A stretch of DNA of 64,000 nt from Paramacrobiotus metropolitanus (taxonomy: Eukaryota; Tardigrada; Eutardigrada; Parachela; Macrobiotidae): the NCBI RefSeq assembly GCF_019649055.1, contig NW_026570301.1:434001-498000 (forward strand), in the 5' to 3' direction. Shown here piece by piece: positions 1 to 64,000 of the stretch; position 1 is the first letter of the stretch, and every line of letters begins with the position of its first letter. Below the pieces are notes generated by a model that did not search any database, was not told the origin of the DNA, and was given only the letters and a program-made list of their open reading frames with translations. The position numbers were made by a program, and so were the translations under genes.

Positions 1-10
1 AATCCGCAGG

Positions 11-3000
11 CTACTTGTTATCGGGAAAATACTGTTTAATGCGGCACACCGTCGAAGCCACGTGCCCCAACACAACATCGGTTGTGCGGGCAACCCCTTT
101 ATCCTTACCGAACAACAAATCAAAAATATCCTTCGCTTCTTTACCAAAATCCAGGATGCAGCAGCACACGTGACGCGCCAGCGTCTCCAGCTCTTGCTTC
201 GCCGGTCTCGACAGCTTGCTAATACAATGCCGAACTCGTTTTTCCAGCGCATCGGCGGTAGATAGCGCAGCGGACACCAGCAGAGAGCCGCGGATATCAG
301 CATACTTTGGACAAACGTTCCTAAGGACAATAATGCAATCATGAGAATTACGACTGCAACGAACTTTACATCATTATTAAGATTACAACTATACTTCGAA
401 ATTCCATTTTACTCACTTCCGCTGTGCAGACCAACATATGAGTCACTGAGTCGAATTGACGGCTACATAACCACAGCCGACGAAAGGGTCTACGCGCATT
501 TTTTCTAAACATTTCTTTGCACTGCAGTCCGCATCGTGAATAATTTTTATTCATCAGGAACCATCATCGAAATTTCATTCATAATCGAAATTTCATTCAT
601 CTTTTTTACTGTTTCTGTTATATTTACTGTTTTTCGATTACAATCCCCAGGAGTTGTAATATTTACTCATGTAGGTACAAAAATTATTTTTATGTACAGA
701 CCAACACGGAGAAATTTGTGTTGTTGGTGATTAATGTGCTGATTTATACATCGGAATTGGTTAACCTGATGAACGTGTCGAAGTAGCAATTCAGTTTTAC
801 GAATAAATATACGGTTTTTCCAAACGTCTTACTTACCGGATACAGGCGACAAACTCCTGCATCATCTTCCAGCCCTCTTCGAAGCGGTATTCCTTGTAGT
901 ACTGCTGCGCTAATTCCCAGCCGCAGATATACCGGAAATGCGCATCGGGCTGCAGAATGCCGGCAGCGTCCAACTCCTTGCCGAGCTGCATGACCATGGC
1001 CTCGTGTTGCTCCCGCGGGTGGTTTGTCTTAATGCTCTTGTGCTGCTGTAAGAACCCGCGAAACTGCACCAACCGGTCACCGTTGAGGGCACCGCATTCC
1101 ACGCAAGGTGCCAGTGCGCGGTTGTCGCTCGGAATTCGACTGCTGCATCCCACCGTCACGCACTGCAACGGATTGATGTCCGCATCCTAAGAATAGGCAA
1201 AGACCTTGTTAAGTTATCAGTGCCAGTATTTGTCTTTGCAGGATGTGGATAACGCACATATTCTTCCGTGCATTTGCGACAAGTACATGGAAAGCGGTGA
1301 CGTCTCTCAAATTCGGCGCGTCGCTCGACTCGTGTCAGGCAGAATGCATCTTCCATGTCGCTGTAACGCAACTAGAAGAAAACAAATTTACATTAATACA
1401 AAGGCACTGAACGGCACACCGGAAGTAAATCGGTTCATGGCACGAAAATCGTGTGGCACGAAAAATTTTGGTTTCGTATTCTCCCGAATACCTACTTGCA
1501 ATGTTTTAGTACATTTTGTTGCCAAATTATTTGTTCCAATGGACGCAAAAAAACCGTTCGTGCACGCAACATCCGGGTTGAACAGTTATGACGGCGTGAA
1601 ATTCCCTTATTTGAAAGTCTCCGTTTGGGCGAACCTCGAGAAATTTTGCATGGAAACGTACGTATGCTTTACGCTCGTTTTTACGCCAATCCACTGTTAC
1701 AGCGTTTTTTTCAAATTCTAAAATGAAATCAAAAAAACAAAAATTTATTTTAAGATTTGGAAAACAAGGTGGATTCGGTGTATTGTAAGAACGAACTACG
1801 CAGTTAATGCGTGTCGAGCAAATTTGAAGATCGGTTCGTAATGTGACTTTTGGTACCCCTGAATGCATTTCAACTTTCTTGAATTTTTGTACTGCCATAA
1901 CTGCCCAACCGGATGTTGCGCAGCCTTACAGAAAGTCATTAATTAATCCAGAAAAAGTGTTTGAAAGAGCGCGAATGCAAGTGCACGATTTTAGTGCCTT
2001 TTAAAAAAACTACATCTCTGAAACTGTAAGAAAATTTTACGTTTTCCAAATTTCGTGTCTCGACTCAAACCGAAAAAACTGTGACCTGAAAGTAACGCTC
2101 GAAGTTTTTCATTTCAGAAAATCAGAGTTTGTTATGGAGTTATCTAACCTGGGTGACCCGTCCAAAGACATTAGTTTTACTAAAAAAAGTGACCGAAACA
2201 TGGGTGCGTGCAGACATTTACGGCTTACATCTCGAAGGCCAGTATACTGCGGAATGTCTTCCACGGCATATATAACCATCCGACGCTCGCGGCGGTGTAG
2301 CTCCACATTGATATCCATGCACACCGGCGTCATCCGTCCCACCGGTGCTTGCGCATACACAGCTCTGCCGATCGGTTCGGTAGTAGTCGACAAATCGTAC
2401 AGGTCCACCCCGTTATACATGAGCATTCCACAATAAGTCATTACGTCGCTGCTAGGAGTGCCGAATGTTGTGGAATTTTTCGTATCCATACTGTAAAGGA
2501 TGAACTGTAAACCCTCCAGCGGGCGGTACAATGCCAGACACCAATGCCCGTCAACGGGTTAAAGCCCTGCCACATCAGTGCTGAGATTTGAACTAACGTC
2601 GGTTGAATGACTGCTAAAACTTGCGCATAAGCGTTTTGATAAGTATATAGCTTACGTCGGTTGCGTGACTTGCACTATCCGTTCGGCTCGCGGTTGGAAG
2701 GGATTTGTGGGGAGTAGGGGCAGAATATCTTTGATTGATTTGAGTCCCATTCCCGGCATGTCGATCTTCGCATTCTTCTGGAAAACCATAGAATCATGAA
2801 TATTTTATTACAAAATTATTTGAGCTTCCACATCGAGCGAAGTATTTCAACAGGATTTTTCATAAATATGAAAAATCCTGTTTAAAGTAGCAGTAAATTT
2901 GTGCAGGAATTCGTGGTGTAAGTTATTTACACCACTCGTACGTATTTTTGCCCAATTTCATTACAGTACGATACACCGCAATCGCATAATTAAAATTAAT

Positions 3001-3788
3001 TGTTTTTTTGTGTACGGCCACAAAAGTTCTCCATTCGTTTAATTTTTTTACAATTACGACCATACTAATCGGCAGCCGAGCAAAGAAAGCGACCGTTTCC
3101 CCAGCTGGATCGAAGTCATTTCGTAAAGACCTGCTTTTGAATTTCAGAGGCTTGGCCCCTCTGGGCACGCCTCAACCCAGAACTTCCCGGGGTATTCGTT
3201 ACTTTCTTACCTCAATTTTATTACTCAACTTCCCGGTCAGATCAGAAGAGACGACACTGAAAGAAATAAGGTCTACGGGAGGGGTAGATGGTGGCCCTGG
3301 CGGGGCCGCTGCCCCGGAGCCCCTTCGCAAGCCCGGTGTTAAGGCCTCCACTGTATCCATCGGATCTGTGCTAACGAGCGCCTTCAGCATAGCGCATTCC
3401 AGCTTGTGTTCCACCTTCCAGTCGGCGACCTGTATCCAGCCAAAACGCACAATCAACAGTCCATCGGTAACAGTATGGGGCATTCTCGAACGCCTTGCGT
3501 GCGAATCGTGCGATCCGAAATTGCTATGCGCTTACACCAACCATGCTGTTTTACACCATACTTGTTAGACCACTCTCATTCTGTAAACAGTTACCGTACC
3601 TGGCAAACAGAGTTACAGTAGCGGTGCAAGTGGCATCCAGAACATGTGCGTAATTCTGGGCTTTCCCGAAAGCAGTAGGCACAGCGTGTTTTGTAGGCGC
3701 TCCTTCTCAGCATCCACACCATCGGATCGCAAGAAATCACCACGTCGCCCGCAACGAAAGATTGATTTCCAGCTGATTTGGTCTCCAT
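11..3788 (-). CDS. SMYD-like SET/MYND-domain protein, gene A (7 exons, 521 aa)
   Basis: Seven exons join in phase: 3788-3600, 3429-3211, 2777-2656, 2490-2229, 1371-1258, 1186-837 and 320-11, all GT-AG, giving 522 codons with the stop. Exon 1 opens with the split N-terminal SET half (GDVVISCDP) and then the MYND zinc finger (CAYC, CSGC, YCNSVC), completed in exon 2 by HKLEC. Exon 5 has the post-SET cysteines (PCTCRKC). Exons 6-7 form the helical C-terminal domain. This is the SMYD architecture, known for lysine methylation using S-adenosylmethionine. Odd: the family's NHSC motif is replaced by GRMT (in YAQAPVGRMTPVC), so methyltransferase activity is doubtful. It may act as a MYND-mediated binding protein (inference). 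Gene B is a close paralogue. The exon 5 donor (GTGCGT) is weak but keeps the phase and matches gene B. Confidence 0.85.
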
Positions 3789-5738
3789 TTTCCCTTTTGA
3801 CCGTCAACGACAAGGAAGATTGACAGACGATAGTGGAAAACTACTGAGGACAATACAGTGATTCACAAAATCGAGATCGGACCAGGGTAGAGGTGGCATG
3901 CACACTGGCTTGAGTGGCAGCTGTGCTTCCACAGCACAATTTTACCGTTCGGAGCCCCCAAATTATTAGGCTCGCTACGCCACTGAATTCATATACAGAG
4001 TAGATCGATACTGAAGTATTTGTAAATGGATGTTCTGAATCAAATGTTTGTAAATAGATGTTGGCAATTACTCCTAAGGTAGAAGTTCGTGAAATTGATC
4101 TCAGTTTTCGTGTTGATGTTCCTTTGCATTAGCCATTTAACGTGATTGCCACCTCGTGCACCGGAAGCGTGAATTTCGTACAGAAACTTTTTTGCTTCTT
4201 TTACTGTTGCCGCAAGTGCTCGAAATTGCATGTGAAAGAATTTCGATACCAATTCCGATTACTCGAAATCCAAACGGTAGTGTATTTGAATTTCGAATAC
4301 TCGAAATTCATTTTAGATTGGAGCACTTCCGGCAACATTACTTCCTTAGTTCCAGTTCCATTATCTCAAATCCTAATTGTTGCAAGAAATTTACTGAGAA
4401 TCTTAACTCTCCGCATTTTACCAAACTCTGGAAATAAAATTACCAAACCAATAATTTATAAAATCAAAACTCGTTAATTTTTTTCTACAAATTTCCTGCC
4501 GTTTTTTATAGAAGTTGCTTGCCTGCCTTGTAGCAACATAACTATACAGTAGATGAAGAACAATAACATACCCACGCTCTGTAAATATAAATTATATGAT
4601 TGCAGGTTAACTGCCGTTGCTGTATTAGTACGAGAGGGATGAACGATGATGAATAAACATTCCTTTCATAATAGTTTCGTTTTTTCCTCTCCTTCTGCAG
4701 AAACTAGAACAACTGCAATGGTAGGCACCAGAATTTCCACTTCCGCTATTCAATCAAATGCCGGTTACACCGTTACAATTATTTTTTCCCGTTTGCTGAC
4801 CGCAGTACACGCATTTTCTATTACCGAAACGGAAAGCATACTCTGTACAGTGTTCAGCGTTGCAATATTTTGTTATGCCTTGCCGCAGAGGCAAGACCAG
4901 CGGATAAAGGGTAGAAAAATTAGATTTTTTGTAATAGTCAAGGCCAAGGTCGACATCATAATATGTTCAATAATTTTACGGTGATACACAAGGTTAACTT
5001 TGGAATATGGCTTATTTTTGTTGAATATCATAAATTTTCTGAACGAAAATGCATCGTCAGCATCGTGGACCGCGCGAAGGATGACTGACAGAGCCTAAAA
5101 TAGTGTCATATATTAGACACAAGTGTCAATCTTTAAAACTTTCTGTCAAACTTTACGGGAAAAACTGTCAATCTTTTGACTGTCAAAAAATGCAATAAAA
5201 AAGACTAGGGGGTCTGCGATTTAAAAAATAAATTAAAAATGTGGATTAAACTATTATTTGTTACATTAAATCACGCGAAACGCACTGTCAGTTTAATCAT
5301 TGATCTAGTATACAGTCCGTATATTAGCATAATGCGCTCAGTTCCCAAGAGCACATCACAATACAGAGCCGTATTTTGTCAACGAACGGCAGTACGAGTA
5401 TTGAATGCTGGTCAGGCATTAATGGCTTGTCGACGTCGTTGACTACTGTACTGTCGAAGAGAAATAAACCGGCCCAAAAAGACTGAACTACCGACTAAAG
5501 ACGCTGCTTATTTTAATGGGGTGCATCGTTAGTTTTCATGTTGAATCTGATTTACTGATTTGGAGTACAGAATTATGTTTTCTCAGGCTATCCAGTTGGC
5601 TATATTTTACACAGGGAAATATGCTAAGATTTCGAGTTACGAAAATTAACGGAAATGCGTTACAAAGCGTATCGTTGCGGTTACCCCTATGTACAGTCTG
5701 CACAGCGTTTGTCATTCACAATACCCACAAAAATCTTT
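3789..5738. other. Intergenic spacer, AT-rich, no supported gene
   Basis: I see no conserved coding segment. It holds a small inverted repeat at 4205-4337. Short ORFs such as 4646-4984 lack family resemblance and supporting splice structure. The promoter of gene A should lie just right of 3788, but I recognise no clear core element. Confidence 0.5.
4205..4337. repeat. Inverted repeat / small foldback
   Basis: Arms TGTTGCCGCAAGTGCTC (4205-4221) and GAGCACTTCCGGCAACA (4321-4337) pair with one mismatch. The interior is rich in CGAAATTCG-like words. It could be a short MITE; I see no target duplication. Confidence 0.4.
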
Positions 5739-5746
5739 GCGCATGC

Positions 5747-6569
5747 TAGAGATGGGCATCGGGTCGGAATATCCGATCCCATCCGATCCGATCCGAAATT
5801 CGGATCGGATTTTCGGATAACAATCCGAACGAATTCGGATTCGGATGGGGTCGGATTCTGAAGTTTCAACCTCGGATCGGATCCGGATTTCAAAACGATA
5901 CCGGAAAAAAAATCCGACTGCCTTTTTTTAACGGGAAAAGTCGCTTAAAACAGTCGATCTCCAGACATTTGCGTTACCTTCTCGCCGTTGCGAGTATTCT
6001 GCTGCATACAGCAATTCAAGGAAGGGCACAGCTATTTGCAACTATAAACGGTTGCAGGCTGCAGTAATTAAACTTTCCACATTTTACAGACTTTAAGCGT
6101 TTATAAATTTTAAAGATTTTCGAACTGCTTTAAATTTGGCGCTCAGAAAGTATCATTGGCAAAAATTTCAATGCAATAGGCCATAGAGCACATAATCGAA
6201 TGAACTCCATAAATGCTCGAACATGCACAGAAAGCAAATTTAAAGCAAATATGAAGTAAAAGTGTTATTCACACTTTAAAATATTGAAATGCCGTTTATT
6301 ATTCAGTCATTCAGCTCTTAATAAGATTTTACCATATGCAGTATTACGATTGTGCTTGCTGCTCTTTAAATACAATTTTTAATGGTAAAAAATAATATTA
6401 AAATATTCAAGTCGGATTATCCGATCGGATTCGGATATCCGACAGTCGAATACGGATCGGATTCGGAAAGCAGAAAAGACAAAAGGTCGGATGCGGGTTG
6501 GATTCGGATTCCTCAAAAATTTCTCGGATCGGATTCGGATTGTAAAATTGAATCCGATGCCCATCTCTA
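5747..6569. mobile_element. Non-autonomous hAT-type element (MITE), 823 bp
   Basis: The ends are inverted copies of TAGAGATGGGCATCGG. They are flanked by a perfect 8-bp direct repeat GCGCATGC at 5739-5746 and 6570-6577. An 8-bp target duplication and a TAGAGATGGGC-like terminus are hallmarks of the hAT superfamily. Both subterminal regions carry dense variants of GGATCGGATTCGGAT, which in hAT elements would be transposase-binding repeats (inference). The AT-rich interior has no transposase ORF, so movement would depend on an enzyme encoded elsewhere. Confidence 0.85.
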
Positions 6570-6599
6570 GCGCATGCTTTTGGAAGTTTAAGAAACCTG

Positions 6600-6642
6600 C
6601 GCCCCCCTGGGGGTGTCCCCCTCACTCCACCCCCAGGGGGCG
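6600..6642. repeat. Very GC-rich hairpin
   Basis: Arms 6600-6615 (CGCCCCCCTGGGGGTG) and 6628-6642 (CACCCCCAGGGGGCG) pair along their whole length with one bulged C around a 12-nt loop. Each arm contains its own CCCCCTGGGGG palindrome. It sits just outside the hAT element. Function unknown. Confidence 0.7.
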
Positions 6643-6835
6643 TCAATCTTTAAAATTCCACTATTTTAGGCTCTGGACTCCGATGACAAAGCTCATTACA
6701 CTACATACTTGTTCAAGCAGCGAAATAAAGATACTTCGTATGGAATGTTCAGTAAAACCCATAATGCTACAACAGTATCACAATCCCGTACAGTTGGCTT
6801 CCACAACATAAAACGGTCTGCAAGTCACATTGAAA

Positions 6836-6980
6836 AAATCACATGTAATCAAAATCGAAATTCATCGCAAGAATAAATATAGCGAAATATTTAAAAATCC
6901 GCAAACAAGTTTTGCAGGTTCGCACCTATGCAAACAGGGTAGGAAAACCCGCAATGAAGTCAGACGGACGGTGTTTCACG
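6836..6980 (-). pseudogene. Fragment of a BCS1 3' end
   Basis: This stretch aligns by eye with the end of gene C's last exon and its downstream sequence (about 8815-8940), sharing for example GGTTCGCACCTAT and CAGACGGACGGTGTTT in the same order. No BCS1 exon lies to its right: the sequence passes directly into F-box-gene homology. It is a detached relic. Confidence 0.65.
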
Positions 6981-8009
6981 TGTTTGTAAGAGATACCGGC
7001 ACATTGTGTTCGATCTCTGCACAATGTGCGGAAGAAAACCTCATGGTGTGTCAGAAAATGGCGATCAGACCTTTCATGAAATCGATTGGGATGTAGAAAC
7101 TAACAAGAGACTATACTGCATATCTTACGTACAAAATGGTAACCAAGTTGGACCCCATAAGTCTTACGCGTACGTAAACGGTGGCGCTGGCGGAAGGGGG
7201 GGAACCACTTTCACTATAACCTAGATCTTGCCCAGAGAATGACACTAACTGCCACCGTGCTGTTCCGCAACGGCGTGTGTCTATCCCTAATTATTGTAGG
7301 AGACGGCCGAGACGCTGCACTGGGAAGGGTTAGCCCGAATGACAATCTGGCAGACTGTTTCTTGTTTGCCTACGTATGCCTTAGTGGATTCCTCGCATGT
7401 GCCTGGTTGCCGGAGTTGATGACGGTGTGCGAAGAGTTGGGATTGATCAACTTCACGGTTATGCACTTACTCACCCAAAAAGCGGCCTGGATACTGCGCT
7501 CAGCTCGTGCATCTGCGGTGTCCGAGAGAGCGTTGATGCGAAAGGATTATTCAGACGTTAGGCCATGCCCAGTGATCGTTCCGTGCCTGCGCTTTCGTTC
7601 CGAGGAAACTGCAGATGAGCATGCCCGCAATCTGTTAGCCGCGGTCAATGACCAGTGTCCGGCCGCCAACCAGCGGGTGTACGAAAACGTCACGGCGATG
7701 CATGAGCGCTGGGTACCGACACTGGCATATCCGGGTGAATGGACCGACATTCGAATTTTTCTGCAAATGTACGTATTTGTTCGTGAGAAGCCTTAATAAT
7801 AAGTTTTTTACATCCAATCGAACTTCTCGGTATTCGAATCAAGCCAGTGCAGTATTGACAATCCTTTAGCGTTGTCGGTAGGCGGTTAACTTTTACCCGA
7901 TGCCACCCCACAGCGATGGGATGCGATGGATCTTCGCCAACTGGACATTGCAAGAATGACCAATATCACCTTTCACTATGCAGCATTTGAGTGGCTGTTC
8001 CAAGACTAG
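6981..8009 (+). pseudogene. Partial copy of the F-box gene (exons 3-4)
   Basis: The translation resembles exon 3 of the F-box gene at 62,976-63,770. It shares LPELMTVCEELGLINF, FRSEETADEHA, QCPAA and TLAYPGEWTDIR, ending at a phase-2 donor near 7767 (AT|GTACGT). A downstream segment (about 7896-8009) matches exon 4 (PQRWDAMDLRQLDI) and continues to a stop at 8007-8009, which shows how the parent gene, cut by the window edge, probably ends. Exons 1-2 with the F-box are missing. The frame changes at a G7 run near 7196-7202. It is a relic, or a diverged gene with one base miscalled; its left edge is fused to a BCS1 fragment. Confidence 0.7.
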
Positions 8010-8889
8010 AACAGGGCGCATTTCACGATGGTCTCCGTTTCAGTGCATCTTAAATTTCGAAGGTCCATTAACTCCATTTTTTACTTACCAGTACGAAATA
8101 GTATTGGATCACATTTCGTATTTGTCCAGCGGAACGAAATAATTTTTTGTTATGGCCGTTCAATTACGACGCTATACTGTAAGTGCAGATATCTGTCGCG
8201 TGGTATTTTATTTAACTTTTGTCTACTGTAGCCTTTTTAGTTTTCTGCGCAGAATTTTTGGTACCGTGTCATGGACCCATGGTTCATAATACTCAAAAGT
8301 GCTGATGTGAATTTTCTATATAAACTTCATGATTCATAATGCCTCTTTTTTGGCGCAAACAATATCTTTGCTATGGCATCTAGACATAAAATTTAGTTAC
8401 AGAAATAATGGTAGAAGTGCGCAAAGTCAAACGCTGCACAGTGCTTCCCAAACAACGACCGTTGAATGGCGTTCGATTGTTATTCGGTTTTGTTACTATT
8501 AGTTAGGCCATTACGGAGATTGAACACACCATAACGAGAAATGATATGTTTATAATTTTATATAGTTATGTCTATGTTGGTATGTGTACTTGCGAATATG
8601 CATTGCAAAATCACATAAAGTGGCAACAAATGATTTTATAAAATAATAAGAGTTACCTTGTGTAACTGAACAATGTGGCAATATGGCGAACTGAACAGCG
8701 CGGCGATTATTACAGTAATTCAAATTACTTCACATACTCCTCAAAGACTGTGCGCTAACTGCACCACAAACAACGGTCCGGAGATCGCAATAAAAAATCA
8801 CATCATGCGGTAATCACACATACAATGAAAGAATAAATAAATATAACAAAATATTCATAATTCGGTAAACAATTTCTGCGGGTTCGCAC
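8010..8889. other. Spacer between F-box relic and BCS1 gene C
   Basis: AT-rich, with no supported gene. It contains the 3' region downstream of gene C, whose duplicate lies at 6836-6980. Confidence 0.5.
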
Positions 8890-11800
8890 CTATTCAAACA
8901 GTGAAGGAACACCCGCAATTACTTCAGACGGACGGTGTTTATATGCGATAAACAAGTTCTGAATTTGTGCCGGACTAATTTGGGGATTTTCGGAGTGCTG
9001 GAAAATGGCTTGCAGAAACTGTTGCACTTGTTCGTCAGTATACTGGCGATGGAAGTTACGGAAGATACGGAAGTTCTGCTGGCGATGGAAGTTACGGTCC
9101 ATTTGCTCCACTTGGAACTTGGTGGCATAGTCAAAGAGCTGATGGTGATCAATGCGCCCGGAATCGATCAGCGTTTTGTCCACACTAAACATTATGTGGC
9201 TATTACGAAAGTTTGTTCATAAAATATTGGACAACTTTTTGATCTTAAATAGACTAGAGTAGGTGTAAACTCGATTTGAATCCGGCCATTATATAATATT
9301 AATAATAATAACAAGCAAATTTAGTTGAATTTAAGTAATGGCAATGTATAGTTTGTTTCCTATTTTCCGGTTCAGAAACAGAAAAAAGGGGTGTGGCTTA
9401 TACGCACCTTTACACAGAATGAGAATGCCTCGCTCTTTGCATTCACATAAATACATCTATTCAGGTTTAAAATCAGTGGGGAGCAGTAGTACTGAACCAG
9501 TACAGCAAGCACAGTGCGCATATGACCACACTCGCTACAGTATAAAGTTTGAACCAAAGTAGGAAAAAGGCTGTAGTTAAATTATTTAAATGGCTTTTTA
9601 GTATGATGGTCGAATAAAATTATTATTTACCGGTCAAGCTTGCTGGTGGTCAGAACGATAATTCTCCCATCAGATAATCCTACTCCATCCGCAACATTCA
9701 ACAGTCCTCGAAAGGTCAGGTTAGTGTCGGCCACATTATCGATCGCCGCGTCCACATTCTCTATCAAAATAACTGCATCCCTCGGCGCATCGTCCACAAG
9801 GCGCCGCAATACGTCATCCGTTAACGTTCTATCACCGAGACTGATAACACAGATATCCCGGTTTAAATATCCGGCTAGCGCTGTGGCAAAGCTGGTCTTG
9901 CCGGTGCCGGTTGGGCCGTGGAACAGATAGCGGCGTCGATACGGAACATGCTTCTGCTTGTAATATTCGGCGTTGTCAAGAAACTCTTGGACATCATTGA
10001 TTATTTCTTCGGCGATGCTATAATCCAGACTAACGGTGTCCAGTGCACGTTTTATAATTCCTTTGGTCGGCTTCACCCATTTATAATCCTGGACGGTATA
10101 CACAAAAGTGTGGTTCTGGCTTTTTATCGCGTGGAATCGCTGCACGTCGTCCTTCATTTTCCGGAAGACGGTGGTGTCGGAGCCGGTCGTGGTGAGACTG
10201 AGGCTTTCCTGTCCTCGTTCCAGAGTGATTTTCTTTCCCTCATACCTAATCTCCAAAGCTTACATTACGAAGAGTCAGACATCTTTCTCTGTTGGCTGGT
10301 ATACGGCCAGTGCAGCGCACCATGGTGCATAAGCTATGATTCATAGAGATAAGAACGGGTATGTTAAAAAACGGAGCTCTGCAGCGCGGTATCTCGAATA
10401 CGTGCGGTATAAGTTGCTGTCAAATATTACCACGTATTGGGACTCTGATGCGAATTGTATCAAGGCAAAACTCTCGAGTGCGCAACAACTCACGCACTGA
10501 TTTGTGTGTCAGACAGATTCACTGATAACGCTGCGCGCATTGGTCAGATGGAGAATCAGTTGCTGAATTGGAAAACCGAGCTGTTGAGCTCGGTTTTATA
10601 ATTCGCGCTTACATTCATGACCGCTTGTCAACTCTTTAAAATTATCCTGCGCTGCTAATAAACGTTCGTAGTGATCCAGGCTGCATTAAACTGTATGTAA
10701 TTACGCTGTACTTACTGTACTTCGTCATTAAGTTTTAAGATAATAAGGTTTAATTAATTAACTTAATAATTAGTAATTGAGCGAAAGTTTGATGATCTAA
10801 CTAGTCAGTCACGCCTAATTAGGACATTTAGCACCTAATTAATTAGCGAATCTGCCACTAATTAGTAATTGCGCACCTGGTTTTTTTAGCACCTAATTAG
10901 CAAATTTATTACACATGAAGAAAATATTAATATTACATGTCATTAAGCTATGTGAAATTATTTTTCTTAATAAGTTTGCGCTTGTTATGTTGCGTTGTCC
11001 ATGGTAGTGAACGGCACTGAAGGCCAATTTATTGCAGAATTCACGGTGCTGTCAGATTTGGTGTTTATTTCTACGAGTGTATCCGTTATCACTGGTGGGA
11101 AAATTTTTCAATTTTTTTCTCTTAGTCATAGCGGAAAGATGAGTAGCCGATACGTGCGCAGCAGTCGTGCCGCAGATACAAACGGGCTGCTGATATTTGA
11201 CAGTCCTAATAGTTGTTTTGACCATTCAGAGCATAGATAAGCTCCGGATCGTGATGACACACGTTACCAGTCGTTTCTACTGCGCATAATGCACAAAAAA
11301 CCTACATAGGCGTTGGAAGATACCCGAATGTCTGAATCTGAGCATTATTTATTATCACACTGTGTATTAAAGAGAAGCGGTATGTCAACAGATTCACAGA
11401 CACATGGTGATATGGTAATAATTTCGTATACTCTGTAAATCCACTGAAATTGCGCTTTCACGTACCGCCGAGACAACTGATTGCACTGCGTTTTAGCGCA
11501 CGGCAAAATAATTTGTATAATGCAGAGGCGCTTTCTATAATGAAGAATATGGAACAATATTTCCCGGTATGTATGCGGTACATTGGCACGAAACCGTTTG
11601 TGCTTGCAACTTCCGGTTACAGAGATAAGATGGGTACATTAACACACAGGAAGTTTAAGCACGATAACGTACACCAAACCTCAGGTTATCTTGTTGTCTT
11701 CAACCGATGCTGTAAACATTAAATAATAGCACGTAAACGCGCTAAGCATAAAAACGCGTTCACGGCATGTAGCGCAGTCAAGGAATAAAAAAAGAATTTC

Positions 11801-12865
11801 AAATTGTCTTAAATTCTATTTGATCTGGAAAAAGGCGATAAAACTGGCTTCGATTTGACCTCGGTTTTAATTACGTATCTTCTACAGACTGTAGATCAGA
11901 GTTTCTCGAATACCAGATGAAAGCCTGACGTGGTGCAAGACAATACGTTCAAAGTGTTATTTGTTTGTTTTACTGTAGCCGCCCGCACAAGTTAGACCAC
12001 AGAGTCGGTATACGGGGAAAAAGCACAGCAAATATACCTACTCTAACCGGGCAAAATGCACGGCTGCCGTACCAAGCAACCATTTGATTGTCAGTGATTA
12101 TTTTTTCTTGGAAAACTGTTAGAACGTCTGAGAACGTAGTCAAAAAGCCGCGCATTTTGCCCGGTTAGAGTAGGTATATTTGCTACGCTCTTTTCCCGTA
12201 TATTGACTCTGTGGTCTAACTTGTGCGGGCGGCTACAGTAATTCGGAGTGCGCGAAACCAGGAGTTTCAGTTTTCATTGGATGTATACGCTACCTGCACC
12301 ATACGCTCCAACCAACAACTAATTAAAAAATCCTAAAACTTGCACGCGATAAATATTTACACAAACTTACTGGAATACATGCTTTCCGGTGTCGGTAAGA
12401 AACTCACAAACGCTATTTCGGGGTTTCTTTTTGCCCTGCCAATAACAGCTCTGCAGGCCGACATGTCGTGGTCCTTTGTGTTCTTGATACCAGTCCAGAA
12501 TCAGACCGTACATTGGACCGTGGCACGGATTGCCACGGAACTTTCCAGGCCACTGTAAAGTGAGACTGGTGCACCTTCCATCCATAATTCCACACGCACT
12601 GCAGCGCCGCCACCAGGGTGACGGCACTCAGGACGCCAAAGATGGTAGACACGACAGAATTGGTGCCGGCAATGCCGTTGATGTAATCGCTGATGTGAAA
12701 GTTGAAGTGCCGTAACAACCGCTTGTCCACATACGGGAAGATCACGATCAGCAAACCGGCCAGTCGCAGGCCGCCGCTGATCTTATTGAATCCTCGAAGC
12801 AAGCCGTCCAACGCCATGACGAAGTCCATGAACAACTCAACTGGAAACCCAAATAACTCAGACAT
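8890..12865 (-). CDS. BCS1-like mitochondrial AAA ATPase, gene C (frame breaks in exon 1)
   Basis: Three exons: 12865-12371, 10258-9631 and 9184-8890. Exon 1 has a hydrophobic membrane stretch (LAGLLIVIFPYV) and the BCS1_N region (FNFHISDY-like FHISDYINGI). Exon 2 has Walker A GPTGTGKTS and a Walker B-like ILIENVD. Exon 3 has the small AAA lid. BCS1 proteins are inner-membrane AAA machines that move the folded Rieske protein into complex III. Unlike typical family members (LLEDVD), Walker B has N for D, and RPGRID is DSGRID. As read, exon 1 switches frame between residues about 105 and 120, and the exon 1/exon 2 phases do not match. It is either a decaying copy or contains base errors. The 2.1-kb first intron holds a MITE. 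Confidence 0.7.
10572..10597. repeat. Perfect 11-bp hairpin in intron 1 of gene C
   Basis: AAAACCGAGCT and AGCTCGGTTTT flank a 4-nt loop (GTTG). It resembles a bacterial terminator in shape, but it lies inside an animal intron; I assign no function. Confidence 0.6.
11971..12240. mobile_element. TA-flanked foldback MITE, copy 1 (270 bp)
   Basis: Long inverted arms of about 93 bp begin TACTGTAGCCGCCCGCACAA at the left and end in its reverse complement at the right, roughly 90% matched by eye. The terminal TA on both sides suggests a TA target site, as in the Tc1/mariner superfamily. There is no ORF. It lies in intron 1 of gene C. A shorter relative is at 18,734-18,879. Confidence 0.8.
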
Positions 12866-12951
12866 AGGACATAGTCTCTACGTTTTGGATTATTCGAATT
12901 ATGACGACTTTCACCGTATTTTTAATAATGCATACTAGTAAATACAGTCTA

Positions 12952-13150
12952 CAGACCAAATGCTAACTTCTGCCGGTGGAGCTGCGCTGCGGAAGTAAGG
13001 ATGCTTCGTACGGAAATCGCATGACACAAACAGCGAATAGCTAGTAAAGTGGGCGGAGTCATGAACAGAAAACTGGCTCAACTTGCCACCAGAAAACGTG
13101 CAAGGGTATCAAATGAGATTCAACTAGGAAAATAATTTCAAATTTTCACC
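12952..13150. repeat. Block shared with 24,625-24,830
   Basis: Runs of shared words occur in the same order (ACAGACCAA, GTGCTGCGGAAGT/GCGCTGCGGAAGT, ACAAACAGCGAATA, CACCAGAAAAC). The two blocks lie upstream of BCS1 copies C and D respectively. They indicate that flanking DNA was duplicated along with the genes. Confidence 0.6.
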
Positions 13151-13734
13151 TATAAGGCTGCCGGTTACCGTGATTTCACAACACAATATAATTATAATTC
13201 GACCAGCACTGCACTATAAATCTGTTATCAAAGCAATAGTAACTGTGAGCCTCGTTGGTACAGAAAAGACATGTGGATTTATGTTGTATTTATAGAAGTA
13301 CCGACATATGCATATTTTATATGCACTACATACACATTATTTTCCGGAAACGTTACTTACAAGAGCACAGCCCAAGATGAACTACGTAAATACCACTTAT
13401 TCATCAAAGTTTCATTGGACAAATGCAAGGTGAGTGCTGGAACAACACTGCAAAAAACCATCTCCAACCGCTTTATGATGGCAGATCGGATTTCTTCGTT
13501 TTGAGCGTGTTCTTTCCTCAGTCAGATGTATTAATTATTTACAATACGCGCTGTAATGTGCAGCACCCAGTAAATATGATCAAATAAAGAACTTGTCTCA
13601 GTTGACATGAGAAGGGACTGTGCACAATACACTTATAGCATTTCCACGCACAATCTCCAAACTTAATCGTTGAAACAAAAACAAGTGGAACGACTCTCGC
13701 CCGTCAATCAGATATCGAGGCTAGCATAACAATT

Positions 13735-15520
13735 CGAAGAACTCTCGATGTACCCTACCTTGTTTACTGCGAAACGTAACCGTTCATTTGTCAGTGGTAA
13801 GTGTAAGTTAGTGATAACTTAAAACCAACGTTGTACTCAAGGGGCTTTCTTGTATACTAACAGTAAACAGCAAAATGAGTGCGGTATTGGTTAAACATGA
13901 AGCACTGCTTTGCTAGCACAGATGCGACTGCTATAGCATCTGCATACTGCACCCAGTTAATATCGTGCGTAAACAGTGTTATCGGGAATGTAAATATTTT
14001 AGTCGAGCAGTTAGATAGCATTACGGGATACATACAAATGATACGATTATTACAATACCGTGTAGCAATTGATGTACCGAATACTTGATTTAGCACAGCG
14101 CTCAGTGTTGGTAAACTTCTTTTATGAATATGTGTAAGAGCACGGTCGTCAAAATGGTAGCATCCTGTATGAATCTGTCAATTAAGATTGTGTTGACAAG
14201 GATTATACCGTGCCAAGCCCAATTAGTAAAATTTGATATATGTTTGTATGCCGGCTTAGCTTACCATTCGTGTAGCAAGGAGAGACCCAAACTGCATCCG
14301 CTGGCCAACTACAATTTTTTGGAAGACAGTTGCCTTGATGCGAGCTCGTATTGTTTGTTTCTGCGCCGATGTCCAGCTCAAGCCGGAAATGTAGCGGGCA
14401 TTTTGCCCACTTGCCGTCCTGACTCTATGATGGGATAGTCGAGAACAATAACAGCTTGTACTGTACCGTTATTTACTGTTCCTGATTCTGGTTTGATAAG
14501 CACCGATCCGGGCAATGCGCTTCAATGTATGTACTTCCACGTAGCAATTTTTCACATCACTCTGGCACTCAGCTTCTTTTTTGTGCCTGCCGTTCACTAT
14601 CGACAGCGCAGTACGACTCGTACGAGTATTCCTTCTGCGCAGCAGTTCGAAGTCGTCAGAACAGGTGGTTTCTTTTTGACTACTCGTACAGAACCATGAA
14701 CGCCGTCTTATAAGCCTTTTTACTGCATTAGAGAACATGATATCTTTGCAGTTGCCAGTTGCCAAGTGTACCCAGTAAGCTGCCAGTGCAGGTGCCACTG
14801 CCACTTTTTGCACCCTGCCCGATTGCAGACTTGGTGAATTGCCACAGGGATCGATAATTTTGTGTCTGATAGGCAGCACTGCCCGTAAGACATTTTGTGT
14901 AATGTGCATAACTGCATATACAGATTCACAAGACCGATTGCTGTCCGTTCGGGCAATAAAATTTTAATAATAGACTAATAGACTAACAACAGAATGATAA
15001 GTGTTGAGCATGAGTCATGACAGCAACGCTGTGCTTGCACACGATGCTATAAAATACTGCACCCAAACCAGTATTGCGCATAAATAATGTAATATTATAT
15101 TTTAGTCGATTGTTATAACACATTCGCAATACAGATGATTATTAGAGAAGCACTGGATACTACAAAACTAGATATATACCCAGCACAGAGTTGCTAAACT
15201 TGCCGCTTTCAGTAGTCCGCTCAACGTCAGGTAAGTATCAACATTTTTCTTGACAGCAGCAGTATTTTCTTCTTGACCTTTCCTTTCTTTCTTGCCCGAT
15301 AAGGTGCACCGTAGTCCGCATTCCATTCCGCCGTGTCAAAAAACTCCTGGATGTCCGCGATGATCTGCTCGATGATGCCGTGGCATGGAACCCAGATAAA
15401 TGGAATCCAAGGGGCGTTTACGCTTTCCGCTGTCACTGGTCGGCGGTCAGTTGCCGTCTTCGTTGATGTGTAGCATACACAGGCCCAGAGTAGGTGTAAT
15501 TTTCTTATCCTTAAACCTAC
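13735..15520 (-). pseudogene. Rearranged BCS1 relic
   Basis: Pieces of this block match the gene E locus. Position 13,735 onward matches 56,850 onward, 14,178-14,320 matches the end of gene E's last exon (57,429-57,560), and 15,207-15,520 matches exon 2 (58,206-58,890). The exon 2 match keeps ADIQEFFDTAEW but lacks the Walker A/B part. A sub-block with GCACCCA and ATAAACAGTGTTAT-like words occurs twice here (about 13,880 and 15,000) and once at 57,110. There is no open frame through it. It is a clear non-functional copy. Confidence 0.7.
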
Positions 15521-17127
15521 GACACCAAGGGAAGTGTTTGCTTGCGTATATAAGCCTGATGGTTTAGGCGTCACGGTAGCTTTTGGTTCACAAGAGTACA
15601 GGATACCAATCGATACTAGTGTGCCGATAAATAGCTTTTGTTACCAACTGCGTCGACAACTACAGAGACGTTCGCTTTCTCACATTACAGAACAATGTTT
15701 TTGCATTCATCTGTGTCGTTTTACAGTGAAACGTTCTACAGCGAAATAACAATAAATACTCCTACGCGTTGGCCTGAAAGTTTTTATAATGGCAGCATCC
15801 GAATGCCCAGATCTGGGCTGCTAAAAAATGGACAAAACGTTGATGTCCAACGCTGGTGCCACTACCTATGACAAGAAATCGTTATTTTCACTACAAGAAA
15901 GATTAATGGCTGTACAAAGTACAGATAGCGATGGTTGGTCGTTTCACATCTACCGCCTAACACTACTGTTGTACACTGCTACTAACGCTACTAGTACTAC
16001 TGGTGGATTTTATCGAATTAATGACCGCCCTATAGAGCCAGCAAACCCCCGAATTTTGCCACTTATATTTTAACTTTTTCACTGGAAGTACAACATCACA
16101 GCTTGGTTCACTAAATACAGGACCTGTATTTAGTTAGTGTCTTGTTTACTTCGAATCAGCCAAACAGTACCTTGTCGCCAGCAATAGACATAGCCGTTTA
16201 CTTACTTGCCACGTGCAGTCATTATTGCTGAATGATGATGCTGTAGTACGTACAGTGCACGATCAAAATTATTGATTTCAGCATGTTAAAAATTGATGAT
16301 AGAATTGTATTCCGATAAATAATTTTTGTGTTTGATTTGCAACACAGCCGGGAAGATATGATACGTACGAGTAAATCATTCCAGTGCTGTTTTGTACTGC
16401 GCTCAGCAATCCGCTGTCAGTGGGTCCTTTGTGCACAGCACAATCGTTATCTCCGAATAACTGAGTGTGCCAGGCGCTGATGACCTACAGTGCCCACTGT
16501 TCTGTACTGATTGTATCTGTATGTAAGTGTAGATGAGCATTTTTTTTTCGTAAAACCGTCACAAATTTAAACGTCATAACTTTGAATGATGAAAAGCTAA
16601 ATCGTAATCACCCCCTTTATGACTGAGGTGAATTTCTTAAGTTGGTTACCTGATAGAAGACATACTTATCATTTCACAGAAAATGACCTCCTCCAAAAGA
16701 ACGAAAAACCAATTTAAAGGAAATTATTTGTGACGATGAGCCATGCTATCCATGCGCATGTTTAGCGGTGCCGACTTTCACCGACTTATTCGATACCGCA
16801 CAGTTGTACAGTTCAGCGGTGCATTTATCGTGCCGGATACAAATGCCGGCAACGAGATACTGTATATTATGATATCAACCATGAAAACCGAAGCTTTGTT
16901 TATAAGAGAACACAGCGTACATGTATTAACAATTGATAAATGCAACATTAATTTGCCATAACACGGCTACCTGTCTCCATGCACGTACAGGAGACAGGTT
17001 TATAATGAAACGTGACTGTATTTGCGACGAAATTCGATTAAGTAAAATAACAAAAAGTGGTCAAAAGGTTGCAAATCGGAAACTACTAGCACTGCGTTGG
17101 TATCAGCAAAACAGAAAAATCTGTAAG
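15521..17127. other. Spacer with relic of the gene E upstream region
   Basis: From about 15,720 to 16,080 there are short matches to 59,060-59,400 (for example AACGTTCTACA and GTTGGCCTGAAA), extending the duplicated block. The remainder has no supported gene. A 10-bp stem ACCTGTCTCC/GGAGACAGGT lies at about 16,969-16,999. Confidence 0.5.
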
Positions 17128-20100
17128 CTACTTGTTATCGGGGAAATGCTGCCGAATACGACACACCGCCGAAATCACGTATTCCATCGCATTATGGCTC
17201 ATCTGGGCTTCCGTTGAATCTTCACCGAATAACAAAGCAAAAATATCCTTTCCTTCGTTACCAATATCCACGATGCTGCAGCACGCTTGACGAGCCAAAG
17301 TATCGAGCTCTTGCTTAGCCGGCCTCGAGAGCTTGCTGACGCCATGTAGAATTCGATTCTCCAACGCTTCTGCGGTAAACTTCGCAGCGGAAACCAGCAA
17401 AAAGGCGCGCATATCAGCATACTTTGGACAAACGTTCCTGAGGACAATAATACCAGGAATGAAGGATAAATATTACGACTGCAAGTTGCAGTCGTCTAAA
17501 CTAATTTCATTTAAATCATTATGCAACTAACGTATTTTATCATATCAGTATATGCCCCCTCCCACCTCTAAAGAGCTGGATTTCCCGAAATACAGGCCCC
17601 TCCCATACCTTTATGAAGTTATTGAGTTCACCCCTGAAATTGTGTACCGGGAACTCAATTGCCTTGCAGCAGGTTTTCAAAAAAATTTCGCGTTTTTTGT
17701 AACTTTTTGCACGATTTTTGCTCAACATTCGGGAACTTTGCGGATTTTTCACACGAAAAGCTTCTCGTGTTTTTCGTAGCTAATATGCAGCTGCGCCAGG
17801 ATTTTGAGGAAGATCAATCAGCAACGAAAACCTTTTAAAACCTCTCGTCCCCGAAATAGTGTCATCCTCCCGAATGAATTACGAAAATTTAGTAACCCCG
17901 GAACATCAATTGTTAAAGCATGGTACATTAAATCGCTTTAGCCAGAAATTTACGGTTTGGAAGTGCCCAAAGTTACCTGACACAGGTCACAAACTCCCTC
18001 ATCATCTTCCAGCCATCTGCAAAGCGGTTTTCATTGTAGTGCTTCTCCGCTAACTTCCAGCCGCAGATAAATCGGAAGTGCGCATCGGGCTGCAGGATGC
18101 CGGCAGCGTCCATCTCCTTGCAGAGCTGCATGATCATGGCCTCGTGTTGCTCCCGCGGCTGGCTTGTCTTAATGGCCTCGTGCTGCTGCAAGAAACCGCG
18201 AAACTGCTTCAATCGGTGACCGTTGAGGGCGCCGCATTCCGCGCAAGGTGCCAGTGCTCGGCTGTCGCTCGGAATCCGATTGGTACATCCGACCGTCACG
18301 CATTTCAGTGAGTTGATGTCGGCATCCTAAAAATACACAGGTCTGGTTACGCTACAAGTGCCAATATTTGTCTGCAAGATGCTGATAACGCACATATTCT
18401 TCCGAGCATCTGCGACAAGTACACGGATATTTGTGGCGTCCTTCAAATTCTGCACGCCGCTCGGCTCGCGTCATACAAAATGCTTCTTCCATTTCGCTGT
18501 AGCGCAACTAGAAGAACATTAATTACATTACAACAGTAAATGGTATGTAATTTCACTTTCTCGTTTTCAGTCACCTAAAGAGTGCAGATAGGTATACCGG
18601 TACGTTAACATAAAAAGCTTGAAATAAGAAAAGAATGTGACTTGAAAGTAACGCTCAAAATTTTTTCATTTCAGAAAAAAATGGGTTTGTTAGAAATCAG
18701 CAAACCTGGACGACCCGTTAACGACTTCGGAATTATTGTAGCCGCCGGCACAATTTGCACCGCCGAGTGAGGAATACGGATATTTAGACCCACAATGCTC
18801 CCTGTTCAGTGCAGCGTGTGCAGGGAGAAGGCAACGGCCGGATCTGTCAGTGGTGCCACTTGTGCGAGCGGCTACAGTACAGTACCTTTACTGGTGCAAT
18901 GAAAAAAATACGGGAAAATTCAAAGTACTCGAAAATAGGTGACATGCTATTCGTCGATGAAAATTCGTCGATCGTCACTAAGCCAAATGTCGACCCATCA
19001 TGAAAATCTAAGGGTATAATAATTTTCTTATGTGTCCAGATTCCTAGTATTCTTAGCCATCGCGCTCATAACGGTCGAGGTTATGACGGTCGACGAAGTG
19101 TTAGTCAGTGCGCGCTGCGCATAGTGACAGTAAGGCTCACATCGCGAAGCCCAGTATACTGCGGAATGTCTTCCACGGCATGAATAACCAACCGTCGACC
19201 GCGGCGGTTCAGCTCCACATTGATATCCATGCACACCGGCGTCATTCGTCCCACCGGTGCTTGCGCATACACCGCTCTACCGATCGGTACCGTAGTATCA
19301 GGCGAATCAAAAATATCCACACCGTTATACATGAGCATTCCACAGTAGGTCATTATGTCCGGGCTAGGAATACCGAATGTTGTGGAATTTTTCGAATCCA
19401 CACTACAATGGAGGAACCGCTAAAGACGTGGCACACCAGCATGGAGTTTCAGCTTACTTTGGTTGCATAAACTGCACCATCCGTTCGGCTCGCGGTTGCG
19501 ATGGATTTGTGGGGAACGTGAGCAGAATATCTTTGACAGATTTGGGACCAATCCCCGGGATGTCTATCATCGTATTCTTCTGGAGAACCATAGCAGTGTT
19601 AACAAGATCACACCATTTCAAGAGTATTCGAACTTCCACATCATAGAGAATACTGTACTTCAAACGCATTTGTAATTTACACAAGAAATTCTCATTCAGA
19701 TTTCATCACCGCACGATACTGCGCATAAATAATTAAATGATCTTTTTACAACCACAAAGCATTCAACTCGTTTTTCAAACCTAAAAATATTCCAGAAACA
19801 AGCAACAACCATTCTGCTTCTTTCTCACTTTATTTATCAAATCAAAAACATAGTATACAAATACGGAGAAAAACAAAACAGCCCAAACTATAAAAGAAAA
19901 AATTTCGTTTCGTATCATTCTGATCTGCGTCCGAGTAAATGCAACACAAGCGATTGTTTGTCAAGCGGGATCGAAGACGTTTCAAAAATATCGCGTTACG
20001 TTTCCGCACTATCGCCTGATGGATCCTCATTCCTCCATGACATGAGTTTTGAGTAACACGAGCTTACACTTAACCTAAAACGTCCCGAGGACCGTTATTT

Positions 20101-20663
20101 ACTTACCTTGATTTTATTAGCCAATTTCCCGGTCAGATCCGAAGATACCGCGCTGAACGTGAAGAGGTCTACGGGTGGGGGCGGCGGAAGGGCGGTGGTG
20201 TTCGCTGCCAGGGAACCCGCTGGTAAGCCCGCTTTTAATAGGGCATTCACTGTACCCAACGGATCTGTGCTAACGAGATCCTTAAGCATAGCGCATTCCA
20301 GCTTGTGTTCCACCTTCCAGTCGGCGGTCTACATCCAGCCAGACCATTGGTAACGCTTTTAATAAGTGAGTTGCAAAGGCGCACTCATACCAGCATGCGT
20401 ATTCGCCATTGTTACGATTTTATACCTACACTGCTGTTTTACAGAAAGCTATCTGTAATACGTAAGCACCGTACCTGGCAAGCAGAATTGCAGTAACGGT
20501 GCAGTTGGCATCCCGAACATGTGCGTAATTCTGGGCTTTTTCGAAGGCAGTAGGCACAGTGTGTTTTGTAGGCGCTCCTTTTCAGCATCCACACCAGTGG
20601 ATCGCAGGACATCACAAGGTCGCCAGCAGAAAAAGAACGGATTCCAGCCGATTTTGTTTCCAT
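17128..20663 (-). CDS. SMYD-like SET/MYND-domain protein, gene B (7 exons, 522 aa)
   Basis: Exons: 20663-20475, 20328-20107, 19579-19458, 19402-19141, 18507-18394, 18326-17977 and 17437-17128. The lengths are 189, 222, 122, 262, 114, 350 and 310, identical to gene A except exon 2 (one codon longer). Phases close to 523 codons with the stop. It shares the SET N-terminal half, the MYND cysteines (CAYC, CSGC, YCNSAC, HKLEC), the post-SET cysteines and the helical C-terminus. As in gene A, the SET NHSC position reads GRMT, so the substitution predates the duplication. The proline run before PVDLFTF in exon 2 varies between copies. The start ATG at 20663 is chosen by alignment with gene A; the frame is open further upstream. 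Confidence 0.87.
18734..18879. mobile_element. TA-flanked MITE, copy 2 (146 bp)
   Basis: It begins TATTGTAGCCGCCGGCACAA and ends with the inverse of TACTGTAGCCGCTCGCACAA. The ends match copy 1 at 11,971-12,240 but the interior differs. It sits in intron 4 of gene B and is absent from the same intron of gene A, so it inserted after the duplication. Confidence 0.7.
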
Positions 20664-22354
20664 TTTCACTGACACCGTCAACCACAAGGCATATCGATAG
20701 CGGACAATTACTGTGGATAAAAAGTGCTTCACAACATAGAAGTCCTGGTGTTTTGCGGTGCTGTGCAAGTATGATCTGAGTCATCTGACATTCTGACCGT
20801 AAAATGAGCAGCACAGAGACTGGCAATGAACCTCAGTGAGGTAACCTAAATTACGGGCACGATCAAACACGCGCAGTCGCTCTTGCGCAGCACCGAGCAC
20901 GTATGACATTCAAGACATTATTGTAGTCAAAAATTGAACCGACTGCCCGCGTCCTTACACACTTCGGTAATAGCATGTTCTGCTCACCATGAAATGCGTA
21001 TTAAAATAAATCATCAACCAAGTTACTTACATTTCTCGCTCACGGGAGGGCGGCTGCCATGGTGACAGACACGCGTTATTGTGTGTTTTCTCAGCAGAGT
21101 CCTTTTCTCTTCTATTTCGAATTCGGGACCCCAAATATGGTTTTAAATATTTAGTACGATGTGTTAAAACGTCAGAAAGCCTTTGATGAGAAAGAAACTT
21201 GAGAATATCTTTAAAGAGAAGAGCAAATTTGAGAAATTATGGCAAGCAGTAGCACATAACTGCTTTCTGGCTTTTCTGTAGTCGATCGTTGCGCAGTCAA
21301 TTCCCAGTCCCTACAGGAGTTACAGCGACTTACTGCTGGTGTACCGTGTACCTAATAGCTTTAGTAAGTTCTTGCGTGTTTTTATTAAACAATTTGCACC
21401 CGAAGTTATAATTAAGTACTACTAATCAAGCTTGATCCATGGCCATCCAGTATATCTAAAATATCTTGTAATATCTGGAAAATACATTGGAAATGCAATT
21501 TCTATTTTGGTCCATTTAAAAGTGACTGCAGGAAGTTGATTTATTTAATTTCTTTTGTTGGGAATGGTTGGGCTGATAATACCTCTCTACTGTGTAAGAG
21601 CACTTCTTTTGATATTCAGTCATACCTGCTTGGGTAACGCTTTTCGTTAATAATAGATTTGGCGAAACGATGACCATTGCCAAACAAATGCAGCAGTACA
21701 TTTATAAATTCAGTACGTGTATTAGATATAGTATATTTACGGAATACTTAGTTATAAATTGTGATTTGTGGTTACTGGTTTTAGGCTTGTAGCTATACGA
21801 ACACAGTCATCATACCGATCAGTTCGGTTTGCGAACGCCTACTCCAGACGTGGGAAAGTTTGTAATGGAAAGCCGATTTCTTCCGGTACAAATTAAGGCT
21901 GGGCTGCACATCCCGGCGTACTGGCCAAATAGGGAAATTGTTTAGCATAATCGGTGCTTAATTTGTGCCATGATTGTACGAATGAAAATGTACAGCTAGA
22001 TTTATTTTAAAGAAGATGAAGGCAGGAATAGCAATAAATAAATGTTTACGCTGTGGTTGCATTCAAAACTGCAAATGGCGGTAGAAAATATTGATCGCAT
22101 AAAAACTTAAACTGCAAAACGCGGCGATGAACAATAAGAAGCTAATTACTCGTTTCGCAATAAATTTTGTGCTCATGGGCCATAACAGAAAAGCCTGTCG
22201 TATGTAGATCGGTCTAACCGAAACTTTATAGCTATCGGCATGAGTACAAGACACAAATATCGGTCAAAGTACCGCAAAAGCACAATTTACGCTACATATT
22301 TATTAGTGCGCATTTGTGGAATAGCGACACAATTAAATTTTCTTGTTATTCCTC
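20664..22354. other. Spacer between SMYD gene B and BCS1 copy D
   Basis: AT-rich with no conserved coding segment. It must contain the promoter of gene B near 20,700, but I see no diagnostic core motif. Confidence 0.5.
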
Positions 22355-23646
22355 CTAAGAAAACAGTGCTGAAACGCCCTGAATTACTTCCGCCGGATTG
22401 CGCTTGTATGAGATAAATAGGGCCTGCAGTTGAGCCGGACTAATTTTGGGTTCGGGACGGTCAAAAACCGTCTTCAGAAACTGCTGTACTTGATCATCAG
22501 TGCACTGGCGATGGAAGCGGCGGTACATCTGTTCCACCTGGTAAACGGTGACGTAGTCAAAGAGTTGATAGTGGTCGATGTGCGTGTGTTGAGGACTAAT
22601 AAGCGCTGCAGCCACACTAAAGCAATAATATATCGATGTAAACACTTATAATATTATTGGATTAATTTGAAAATGGTAATTTCTGTCTGCTGATAAAACT
22701 CTGCCGTGTATATAATCACGTAAACAGACGACCTTTAAATATTCATCGCAGACAAGGCATCGTTTTTACAGTAGGCTAAAAAGTATGTAAGTGCGCCGAA
22801 TTTCTACTTCCCTCCAGTTTTTTTTCTGTTTTTCTTAGTAATTTGTAATGTTATAAATCGACGTTTGGTCACATTTATAGCCTTACCGGTCGAGCCTGTT
22901 GGCCGTCAAAAAGATCAATCGTCCATTTTTTAACTGTCCCACATCCAGGGCATTCAGTAGTCGCAGAACGGCCAGGCCGACGCCCTCAGGATCACCAAAT
23001 GCCGTATCCACATTCTCCATTAGAATAACCGCATCCGCTGGCGCATCGTCCATCAATCGCAGCAACACGTTATCCGTTAACGTCCCATCACGGAGATTAA
23101 GCAGGCAGACGCTCCGGTTGAAATACCCAGCTAGCGCCATTATGAATCTGGTTTTGCCGGTGCCGGTTGGGCCGTGAAACAGGTATATGCGCCGATACGG
23201 GACATTCTTCCGCTGGTACCATGCTGCGCTATCCAAAAACTCCTGGACATCTTGAATTAATGACTCAGCGACACCTCTATCGAGAATAACGGTATCTAGC
23301 GGAGGTTTTTTATTTCTTTCCTCGACTTCACCCACTGGGAATGTCGGACGGTGTACAGGAAAATGCGGTCCTTGTCGTAGTGGGACAAGAATATTTCACA
23401 GACATAGTTCCACACTTGCTGCAGTATCGCCACCAAGGCCACGGCACTGATGACGCCGAATATAACGGACAAGGCATAATGACGGCCGACAAGACGGGTG
23501 ATATGGAAGTGGAAAAGACGGAGAGGTACGAATACCCTCTCGGCGCACAGGAAGCTTATGATCAACATACCAGTCAGTAGCAGACCGCCGCCGAACTTAT
23601 GGACTAATCGAGTGACATCGCTCCACACCTCCATGACGCAATTCAC
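22355..23646 (-). pseudogene. BCS1-like copy D, internally deleted and frameshifted
   Basis: The reading starts at 23646 with a membrane stretch (LLLTGMLIISFL) and the FGVISAVALVAILQQVWNY segment. It then jumps straight to the YTVRH segment that in gene C lies in exon 2, so the end of exon 1, intron 1 and the start of exon 2 are missing. The frame then changes at an A6 run near 23,310. The AAA core follows (GPTGTGKTR, ILMENVD) to a CG|GTAAGG donor at 22887. The last exon is 22616-22355, the same 262-nt length as in gene E. The family's RPGRID reads SPQHTHID. Deletion plus frameshift argue for a pseudogene, although all splice sites that remain are intact. Confidence 0.7.
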
Positions 23647-25570
23647 TCAACGGCGAAACTAGAAAGTCAGCACGCAGAGCATTTATTGCACTTATTTTAC
23701 GTTCTGCCGAAAGTAGCTTAAAGTAGATATCCTTTTTTTAGTCAGTGCTGGACCTTTATAATGTATATCCAGTGTTTTTCTAGTGTGGGCTGAATGAAAT
23801 GAATCTATGGACATAAGGGTCGGGAATACATAAGTCGGGAATAAATGATACGAGTACAAACCTCGTAATTTGCATAACTTGTAATATACGATATTGACTT
23901 TTCACCTGTCTCGTGAACGGATTACAAAATTAATAGTTAACATATATTATAACAGTCGGTACGTGCAACTGAGCATCCATAAGGTGTACGTAAATTGCGG
24001 TACCTTGTAAAGCATTCGGGGCCCGGGCACTGCAGATTTTCCGGAATATGTGCTAAAGGAAAATCTATGGATAATAAAAACAGAAGAAGCGGATGCTTAT
24101 GTGAAAATCTCCAAGGATTTCTTAGAAGAAAAAATTACGCAGGTAGTGCTTAGAGAATACAAAAAGGATAACGCAGTTAATTTATTCGTAGCACTTATCA
24201 TATGTACAGACTACAGAATACCCTATATAAATACACAACACACTACTACGTATTAATTTTGACAGTGAGACTGCCACGAACACAAATATTTGTAGTACGA
24301 GATATTATCGTTCCTGCATACATTGTATGCGACAGATGACAGTTGCAGTCGACTGGTGCGCAGCGTGCACCGTACCCGGCAATTGAACAAGAATCCGGAC
24401 CAGAGTCCACACAATAGTAGCAGTATACGCTGGAAACTGATATCCCTGAAATTTATCTTGCACCTTTGAAATAATTTGTGATAATGAAGCCGAAAGTTAG
24501 GCTGACTCGTCTTCGTTATTATTTAAATTGTAGTGGAAACTGGTTTCTACGCTTGGATTCTTTTAGGTTTATCTAATATTTTCATATTTTTAACACTCAG
24601 AAATATGAAAATACAACATCCTTTGTACAGACCAACTCGTAATATGCAGCCAGTCGACCAGTGCTGCGGAAGTGTCGGATACGAAAAACGCATGACTACA
24701 AACAGCGAATAACTGGTTAGGTGAGCGGTGTTATGAAGCTGGCTTAACCTTCCACCAGAAAACATGCAAGACTATCAGAACGAAATTCACCATATGAAAT
24801 CCTTCTAAGTTTTTACTAACGAAGCCGCAAACGAGATGGCCTTTTCACCAAATCCGTTGTGCACTTTTTGTCGTAAAGACCTGTATAAACGTTTTCAGTC
24901 ATACAGAAAGAGCCACTTATATTGTCCGATAATGTGAAAACTGCGCTAGCTAATTTTTTTTTAATTATTAGAATTACGTTGTCGGTCTTAATTCAGTTAA
25001 GGCCGACAACGTACAACACGCTTTTGAAAATATATTACGTTTAATTACGGATTGGACAAAAGCTAAAATGTCAGTCTGCAAAAAACTGTTAAAATAACTT
25101 GTAATAAACCTGTTAAGACAAACAACGCGATAGTGGTTTACATAATTTATCAAGTCCGAAAAGATATTCCTGTTATGGTGTACAATGTCGGCATCAAAGT
25201 GAGCAGGAAGACAACGACTCGCGCTATCCGTTGCACTAATTTTCGCTCCGATATGGCTTCGAGTTCGCACGGAATTTTGGCTTAAAATTTTGTTTTTGAT
25301 AGTTCTTCAGCGTCTTTTTTCGAATTTTCGAAAACCCTCCCAGCAACGGGCTGTCGAAATCAAGATATAGACTGTCGAAATCAAGAAATCATAAGGTGAT
25401 GTATCCTCCTTACCAGTTGAATAGCGAATATTTTTGTCGGGATCAAAGCGAAAAATTAATTTTCTCCTTAGTTTGTTAATGACCGTACAAAACTTTATAA
25501 AAATTATCAGATGATACTCATGATAGCACAGTACAGTATCTTGGTGGCATACGCCAATAGTTAAATTAAC
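23647..25570. other. Spacer left of the giant retroelement
   Basis: No supported gene; the ORF at 24,050-24,256 has no recognisable family. It carries the 24,625-24,830 block duplicated at 12,952 and an imperfect hairpin at 24,976-25,012. CTGTCGAAATCAAGA-like words repeat near 25,351 and 25,372. It ends at the CCTA target site. Confidence 0.5.
24976..25012. repeat. Inverted repeat, 16-bp arms
   Basis: ACGTTGTCGGTCTTAA pairs with TTAAGGCCGACAACGT across a 5-nt loop with one T/C difference. Role unknown. Confidence 0.6.
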
Positions 25571-25574
25571 CCTA

Positions 25575-25953
25575 TATCACCGTGGACCAGGAATGAGTCC
25601 AGGACGGAAGTCCAGACTGACAGGACTCCGTGTAGTGTAGAACGTGACGTGTTAGAGGAAGAAATGCACAACGCACGATATCCAGTCTACGTTATACACT
25701 TTATTAGCGTTCTCTATCGTGAAAACCAACACACTGACGTTCAATGCTCGGTGAGCTAACGTCTACCAAATATCTCATATGTAAACTGCACAGCGCATAG
25801 TGAACACAGTGAACAGCAGCCGTCAGCCAATCAGAAAAGAGACACGCCACAGACGGTAATTCCACGGGGAATCCCCAGTGCGTAGTGCAACGAAGCACTC
25901 CCCCAACTCCAGTAGCGTCACTAAGGTGGACGCAAGGGAGCCATCGCCTCACA
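25575..25953 (-). repeat. 3' LTR of the giant retroelement (379 bp)
   Basis: Nearly identical to 48,248-48,626; I found two substitutions. In element orientation it starts TGTGAGG and ends GGTGATA, so the 3' end is TA rather than the usual CA. An AATAAA signal is at 25,705-25,700 (minus). A palindrome GGGGAATCCCC is at 25,866-25,876, and an inverted CCAAT box near 25,827. No strong polypurine tract is visible immediately upstream. Confidence 0.93.
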
Positions 25954-26814
25954 TGCCTCTGGGTGGGAGGCTGAGCTCCGTCGAAGCTAATTCCATTCCG
26001 TCTCGCTCCGATCGGTGGTCTGTGCGCGCGCTCGTAAACAAAAACAACATCAAATTCTCTCTATTCCTTCTTATCACATAATTCCAAATGCACAATGTGA
26101 ATTAAAAAGATCTGTATAAAAATACTATTCCATATAAACAGATCAACAGTTATAACAGATCAACAGAAGCAGTTAAATGAAACATGTAGACTAGGATCCT
26201 CCGTTGACTCGCGTAGGTCACTGGTCCTGTCCACCGTTTTCCACATCTCTTTGGCCCATTCCGCTCCATCTTGAGCAACTTCACTCCGCTTGAGCATCTC
26301 TGCGCATCTTCGTGCGACTTTTCATCACATCAGCTTTTAGGAATAAGGTGCGTATCGAATGTACGTCTTAGGAATACTGCTTCACTTTTGGAATAGATGC
26401 GTATCAATTGTACGACTTCACAATGAGATCCGGTTAAGTCATGGAGGGACGTCATATAGACAAGCGAAGTTCGCTTCCTCCCTAGTAAGATCATCTTTCT
26501 GATCATGGATGTGCGACATCATCTGGTAAGGTTAATTCAGCATAGGTCATGGAGGAACTTAGCCATTTTTCATCGGCTTTCAAGCTCATCTCAGCTTGCC
26601 TCCCTGGTAAAGTTCATCTCGTCGCACAATCCATCTCTTCCGCCTTATTTAGAGAGCCGGCCAAGTGTACCGTAGCTACTCTTAACTAAGATGAGTCGAT
26701 ATATAGGGATGCCGACATAAGCCGTAACAACTCCTATCAGATCGGTTTTTACTGATCCATCATCTCGTTCGACCCATCTCCATCATCTCTGTCTCGCGGT
26801 GGACGTTTCCGAGT
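25954..26814 (-). other. Retroelement 3' untranslated region
   Basis: No ORF in the element's sense. The plus strand is rich in CATCTC and TCATC words. A degenerate repeat carrying GCGTATCGAATGTACG-like sequence recurs about 50 bp apart near 26,349 and 26,399. It should contain the polypurine tract next to 25,954, but the local sequence (AGAGGCA on the minus strand) is weak. Confidence 0.6.
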
Positions 26815-29733
26815 TTAGCCCGGCTGATTTCTGTCGGAAGTCCGATCAACTGGTGCAGCTGATCCGGTAGGTACGTCCTCGTCCGCTTGAACTCGTAAAA
26901 CGATGTTTCGTGGACCGCGACCTTTCCCTTGTCGTGAACGTTTGATCGCGTCCAAACGATGTCGTGCATCATTCTCTTCACGTTGCAAGTTCCGATTTTG
27001 AGGATCTTCAGCCAATCGTTGTCTGGCGTCCTCATACTGATTCCGGATATTCTGATTTCGAGCAGCTCGTCTGCCCGGTGTATTCGGAACTTTGGAAGTT
27101 GTCGGCTGTTTCGGTCCCTTCCATACCAGGTGATCTTCGATGTAGTCATGGACCCGATCTTTCGGCTCGATATACGGCGTGTCCATGGTGTCTCGAATGC
27201 GATTGAGCCGCTCCTGGTACTGTGCTTCATGTATCTCATGGAGATTACAATCATCGAATCGCTTCTTGCAAATCGTCAAGCCTTCGTTTGCTTTTCTCGC
27301 GATCTCCTGATGTTTCGACGGCATTCCAAGTTTGGCAACCTTTTCCCGGTACACAGGCGGAACTTTCCCCTTCGTAAAGTCCGAAAATAGCTGATTCTGT
27401 GTGGGAAAATGGCCCAATCTCGCAGCAAAGACCTTCTGACCGAAAACTCGCGATTTGTAGTCGGTAGGGTCAACCGTCAGTCCAATGGCTGCTCGTGCCG
27501 CAAGTACTTTGAATGCCGGATTCACGTTGCGTAGCACAAATTGTGCTACATATAGACTTCGCTCCTTATTTTCTTGGTAGCGGAACTGTGTGAGTCCCGT
27601 ATTGTCGATTGTATCCAATGGGACTTCCCATAAGCTCAAGTCGAGGAGACTCGGTAAGCCACATTGTCGGATTGGTGTATAACACACCATCGCAGATTCG
27701 GTGGTGATCTCCAGGCGACCGAGGTTGCTCTCTCTGAGATCCGTTTCGTAATTAGAATCCCGTAGAAACTCGCGTAGATTGTGGAGCTGCGCATGTATCA
27801 TCACTGACTGCTCCGATTCAATTTCCAATCCGAAGTAGCGACAGATTTCCGCTCTTTGGGTTTCGATATCATCCATGTCGTACATTTTGCTGATCAACCT
27901 GCGTCGTGAATTGTCAAAGCGCGAGTGATCTCTCCGGTGACCATCTTCACGTCGTCGTTCTGGTCGTTCCTGTTGACAATCCGGTTGATATCGATTCTGC
28001 GGTTCTTGAGGGCAATTGTGCGATTCGTGAGGGCCTTCCTGCTCACGTCGCGCCGATGTCGATGGTTCAAGATCGCGGTCCAATACCACATTTCTTCTGT
28101 GGACAACGTTGTCAGTTGATGATGTTTCCATCGGTTCGTCTTCGTCCATCGTCACAATCAATGGTTCTACCATATGGACCACTGACTTCACTTTCGGCTG
28201 TTTTGGTAGAGTATCGTCGCGTTCTCCGCTCAAAGTTCGTTTGTGATTTATCGGGAAACTTGCGAAGTAATTCATATCTTCCTGCCATCCCTTATCGTAC
28301 GGGCTGCGACTTCTGACAGGTCCCGCTAAGGTTCCTTCTCGTCGTTCCGGTGTGAACCCTCTGACTTTTGGATGACAGAAACCAACTCCCATCGGTATCT
28401 GCTGATGTGGTTCATCTCGACGCGTTTCTTCTTGACGAGGTTCATCTCGTCGTCGGTCAGCTGGTATATGGCGACGATGTGCGCTGGTCTCAATTACTTG
28501 ATCTCCATGGCGCACCCATGATCTGCCGCCACGGTAATCGTAATCGCGCGAGCGTGATCTATCATCTCTTTCGTTATGATAGTCACGGGTGCGTTCACGG
28601 GAACGTTCTCTTGACCGTTCATTCCGAGAGTCATAATTTCGCTCATGTGAGTACTCTCGTGATCGTTGATGTTCCCGTCTCACTGGTGATCGAGGTCGTT
28701 GGAAACCGTCATCGCGCCGAAAACTTTGAAACGCCTTCATAACATCTCGTTCCATTTCATGTGTCTTTCGAACCTCCTCGGTCATCTTTTCGATGAGCAT
28801 CTTGGTATCGGGTTTAAGTGCTTCGCCTCTTTCCAACCTCATCTTTTCTCGTAAAAGGAGTTCGAATGTGCTTGCGCGGATCTTTGACGGTTCCTTAATT
28901 AATTCATCGATCTGGAGGAGAATGGCCTTCACTCTAACCTCCGCTTCGGCTGCATTCAGTTGAGCCACAGGAATAGGAGCTTTGCCCTGCACCGACCTTT
29001 CTCGGTAATCCTGGGCTGCCCGTTGTTCGGCACGTTTCCTATTGGCTATCGTTTCATCTGCCAGATCTTTCTGTCGTTTCTCCTCCATCATCCTTGCTTG
29101 ATCCGCCTCGAACTTTTTGCGGAAAGCATCACATAAGTCATCTTGTGGAGGTTCGTACGTAGCGTCCCAGCCGATCTCACCGTTCTTGATCGCCTGACGA
29201 TATCGATCTTCAATCAGCATCTTTTCTCTTGGTGGGACCGTCTTCCATGCCTCTGCTGATGTTATGGCTCGGAAAACATCTTTATTCCCACGAATAGCTT
29301 CAGTATATGCCACCAGAGTTCGATTCGGTTCTTTAAAGATGCAGAACCAGCAAGGGTAATCTCCTTTTTCGACCTTGTTGTTTCTGATACAGTCCGGACA
29401 TTTAGAATTATAGCCCGTAAACGGATCAATCCACGGTTTTGGCTGGTTCACGGCGGGTGCGGTCGCAAGTTGAGATCGCGGAGGTGCTGGTTGACTTCGC
29501 ACATTTGTAGGTGCGACTTGATTCTTCGCAGCTGTCGGTTGACTGCCTTGAGGCGCAGGTGCTGCCTGACTTGTGGACGGTACCACCTGACTTCGCGTAG
29601 ATGTCGGTGCTGCTTGGTTTTTTCCGTTTGTAGATCGGGTTTGGTTACTCGCGGCTGCTGCTGGTGCTGCTTGACTTTTCACCGCCGGTGCCGCCGCTTG
29701 AGTGTTTGGTTTAGTCGGACCTTTTTCCGCCAT
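26815..29733 (-). CDS. Retroelement accessory ORF X1 (972 aa, zinc-cysteine + SR-rich, unknown)
   Basis: Intact single ORF, the last in the element. Residues 1-100 are low-complexity Ala/Pro/Gln/Ser. Residues 112-131 have a CX2CX12CX2C arrangement (CPDC...CWFC), a likely zinc site. Residues 200-340 are charged helix. Residues about 345-400 are Arg/Ser/Asp/Glu-rich like an SR domain. Residues about 630-880 look globular, and the tail is basic. I see no signal peptide or membrane segment, so it is not an obvious envelope. Immediately upstream of the ATG, CTTAAC and TTGCAG (minus, about 29,760-29,747) look like a branch site and 3' splice site, which would allow expression from a spliced mRNA as envelope genes do in related elements (inference). 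RNA binding or nuclear localisation is plausible from composition only. No family recognised. Confidence 0.8.
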   Translation of the reverse strand: MAEKGPTKPNTQAAAPAVKSQAAPAAAASNQTRSTNGKNQAAPTSTRSQVVPSTSQAAPAPQGSQPTAAKNQVAPTNVRSQPAPPRSQLATAPAVNQPKPWIDPFTGYNSKCPDCIRNNKVEKGDYPCWFCIFKEPNRTLVAYTEAIRGNKDVFRAITSAEAWKTVPPREKMLIEDRYRQAIKNGEIGWDATYEPPQDDLCDAFRKKFEADQARMMEEKRQKDLADETIANRKRAEQRAAQDYRERSVQGKAPIPVAQLNAAEAEVRVKAILLQIDELIKEPSKIRASTFELLLREKMRLERGEALKPDTKMLIEKMTEEVRKTHEMERDVMKAFQSFRRDDGFQRPRSPVRREHQRSREYSHERNYDSRNERSRERSRERTRDYHNERDDRSRSRDYDYRGGRSWVRHGDQVIETSAHRRHIPADRRRDEPRQEETRRDEPHQQIPMGVGFCHPKVRGFTPERREGTLAGPVRSRSPYDKGWQEDMNYFASFPINHKRTLSGERDDTLPKQPKVKSVVHMVEPLIVTMDEDEPMETSSTDNVVHRRNVVLDRDLEPSTSARREQEGPHESHNCPQEPQNRYQPDCQQERPERRREDGHRRDHSRFDNSRRRLISKMYDMDDIETQRAEICRYFGLEIESEQSVMIHAQLHNLREFLRDSNYETDLRESNLGRLEITTESAMVCYTPIRQCGLPSLLDLSLWEVPLDTIDNTGLTQFRYQENKERSLYVAQFVLRNVNPAFKVLAARAAIGLTVDPTDYKSRVFGQKVFAARLGHFPTQNQLFSDFTKGKVPPVYREKVAKLGMPSKHQEIARKANEGLTICKKRFDDCNLHEIHEAQYQERLNRIRDTMDTPYIEPKDRVHDYIEDHLVWKGPKQPTTSKVPNTPGRRAARNQNIRNQYEDARQRLAEDPQNRNLQREENDARHRLDAIKRSRQGKGRGPRNIVLRVQADEDVPTGSAAPVDRTSDRNQPG

Positions 29734-30113
29734 CTTCGGTTTTAATCTGCAATGTTAAGGCATGTCAAAATATCATTTCGTAACCATCTCCCGATCATTC
29801 TTATCGTCTTTTACGCCTATTTTAGGCTATCCCCGTACTGAGCTGAGACCTTCCTAGCTCATAATGACATTTTTAACACTGTGACATGGTGACCTTTCCA
29901 TGTCGTCAGTTCTAAGCTCATTCGCCTTTTTGACTGATGTGGTTATCTCATCTTCTCATCTCGTGTAGCACATTTGCTAAGTCGTTTCAACCATCTGTTT
30001 CAACGTTTTTCATCTCGGTTATTTCAACTTTTCTCTTTCGTTAAACTGATATGATGCTGTTTCGTCTGTGATATGCGGTGGACCTTCCTGACCGCATATC
30101 ACGCATCTCGCGT
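29734..30113 (-). promoter_or_regulatory. Intercistronic spacer with candidate 3' splice site
   Basis: Lies between the X2 stop and the X1 ATG. On the minus strand CCTTAACATTGCAG ends 14 nt before the X1 ATG, matching branch-point plus acceptor consensus. The rest is noncoding and CATCTC-rich, like the other untranslated parts of the element. Confidence 0.5.
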
Positions 30114-32816
30114 TCACTCTTTTGCCGATGTGTCAGCCGGCTCTGTTGTCTCAGTCGCTGCTGACACCGTATCTCCGGTTGCAACTGATTTCATTTGGGC
30201 ATCGCCAGCTGCGGGCTCGGCAGATGCCGGCTGTTGCGATTCCAAGGTAACTTCCTGGGATGCCGGAATGTTCGCTGAGTTCACGATCTCCTTCTCTGGA
30301 GTATCTTCGGGGAGCTCCTCGGGTTTCGAAAAAATTCGCTTGTTTTTAATCTCAAGGAGATTATCATCGAGAAGACTTTCAACTGCTTGTCTGATTACAT
30401 CCCGATCTCTTTCGATGTTGTAAATTCCCAGCTCGTAGTTAACGGCAAAGAAGTTTGATAGGTCATCCCATGTGACTCCCATCGATCCGCCAAGTCTCGG
30501 CATTGCCGCATCGGTAATGGCGATTTTCCAATATTTCAGTTCCATCTTCAGTCGAGGGTGAAGCGTCGGTTTTGGGAGGTAATATGACCATCTGTTAGAA
30601 TCCGAGTAACAAAAGCCCAACTTTCCTTCTTTGTAGGCCCTCTTGGTCATTCTGTCAAAGCTCACACCAGATAATTTCAGGACTCGGTTGGCACAGATTG
30701 TCGCTCTGAGATCCTTTTGAGTCATCGTCTGAAATGGCTGTCCCGCCAAGATGCTCTTCAGTTCGCACCAAGCGTGGTTCTGATTATCCAGTGGTATTCC
30801 GAGCATGTGGTCGCGATCTTCTGACGTCGACTCTTTTTCATCAATTACGAGCTTTGGAATTGAGCTTGATGAGGACTTCGTCGATTTGGGTTCGTTTCTC
30901 TGGGTGGGAGCTGAGTCCGTCTCATCATCTTTCGATGCTTCTTCGGCTGCTACCCCCTCTTCTTGGAAAGTTAAATCGGTTTTCGATTTGCCGCCACTAG
31001 TTTTTGCTTGCTTCGATGTTGGCAACAGCGGTGCCTGTTGTCGACGACGGCGCATTTCTTCCAATTCCGCTTCGGTTTGTACCGTCAGCTTATCCATGGG
31101 AGTTACGGCCTTCGTTTTCTCACCATGTGACTGTTCACTCGTCGTAGCTACCTCTCCAGGTGTTGGAGGTGCGTCGTGTTCCTCATCCGATCCATAGGCA
31201 AGTTCCAATATACCCTTCGGCGTCAACGATTCCTTCAACTTATCTGCCTTAATCTTTTCCCTGGCAGCCCGTTTCTGATCTCCCTTCTGTAAGAGCACAT
31301 TCAGCATGGGAGTTTCCGGATCACTTCGTTGAGGAATTGGAAGTTTTTCCATGACTTCGCTGGACGAGAAGTTGCAATAATCATGTATATCCTCCGGTAT
31401 AAACCCCAACATGGTATATCTGATCGGAGATCCTTCGTAAGCGTTGGTGGTGAGTAGTTTACCCTCTTGAAGCATCTGCGCTAGCATTGTCTCGTTACCC
31501 GCTTCGATCTCAGCGATTCTACCCATTCCGCCTTGCCATACTCCATTCATATATTGGCTAATACGGTGTCGGGTAGACCCTACCGGACTTCGTAGGCCTG
31601 CGATGGCCGATTCGATCTGTCGTCTCTTATCAGCGGACTTTTCAAATAACTTTTTGTCGATTCCACCGGTTCGAATCAGCTTTGACTTACAGCGCCAATC
31701 GAGATGTTTTTTAATCAGTCTACCAGAATTCAAGGCAAAATCGATGATCGTGTCCAACTTCGATGGAGTCAAACGTCGCTTTCGTTTATTCAACCATTCT
31801 TTAACACGTATTCGGAACCTTACTGTCACCGAGGTATCACCTCGCGTGCGAAATGTAGCCATTGCGAAATTTGTAGCCTCAATCAGATCATTCTCTGTTA
31901 AGGTGTCGTCATCATCCCCTAATTCCTCGAAGTCGGGAAAGGGTTCCTCATCTTCTGGTTCCGAATATTCCAAATCGCTATTCCCCTGTCTTCTGGTGTA
32001 ATTTGCCAATCCGACTTCATCAACTCGTCGGACTGCCGCGGGTTTAGACTTCTTCTTAGTACTTTTCTTCTTGGCGCTTTTCTTCTGTTTCTCCAAGGCT
32101 GCTTGTTTCTGTTTTTCCAATGTCGCTTCCAGACTGTTCGGGGCCGCCACCTTCGGCTCCGTTGTCATACTCCTCGTAGCGCGAACTGGGATGCTGGGTT
32201 TCGACTTCGAAGCAACTGTCGATGTACTCGGACGACTTGCCTCTGATGCTGTCGACTCGCGGGATGTATCACGTTTCCCTTTTTCCTTCTGTACTTTCTC
32301 TCTACGTTCTTTTTGGGTCGACGCGGCCATAATCTGTCCCATATTGACCACTCTCTTTATCGCGATAGATTTCGGTTTTTCTTCCGGCGAGGTTGCTGAT
32401 TGTATAACACCCTTTTTCGGTGTGGTCGTCGACGATTTCAAGCTCTCATCAATTTCGAGGACTTCATCATCCTCTTCTGATTCCTCGCTCACGATATCTT
32501 CATCATCAGATGGGAATCGGTCCTTCCTTTTTCCCGCTTTCTGTTTCTGATCTTTCCGAGATTTCCCTCTCGACTTTTCCGTACCCGTCTTTCCGGGTTT
32601 ATCAGTCCCTTTGTCTGATTTTCTCCGACTTCTTTGATTTTGTGCCAGTTTTAGATGAGCTTGGTTTCGACTCCTCTTTAGACGATTTCGATTTGGATTC
32701 GTCTTTGGGCGATCCTGGCGCTGGATCATCGTCTTCTGAGTCTTCCTGAACTGTGTCCTCCTCATCGTCTTCGTCTCCGTCGGGTTCGGACTCCTCAGGT
32801 GGATGACATCGATCAC
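30114..32816 (-). CDS. Retroelement accessory ORF X2 (up to 900 aa, Lys/Ser/acidic, unknown)
   Basis: The first 70 or so codons overlap the acidic tail of X3 in another frame and are probably not real; the true product likely enters this frame near 32,620. It holds a basic Lys/Ser-rich stretch, acidic blocks (SDDEDIVSEESEEDDE), Lys-rich repeats (KQKKSAKKKSTKKKSK), and a compact region around FNLIEATNFAMATF-type helices (about residues 300-430). A C-terminal helical domain (about 690-830) could be a winged-helix-like fold. There is no membrane segment. Charge pattern and KR clusters suggest a nuclear or nucleic-acid-binding protein (inference). No family recognised. It is intact over 2.4 kb while RT is broken. 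Confidence 0.7.
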   Translation of the reverse strand: MIDVIHLRSPNPTETKTMRRTQFRKTQKTMIQRQDRPKTNPNRNRLKRSRNQAHLKLAQNQRSRRKSDKGTDKPGKTGTEKSRGKSRKDQKQKAGKRKDRFPSDDEDIVSEESEEDDEVLEIDESLKSSTTTPKKGVIQSATSPEEKPKSIAIKRVVNMGQIMAASTQKERREKVQKEKGKRDTSRESTASEASRPSTSTVASKSKPSIPVRATRSMTTEPKVAAPNSLEATLEKQKQAALEKQKKSAKKKSTKKKSKPAAVRRVDEVGLANYTRRQGNSDLEYSEPEDEEPFPDFEELGDDDDTLTENDLIEATNFAMATFRTRGDTSVTVRFRIRVKEWLNKRKRRLTPSKLDTIIDFALNSGRLIKKHLDWRCKSKLIRTGGIDKKLFEKSADKRRQIESAIAGLRSPVGSTRHRISQYMNGVWQGGMGRIAEIEAGNETMLAQMLQEGKLLTTNAYEGSPIRYTMLGFIPEDIHDYCNFSSSEVMEKLPIPQRSDPETPMLNVLLQKGDQKRAAREKIKADKLKESLTPKGILELAYGSDEEHDAPPTPGEVATTSEQSHGEKTKAVTPMDKLTVQTEAELEEMRRRRQQAPLLPTSKQAKTSGGKSKTDLTFQEEGVAAEEASKDDETDSAPTQRNEPKSTKSSSSSIPKLVIDEKESTSEDRDHMLGIPLDNQNHAWCELKSILAGQPFQTMTQKDLRATICANRVLKLSGVSFDRMTKRAYKEGKLGFCYSDSNRWSYYLPKPTLHPRLKMELKYWKIAITDAAMPRLGGSMGVTWDDLSNFFAVNYELGIYNIERDRDVIRQAVESLLDDNLLEIKNKRIFSKPEELPEDTPEKEIVNSANIPASQEVTLESQQPASAEPAAGDAQMKSVATGDTVSAATETTEPADTSAKE

Positions 32817-33588
32817 AGTTCACGTCGTTACATGCCTTGTGATCTGCTCCTTGGATGATCGCGATCGCTCGTTGCATCGATCGTCTCGGGTTATTTTCAT
32901 CAACTGGTTCGTCTTCCATCTGAGGGGCATTTTCGCCTGGTGGAGCGTTTTCGGCTTCCATCTGTTCTTCATATTCACCTTCACCGGCAAGACCTTCCTC
33001 TTCTGCCTGTTTGGACTTGACATAAATTTCGTGTATTTCGGCCGCTGCCGCGAGATGCTTCTTCGGAGTTTCCATCTCGTAGACCAACTCGTAATGCGGT
33101 GTGTAGACTCTCGTACGAAGTTGGCCATCGTCAGTATATGTAACTGTTACCCTAACATAGGCTCCGTCGTCGGCGGCTCTATGACTCATGATGTTCAGAA
33201 TTCCGTTTCTGTTGGCTTGAACATCTTTTTTCTTGTCCTCCGGCAACATATTGTGCAGATTCGCCAGTGCTTTTTCATTCTCCATAATAGCATATTCCCT
33301 CTCTTCTTTCGATATAAACCAAGGTGCAAATGGGACGGGATCTCCTGATATAGGATCGACAATTTCGGCGATCATCACAATGGGCAATCCGACCGTACAG
33401 TGGAGTCCCAATTTGAAGACTCGACAGGTCATTTCCTGGTACAAATAAGTCGTGTCATATGCCTCTTTCGGCATCCTTTGACCATCTGATTCGATCCCCT
33501 CTCTCACCCGATGTCGCTCAACTGCCAACATCTCTCCATCACATATACGCATCTCTCCATCACATATACGTTGCGTACATATACGCAA
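32602..33588 (-). CDS. Retroelement accessory ORF X3 (328 aa, acidic C-terminus, unknown)
   Basis: Overlaps X4 by 29 nt and X2 by 215 nt in different frames. The N-terminus contains RICDGEM twice, encoded by a 21-bp tandem repeat near 33,530-33,571. The middle (residues about 40-200) looks globular. A short CX4CX2C cluster (CNDVNCDRC) precedes a long Asp/Glu tract and a Lys/Ser tail. The arrangement X4-X3-X2 looks like one longer product read across frame changes, by programmed shifting or by base errors; I cannot tell which. No family recognised. Confidence 0.65.
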   Translation of the reverse strand: MRICTQRICDGEMRICDGEMLAVERHRVREGIESDGQRMPKEAYDTTYLYQEMTCRVFKLGLHCTVGLPIVMIAEIVDPISGDPVPFAPWFISKEEREYAIMENEKALANLHNMLPEDKKKDVQANRNGILNIMSHRAADDGAYVRVTVTYTDDGQLRTRVYTPHYELVYEMETPKKHLAAAAEIHEIYVKSKQAEEEGLAGEGEYEEQMEAENAPPGENAPQMEDEPVDENNPRRSMQRAIAIIQGADHKACNDVNCDRCHPPEESEPDGDEDDEEDTVQEDSEDDDPAPGSPKDESKSKSSKEESKPSSSKTGTKSKKSEKIRQRD

Positions 33589-34408
33589 AGTGGTCGTCCA
33601 ACGTTCCCACTCTTATACAGATCCATGCTTTCTCTTTCACGGCTATTGGCGTGATCACCTGTCTTAACGTCTGAATGAGGATTCGTGGATCTGCGCGATC
33701 TTCCTCGCGTCTGATCTTAAGTAGCGCCCCCTGCACCTCATCTCTCGACTGTTTGGTGATCTGGTTTCTAATTTCCGTCGGTGTAGTAGGATGATATGAG
33801 GGAGTATCCTCTTTCGTGTCCTTATCGATAAGCTGGGCAGTAACCTTGTACGGAAGTCCTTCTGATCTCGAATATGTCGCCGTATATGCCCGAACCTGTG
33901 GTATGATCATCGGAGTTCTTGCCGGTGGTGGTGGCAGTTGGGTCAAACTTTTCCCTGCCAGTACAGCGATTTGCTGTTCCTTCGGTGGTTCCTTACTCAC
34001 CGAGGGTTTCACCGGAACTACCGACGTCTCTTGCGCCTTCGGCGGTGCCATACTCGCCGTGGACTTCACTGGTACGACCGGTATTTCCTGCACCTTCGGC
34101 GGTTCCTTACTCGCCGTGGGCTTCACTGGTACCGGCATCTCTTTTTCTTTCGGCGGTTCCTTACTCGCCGTCGACTTTTCAGTCTGATGTCCCTTCTCCG
34201 TTGATTTAGGACTTGTCGTCTGCGATCTGTTCCGTTTGACGCTGCCACGAGATGAATCTGCCGTTGAACTTTCTCGTGATCTCGCTCTTTGCTCGATAGC
34301 TTCGTCAATTCGTTTCTTCTGTTCTTTTAAGTCCGCATCTGTCATCTCTTCAACTGACTTCGCAGTTGGTGTACCAGGTTTAGGCGCGCCGCTCGTCGCA
34401 GGTTGCAT
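33560..34408 (-). CDS. Retroelement accessory ORF X4 (282 aa, Pro/Lys repeat protein, unknown)
   Basis: The open frame extends a little upstream of the first ATG. The centre has four imperfect copies of a motif of the type ASKEPPKxQEIPVVPVK (about residues 78-150), encoded by about 60-bp tandem units near 33,960-34,170. A less biased C-terminal region (about 165-275) follows. Disordered linker plus a small domain is the most I can say. No family recognised. Confidence 0.65.
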   Translation of the reverse strand: MQPATSGAPKPGTPTAKSVEEMTDADLKEQKKRIDEAIEQRARSRESSTADSSRGSVKRNRSQTTSPKSTEKGHQTEKSTASKEPPKEKEMPVPVKPTASKEPPKVQEIPVVPVKSTASMAPPKAQETSVVPVKPSVSKEPPKEQQIAVLAGKSLTQLPPPPARTPMIIPQVRAYTATYSRSEGLPYKVTAQLIDKDTKEDTPSYHPTTPTEIRNQITKQSRDEVQGALLKIRREEDRADPRILIQTLRQVITPIAVKEKAWICIRVGTLDDHFAYMYATYM

Positions 34409-36284
34409 CTGTGATGGGCCGGCTACAATGGGCTCGGGCTGTGCAACTTCTTCGGGAAACTTTTCGATCCATCTCAGAATTTTTCAATCATTTCTGGCCA
34501 CGGCCTGTTTATTAACGCTTGATGATATGTTTTCATCGTGGCAACTCTGATTCCGAGGTCTGTCCGTGCTTCCTGAACCTTCTTTTCCGATCCTTAAGCA
34601 CTATGTGTCCCGAGTCGGTTTACGGCCATCTGCTCTATCATATATCCGTAGAGGTTGCTCATCGTTCACCCTTTCATGCATCCGATAGAAGTCCCGACAC
34701 AGACGGTTAAAGTTATGGATAGCCCTCCGATCATCTGCGGTGAGCTCTTCCTCCGCTCCTACAATCATGTTGAGCCGATCATCTTCTTCGCTCACGTTCA
34801 CCGCCAATCTTGGTACATATCTGGAAGGTGAACCTGGAGGACTTGTCATCGTTTCCATCTGTGGGCCTAATGGGGTAGCATTCCTCGTGGTCGAGGTGAA
34901 TTGCGATTCCATGTCGCGATCTTCCGCCTCTTTGGTTCGGAGATCGTCTGTCGGATCAGTTAAACGGATGAGTGCCCTCATAGGTGGTGTCTCACTCCGT
35001 TCGGGAAACAATGATGGGAAAGATGGTGCTGGCGCCCTTCCGCCGCGCACCGATCCTGGCGGCGATCCGCCAGTGCCCCGCTATGTCGGACTGGTGCTGA
35101 CATTGGGCCTCCGAAATCCGTGATGTCGGATAGGCGACGCTGACATTCCGCCAAGTCCCCATGTCGGAAGATGACATCCGGCCAAATCCACCATGTCCCG
35201 TCGGAAAACTGGGTACTGGCGGTGGTCCCATCGGCATTTGCACAGATCCATACATCGGTGGAGTCTGTGTTCCGAAACAATTAAAATGGATCGTTTTGTA
35301 CCGGATATTGGTCGGTCGGCCGGATCGTATAGTCAACTCCAGTTCTGTGTACTCTGATAATTCGTAGGGTCCTGGTACGGATGGTATACTGGACGCCGGC
35401 CGCGTAGGTGTTTGGTCTCCCTGGTTCGTTCTGCGCCGTTCCTGCAGACGATGTGGACTCGTTTCCGTAATAAGTGCTTTGGCTACGATCGCCTTCCATT
35501 CTTATCGGCGTCGACGCTTTTAACGGATTTCCAATGCTTTCCGAGTCGGAATTCTCTGAATCTTGCCGTTCCAACCTTTCCGTAACTTTTTTTGTACCTG
35601 CTATAACAATGAAACGATATCTGTTAGCCAGTTTACAGCGGTTAGCTTTTACACCTCCCCAACTCCTGTGCATGCATCATAACGCCCTTTTAAATATTAT
35701 TTTGTGTTTCGCGCCCTTTAGTTATCCGATCAAGGAGTCCCGTATCATCTTCATCAGCTCCTTGTCGCGTTAGAAATTCCGTATGAGTGGGTTTCGACTT
35801 TGTCTTTTTAACCTTCTTTTGCTCGATAGCAGCGGCAATGTCGTTCGCCAGCTGTGCAGCGGTTGCTTTCACTGCTTCAAGCTGCTGTTGCCTACCAGAG
35901 CTTTTCATCTCATGCTCTGTTAGTTCAGTCCCTTTCGACTGATCGGTAGCAGTGCGTGGTTCGGAAAAAAGACCCAGCATATCGGTTGGAGTCTTTTTGC
36001 GGAGCTCGCTCTGTTACCCATCTGCTTCCGTTAAATCCCGGCCTGTTCGCTCAGCTTGATAGTGACTGCCGTTTCGAAGTCCTTATCCTGTTTCTTCGAT
36101 CTTCCTCGTTTCTTTTCTTCATCTCTGTTATGTCCGATGGTTCAGGTAGCATTGGGCGTGGTTTGAGACTCTGTTCCAAATGAGTACCACCTTCTTCTCT
36201 ATGTGGTGGTTTGAAAAGCCTCTGCTTCGGTCTCCCGTCTCATCCACTCCGGCAGATCGTGGTTCACGCTCTGATGTTCCTTCT
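34409..36284 (-). pseudogene. Post-integrase region with staggered short ORFs (X5)
   Basis: Coding-like segments in changing frames: 35,980-35,690, 35,673-35,281, 35,336-34,992 and 35,050-34,601. Each has biased composition (Gln/Ala helix with KKVKKTKSK; Ser/Asp-rich; Gly/Pro/Met-rich; then a helical FNRLCRDFYRMHERVN segment). Adjacent ORFs meet or overlap, as expected for one reading frame broken by single-base indels. No known domain is visible. It links integrase to X4. Confidence 0.5.
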
Positions 36285-36986
36285 TTATCCTCGTTCTTCC
36301 GTTAAAGGTGGATGCCATGGCTTTAATCGATCGATGGAGACGACTTTCAAATCAGCTTCTTTTATCAGGTTCATTTCGATGACTTCAACTTCGTTCGGTC
36401 GTGGGAAGCTGAGGATTTTCCACTTTGTCGTACTTCTTTTAAAAGTCCGATTGAACTTCCTTTTCCCTTGTTTCGTATCTTTGGGAAGTCGGATAAGTAC
36501 GAAGTCGCCGATTTTTGAAATTCGGTTCCGATTTCTTCTTGTTATAAATCTCTGCATTCTTCTCATATGCATCTTTTATGTGCCATCAACTTCCTCAGCG
36601 AATATCAATTCCTTTTCATGGTCTCCACCCATTCGTCTGGAGTACCATAATCATCTGGTAAGTTCTTTTTTGTCACCACATCCTCTGGCATAGTCATCTC
36701 TTCCATGTAGCGAAATATGCCGAGTAGCCGGTGTGGCATGTATCACTCTATTCATCCTGATACCACATACGGGAGGTATTTGTTGAATTTCCGCTCGTTT
36801 CCCGCTTTCATATACTGTGCCAGTCCATCTCCAATGATCTGCATCTGCCGTTCGACTTGCCTGGCCTTCAGGGTGATATGCCGTTCCGAACGTGTGTCTT
36901 AAACACGTTGGTGACTTTCGATAGAACTTCCGCTGTGAAGTGTCTTCCGCGATCCATGTATATGCGATATGCGGTGCTCCATGCAC
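36285..36986 (-). pseudogene. Integrase catalytic-core end and C-terminal domain (interrupted)
   Basis: The segment 36,986-36,651 starts out of frame and then carries the core motif TAYHPEGQASRT, typical of Ty3/gypsy integrases (TAYHPQTNGQ in relatives). The second catalytic Asp lies in the adjoining frame around 36,950. Segment 36,572-36,285 resembles the SH3-like GPY/F C-terminal module (GDFVLIRLP ... RLKPWHPP). At least two frame changes separate the pieces. I see no chromodomain. Confidence 0.7.
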
Positions 36987-38173
36987 AATATCACATGTTT
37001 TACGAAGACTTTGGCAAATTCCTTCGCCGTAGCCGCCTTCATCGGTACTGCTATCACATACTTCGTCAGCTGGTCGATGAACACCGCGATATACTTGTAT
37101 CCTCTTTTCTTCGTTGGCAATAACGGTCCTTTAAGATCCGCATATACTCGGAAGAAAGGATGTCCCACTTTGATTTCTTGCAGCTTCCCTGGTGGGCATT
37201 TCCTTGGTGTCTTGGTGAACTGACATCCTTGGCATGCGAGTATATAATTCTTGACGTCCGTACTCATTCTGCCCCAATAATAGCGCAGTCTTATTGCTGC
37301 TAGCGTCTTTTCATATCCAAGATGACCTGCTGCTTTCTCATCATGCAGCGCGTGGATGATCGCTCGTCTCATCGACAGTGGTACGACGTATGACCTTTCT
37401 AATCTCCTTTTATTATCTTTTATTCGGTACAAGATTCCATTCCACAACTGGTAATGAACTTCGAACTTCGATCTCGTTTGGGCATCTGCTAAATGTTCGA
37501 GTTCATCGATGATCATTGCAAGGTGAGGATCTTTCAGCTGCTTATTTCGGAGCTGCAGGTTCGAGTCATCTTCTTCTTCCTCATCTCCTTGCAAGTTGAC
37601 GATGCGAACAGTTGCGGTGCTGAGATCGTTCCAGTCCGTGATGACTTTGCATCGCGGTAACGGTTTATATCGGTTATCCTTCTTTTTAGGGAATCTCAGC
37701 AGCTTAATCGGGCATTCGTTTAGAGCTCGTACACGGTTAACATTAATCGTTGATTCAGCCGGCTCATTCGCCGTAGCCGGATCATCTTTGACTCGCTTCT
37801 CTCGCTCTTCGGCCATTTGTACGAACAGTTGCCACACTTCAACTGCCGGTTCTTTTATGTCATACTCTTTTTTGATGTCTTCGAAGTTTGGTATCTCATC
37901 GAATTCTTCATCATGGCATGTTGGACCTTCGATTGGTGCCCTCGATAGTGCATCCGCGTTGTCGCAGTACTTTCCCGGTTTGTACTCGATCTTGAACTGA
38001 TGGCCTTGTAATGCCATCGCCCATCTCGTAAGTCGCGGATTCATGCCAACTTTGTTCGTTTCCGATCTCAGCAAGTTTGTCAATGCTTGATGATCTGTTC
38101 GTACAGTGAACTCAGGAGTAATCGATGTGTGATTTGAACTTCCTGACAGCGAACGACCGCCAAACACTCCCAT
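36899..38173 (-). CDS. pol: Pol: RNase H end and integrase N-terminus
   Basis: From residue about 20, FTVRTDHQALTNLLR and the ADALSR signature mark the end of the gypsy RNase H domain. A charged linker follows. Then comes the integrase HHCC zinc module (HDEKAAGHLG ... CQGCQ) and the start of the integrase core with the first catalytic Asp (YADLKGP) and FIDQLTKYVIAVPM. The ORF ends by frameshift inside the core. The protein would degrade RNA in the RNA-DNA hybrid and insert the cDNA. The linker between RNase H and integrase (about 150 residues with EEEEDD) is longer than usual. Confidence 0.85.
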   Translation of the reverse strand: MGVFGGRSLSGSSNHTSITPEFTVRTDHQALTNLLRSETNKVGMNPRLTRWAMALQGHQFKIEYKPGKYCDNADALSRAPIEGPTCHDEEFDEIPNFEDIKKEYDIKEPAVEVWQLFVQMAEEREKRVKDDPATANEPAESTINVNRVRALNECPIKLLRFPKKKDNRYKPLPRCKVITDWNDLSTATVRIVNLQGDEEEEDDSNLQLRNKQLKDPHLAMIIDELEHLADAQTRSKFEVHYQLWNGILYRIKDNKRRLERSYVVPLSMRRAIIHALHDEKAAGHLGYEKTLAAIRLRYYWGRMSTDVKNYILACQGCQFTKTPRKCPPGKLQEIKVGHPFFRVYADLKGPLLPTKKRGYKYIAVFIDQLTKYVIAVPMKAATAKEFAKVFVKHVILCMEHRISHIHGSRKTLHSGSSIESHQRV

Positions 38174-39205
38174 TCAGTTACACCGTAATTCCGTTCAGCT
38201 CCAGTGTAAGACGCGGCTCGCATAGGCAATGGATGACCTTCTTGTATAGTACTGCAATTCCTTCTTTTGCTCGCGTCGCATTCGATTACTGTTGGCTTAG
38301 CTGGATCGAATTTCGCACTGAGACCTTCACATAGCAACTTTTTCAATTATCAAACTCCTTCGTATGAACTTCTGTCCAGTCTTTTCGCACGTGTTTATCG
38401 TTTCTCAGCAGCTCATATAGTGACAGGTCTGCTGCGCATATCCAGCTATGATTTTCGATAATAGTTCGCAAGTCCCAGAAACGATCTCAGCTGCCGTTCA
38501 GTCTGAGGTCGTTTGAACTCAGATACTGCGGTGATCTTTTCGGGATCCATGCGAACTCCATTTTCGCTGAGTATATGGCCTAAAAATCCCATCTCCCGCA
38601 TTCCGAATTCAAACTTCGTCGGTTTTAATGGTGAAACCTGCTTCGACCAAACTCTGAAGGACATTCCTCATATTCTGCAGGAAGATTTCCCAAGTTTTTC
38701 AGCGAAAATGACATCATCGATGTATCCAAGACGCAGCCCTTTCGCTTTGCCTTGGATAGGACTTTGTCCATGCACAGTTGAAATGTCGCGGGTCCATTAC
38801 ATACTCCGAATGGCATCCTTTTAAATCGATACACGCCGTCTTGCGTTACGAAAGTCGTTTTATTAATCGATTCTGGATCCATCGGTATCTGCCAGAATCC
38901 ACTTTGCAGATCCATTTTCCCGTAATACTTGTTGCCTGCATGCATCTAGCAACTCATCTGGATTCGGTAACGGATATTTGTTTTCTTCGTTAACTTATTC
39001 AGCATGATGTAGTTGACGCAGAATCTTGTGCCCATTGTCCGTCACCGTTCTTTTCGCAGCCAGCACGACTGGGAAACTCCAATCGGCATCTGATGGCTCG
39101 ATGACGTCCTGCCAGCATCTCTTCGATGTGCTTTGTATGAACTCGCGACCTGTCCAGCTCGTTCTGGCGGGATTGCATTTTACTGGTTTCGCATCTCCGT
39201 GTCAA
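38080..39205 (-). pseudogene. pol: Pol: reverse transcriptase and RNase H start (interrupted)
   Basis: Piece 38,945-38,625 carries KMDLQSGFWQIPM and FKRMPFGVCNGPATFQ, the RT palm and fingers motifs. The YIDD catalytic box follows at about 38,725-38,714 (minus) but in the neighbouring frame; the frame changes a few codons earlier at a short G run. Piece 38,664-38,446 holds the thumb (GFLGHILSENGVRMDPEKI) and the connection FLGLANYYRK. Piece 38,346-38,080 starts RNase H (ECDASKR). All catalytic motifs are recognisable but no single ORF spans them. Confidence 0.85.
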
Positions 39206-40357
39206 TTACATGGGTGATCCCTTTTACATCGCCATACGGTTTTTCGATGTGGAAGCACCTTCCAGAACTCCCAGAATGCATTATACACATCGTTTTTTCT
39301 GAGCTTGTGAGATCGGGTCCGAGTTTCAAATTTCCGATGATTTTTGTCAGCTCGGCTTTCGTTGTGTCATCCACTTCGGGATCAAAAGCACGTTCTTTAC
39401 TGTACCACTATTGATCTGGACGTTCTCCATATGATCGTATGGCTCAACATAGCCAGAACTGACCCTTCTTAACAACTTGCCGTTTAATGCTGTGGTTAGC
39501 GATGACCAGATCAAAGTGCCTTCCTCTATGATCGGTCAGTCCCGCTAACGGTTGTACATCCGTTTCCACTTGGAAGACGGGTGTGAACATCAGCTTCTCT
39601 TTAGCTGGAACGAATTTCCCCATTCTAACTTTTACACGGGTACAAACAGATGGTTTTAAAAGAATCCGTTGATCGCTATAGACTCTTATCGTCTCTCTGT
39701 TCAATTTCATCCTTTGCACCTTCGTTCTTCTCACTTTAATTTCCTGTTCCTTTTCTTCATCAACTTCGTCATCTTCGTCGAGATCGAGGAGATCCTCTTG
39801 TTCTGAGAGATCGTTTACACCTGAGTCCTCTGAAGTTGTTGAGTTGTCACTCGAGCTTGTCCAATCTGAATCCTAAGTCACTGCTCTCATCGTCAGCTGC
39901 AGCTTATCAGTGGCCGCTCATTAACTCCATCTCCCTCAGATGAAAGGTCGCCTTCGTCGCCCTGAGAATCGCTAAGTTTTTCGTTTTCGGTTTTTGAGCA
40001 GGTTTTCGTTTCTTTTGCCTTGATTCCATATTTCGCTGCGATTCTCGGATGACTGCGCGTTACTCGCACTTTCGGTGATGACCTCGCCTCATCGGAGTTC
40101 GATCTCCGATCATCTGGAACTGTTCCTTCGAGCTGATCGATCTCTTCCAAGCTCATCAATCTGTTATTCTCGACCAGTGGACCTTCCTCACCAGTGTAGT
40201 ATGTTTCCATCTTCTTTTGGCTTCTGTTGCTGGGTTTGTTGCCCTGCTGAGATATTTTCGGGCTCCTCTTTGAACTTTTCCATATTTCACCTCGATTCAT
40301 TAGCATCTGTGCTATCTCATGAGCTCTTGGTGACCTTTCGTCATCTGTTTCGATCAT
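39180..40357 (-). pseudogene. pol: Pol: protease-RT linker, interrupted
   Basis: ORF 39,734-39,444 has the gypsy-type segment LVIANHSIKRQVVKKG that precedes RT. ORF 39,374-39,180 ends with HVIDTEM, corresponding to the conserved IDTG-like entry to RT. ORF 40,357-39,893 is charged and unassigned. The pieces are in different frames, so the polyprotein is not continuous as read. Confidence 0.6.
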
Positions 40358-40889
40358 CTCCTCATCTCCAACTTCTCATATCCGATGGGCCTTTTGGTCC
40401 CAATAAAGACACAGTTTATAGATCTTCGAGCGAGTTCATTGTTAGGAGTCATCTCGTACATGCACCATTTATCGTCTCCTCGTTGAGGGTATTCAGCTCC
40501 ATCTGGAACTGGTGTGAAGGTCACCTTTTCTTGACCAGGTAACCAGCTGAGCCAACTTCTCTTGTTTTCGATATACTTTCAGTTCAAGTATATCGGTATC
40601 TGGCAGTGGAGAATTCCTTCCAACTTTTCCAATACTTTTCAGCATCTCGACGTTTCCTCCTCTCCAGAGGTTGCATCGAACGATTCTCGGAACAGCTCAA
40701 TATAATACGTTTACCAGTGTCCGTTGGGAAGAATGATATTGTGTCCATTTTCCTTATAGACCGGTTGATTCCTCTAATCTCTCCTGAGACTGATGGTCGG
40801 TTGCTTCATTTTATCCTCAATGATACCTCCATTCTCGTATCGTTCATGTTTTCATCTCCGTCCTTTTTGGATCTTCGGACTTCTATCTT
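40358..40889 (-). other. Stretch between protease ORF and linker ORFs
   Basis: No long ORF on the element strand. It may be coding with frame breaks or a true gap between protease and RT; I see no recognised motif. Confidence 0.4.
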
Positions 40890-42554
40890 TTATCGTCCAT
40901 CAACTTTTATTCCCAGTGCCTCTGGTACTGGGATAGACTTTACTAACTCCATACCAGGTACAAGAGCTCGCTTCGCTTCGATAGCTGCTTCCTTTTGTAC
41001 AGCTGCTATCTGTTCCCTCGTCAACGGAGTTCCATCTTTCGTTCCCAGTGCCTCTGGTACTGGGATAACATCTTTATCAGTTGCCTTTTGATCGTTTTTC
41101 GTCGTTCCCGGTACTGGGATAGCCTTTTGATCTGGTTTAGCTGCTTTTACAAGTCCGGTGACCTTTCCGGCTTGAATTTTGACAGCTGATTTCGGCTCAT
41201 CTTCAACTTCCTCCTCCCCATGATTATCGATCAGGACGAACTTTGTCGCCAGAAAATCATGTCCCAATAGAACCTGTACATCATCTGTTTTCGGTCGTAC
41301 GTAGAAGGAGTGTTGACTGGTCCGTTTCCGCAATGTCACTGGTGCTACACAATAATGCGTTACGTTGAAGCCTGATATCCCGCTGATTCCGTTAATTCGC
41401 ACCAATCGATCTGGTGGCAGCGGTAAGACATGAAGTCCGTTCTTTTCGCAAAACGGTCGGCTGATCAGTGATGTTTCCGCACCGGTATCTAACATCGCCA
41501 AGACCTTTATGTCGCCGATTTTCACCTCATGTGTGTACGCTTCGATCCTTTTCGGCAAATTATGCTTCGATCCATTTTGTACTTTGAGCGTACGAACGGT
41601 ACATTTAACTGGGATAAGCGATACAGGTCCCGGATCCATATCAACTGCTGAAGAAGGCACCTGCCCGTTCGCTAAGGTGCTGTTCTTCTTCAGTATCGAG
41701 CTCAGATGATCGATCCTATGTGGGACATCAGTTCGGATATCGTAGAATTGTCTCTTCTTTCCATCTTTTGAGCTTTGTATCATCTCACACCCCTTTTTCT
41801 TTGCAGCTTTATCATCTTTGACGATCTTTTCAACTTCGTTTAGTTGCTCCTTCGCAACTTCTGAGTGATCTTTGATCACCTCAGAGATGGTCTGATGCAA
41901 TGTGACATCATTTGATTTATCGCGCCGATGCTCAGTGATCTCATTTGTGATCTGATCAGCTCGTTTCATCTCATCTTCTTCGCTGTCCTTCAGCTGATCT
42001 GGTGATCTCTCATATGTTACCATCTCATATCCGTTTTGGGTCATCCAATCGATTACCTTCGCAGATACTTCATTGTTCGTTTTCGTTGGATCAATCTGCG
42101 AAGACATCCCATCTGTTCGAACTGGTGACTTGTCATTGGGATCTTTTTGCTGTGCTTCGGTGAAATCTCGTGACCTTTCAGTTGGTTTAATAGCGAATCC
42201 GCCACTTGGCAACTTTTGTAACGGAACTTTTTCTCCATAATTCGGCGGTTTATCAGCTGGACGAGCATTTCGGTTTTGGTCAACGAGTGTCTTCTTATAG
42301 TCCATCTCGTTGAACATTGGGACGAGGTTTCCCCAGATTTGCTTCCGCTGTAGCGTAACTGCATCATCCAATGAGTCATCTGAGATTTGTTGTGCCCGTT
42401 CGCTCTCTTCAAGCTGCACTTTTCGCAGCGTCAGTTCCTTTTCCTGACCTTTTCCAACGATCTTTTTGTCGTTAGTTTTAGCGACTGCACTTGCTCCCTG
42501 ATCTCTCACTGGTGCTTTCCTTATAGGAAGTGGTTTTTCATCTTTGCTGCCCAC
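40890..42554 (-). CDS. Retroelement protease ORF (554 aa)
   Basis: The aspartic protease active site is ML DTG A at residues about 353-359 (DTGAETSLISR), with the flap and ILGxDFL-like LLGHDFLATKF about 80 residues later: a complete retropepsin-type domain at residues about 335-460. It would cut Gag and Pol. The first 330 residues are charged linker. The C-terminus contains IPVPEALG twice and related IPVPG, an imperfect repeat encoded near 40,915 and 41,045. Protease on its own ORF, apart from RT, is possible in Ty3/gypsy relatives, or a frame break separates them. Confidence 0.85.
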   Translation of the reverse strand: MGSKDEKPLPIRKAPVRDQGASAVAKTNDKKIVGKGQEKELTLRKVQLEESERAQQISDDSLDDAVTLQRKQIWGNLVPMFNEMDYKKTLVDQNRNARPADKPPNYGEKVPLQKLPSGGFAIKPTERSRDFTEAQQKDPNDKSPVRTDGMSSQIDPTKTNNEVSAKVIDWMTQNGYEMVTYERSPDQLKDSEEDEMKRADQITNEITEHRRDKSNDVTLHQTISEVIKDHSEVAKEQLNEVEKIVKDDKAAKKKGCEMIQSSKDGKKRQFYDIRTDVPHRIDHLSSILKKNSTLANGQVPSSAVDMDPGPVSLIPVKCTVRTLKVQNGSKHNLPKRIEAYTHEVKIGDIKVLAMLDTGAETSLISRPFCEKNGLHVLPLPPDRLVRINGISGISGFNVTHYCVAPVTLRKRTSQHSFYVRPKTDDVQVLLGHDFLATKFVLIDNHGEEEVEDEPKSAVKIQAGKVTGLVKAAKPDQKAIPVPGTTKNDQKATDKDVIPVPEALGTKDGTPLTREQIAAVQKEAAIEAKRALVPGMELVKSIPVPEALGIKVDGR

Positions 42555-42600
42555 CGTGGCGTTCTGTTCTAACCACTTTTGTTTTAGTACCGTATCATCT

Positions 42601-43077
42601 TCATCTTCCGGACTTCGTTTTCATCTCCTTTTCTGCGTTTTGATTACGTAGAAACTCTCGGAATCTGGAGTGCTGATCATTCGTCTCTTTTTCTTCCAGT
42701 TTCTTCTTCAAGTTCGCCTTTCGAATGATCTCGTTACGTTGAGCGCGCCGTTCTTTTAGCTTTTCGGCACTACATTTTCCTTTATTTATCAACTGATCAT
42801 CAGCAGTACCATTCTGCTGTGGTTTCGCAGTTCCATTCTGCGCAGGTGGTCCTTTCTTCACCTGGGATGGCATCTTTTGAGCCATCTCACTCACAGTACC
42901 ATTCTGTGGTGACTTCGCAGTACCATTCTGCGGAAGTGGCCTTTTGTCCACTTGTGATGGCATCCTATAAACCATCTCCTTCAGCTGATGTGACGGCATC
43001 TTGTTAGCCGTGTCGCCTACAGTCCGATTCTGTGGCTGTGGTACTTTGCCCACTGATGATGGCATCTTATTAGCCAT
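42601..43077 (-). CDS. Retroelement ORF with MPSQ/QNGTA repeats (158 aa)
   Basis: Lies between Gag and protease in another frame. The first 95 residues are imperfect repeats of KMPSQVxKxPxPQNGTA. The remainder is a basic helix (ERRAQRNEIIRKANLKKKLEE). It may be a Gag-Pol linker reached by frameshifting from the end of Gag, or the N-terminal part of the protease ORF. No family recognised. Confidence 0.55.
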   Translation of the reverse strand: MANKMPSSVGKVPQPQNRTVGDTANKMPSHQLKEMVYRMPSQVDKRPLPQNGTAKSPQNGTVSEMAQKMPSQVKKGPPAQNGTAKPQQNGTADDQLINKGKCSAEKLKERRAQRNEIIRKANLKKKLEEKETNDQHSRFREFLRNQNAEKEMKTKSGR

Positions 43078-43154
43078 CTCTTTCGCAGTCCGATTCTGTG
43101 TTCCTCCTTTATCCGGTGGTTTCGGTTGCGGAGGATCAGTAGGCTCACCGGCAC

Positions 43155-46100
43155 CTACTGATCTTGGCCGTTTCCCTGATCCAGCGCCTGCTGTTGCTGG
43201 ACTTGTTCGTTCCTCTGGTCAGCGCCGTTCGCGCCGCCACCGTCGTTATTATCGGCGCGTCCGTTGCCGCCGCCGTTCCGGTTGCCGTATCCGCCGCGTC
43301 CATTGCCGCGACCTCGCCCGCGGAAACCACCTCTTCCGCCGCCGTTATAGCCACCATTTTGGCCACCACCGTTATTTCCATTCCCTTGGCCGCCGCCGCC
43401 GTTCCCCTGCTTAAACGCAGCCCATCTCGCGACCAGGTCGTAGCCGTTCGCTACTGCTTGTCGCCAGCCACCTTGGGCTCGCAGCCATTCCCATTCTCTG
43501 GTGGCGAACAAGTTCGGGTTCCGGTTTGGTGGCATACCAGCGAACATGCAGTTCTGTGCGTCGTGGTTTCCAAATCCACAATTCTGGCACAGCTGCACGC
43601 CCTGGGCGATCCATCCGTCAATTTGGCCAAATTTCCATTCCGTTCGAGAACCCTGTTGTGGCTGATAGTTGCTTTGGTTCTGCTGATAGTTTCCTTGTCT
43701 GTTATTGGGCTGATAGTTGCCCTGCCCCTGGTTTCGATTGAAGTTGCCATTTCTTTGGCCACCGTTCCAGTTTCCATTTCCGTTTCCATTTCCGTAATTG
43801 GACCTTCCTTGTTGTTGGGGCGCCCCTCCCTTCAGGGGACTCGGCATCATATTAGCCGGGGCCATTGGCCTTGCCTGCGCCTGCGCTTGTATCGCGGCGA
43901 CCATGGCGTATGAAATCGGTTTTCCAGTTTGGCTGTCGATGAAAGTCATCTCCTTGCGAGTTGGGGATGGCGATCTCGTCTGGTATTCCACAGGGGACGG
44001 TGTGGGTGCGTATTGTCGCTGTGCCATTTCAGCTTGGCCCGACCGGATGGTTGCGATCTCCGGTTGGTTGCGTTGACCTTCCACCACTTTATATTTGTCT
44101 TCGCCCGCTGTCCACGATCGGAAGAAGTCCTTTATCTCCGTTGGCGTTTTGAATTCTCTTATCTTCAGGGCTTTATATAGATCGGGATCAGTTCTGCATC
44201 CGTCGATCAGAAAGGCGACTGCCTGTAGTTCAGTAATGGCCTTTTTCGCCTTGAACTTCATCATTGCCTGATAGAACTGTTCGGGTGTTTCTTTTCCTGG
44301 TTTGAATTTCCTGTTCATGGCTTCGCGTAAGCCGAGAACTTCTTCATTTCGATCACCAAACTCATCTTTAAACTTGTTCAACCATTCCGTGACGGTGTAA
44401 ACCTCCTCTTCAGCTTCTTCGATGTCTCTTTCGCCATCGAACCAGGTCTTTGCTGGTCCTCTGACAGCACTGGCGATGTCGATCAGCATTTGATCATCAG
44501 TCATGTCGTATGTCCGTTGTGTTTCTCTTACTAATCGGATCCATCCGCTTAACGCATCGCGGTTGCCGTCGAAAGTCGCAAGATCAGTTTTGCGACCCAT
44601 GTTTCTGATGGATCTATTAAATTCCCGTTGTCCTCGATTTTCATTCCGATCTTCTCGTTGGTTGCGTTCGTTACGATATTCCTGGAAGAATCTTCCGTCG
44701 TGTTCGTGCCGTGGAGAGCGTGCATCCTGATTTACGCCGTCCTTGACTGTTGTTTCGTCAGTCTGTTGGAATCGTGAAGGGTCACCGAAGTTCATATGTG
44801 GCCGGTGACTACTTGATGGCTTCCTGTCATCCTTGGTTTCTTCATCTCCTTCTGTTTTCAGTCCCCCTGTGCCACCGCCCGTTCGCAGTGGCATCTCGAA
44901 ATGAAAGCTCCCGCCCGCTTCTTGTGCCTTACTGTAGCTGTGGGGAGGTGTGTCGGCAGCATCTCTTTTTGCACTTTCTGCTTGCAGAATTAGCTCTTCC
45001 CTGTGTTTATTTGTCACTTTTAGGCCCTTGTTCTCATTTTCGAGACGTTTAATTCTGATGTTAAGCTGCTCGTTTTCGGTTTGCAGCTGATCTCGCTCCT
45101 GCTTGAGCATATGGGCGAAATTCTGCCGCTGAATCGTCTCCGCGTTTAACTCCTTTTCGTCCGTCTCTCTCGCTTTAATCTGGTCAATTAGCTGATTCAT
45201 TTGCTGTTCCAGTTGAGCATACGCATCAGCTGCCGATTTCAGTTGAGTTCTCGATAGGGTGACTTCATCTTGGTGAGTCATTACCGTTTGCGTCATATCG
45301 ACCAGCTCCGTGTTGAGCTTTATGTTCTCGTCTGTCAGCTCACGGATCTTTTTCTGATGTTCTTTGCTCTCCACTTCGACTTTTGTCACCTTCGTGTCTA
45401 GTCGTCGTGCTTCTTCTTCCCATCTTTGGCCCCATTCGGCCGCTTTCTGACCAGCTTCTTTGAGCTGCGCGTTCTCCTCAGTGACCTGCCTGATTTCATC
45501 TTTAAGTCGTCCCCCTTCAGTAGCTAGGAGCTCTCTCAGGTCTTGTGCCACTTTGAGAGCATCATCGGCTCGTTTCTGGTGATCTTCCGATTTCCTTTGG
45601 AGAGTTTGAATATTCCCATCTTTCAGCTTCAGGTCCTCTCTGAGGTTAAATATATCCTTATTCACCGCTGTTAATCGTTTGGTTGCTTCCGCTAATTTGG
45701 TTGCGTATTCGTCTCGCTTCGCCTCAGCCTCATCTGCTTTTTTACGCAGTTCATCACATTGATCTTTCAATTCCGCTATGTGGCGAGATCGCTCGGCGGA
45801 TTCCTCCGATAGACTCTCGTTGAGATCGCTTACGGCCATGTAGCCTTCCATCTCCCTATCATCCGCAATTTTCAAGTTGTCTTCCGCGATCTCCTTCTGG
45901 CGTTCGTATCTTACTTTCCATTCCGTTGCCGTGTTCTCTAATACGCCCTGGTGTTGCTCCAACTCATAGATACGAGCTTCAAGAGATCCCAACCGATTTT
46001 GATATTCCTGTTTCTTCTTGATAGTCTGAGCTTCTTTTTCTTCCAACGAAATCTCGAGTTCTTTGACTCGACGTTTCAGGCTTGAAGTGGGGCTGTTGGG

Positions 46101-46829
46101 AAATGGAGATCGTACGTTGACGATCTTCCCCGTCTGATTCCTTTCAATCAGACTTTCGGGGATGTCCTCGAAGGATGTCAATCCTTGAGCTCGATCCGCT
46201 TCCTTCATTGCGGTTTGAAATGACATATTCAATGTCATCTCGTCTTCTGTGAAGTACGATTCTTCGTTCCCGCGATTGGACATCATCTCATCAGATGCCA
46301 TCGGACTCTCGAAGATGTCTTCGGTTGTTGTTTCATCTCCGAGTGTGAGATCATCTAGTCTGAGTTCGTTGAGATCATCTGTTGTGATCGTTGGCTGTTC
46401 GGTGAGTTCGGTTTTGGCCAGGTTCTCCTTCTTATCCTGGTCTGACATATCCTTTTGCGATGTCAGATCCATCTCCGCGGCTTCTTCTGAGTTCATTCCT
46501 TCTTTGGTGACCTCCTGGTTCACCTCACTGTTTCCCGCCGCAGGCGCGGGAGATCGTTTCAGATCATCACTGGAGCTCTCTTGAGCTGACACTGCTTCGA
46601 GTGCCTTTTGATATGTCGCTTCCGACCCACGTGAATCTTTCTTCACGGGGACTTTCGGTGCTCGAGTGTTTCGATCATGTCCAACTGGACGCGAGTACGG
46701 GTACAAGTCTTTCTTGTACGGGTTATGTGCGCCTTGCTGTGACCCGTGAGAGCTACGGCTCCCCTGACTGCTGTTAGATGTCGGTTCGATGATCTCTTTA
46801 TCCATGATGATCGGATAACTGTGACGCAC
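43155..46829 (-). CDS. gag: Gag of the giant retroelement (1224 aa)
   Basis: Intact ORF. The second Met (residue 9, MDKEIIEP) may be the real start. Residues 1-240 are Ser-rich and acidic. Residues about 250-620 form a long heptad-patterned coiled coil. Residues about 745-905 match the retrotransposon Gag fold (ATFDGNRDALSGWI ... GPAKTWFDG ... EQFYQAMMKF). Residues 1081-1094 are a CX2CX4HX4C zinc knuckle (CQNCGFGNHDAQNC). Residues about 1140-1200 are Gly/Asn/Arg-rich RGG repeats. Gag packages element RNA into particles. A coiled coil of some 370 residues in front of the capsid fold is unusual and makes this Gag two to three times the normal size. Confidence 0.9.
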   Translation of the reverse strand: MRHSYPIIMDKEIIEPTSNSSQGSRSSHGSQQGAHNPYKKDLYPYSRPVGHDRNTRAPKVPVKKDSRGSEATYQKALEAVSAQESSSDDLKRSPAPAAGNSEVNQEVTKEGMNSEEAAEMDLTSQKDMSDQDKKENLAKTELTEQPTITTDDLNELRLDDLTLGDETTTEDIFESPMASDEMMSNRGNEESYFTEDEMTLNMSFQTAMKEADRAQGLTSFEDIPESLIERNQTGKIVNVRSPFPNSPTSSLKRRVKELEISLEEKEAQTIKKKQEYQNRLGSLEARIYELEQHQGVLENTATEWKVRYERQKEIAEDNLKIADDREMEGYMAVSDLNESLSEESAERSRHIAELKDQCDELRKKADEAEAKRDEYATKLAEATKRLTAVNKDIFNLREDLKLKDGNIQTLQRKSEDHQKRADDALKVAQDLRELLATEGGRLKDEIRQVTEENAQLKEAGQKAAEWGQRWEEEARRLDTKVTKVEVESKEHQKKIRELTDENIKLNTELVDMTQTVMTHQDEVTLSRTQLKSAADAYAQLEQQMNQLIDQIKARETDEKELNAETIQRQNFAHMLKQERDQLQTENEQLNIRIKRLENENKGLKVTNKHREELILQAESAKRDAADTPPHSYSKAQEAGGSFHFEMPLRTGGGTGGLKTEGDEETKDDRKPSSSHRPHMNFGDPSRFQQTDETTVKDGVNQDARSPRHEHDGRFFQEYRNERNQREDRNENRGQREFNRSIRNMGRKTDLATFDGNRDALSGWIRLVRETQRTYDMTDDQMLIDIASAVRGPAKTWFDGERDIEEAEEEVYTVTEWLNKFKDEFGDRNEEVLGLREAMNRKFKPGKETPEQFYQAMMKFKAKKAITELQAVAFLIDGCRTDPDLYKALKIREFKTPTEIKDFFRSWTAGEDKYKVVEGQRNQPEIATIRSGQAEMAQRQYAPTPSPVEYQTRSPSPTRKEMTFIDSQTGKPISYAMVAAIQAQAQARPMAPANMMPSPLKGGAPQQQGRSNYGNGNGNGNWNGGQRNGNFNRNQGQGNYQPNNRQGNYQQNQSNYQPQQGSRTEWKFGQIDGWIAQGVQLCQNCGFGNHDAQNCMFAGMPPNRNPNLFATREWEWLRAQGGWRQAVANGYDLVARWAAFKQGNGGGGQGNGNNGGGQNGGYNGGGRGGFRGRGRGNGRGGYGNRNGGGNGRADNNDGGGANGADQRNEQVQQQQALDQGNGQDQ

Positions 46830-47450
46830 CTGCTGGTTTTGCTCACATACACGTTATAATGAGATCGTTTTAAGTCCCTGAGATCGCTTTTTAGCTGATC
46901 TACTTCGATCGAGTTCGCTTTTAAAGGGCACTTTTTCGAGAAAAAGATCGAGAGTTTTGCCTCAAAAATGATCTCCTTCAGCTGCTAATATCAATAAAAC
47001 TACTAGAAAGATCGTTTGGAGTTCGTATTCGGTTAAATTAGATGATCTCAACTCAATTGTAAAGGTCACTACCTGATCTGATCTGATCTCAAAGGTCACT
47101 GATGATCTCGAGATGATCGACCTCCAAGATGGTCACTTTTCGGTCACTTCAGTTCGATTGAAAACAACTTCCTTTAACTGATTTTAGATCGTTAACAATG
47201 AGAAAAGATCGTTTTAACTGATGAGAGATCGTTACGAGATCGTTTTAGATCGATCTGATCTGATGTCAAGATCACTGACGATCTCGAGATGATCGATCTC
47301 CGAAATGGTCACTTTTTTGGTCACTTCAATTCAATTAAAACCAACTTCCTTTAGTTAAATTTAGATCGTTTCCGATGAAAAGAGATCGATCCCACTGCTG
47401 GGAGATCGTTAGGAGATCATTTTAGATCGATTTTACCGTTAAAAATTTTG
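46830..47450 (-). promoter_or_regulatory. GATC-saturated leader with 176-bp tandem repeat
   Basis: About 30 GATC tetramers occur between 46,860 and 47,430, against two or three expected by chance. They often lie within AGATCGTTT, GATGATCTC or TGATCTGATC. Two tandem units of 176 bp (about 47,077-47,252 and 47,253-47,428) share CTCGAGATGATCGA, ATGGTCACTTTT and ACTTCCTTTA. It is untranslated leader between PBS and gag; packaging, transcription or translation control are all possible. Confidence 0.75.
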
Positions 47451-48236
47451 ACCAATCGGAGTTCGTTAAACTGACCAATCACATGTACTCGTTAAAATTT
47501 TCTGACCGGCCTGACGTCACAGATCGACGGCCAGACTTGCGTGCCGTGTGCAAAAACTACGCCTACGTCTAGCTCAGCTCAGTACCGACCAATAAGAATT
47601 GCGTATTTTACGCCTCAACCAATCCGATAATTAATAACGGGTTTTTACCTGTCTACCGTTCCGATCCCACGAAAAGATGATCCAGATTACGAAGATGATC
47701 CAGGTGATCTTCTCCACAGTCCGATCCCGCGCACCCGTATTCCGCACGGTTGTGGCGCCTTCCTGTCCGACCTATTCAGCCTTCTGCTGGGCTTGTCAAG
47801 CCTATCAGCAGGTCGCTCTACAACCAATTTAATGGAGCGCGTTAACTGATCTCTTGGCACCTCATTCGGTGCTGCCAACTCGTGGCTTCTCGGCTCTTGT
47901 GCCCGACAGCCTTGACCCCAACAAGAGGTGCTCGCTGCCTAGCAGAGGAAACAGCACAAGTTATCCGACAGGAGAGATCTTGCACCGCAGCCTTCTGCCG
48001 TCTGATTGGAAATGCACGACGAGTTCTCCTACAGGAGACTCTCTAGTCAGTGCAGCCGCTGATGCTGGCAATCCGATCGATGAGCGCGCCCTGCTTCAGA
48101 TAAGGAAAACCAGTGCCTTACTGGTGAAATAAGATCATTGAGATCAAAATGATCCAGATCAATATGGCCGTTCGCCAAACAAGTAAGATGTGGCCGTTCG
48201 CCAAACAGATAGAACTCAGAAACCGTCTGTTCACGG
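47451..48236 (-). promoter_or_regulatory. Retroelement leader, PBS-proximal part
   Basis: Between PBS and the GATC-rich part. Several CCAAT words lie near 47,452, 47,484, 47,588 and 47,620 on the plus strand. A candidate 5' splice site (GACAG|GTAAAAA, minus, exon end 47,651) could pair with the acceptor before X1. GATCCAG and GCCGTTCGCCAAACA words are repeated near 48,150-48,210. Everything from 47,757 rightward is copied again at 51,908. Confidence 0.5.
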
Positions 48237-48247
48237 CTCTGCTACCA
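48237..48247 (-). promoter_or_regulatory. Primer-binding site, initiator tRNA-Met
   Basis: On the minus strand TGGTAGCAGAG starts directly after the 5' LTR. It is complementary to the CTCTGCTA-CCA 3' end of animal initiator tRNA-Met. A second copy lies at 52,388-52,398. Confidence 0.88.
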
Positions 48248-48626
48248 TATCACCGTGGACCAGGAATGAGTCCAGGACGGAAGCCCAGACTGACAGGACT
48301 CCGTGTAGTGTAGAACGTGACGTGTTAGAGGAAGAAATGCACAACGCACGATATCCAGTCTACGTTATACACTTTATTAGCATTCTCTATCGTGAAAACC
48401 AACACACTGACGTTCAATGCTCGGTGAGCTAACGTCTACCAAATATCTCATATGTAAACTGCACAGCGCATAGTGAACACAGTGAACAGCAGCCGTCAGC
48501 CAATCAGAAAAGAGACACGCCACAGACGGTAATTCCACGGGGAATCCCCAGTGCGTAGTGCAACGAAGCACTCCCCCAACTCCAGTAGCGTCACTAAGGT
48601 GGACGCAAGGGAGCCATCGCCTCACA
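48248..48626 (-). repeat. 5' LTR of the giant retroelement (379 bp)
   Basis: Same length as the 3' LTR, bounded by the PBS on one side and CCTA on the other. The palindrome GGGGAATCCCC is at 48,539-48,549, 78-88 nt from the LTR 5' end, in the expected promoter-proximal U3. AATAAA is in the second half, consistent with the polyadenylation signal. Confidence 0.93.
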
Positions 48627-48630
48627 CCTA

Positions 48631-49379
48631 CATCAACCACGGGGTGCTGACAAAAAATTAGCGCAAGGGAACCATATGTTGGGTACCACTCGTCTTAACG
48701 CGATTTAACAAAGGCAATTTAATTCGTTTGATTAAATTTATAGAGTAATTTAATTATCTTTCGAGATTCAATATCCAAAAACAGGGCCACATTTGTGAAG
48801 GAAAAGAAATGCGGATGTACGATATAACTGTAGTATGAATACGCACTGTATCCACGATAATTCCCCGAAGGTCATAAATTTTGTAGAATACCGAATACAA
48901 TCCTAGGATACTACATATGTGAGTCATATACGTAGATAACTCCATCAAGGTTCACTAAACTAATGCAGTCGAAATATGAATAACGCCGTTAAAAGCACAT
49001 GAGGAATTGCTTATTCAGCTCTCTAAGGAGCTTTAAGCTGCGTAGGACTGTAGTCTGGAAGACCATCAACGCACTTATGACTGCTATCAACAGGATCGAC
49101 AACGTAGGACTGTAGTCTGGAAGACCATCAACGCACTTATGACTGCTATCAACAGGATCGACAACTCATCTCATCCGAGGCTCAGTTTTTTGGTGATTCT
49201 TTAGAGTAGAATGTAACAAACAAAACCGAAGTAAAACTGGAAACGGCTTGCAAGTGCAGAAACGGCTCCAACTTCTGATAAACCTGTAGTTTATATTATG
49301 GCAAGCCCGTCAGAGCAATCTTCACAACATGATAAATCGATAAGACAACATCATTTCCGCTGCAACCCAAATTTTTAAC
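48631..49379. other. Flank between retroelement and Tc5 copy 1
   Basis: Noncoding sequence that continues from the CCTA site; also present at 52,782-53,494 in unit 2. Copies differ by small indels (for example GGAAAAGAAA versus GGAAAGAAA). It contains the 62-bp tandem repeat. Confidence 0.6.
49041..49164. repeat. 62-bp tandem repeat, two copies
   Basis: CGTAGGACTGTAGTCTGGAA begins both copies, at 49,041 and 49,103. The equivalent place in unit 2 (53,217 onward) has a single copy, so one side changed after the large duplication. Confidence 0.88.
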
Positions 49380-49382
49380 TTA

Positions 49383-51907
49383 CGAGGGAAAGCTTTCAAC
49401 TTGTCGCGCGATTCACTGCCCACACATAGTATCATTAGATTCGTCGGAATTCAGGGAATTTGTTGTCGCGCAAAAGGTTTCTCCCAAGCAATAAACTGAA
49501 GTTGCAAAACTTCGAAGAACCCAACACGGATGTGATGGCTGAAAGTAGGTTAGACGTCAGCCTGCGTTAAAATCAGATAGATGACGCACACGATACGATT
49601 ACGCAACCGTGAGCGTAGTGGAAACGAGCGAACAAAAGCAAACGAGGAAACTTACCAGCCTAGACACCATTGACCAGATCAAATATAATAAGAGCATATA
49701 ATCAATCATCTTAAAATTAAGAAGTGATTTCCGAGAACAACAAATTGAATAGCTGTATTTGATGAACAAAACGGGCGTATGTAATAAAGCTATGGTCATC
49801 ACCTGTCCACCCAAAATCGTACTTAAACGGTAGTCACAGCTGAATTTGTAACAGTTGCTTAACCGCGCTGTTTGTGGTCATTTATATTTTTGTGTGATAC
49901 TTTTTGTGTCCCGGTGATTATCAGTCTAGTCTAACTAGTGTATATATTCTGTATACATCTTGTATAAATACTGTATATTATAATTTGTACATAATTGTTA
50001 AATTAAATGGGTGTTTTTTAATTTATATTAACACTAATTTTAAATGGAATCTCTGCGTGTGTCGGCTGTTGTGCAGCTCGTTTTATGCCATTTCCCACTA
50101 AGCGATGAACCATTAACGCCGACGGACAAAGAACAAGAAGCCGCTCAGCTGATTACAGGTAAGTAATATTTTAAATTGAATCATTTCTTGACGTCAACAT
50201 TTATAGTTTGCATTTCCTTATGTTTACCGTCACATTACGCACGCGGTTTTTGTTAACTCGCCATTACGTTCGTTAACTCATTTATGTCTTATCGTGCTTT
50301 TAGAAGCTATTTCTGGATTAAAATTTGTTTATAAACAATAACAATTTCAGTCAATTTCTGATAGAAATTCCGTCCCATTCGCTGCAGATATTCTTCATGA
50401 TATTGCTTCTGGACATCTAGAAGTTCCGAAAACTGTCAACGATCTTGAATTTTATGACAATGAACCGAGCGAAGCTAAAGACGTTTTTTCTGATGATGAC
50501 GCAGAGGATTATGAGGGCGAATGCGAAGAAGACGAGTCACACATCAGCAGCCGAAACTTAGGCGAAGCTGACTTTGACTACAAAAGTATTACCGTAGACT
50601 ACTGGCGTGATGGTGGACGTAAAAGAACCTTTCAAAGCGTTCACCACACCTACTCTCGATGCCGAACACCGCGTATGCTTCAGCGCTGGGTAAAAATAGT
50701 GGACAAAGGCGGTTCGCGGGTGGATAAATTGAAACGGATCGCTACTAAAACATTGGAACTGTTTATGCAGGCTAAATCATCTTATCTGATTTTGAAAGAT
50801 ATTGATTTACGCCAGATGGCTTTAGTGGCTAATGCGGAAGTGCAACTGGATGGATTTATAGCATCAGATAGCTGGCTAACGAATTTCAAGAAAGCACATC
50901 GGATCGGTTCAAAGAAAATAACCACATTCGTGACTTCGAAGTATGCTAGAGATTCATCTGATAATCTTGAAGCTTGTGAGGCATTTTTGGAAGAAACCAG
51001 GCCGATCTTCGATAGTGTCTCGCATTCAAACATCTTCAATTTTGACCAGTCCGGCTTCCAGCCAGAGCTGCATTTTGGCCCATCGTTAGACTTTATTGGT
51101 AAGCTGATAATAAATCTGATGACATTGCGTCTACGTTACGCTTTCAAATGTTTTCTCCAGGTGTGAGGAAAGTAGTGTCTCTTGTTGAATCCGAAGTGTC
51201 GACAAGTTCTTCGTACACGATTATGCCTATTCTATCTGCCGAGGGCATTCTGCATCCGCTTATGTATATCTGCTTGAAAGAGCGAAGTGGAAGGTTCGGT
51301 CCACAGGTTTCACAGTCCATGTTCCGTCCAAAAACCTTTATATTGACTGTAGCAATTCGGGGAAAATGGAAAAAAGCCACATGTTTACATTTCTCAAGGA
51401 AGTGTTGTTCAAAATGCCAAATGTAACCAGTTTTGTGGCGATTTGTGATTCTTGGAATCCTTTCAGAGTAAGCTCACCAGTTTTTAAGCACATATTAAAA
51501 CTGAAAATGGAATGTCTTTTGGTTTTAGGATCACACGGCAATTAAACGCTGTGTCCCTGAAGGAAAATCTATTGAGGTTTTCAATATTCCGCCAAAATGT
51601 ACATGGCGAATTCAGCCCGAAGATGTCTTTTTGTTCAGACAATGGAAAGGCTTTATTCGCAGGATCGGTAACCGACTTTTCCTAGAAGGTTTGAGCGGAA
51701 CGTACAAGTTGCATCATAGAGACAACGTGTTGAAGCTTCAGGCTTTAACGTTGCGTCAGTTTACCTCCCCGCGCTTTAAGCCGATGATGCGATATGCTTG
51801 GGTGAAATCTGGTTACGTTCACGGATACGATGAATTTGAAACACCGTCTCAGTTTTGCATTAAATTCGATGAAGTGTTCCGAGAACCGCGCTGCAAGTGC
51901 GAAAACT
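49383..51907 (+). pseudogene. Tc5-type transposon copy 1, truncated
   Basis: The left inverted repeat starts at 49,383. Transposase exons correspond to 50,044-50,158, 50,388-51,098, 51,161-51,467 and 51,529-51,907. Exon 3 is one base shorter than in copy 2 (A5 instead of A6 near 51,330), which shifts the frame before the second catalytic Asp. The end of exon 4, with the cysteine-rich tail, and the right inverted repeat are cut off by the duplication junction. Non-functional as read. Confidence 0.88.
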
Positions 51908-52398
51908 GCCTTCCTGTCCGACCTATTCAGCCTTCTGCTGGGCTTGTCAAGCCTATCAGCAGGTCGCTCTACAACCAATTTAATGGAGCGCGTTAACTGA
52001 TCTCTTGGCACCTCATTCGGTGCTGCCAACTCGTGGCTTCTCGGCTCTTGTGCCCGACAGCCTTGACCCCAACAAGAGGTGCTCGCTGCCTAGCAGAGGA
52101 AACAGCACAAGTTATCCGACAGGAGAGATCTTGCACCGCAGCCTTCTGCCGTCTGATTGGAAATGCACGACGAGTTCTCCTACAGGAGACTCTCTAGTCA
52201 GTGCAGCCGCTGATGCTGGCAATCCGATCGATGAGCGCGCCCTGCTTCAGATAAGGAAAACCAGTGCCTTACTGGTGAAATAAGATCATTGAGATCAAAA
52301 TGATCCAGATCAATATGGCCGTTCGCCAAACAAGTAAGATGTGGCCGTTCGCCAAACAGATAGAACTCAGAAACCGTCTGTTCACGGCTCTGCTACCA

Positions 52399-52777
52399 TA
52401 TCACCGTGGACCAGGAATGAGTCCAGGACGGAAGCCCAGACTGACAGGACTCCGTGTAGTGTAGAACGTGACGTGTTAGAGGAAGAAATGCACAACGCAC
52501 GATATCCAGTCTACGTTATACACTTTATTAGCATTCTCTATCGTGAAAACCAACACACTGACGTTCAATGCTCGGTGAGCTAACGTCTACCAAATATCTC
52601 ATATGTAAACTGCACAGCGCATAGTGAACACAGTGAACAGCAGCCGTCAGCCAATCAGAAAAGAGACACGCCACAGACGGTAATTCCACGGGGAATCCCC
52701 AGTGCGTAGTGCAACGAAGCACTCCCCCAACTCCAGTAGCGTCACTAAGGTGGACGCAAGGGAGCCATCGCCTCACA
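52399..52777 (-). repeat. Third LTR copy, inside duplication unit 2
   Basis: 379 bp and apparently identical to 48,248-48,626, again with PBS at 52,388-52,398 and CCTA at 52,778-52,781. It is not an independent insertion: it came with the tandem duplication. Confidence 0.9.
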
Positions 52778-53497
52778 CCTACATCAACCACGGGGTGCTG
52801 ACAAAAAATTAGCGCAAGGGAACCATATGTTGGGTACCACTCGTCTTAACGCGATTTAACAAAGGCAATTTAATTCGTTTGATTAAATTTATAGAGTAAT
52901 TTAATTATCTTTCGAGATTCAATATCCAAAAACAGGGCCACATTTGTGAAGGAAAGAAATGCGGATGTACGATATAACTGTACTTACAGAAGCATATGAA
53001 TACGCACTGTATCCACGATAATTCCCCGAAGGTCATAAATTTTGTAGAATACCGAATACAATCCTAGGGATACTACATATGTGAGTCATATACGTAGATA
53101 ACTCCATCAAGGTTCACTAAACTAATGCAGTCCGAAATATGCTGGAATAACGCCGTTAAAAAGCACATGAAAAGTAGTGGAATTGCTTATTCAGCTCTCT
53201 AAGGGAGCTTTAAGCTGCGTAGGACTGTAGTCTGGAAGACCATCAACGCACTTATGACTGCTATCAACAGGATCGACAACTCATCTCATCCGAGGCTCAG
53301 TTTTTTGGTGATTCTTTAGAGTAGAATGTAACAAACAAAACCGAAGTAAAACTGGAAACGGCTTGCAAGTGCAGAAACGGCTCCAACTTCTGATAAACCT
53401 GTAGTTTATATTATGGCAAGCCCGTCAGAGCAATCTTCACAACATGATAAATCGATAAGACAACATCATTTCCGCTGCAACCCAAATTTTTAACTTA

Positions 53498-53682
53498 CGA
53501 GGGAAAGCTTTCAACTTGTCGCGCGATTCACTGCCCACACATAGTATCATTAGATTCGTCGGAATTCAGGGAATTTGTTGTCGCGCAAAAGGTTTCTCCC
53601 AAGCAATAAACTGAAGTTGCAAAACTTCGAAGAACCCAACACGGATGTGATGGCTGAAAGTAGGTTAGACGTCAGCCTGCGT
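53498..53682. repeat. Left terminal inverted repeat of Tc5 copy 2
   Basis: Inverse of 56,413-56,597 with scattered mismatches. Shared words include GCGCGATTCACTGCCC, TTGTTGTCGCGCAAAAGGTT and GCAAAACTTCGAAGAACCCA. Confidence 0.88.
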
Positions 53683-54157
53683 TAAAATCAGATAGATGAC
53701 GCACACGATACGATTACGCAACCGTGAGCGTAGTGGAAACGAGCGAACAAAAGCAAACGAGGAAACTTACCAGCCTAGACACCATTGACCAGATCAAATA
53801 TAATAAGAGCATATAATCAATCATCTTAAAATTAAGAAGTGATTTCCGAGAACAACAAATTGAATAGCTGTATTTGATGAACAAAACGGGCGTATGTAAT
53901 AAAGCTATGGTCATCACCTGTCCACCCAAAATCGTACTTAAACGGTAGTCACAGCTGAATTTGTAACAGTTGCTTAACCGCGCTGTTTGTGGTCATTTAT
54001 ATTTTTGTGTGATACTTTTTGTGTCCCGGTGATTATCAGTCTAGTCTAACTAGTGTATATATTCTGTATACATCTTGTATAAATACTGTATATTATAATT
54101 TGTACATAATTGTTAAATTAAATGGGTGTTTTTAATTTATATTAACACTAATTTTAA

Positions 54158-56129
54158 ATGGAATCTCTGCGTGTGTCGGCTGTTGTGCAGCTCGTTTTAT
54201 GCCATTTCCCACTAAGCGATGAACCATTAACGCCGACGGACAAAGAACAAGAAGCCGCTCAGCTGATTACAGGTAAGTAATATTTTAAATTGAATCATTT
54301 CTTGACGTCAACATTTATAGTTTGCATTTCCTTATGTTTACCGTCACATTACGCACGCGGTTTTTGTTAACTCGCCATTACGTTCGTTAACTCATTTATG
54401 TCTTATCGTGCTTTTAGAAGCTATTTCTGGATTAAAATTTGTTTATAAACAATAACAATTTCAGTCAATTTCTGATAGAAATTCCGTCCCATTCGCTGCA
54501 GATATTCTTCATGATATTGCTTCTGGACATCTAGAAGTTCCGAAAACTGTCAACGATCTTGAATTTTATGACAATGAACCGAGCGAAGCTAAAGACGTTT
54601 TTTCTGATGATGACGCAGAGGATTATGAGGGCGAATGCGAAGAAGACGAGTCACACATCAGCAGCCGAAACTTAGGCGAAGCTGACTTTGACTACAAAAG
54701 TATTACCGTAGACTACTGGCGTGATGGTGGACGTAAAAGAACCTTTCAAAGCGTTCACCACACCTACTCTCGATGCCGAACACCGCGTATGCTTCAGCGC
54801 TGGGTAAAAATAGTGGACAAAGGCGGTTCGCGGGTGGATAAATTGAAACGGATCGCTACTAAAACATTGGAACTGTTTATGCAGGCTAAATCATCTTATC
54901 TGATTTTGAAAGATATTGATTTACGCCAGATGGCTTTAGTGGCTAATGCGGAAGTGCAACTGGATGGATTTATAGCATCAGATAGCTGGCTAACGAATTT
55001 CAAGAAAGCACATCGGATCGGTTCAAAGAAAATAACCACATTCGTGACTTCGAAGTATGCTAGAGATTCATCTGATAATCTTGAAGCTTGTGAGGCATTT
55101 TTGGAAGAAACCAGGCCGATCTTCGATAGTGTCTCGCATTCAAACATCTTCAATTTTGACCAGTCCGGCTTCCAGCCAGAGCTGCATTTTGGCCCATCGT
55201 TAGACTTTATTGGTAAGCTGATAATAAATCTGATGACATTGCGTCTACGTTACGCTTTCAAATGTTTTCTCCAGGTGTGAGGAAAGTAGTGTCTCTTGTT
55301 GAATCCGAAGTGTCGACAAGTTCTTCGTACACGATTATGCCTATTCTATCTGCCGAGGGCATTCTGCATCCGCTTATGTATATCTGCTTGAAAGAGCGAA
55401 GTGGAAGGTTCGGTCCACAGGTTTCACAGTCCATGTTCCGTCCAAAAAACCTTTATATTGACTGTAGCAATTCGGGGAAAATGGAAAAAAGCCACATGTT
55501 TACATTTCTCAAGGAAGTGTTGTTCAAAATGCCAAATGTAACCAGTTTTGTGGCGATTTGTGATTCTTGGAATCCTTTCAGAGTAAGCTCACCAGTTTTT
55601 AAGCACATATTAAAACTGAAAATGGAATGTCTTTTGGTTTTAGGATCACACGGCAATTAAACGCTGTGTCCCTGAAGGAAAATCTATTGAGGTTTTCAAT
55701 ATTCCGCCAAAATGTACATGGCGAATTCAGCCCGAAGATGTCTTTTTGTTCAGACAATGGAAAGGCTTTATTCGCAGGATCGGTAACCGACTTTTCCTAG
55801 AAGGTTTGAGCGGAACGTACAAGTTGCATCATAGAGACAACGTGTTGAAGCTTCAGGCTTTAACGTTGCGTCAGTTTACCTCCCCGCGCTTTAAGCCGAT
55901 GATGCGATATGCTTGGGTGAAATCTGGTTACGTTCACGGATACGATGAATTTGAAACACCGTCTCAGTTTTGCATTAAATTCGATGAAGTGTTCCGAGAA
56001 CCGCGCTGCAAGTGCGAAAACTGCCAGGAACGTCCGTTCATCCGGTGTGCTTGGTGTAAAGTGATTATGTGCTTAATGCACTTTTTTGTTAATTACCACG
56101 AATGCGATGACAACTCGTTTGTGTTGTAA
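54158..56129 (+). CDS. Tc5-type transposase (4 exons, 539 aa)
   Basis: Exons 54158-54272, 54502-55212, 55275-55582 and 55644-56129 join in phase to 540 codons with the stop. The N-terminal half has a CENP-B/Tc5 helix-turn-helix region (SWLTNFKKAHRIGSKKITTF). The DDE-type catalytic core shows NFDQSGFQ, AICDSW and IQPEDVFLFRQWK, giving a D-D-D set. The last exon ends with the Tc5 C-terminal cysteine/histidine module (CKCENC ... FIRCAWCK ... CLMHFF ... HEC). An acidic linker (SDDDAEDYEGECEEDE) precedes the DNA-binding part. The enzyme would cut at the inverted repeats. Intact reading frame and long inverted repeats suggest recent activity. Exon 2's acceptor at 54,501 was chosen because it alone keeps the phase. 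Confidence 0.88.
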
Positions 56130-56412
56130 AATTTGACATTGATTGATTTTTCTAGTCTTTGTTTTTCAGTTTCGGTCTCACAGAGAAATGATTTTGTTCT
56201 GCTTGCATTTTATTTTGTTTGTTTGCAATTTTTATGTTTTTGTGTATTTCTATTTCACTTTTATTATTAAAACTGAAAAAGCTTCTGATAACAATTCTTG
56301 CATTTTTCGCTGAACACGCTTCGCTCGGCACCGTTCGGTGTTTATGACTAGTTTTGACATTGCGCATACCGGACGTTTTGATGCAGCGTGAACAGCGTAT
56401 GCTGTCTGATTA

Positions 56413-56597
56413 GCGCAGGCTGACGTTTAACCTGCTTTCAGCCATCTTTACTTTGTTGGGTTCTTCGAAGTTTTGCAACTCCAGTTTATTGCTTGGGAGA
56501 AACCTTTTGCGCGACAACAAATTCCCTAAATTCCGAGGAACCTAATGATACCATGTGCGGGCAGTGAATCGCGCGCCCAGTTGAAAGCTTTCCCTCT
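56413..56597. repeat. Right terminal inverted repeat of Tc5 copy 2
   Basis: Pairs with 53,498-53,682. The intact right end exists only here, because copy 1 is truncated. Confidence 0.88.
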
Positions 56598-56600
56598 TTA

Positions 56601-57511
56601 ATACGTAATCAAGTTCATTGTCGCAAAAATCCGTTCACGCAAATGCACAGCCTTCAGGCCAGTTCAAAGCATGGCTTAAGCTGCTCATAAGAGTAATTTT
56701 TAAAAACGAAGTTTGTTGCTACAATGATGCCGTAATTGTATTACTGACACTTTTTAAGATCGCAGATTGGGTTCTCTTTGTATGAGCTTGTGCTTTAATT
56801 TAAGCTTTCCTTTATCATCCGCCGAGCCCCGAGGCTAGCACAAAAATTCGAAGAACTCCCGATGTACCCTACCTTGTTTACTATGAAACGGAACCGTTCA
56901 TCTGCCCGTGAAAATTGAAACAGTGATAAGATATCTGCATGCGGCGTCATATTTATGATAGACGATCCCAACTAAAATGCCTTTATTTAATGTGCACATA
57001 CAGATTCATACAGATAAGAGCATCATAAGACCAATGGTTTGCCTGTTCGTCCAGTAACAATAATCTGCATTAATTGTAAGTAACAAACACTAAGTCGGCA
57101 CTGAACATGACAGCACTGCTTTGCTTGTACAGATGCGATGCGATAAAATGCTGCACCCAAATCAATATCGTGCGTAAACAGTGTTATCGGAAATGTACAT
57201 ATTATAGTCGGACAGTTTAGATGGCATTCGGAGTAAACACGATTATTATAACACTTGCCACTCAACTTTTTATTGGTCAAATCAAAATCGCAATGCATAA
57301 GCAAGAAAAGGAACACATTAGACTATAACAGAAAAATTTCGTTTAGTTTAGTTTAATCTTGCCACCGTATTACAATATGCGCAAGAGAACTGGAAGGCCG
57401 TCAAATCTAACATCTTGCATTACGTGTGAATCTGTAAATAAAAGAAGATTGTGTTAACGAGGATTGGATCGCGCTATGCCCAGTTAGTAAAATTTAGCAC
57501 ACTTGTAAGCC
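56601..57511. other. Spacer right of Tc5, duplicated at 13.7-14.3 kb
   Basis: No supported gene. From about 56,840 it matches 13,725 onward (GATGTACCCTACCTTGTTTACT is near-identical at both places), and 57,110-57,190 matches 13,890-13,985. It forms the downstream flank of BCS1 gene E. Confidence 0.6.
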
Positions 57512-60368
57512 TTACCATTCGTGTAGTAAGGAGACACTCAAAACTACATCCGCTGGCCGGTTTTTATGGCGAAGGAATAATCCCTGCAATTTCGCCATGC
57601 TGATCTGGGGGCGCTCCAGCTGGCCGAAAACAGCCTGAACAAAAGTCTGGGCTTCGTCATCCGTGCACTGGCGATGAAAGCGGCGGAACATGCTTTCCAC
57701 TTGGTATTTGGTGGCGTAGTCGAATAACTGTCGGTAATCGATGCGACCTGGGCGAATCAATGCCGCATCCAATCTGTACGTGGAAACATTTCAAAGAAAA
57801 TGTTTCAAATGTTAATAAATCTAGTAATTGCTTATATCAAACGTTCGTCACTTGCTTTCTTTTAATTTAAAATTGGTTATATAAATTTGAGTCATCTTCA
57901 AGAAACATTAACCAACCTTTGCAACAGTTCCATCAACAGATAAATACTCAGTTCAGTAATTATTAATGGTCACTATTTTGCAGCTTAGTTTTCGTTTGTG
58001 CGAAATATTTTGCTATACTCAAGAATTAACAGATTGTGGCATTTTGGTAAACTTAAGTTCTACAGCAGTATATTAGGCTGTCGATGACCTAAAGTAGTAA
58101 ACAAAAATACCAGAAACAAGAGAAAGTTATATACATACTTACCGCTCGACATAGTTGGTAGTCATGAAAATGATCCGTCCCTCTGCCGAACCAACCCCGT
58201 CCACCGCATTCAGTAGTCCGCTCAACGTCAGGTTGTGATTAACCTTATGTTTGACAGCAGAAGAATTGGTCTTTTTCTTGCCTTTGCCTTTCTTTGTCGG
58301 TTTTCTCTCTTTCGCTTCTTCCGATGCTTCCGTTTCCCATTCCCCGCGATCCCCAAACGCAGCATCCACATCCTCCAGCAAGATAACCGAGTTCTCCGGC
58401 GCGTCGTACATCAGCCGACGCAGCATCTCATCCGTCATCATAGAGTCGCTCAGGTTAACCGCACAGATATCCAGATCAAAGTGTCCGGCCACCGCCGAGA
58501 TGAAGCTGGTCTTCCCGGTGCCAGGCGGCCCGTGAAACAGGTAGCCGCGCCGATAGGGAACGCCGTAGTCCGCGTACCATTCCGCCGTGTCGAAGAACTC
58601 CTGGATGTCCGCGATAATCGCCTCGCTAATGCCGTCGGCCAAATGGATGGAATCCAGAGGGCGTTTACGCTTTCCGCTGTCGCTGGTCGGCGACCAGTAG
58701 CCACCCTCGTTGATGTATAGCAGAGTACAACCCAGAGTGCGCTGTTTGTGGAAGGCTTTCACGTCGGCGATGATGTCACGGTAGATGTCCGTGCTGCAGT
58801 CGTTGGTGGACAGGTTCAGTTCCTCCTTGTGACGATCCGACAAACCCTTATCCTCGCGGTCACGTTTAGCGGTTATCTTCTTATCCTTAAACCTACGATA
58901 TCACCAGATTATTTAGGCGTCGCGGCAACGTTTGATTTTCACAAATGCAGGCTACCTGTAGACGCTATTGTGCCGCTTAATAGCTTTTAATACTATTTTA
59001 TTAGACGATTAACTTTTGCTTTCTCCCACTACGAACCTTTTTTGTATTCATCTGTGTCGTTCTACAGTAAAACGTTCTACAACAAAATAACAACAACTGG
59101 CAACAAGTACTCGTAAACGTTGGCCTGAAATCGCTTATACCGCTGCATCCGGTTGCTGAGACATGGATTGTAAAAAAAGGGACAAAACGTTCACGTCCAA
59201 CGCTCAGCACATTTGACAAGATACGTTATTTGCACTATAGTCGACTACTACAGGAAAGACCAATACTACTGGTAGTAGCAGTATAAAGTAGAGATGGTGA
59301 GTCGGTACAGCTAATGCCAAACTGTAACACTACAGTTGCACACCGGCGACACCGCTACTGACGCTACAGCAGGTTTTATCGAAATAAAGACCGCCCTTCA
59401 GAGCCACTAAATTAAGCCCACAATTTCGCCAGTTGTATTAAATTTTTGTACTGCAAGAATGCAGGAAAAACATCACTTTAAAATGTAGTTAATATGAAGA
59501 CGAATCAGAACTAAAATGACGATCACAGCATGTCCCAGGGATTTTAAAATAAATTTGAAGTTTTGTTTTACATAAAATTGCCTGCGAAATGTGGACTGCC
59601 GAGCGAATGCCACGAAACTGTTTGAAGAGGAAGTTGCGGACTGTATAGCTAAAGCCGTGCATAAACGAATGCAAAAATTTTTTTGCTTAAATGCATAAAC
59701 GTATAAATGCATAAACTCATGCATTAGTAAATTCAACAACTTCATTTTTCATAAATATTGGACATATGTAAATGCATAGACGCCATTCATAAATAAACAG
59801 AAAAAAAAGTTTTCGCACTTATTTATCCGCGGGTTTTCTTTACGCAGTTCGTATCTTGCCTTTTAACATGGCATACTAATAATACTGTACATTTACTTAA
59901 ACTGTTACACCGTGATCGTGATAGTCGTACCGAAAGACATGGGTGCCCACTGCCCACACTGGGAATGAAATCGTGAACGGTCTCCCAGCGTCCATGGGGC
60001 CCTTGCCGGTAGTCACTCTCTAAACTGACATGCCGCGGTCGCTCTTGTTTAGCATGGATCCATTCCAGCATCTGCGCGTATATTTCCTGTGTGCCGGCCA
60101 CCGCCAGGGAGGTGCCGAAGTACCGACGGTACAGCCTCCACCCGTAGTTCCACAGCTGCTGCAGCGCCGCCACCAGCGCCCCGGCGCTAACGATACCGAA
60201 CGTGGTACCCAGGACGCTGTTGCCGCCGAAGAAATGGTCAAAATAATCGCTGATGTGGAAGTTGAAGAGATACGCAATCAGCCGCTCAATATACGGGAAG
60301 AGGACGCCCAGCAGGCTGGCCAATCCCAGGCCGCCGCTGATACCGGCATCGAACATGTTTAACACCAT
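57512..60368 (-). CDS. BCS1-like mitochondrial AAA ATPase, gene E
   Basis: Exons 60368-59931, 58892-58143 and 57773-57512. Exon 1 has a hydrophobic membrane stretch (LASLLGVLFPYI) and BCS1_N (FNFHISDYFDHFFGGN). Exon 2 has Walker A GPPGTGKTS and Walker B VILLEDVDAAF, followed by an inserted basic linker (KPTKKGKGKKK) and TTNYVER. Exon 3 begins LDAALIRPGRID and ends with the lid. These are the canonical BCS1 residues, so this is the best-preserved copy. BCS1 translocates the Rieske protein across the inner mitochondrial membrane. As read, a 7-bp tandem duplication at 59,944-59,957 shifts exon 1 just before its donor; the phases only close without it (then 480 aa). It is a damaged allele or an assembly error. 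Confidence 0.85.
58893..59930. other. Intron 1 of BCS1 gene E
   Basis: About 1 kb, AT-rich. Parts match 15,720-16,080. No gene recognised; small ORFs around 59,473-59,745 have no family resemblance. Confidence 0.6.
59944..59957. repeat. 7-bp tandem duplication breaking BCS1 exon 1
   Basis: TGCCCAC occurs twice in a row on the plus strand. It lies in the conserved GTHVF segment (read across the break) at the end of exon 1 and is the only frame problem in gene E. Confidence 0.88.
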
Positions 60369-61580
60369 GATCTCACTTTCGCCGGAATATTGCTAATAAA
60401 GACGATAAAAAAATTTTTAAGCATTAATTAACCGATCTATTAAAAGTCGCAGTCACCTGTTGCTACCACCATGAGGAGCTATCTTTGACCTTTCCGTTGC
60501 GTAAATGTGAAATATACGTACATTTAATGCTTTGCACGCCGATAAAAATAATTTAATAACGACTGGAAGGCTGCTTTTATAGTTCTAGTCGTCGAGGTAT
60601 GTCAATGTTCACCAATGCACTGCAAAATTTAATGCTGTTCTTTGGTAGTATGATCTGATTGTACGACTGACCTATTTTAGCACTGTGTGCATCTTGCGCC
60701 ACCGGAGCAGCAAACGTATTAAAAAACAATACTGAAGAAAGGTAAAGGTGACCCAGTGACACCCAAATCACTTTCTATTCGACAAGAAAGGGCACAGAGC
60801 AAATTTTATCCGAGAGAGAAAATGGCCTTCGTTATTGTAATTTATGCAGTCAAGGAAATCTATATTTTTGAGTGCAAATAATAAGCCAGTCGCTGCAGAC
60901 TGCCGCGTCTGAACTTTACCACCTAATTGTATGTGCAGTATAACCGAATAATATTTCGAAAAGCTATTGAACAGGAGCAGGAATGTGCCACTCCAGTTTG
61001 GACAACGATGTAGAAGTTTTCCATTGCGGGAAGAAACGATCACAGTTAAATAATACATTTCACAGTCATCGAAATACTCTATTACTGTACGTATCTGTAC
61101 AAACCAAAAGGAATTACTAGTATGTAAAACTAAAAGGAATTGAGGAAGCATAATCTTTCTGTTTCGATAAACCACAAGAATATTGCACGCTGTGCAGACT
61201 TAGGGTTTTCGAGGCGTAAAGGGAGTTTTTAACAATAAGGGCGCGGCGTGTGTGACAACAACGACACACGTAAAAACCAAACTGCTTTGTTGTGGAAAGC
61301 CAGATGAGATTTAGCCGCAGAGCTTGCCACCTGTAGATTACCGACGATTTGGAAGCCAATGGCTTGCCACGTGTGTGAACGGCGCAGGCTGGAAATAGGC
61401 GTACCGTGTGCCCACGAATATAAGTTCTACTTGGCGCATTATCCCGTGTTATTTAATTATTTTTTATTTTGATGCCTACTCTCGTCAGAGTCTCGTGCAG
61501 CATAAATGCCTTTCATTTGCTGATTTTCTCATTTTCTCGTAATCCTGCACTGCAGAGTAATAATTGGGCGATTCTGCACG
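60369..61580. other. Divergent intergenic region between BCS1 gene E and the F-box gene
   Basis: Genes on both sides point away, so both promoters must lie here. Many small ORFs without similarity. No clear TATA box could be assigned to either start. Confidence 0.5.
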
Positions 61581-64000
61581 ATGAACGCGACATCGTTGTA
61601 TTTTCGGAAGCTGTTCTCGGGTTCACGCGATCTGAACTACGGGAACACGGTGCTGGTTCGGCGAGATAACGGCCAGTGGTGGCTGGGATACGTTCAGGAC
61701 ATTGATGGCCCCTCCTTCTTCGTGGACTTCGATGCCAGCAGCACCAGCGGCCAATGGATTCATTCGAGTCATCTCTGGCCGCACCGTTTTCTCGTCGTTG
61801 AGTATTTGGATGATGGTGCAGCAGTTCATGTAGCGCTACGGCGAACCCACGCTGATCCGATGGTTTTCTCGCCGGCTACTCTGGTGGAAGATAACATGAG
61901 TGATCCTTTCTATCGTGTGCTCCTGAATTGCGAAAATCTTGTCGGGATACAACGGGAACGGATGGTGCATCGCAACTATTGTCTCGAAGAGCTGCCGATG
62001 CCGGATGATGGGAAAAGTTTCTTCGAACGGACTACCGGGTTTTTGTTCAGGAAACATGTTATATCCTTTCCGCGAGCGCAGGAACTTCCGGACGTTGATT
62101 TTATTCCGACGAATCCGGCCCGCACATGTCGATTTGCTTTGGGTAGCGCCGATAATGTTTGTGATGGCAACTGTCGCTTTAAACGCGATGCCTGGGTGGA
62201 CGAGATGACGTACTTTTGTGATCACCACAAACTGCGCCATACTATCGCTGTGGGTTATCGAATGTTTGTACGAGTGCGATTTGAGACGGTCACGTTTGTC
62301 TGTGCGGAAATGCAGAGTGACGGACATGGTTACAGCATCTACTGGGACGAACATGCCCTGCGGAAAGCGTGCGATGACTATCTAGCGGAGAACCTACCAT
62401 CTCTGCCAATGCAAATGGACACGGTTCCTTGGGACGCGCTGCAGCATGGTCAGTGTGGCAGTGTTTCAAGGGCAGAGTAAAGCGAGGGTGTACCGTTTAT
62501 TTTTAAAAAGGCGCCAATTTTTTCCTTTTGCTGATGCCTCTTAACTTCATATTTTTTACAGATGACGAAGAATCATCCATCTCTAAACTTCCGCCTCCGA
62601 TCATGGCTTCTGTGCTGCAGTATTTGGATGTGGATTCCCTGTTTCAAACGAGCAGGCAAGTCGGTTCAGTGCAGTTTCAATTTGTAAAATAAATCCCTCA
62701 TATAATATTCAAAACAAATTAGACTAGCGAAAGTGCATTGTGCTCCCGCTCTTTGCTGGCACTGCATCACCGAACCGGGGCCGGAAATATGATTGATTTT
62801 TTCACTTTTTTTGGGTGTTTCTGGTATGCATTGACAGTACTGTACGCTTGTTCGTTGAAAGCGCCCAATTGCTTTCCCGCAACCAATTCAGGAAAACTGT
62901 TTTGTTTCCAGAAATTGAAAATCTTGTATTAACTAAGGTGACTTTTACTGAAGTGACGTGACTTTGATTTTGCAGGGTCTGTGCATTGTGGAGAATACTG
63001 TATCTCCAGTACAAAAGCCCGCGACATATTCTCTTCCACCTTTGCACAGCATGCAAAAGAAAAACGCATGATTTCGTGGCAAACGATCTGCCTTATGATG
63101 AATGTCAGTTTTTCAATCGGACAGAAGAATATACCAAGTATCTCGCGCATAAATGGGTAACCATGCTGCATCGCATCGTACCCGGACGTACGCACCTGTT
63201 GGCACTGACGGAGAACGTAGATCACTTTCACAACTGCTGCGATCTGGCCACAAGAATGACAATGACCAGAATCGTACTGGCCAACAACGGCTTTCGCCTG
63301 CCTGTGATCATTATCAAGAACGGCCGGGTTGGCCCTCTGGGAACGTGTCACGATTTCCTGGCCATATGCCGTTATAATTACAATGGAGGATGGGAATGCA
63401 ATGGATTGTCGGAATTGATGACGGTGTGCGAGCAGTTGGTGTTGATCAACTTTACTACGTTGCACTTGATAACCGGAGCAGCGTGCAGGATCCTGGGCTT
63501 CGGTGCTGCGCCGCCTTTGCCAGAATCCGAGAGAGTGTTGATGCGCAAGGATGTGGGCGTTGTGCGATGTCCGCTAACTATTCCGTACATACGTATTCGC
63601 TCCGAAGAAACAGCCGCTGAACAGACACGCATTGTCCTCGCCGCTGCCAACGAACAGTGTCCGGCCGTCAGTCGGCGGGTGTTGGAAAAGGTTGCCACGA
63701 TGCATGCGCGCTGGGTGCAAACGTTGGCTTATCCGGAACAGTGGACCGGTATTCGCAGTTTTCTGAAACTGTAAGTAATATGTAGCACTTCCATAATACC
63801 TTTTCGTAAATACTGTAAATAAGCTGAAGCTGAAATATTTATTTTAGTTACTGTACAGCGTTGTTAAATAATTATTTTCAGTAAGAGGCTGGTTGATTCG
63901 GCTGTAGGCGAAATAACTCTCGTTTTTCAGCTTTAATTCGATTCGCCCCGAAGATACGCCTCAGCGATGGGATACGCTGGATCTCCTCCGACTGGACATT
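61581..64000 (+). CDS. F-box protein with N-terminal Tudor-like region (cut by window end)
   Basis: Exons 61581-62448, 62562-62655, 62976-63770 and 63931 onward keep phase. Exon 1 residues about 20-70 (GNTVLVRRDNGQWWLGYVQD) look like a Tudor or similar small barrel. A Cys/His cluster follows (CDGNC ... YFCDHH). Exons 2-3 together make a classic F-box (KLPPPIMASVLQYLDVDSL ... TSR then VCALWRILYLQY), which binds Skp1 in SCF ubiquitin ligases. Exon 3's remainder is an unassigned substrate-side region. Intron 2 uses a GC donor (AGCAG|GCAAGT), confirmed by phase and by the F-box running across it. A partial relative lies at 6981-8009 and indicates that about 30 more codons follow. Confidence 0.85.

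Follow-up and report, generated by a model that had tools for sequence, protein, structure and literature searches.

Typical gypsy elements are 5–8 kb long. In the genome of the tardigrade Paramacrobiotus metropolitanus, a 64,000-nucleotide stretch of contig NW_026570301.1 (positions 434,001–498,000; hereafter the window) contains a Ty3/gypsy element of ~23 kb, with its coding strand on the minus strand, at window positions 25575–48626. Is this size genuine, and what are the long genes that follow its integrase? The LTRs, target-site duplication (TSD) and primer binding site (PBS) had been predicted to fix the ends of the element exactly, and they do:

48248..48626, minus strand: 5' LTR, 379 bp, matched elsewhere in the genome too
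25575..25953, minus strand: 3' LTR, 379 bp, with 2 mismatches to the 5' LTR
25571..25574, unstranded: TSD CCTA on the 3' side of the element, flanking the 3' LTR
48627..48630, unstranded: TSD CCTA on the 5' side of the element, flanking the 5' LTR
48236..48247, minus strand: PBS TGGTAGCAGAGC, immediately inside the 5' LTR

We take TGGTAGCAGAGC to be a PBS of the initiator-Met type; TGGTAGCA occupies the same position in all six relatives that we fetched from the genome. The internal part measures 22.3 kb, and apart from the two LTRs no direct repeat of 100 nt or longer occurs between positions 25000 and 49500, in agreement with the original prediction that no second LTR or pol lies inside. With the structural hallmarks of Metaviridae (LTRs, a short target duplication and a tRNA primer site), the window element is a member of a group of giant Ty3/gypsy (Metaviridae-type) LTR retrotransposons of P. 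metropolitanus. Scanning the window for Rfam families and for tRNAs yielded no matches.

A search of the P. metropolitanus genome (169.8 Mb, 533 contigs) with the LTR (40 of 82 candidates scored, 42 matches) revealed at least 14 LTR pairs of the window family among the matches listed. Eight of these 14 have a spacing of 22.7–23.6 kb (C81, which is the window copy, C27, C1 673k, C59, C133, C115, C6 2997k and C1 96k), two are longer (28 and 41 kb) and four shorter (14–16 kb). We compared six of the seven other 23-kb copies (A–F) at full length, leaving out C1 96k, where ORF3 and ORF4 matches are also present. As had been proposed as a check, we asked whether their LTRs enclose the ORFs seen in the window copy, and found gag, pol and the four accessory ORFs of that copy (X1–X4, described below) collinear in all six, several of which have interrupted frames. 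Their LTR pairs are 98.6–100% identical, and a perfect 4-bp TSD flanks five of them (six of seven counting the window copy; the exception is C115). Since LTRs are near-identical within copies and diverge by up to ~20% between copies, these are independent young insertions of several sublineages. What moves is thus a 23-kb unit comprising gag, pol and, after the integrase, two accessory genes, ORF3 and ORF4. Nesting or chimeric assembly, already discounted in the original prediction, is practically impossible as the origin of this size given the LTR spacing, the TSDs and the gene order shared across copies, although the element adjoins a tandem duplication on its 5' side and the locus, or its assembly, is therefore not simple there.

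This duplication (47757–51910 and 51908–56025, 98–99.9% identical) is either a true recent event or an assembly error. It carries the end of the element leader, an LTR and a Tc5-like transposase relic, with a third LTR, identical to the 5' LTR, lying outside the element at 52399–52777. Each duplicate holds one Tc5-type transposase remnant with DNA-binding and C-terminal domains, at 50342–51996 and 54456–56129, respectively.

The first part of the coding region holds the ordinary retrotransposon genes:

43155..46853, minus strand: gag ORF, 1232 aa; N-terminal half with weak matches to coiled-coil families, tail rich in G, N and R
43548..43589, minus strand: CCHC-type zinc knuckle CQNCGFGNHDAQNC in gag, read by eye
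40890..43218, minus strand: pol start with N-terminal extension and aspartic protease, in two pieces (42601–43218 and 40890–42620)
38446..40375, minus strand: part of pol with the reverse transcriptase (RT), frame broken in the window copy
36285..38346, minus strand: pol region encoding RNase H and integrase, from Pfam matches

Pfam recognised protease, RNase H and integrase in the window copy, the RT of which is readable only in pieces because of its broken frame; in the relative copy L013, RVT_1, RNase H and integrase lie within one frame. The order protease–RT–RNase H–integrase is thus found by combining the window copy (protease, RNase H, integrase) with L013 (RT, RNase H, integrase). The motif YIDD occurs in copies A and C–F, with a stop just before it in A, and copy B has YIDY. 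Gag measures 1234 aa in copy D, and pol is open over 2758 aa around the integrase in copy B and over up to 3141 aa at C370. The ORF maps of the relatives contain gag, pol, a single long ORF3 and then ORF4.

Four long ORFs had been predicted after the integrase, and they measure 979, 901, 336 and 307 aa from stop to stop in the window copy. All four are present, X4 being ORF4, but X1, X2 and X3 are pieces of one gene, ORF3, which also includes the stretch between the integrase and X1 (34.5–35.5 kb):

30114..35499, minus strand: ORF3 (X1–X3 plus the upstream part), several frames in the window copy, a single frame in others
26815..29754, minus strand: ORF4 (X4), ~970 aa, with its ATG at 29733

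That X1–X3 are separate genes is ruled out by the other copies, in which ORF3 is open over ~1630–1850 aa. In copies C113, C1 677k and C167 of the window family (family I), the frame that includes X3 runs without a stop for 1652, 1793 and 1848 aa, and the ORF3 frame extends over 1780–1782 aa in family II (C97, C44), 1640–1644 aa in family III (C327, C7, C9) and 1716–1756 aa in family IV, being shorter or broken at most of the remaining places in those match lists. ORF4 is open over roughly 910–1010 aa in many copies.

Both genes have been maintained by selection. We estimated dN/dS (NG86) between the window copy and each of the six relatives from tblastn-aligned codons, dropping stop and gap codons. 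The values were 0.079–0.12 for X4, 0.095–0.181 for X3, 0.115–0.195 for X2 and 0.195–0.252 for X1; those of the standard genes were 0.053–0.114 (RNase H–integrase), 0.035–0.079 (RT piece), 0.056–0.207 (pol piece P39, but 0.553 with copy F), 0.189–0.351 (protease part), 0.162–0.328 (pol start G2) and 0.088–0.319 (gag). A wrong-frame control (gag and its overlap) gave pooled pN/pS values of 1.39 and 1.42, which rules out X1–X4 as drifting non-coding sequence. ORF3 and ORF4 are therefore under purifying selection and kept as element genes, with the exception of the ORF3 piece Y1, to which this claim does not extend since its dN/dS is 0.55–0.87. For one and the same pair, dS varies several-fold along the element (0.08–0.48 with copy A, 0.06–0.45 with copy B), suggesting that the copies may be mosaics generated by template switching.

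Genome searches with ORF4 (47 of 872 candidates scored, at least 50 matches), ORF3 (50 of 1080, at least 55 matches) and the gene model P0006 (30 of 1639, at least 58 matches), the last of which revealed the fourth family, delineated four diverged families (I–IV), each with ORF3 followed by ORF4. The ORF4 matches listed fall into identity classes of ~78–100, 59–66 and 49–50%, and ORF3 precedes ORF4 wherever both match lists could be paired (e.g., C7, C103, C97, C44, C74, C73). A permuted gene order in P0006 proved only apparent, as this gene model seems to fuse neighbouring copies. The LTR matches are spaced by 24.25 kb in the family III copy C103 (159 nt, 91% identical, the outer LTR edge not being fixed) and by 24.5 kb in the family IV copy C73 (323 nt, 97.5%, near a contig end). 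Among the matches listed for the integrase (99 of 1551 candidates scored), the score falls after the first 16 places; the remainder are ~78–91% identical and, we infer, mostly belong to other families. Between families, the ORF3/ORF4 module is ~33–66% identical versus 78–91% for the integrase, the latter at the best-scoring places of a list biased towards high similarity. That the element may represent a giant lineage equipped with accessory genes of its own, as originally predicted, is upheld by the presence of the same ORFs in the relatives, by purifying selection and by the ORF3–ORF4 order of the four families. A literature search, with most subscription journals outside its reach, returned no title concerning tardigrade LTR elements of giant size.

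More distant relatives exist in the same genome. In a quick RT–RNase H tree with 117 rows, for which a length filter retained 116 of 120 search hits and removed P0017 and three others, the four P. metropolitanus rows formed one clade (SH-aLRT 100) on a long stem (1.08); the tree was built from search hits and not from reference elements of named clades. Among the 120 matches shown by the pol search, those from other organisms are at most 45% identical, the named ones being largely from arthropods, with some algae and one fish. The P0016 pol is 58% identical in RT–RNase H and, downstream of a P0016-type pol at C1 2.80 Mb, we found long broken ORFs including a part similar to the ORF3 segment WH2 described below (27–35% identity, E 1e-7 to 1e-10). 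Another relative, at C37:452723-472717 (19,995 bp, identical 433-bp LTRs, TSD AGAC), has an ORF4-like piece between pol and the 3' LTR (31–35% identity, E 1e-16), while ORF3 gave no match in that interval at E 1e-4, which suggests that ORF4 may be the older accessory gene, as far as one copy can indicate. Long ORFs are absent from ~3.4 kb ahead of the 3' LTR of this element, and the LTR itself is preceded by CCCAGAGGCA, as in the window copy.

Copies of this LTR family lacking X1–X4 had been named as evidence against such a lineage, and they do exist, as a minority. Of the 16 best integrase places, 14 have an ORF4 match nearby and 13 an ORF3 match (match lists compared by hand). In copy C265, ORF3 is missing along with the end of pol and the start of ORF4. 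The two places without either gene, C35:562755-578107 (TSD GCAC, identical LTRs) and C6:365922-380511 (TSD CTAA, LTRs 99.7% identical), have lost all of ORF4 and retain ORF3 as a piece of only 211 or 164 nt. They have in common the joint that deletes the end of ORF3 together with ORF4, and differ at the other one, C35 retaining ~0.3 kb more just before ORF3 than C6. The shared joint and the retained piece indicate that their state is derived. Since both inserted independently without the two genes, ORF3 and ORF4 are not needed in cis and can act in trans; the rest of the element still moves after their loss, presumably with help in trans. As these derivatives show, insertion can do without the two genes, at least where other copies provide them; functions outside the replication cycle would fit this too.

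In a search of 5.8 billion proteins with 8000 candidates scored per query, all six relatives of ORF4 and the single relative of ORF3 were P. metropolitanus gene models; no relative from outside this species, and neither a nematode nor a virus protein, appeared among those candidates. Neither ORF3 nor ORF4 matched any Pfam domain or family, in keeping with the original description of long ORFs without recognisable family. Profile searches against solved structures gave nothing significant (best E 0.33–0.9, with grancalcin, ADAR1, Ly49C, vaginolysin and NELF-E); the NELF-E match (E 0.33) falls in an RS/RE-rich stretch of ORF4. Pieces of both genes pass as named tardigrade genes in NCBI annotation, which matters for its users: the gene models P0001–P0007 present what are accessory ORFs of the retrotransposon group as host genes, and some bear the names of look-alikes ('RNA-binding protein 25-like', 'serine/threonine-protein kinase fray2-like', 'trichohyalin-like' and 'dentin matrix acidic phosphoprotein 1-like', among others).

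Errantiviruses and other gypsy elements with env carry ORFs 3' of pol, expressed from a spliced subgenomic RNA. The tardigrade element also has ORFs 3' of pol, for which spliced subgenomic RNA would be expected, but they differ from env in having neither a membrane segment nor an env-like Pfam match. The highest 19-residue hydropathy was 1.19 in complete ORF3, 1.13 in ORF4 and 1.60 in the window fragment X2, with no transmembrane-like segment in ORF3 or ORF4 by this measure. A simple env is thus ruled out, as originally predicted.

Comparisons among the families and with reference profiles did provide some clues, located approximately in the window copy except for the ORF4 motif:

33575..33892, minus strand: ORF3 repeat domain R1, from between-family matches
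33076..33543, minus strand: ORF3 repeat domain R2, from between-family matches
31410..31643, minus strand: ORF3 segment WH2, weakly linker-histone-like, from profile comparison
30582..30815, minus strand: ORF3 segment WH3, weak short linker-histone-like match, from profile comparison
30330..30566, minus strand: ORF3 segment WH4, weakly linker-histone-like, from profile comparison
29341..29400, minus strand: ORF4 C-x2-C ... C-x2-C motif, present in members of families I–IV

By our reading, ORF3 appears to bear a tandem repeat domain, in two copies in families I–III and three in family IV. R-domain matches between families occur in shifted register (E 6e-9 to 9e-4), and each complete ORF3 compared with itself gave no internal repeat at E < 1. 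Four segments (WH1–WH4) look winged-helix-like to us, a resemblance that is suggestive only. When compared with a linker-histone profile, the WH2, WH3 and WH4 profiles outscored all 200 column shuffles, whereas 44 of 200 shuffles reached the score of WH1; hhalign gave probabilities of linker-histone likeness of 17–32%. The linker-histone references comprised three sequences (chicken H5, fly H1 and human H1), with homeodomain, HMG box, ubiquitin, calmodulin, H3 and H4 as single-sequence controls. WH4 scored higher with each of the three linker histones than with the six controls. For WH2 and WH3, chicken H5 was best, followed by fly H1, both above the six controls, and human H1 fell below one or more of them; the best single-sequence match of WH1 was calmodulin.

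Signals resembling splice sites lie in the leader and before both accessory genes:

48115..48124, minus strand: splice-donor-like CCAGTAAGGC in the leader, downstream of the PBS, identified by sequence
35598..35614, minus strand: splice-acceptor-like pyrimidine tract and AG before the ORF3 start, identified by eye
29747..29753, minus strand: splice-acceptor-like ATTGCAG, 13 nt upstream of the start codon of ORF4

The donor-like CCAGTAAGGC is present in all five family-I leaders considered (window, A, B, C and F, with D and E excluded), for a chance expectation of about one such hexamer per leader. A tract and AG before ORF3 are recognisable by eye in families I–IV (10 sequences, copy C missing). 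In the alignment of families I–IV, the ORF4 site lies 13–14 nt before the ATG and reads ATTGCAG in nine of 10 sequences and ATTACAG in one (family II); a second island, GTCTCAGCTCAG, upstream of ORF4 is common to all 10. These signals suggest that ORF3 and ORF4 may be expressed from spliced RNAs.

We therefore favour, though tentatively, an element that makes gag-pol from full-length RNA and uses spliced RNAs for nuclear, nucleic-acid-binding accessory proteins acting in trans. The leader donor would be joined to the acceptors before ORF3 and ORF4, generating subgenomic RNAs as for retroviral env/rev and Cer1 CERV. Both proteins would enter the nucleus and bind nucleic acid of the element, and could work on derivatives that lack their genes. 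ORF4, basic, RS-rich and with a C4 zinc motif, might be a regulator of RNA splicing or export that releases the very long unspliced RNA; ORF3, with its repeat domains and linker-histone-like segments, might pack DNA/chromatin or RNA.

Alternatively, ORF3 and ORF4 could be additional components of the virion or particle (a larger core, a tegument, soluble entry or transmission factors) that package or transmit the 23-kb genome and are no nuclear regulators, which we consider somewhat unlikely. The module sits after the integrase, in the position of env, it diverges more between families than the integrase does, and gag is likewise unusually long. Retroviruses without env still insert, as do the copies without the module. 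However, the absence of transmembrane-like segments and of virus proteins in the searches made speaks against particle proteins, and the strong charge and RS-rich, zinc-motif composition suit nucleic-acid binding better. It is unlikely that the two proteins serve instead to counter host silencing (piRNA or chromatin) or immunity in an accessory-gene arms race. Divergence between families, the number of R domains, which by our reading differs between family IV and the others, the dispensability of the module in trans and the linker-histone-like segments would all fit such a role, but the low dN/dS within family I denotes constraint. A bolder reading, which we regard as unlikely, makes ORF3 a linker-histone-like winged-helix array that coats or chromatinises the very long cDNA or disturbs host chromatin silencing, paired with ORF4 as RNA-export/splicing factor. 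If true, the two genes would be a nuclear toolkit enabling giant Ty3/gypsy genomes in tardigrades. Finally, retroelements do capture host genes (PMC6431247), but passive host-derived cargo is very improbable here given the lack of host-like relatives among the candidates scored, the same genes in four diverged families and purifying selection.

Gigantism itself is not new, and the tardigrade group resembles known systems in size and position, not in accessory content. According to PMC6431247, which cites Grohme et al. 2018 on Burro, giant gypsy elements are already known from Burro and Ogre, and animal ones can surpass 30 kb. Burro/GYPSM1 of planarians is similarly a giant Ty3/gypsy with >20 kb between LTRs, many copies and accessory coding capacity without assigned use, but it exceeds 30 kb and has an ORF1 of 4.9–5.1 kaa combining gag with MATH, BIR, ankyrin, BCL2 and Env-like domains (PMC6431247). 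In contrast, the tardigrade element has short LTRs (379 bp), gag and pol in separate frames and its accessory proteins after the integrase, and Pfam found none of those Burro domains in it. Plant Ogre elements likewise reach up to 25 kb in total and carry extra ORFs without assigned function, but most of their size comes from LTRs of 1.9–6.5 kb around an internal part of 11–13 kb (PMC6431247), versus 22.3 kb here. Cer1 of Caenorhabditis elegans is, according to PMC10309623, a Ty3/gypsy element with a large, lineage-restricted 3' ORF devoid of env features, CERV, a precedent for an orphan gene at the 3' end of a gypsy element that functions in exporting genomic RNA from the nucleus. CERV is cysteine-rich, with a possible C4 finger, and is made from a spliced mRNA; the C4 motif of ORF4 and the splice-like sites might be counterparts. 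It is a single protein of 517 aa, compared with ~2600–2800 aa and an RS-rich region in the two tardigrade genes. Relative to PMC6431247 (2019), tardigrades join planarians as animals having gypsy elements with >20 kb of internal sequence, and do so with an accessory set devoid of Pfam matches to the Burro domains. The tables of the tardigrade repeat paper PMC11071193 cover Hypsibius and Ramazzottius, with Paramacrobiotus absent from them. Since copies with both genes, part of one, or neither coexist in one genome, the role of accessory genes in a giant retroelement becomes testable.

Two other features were observed in the window. A BCS1-like AAA ATPase piece lies at 58139–58900 on the minus strand (Pfam AAA and BCS1_N). 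Positions 1–3815 and 17118–20689 (also 9745–10079 and 23001–23334) are collinear pieces with 76–85% identity, ~13–17 kb apart, which represent either an older, diverged duplication or related repeats.
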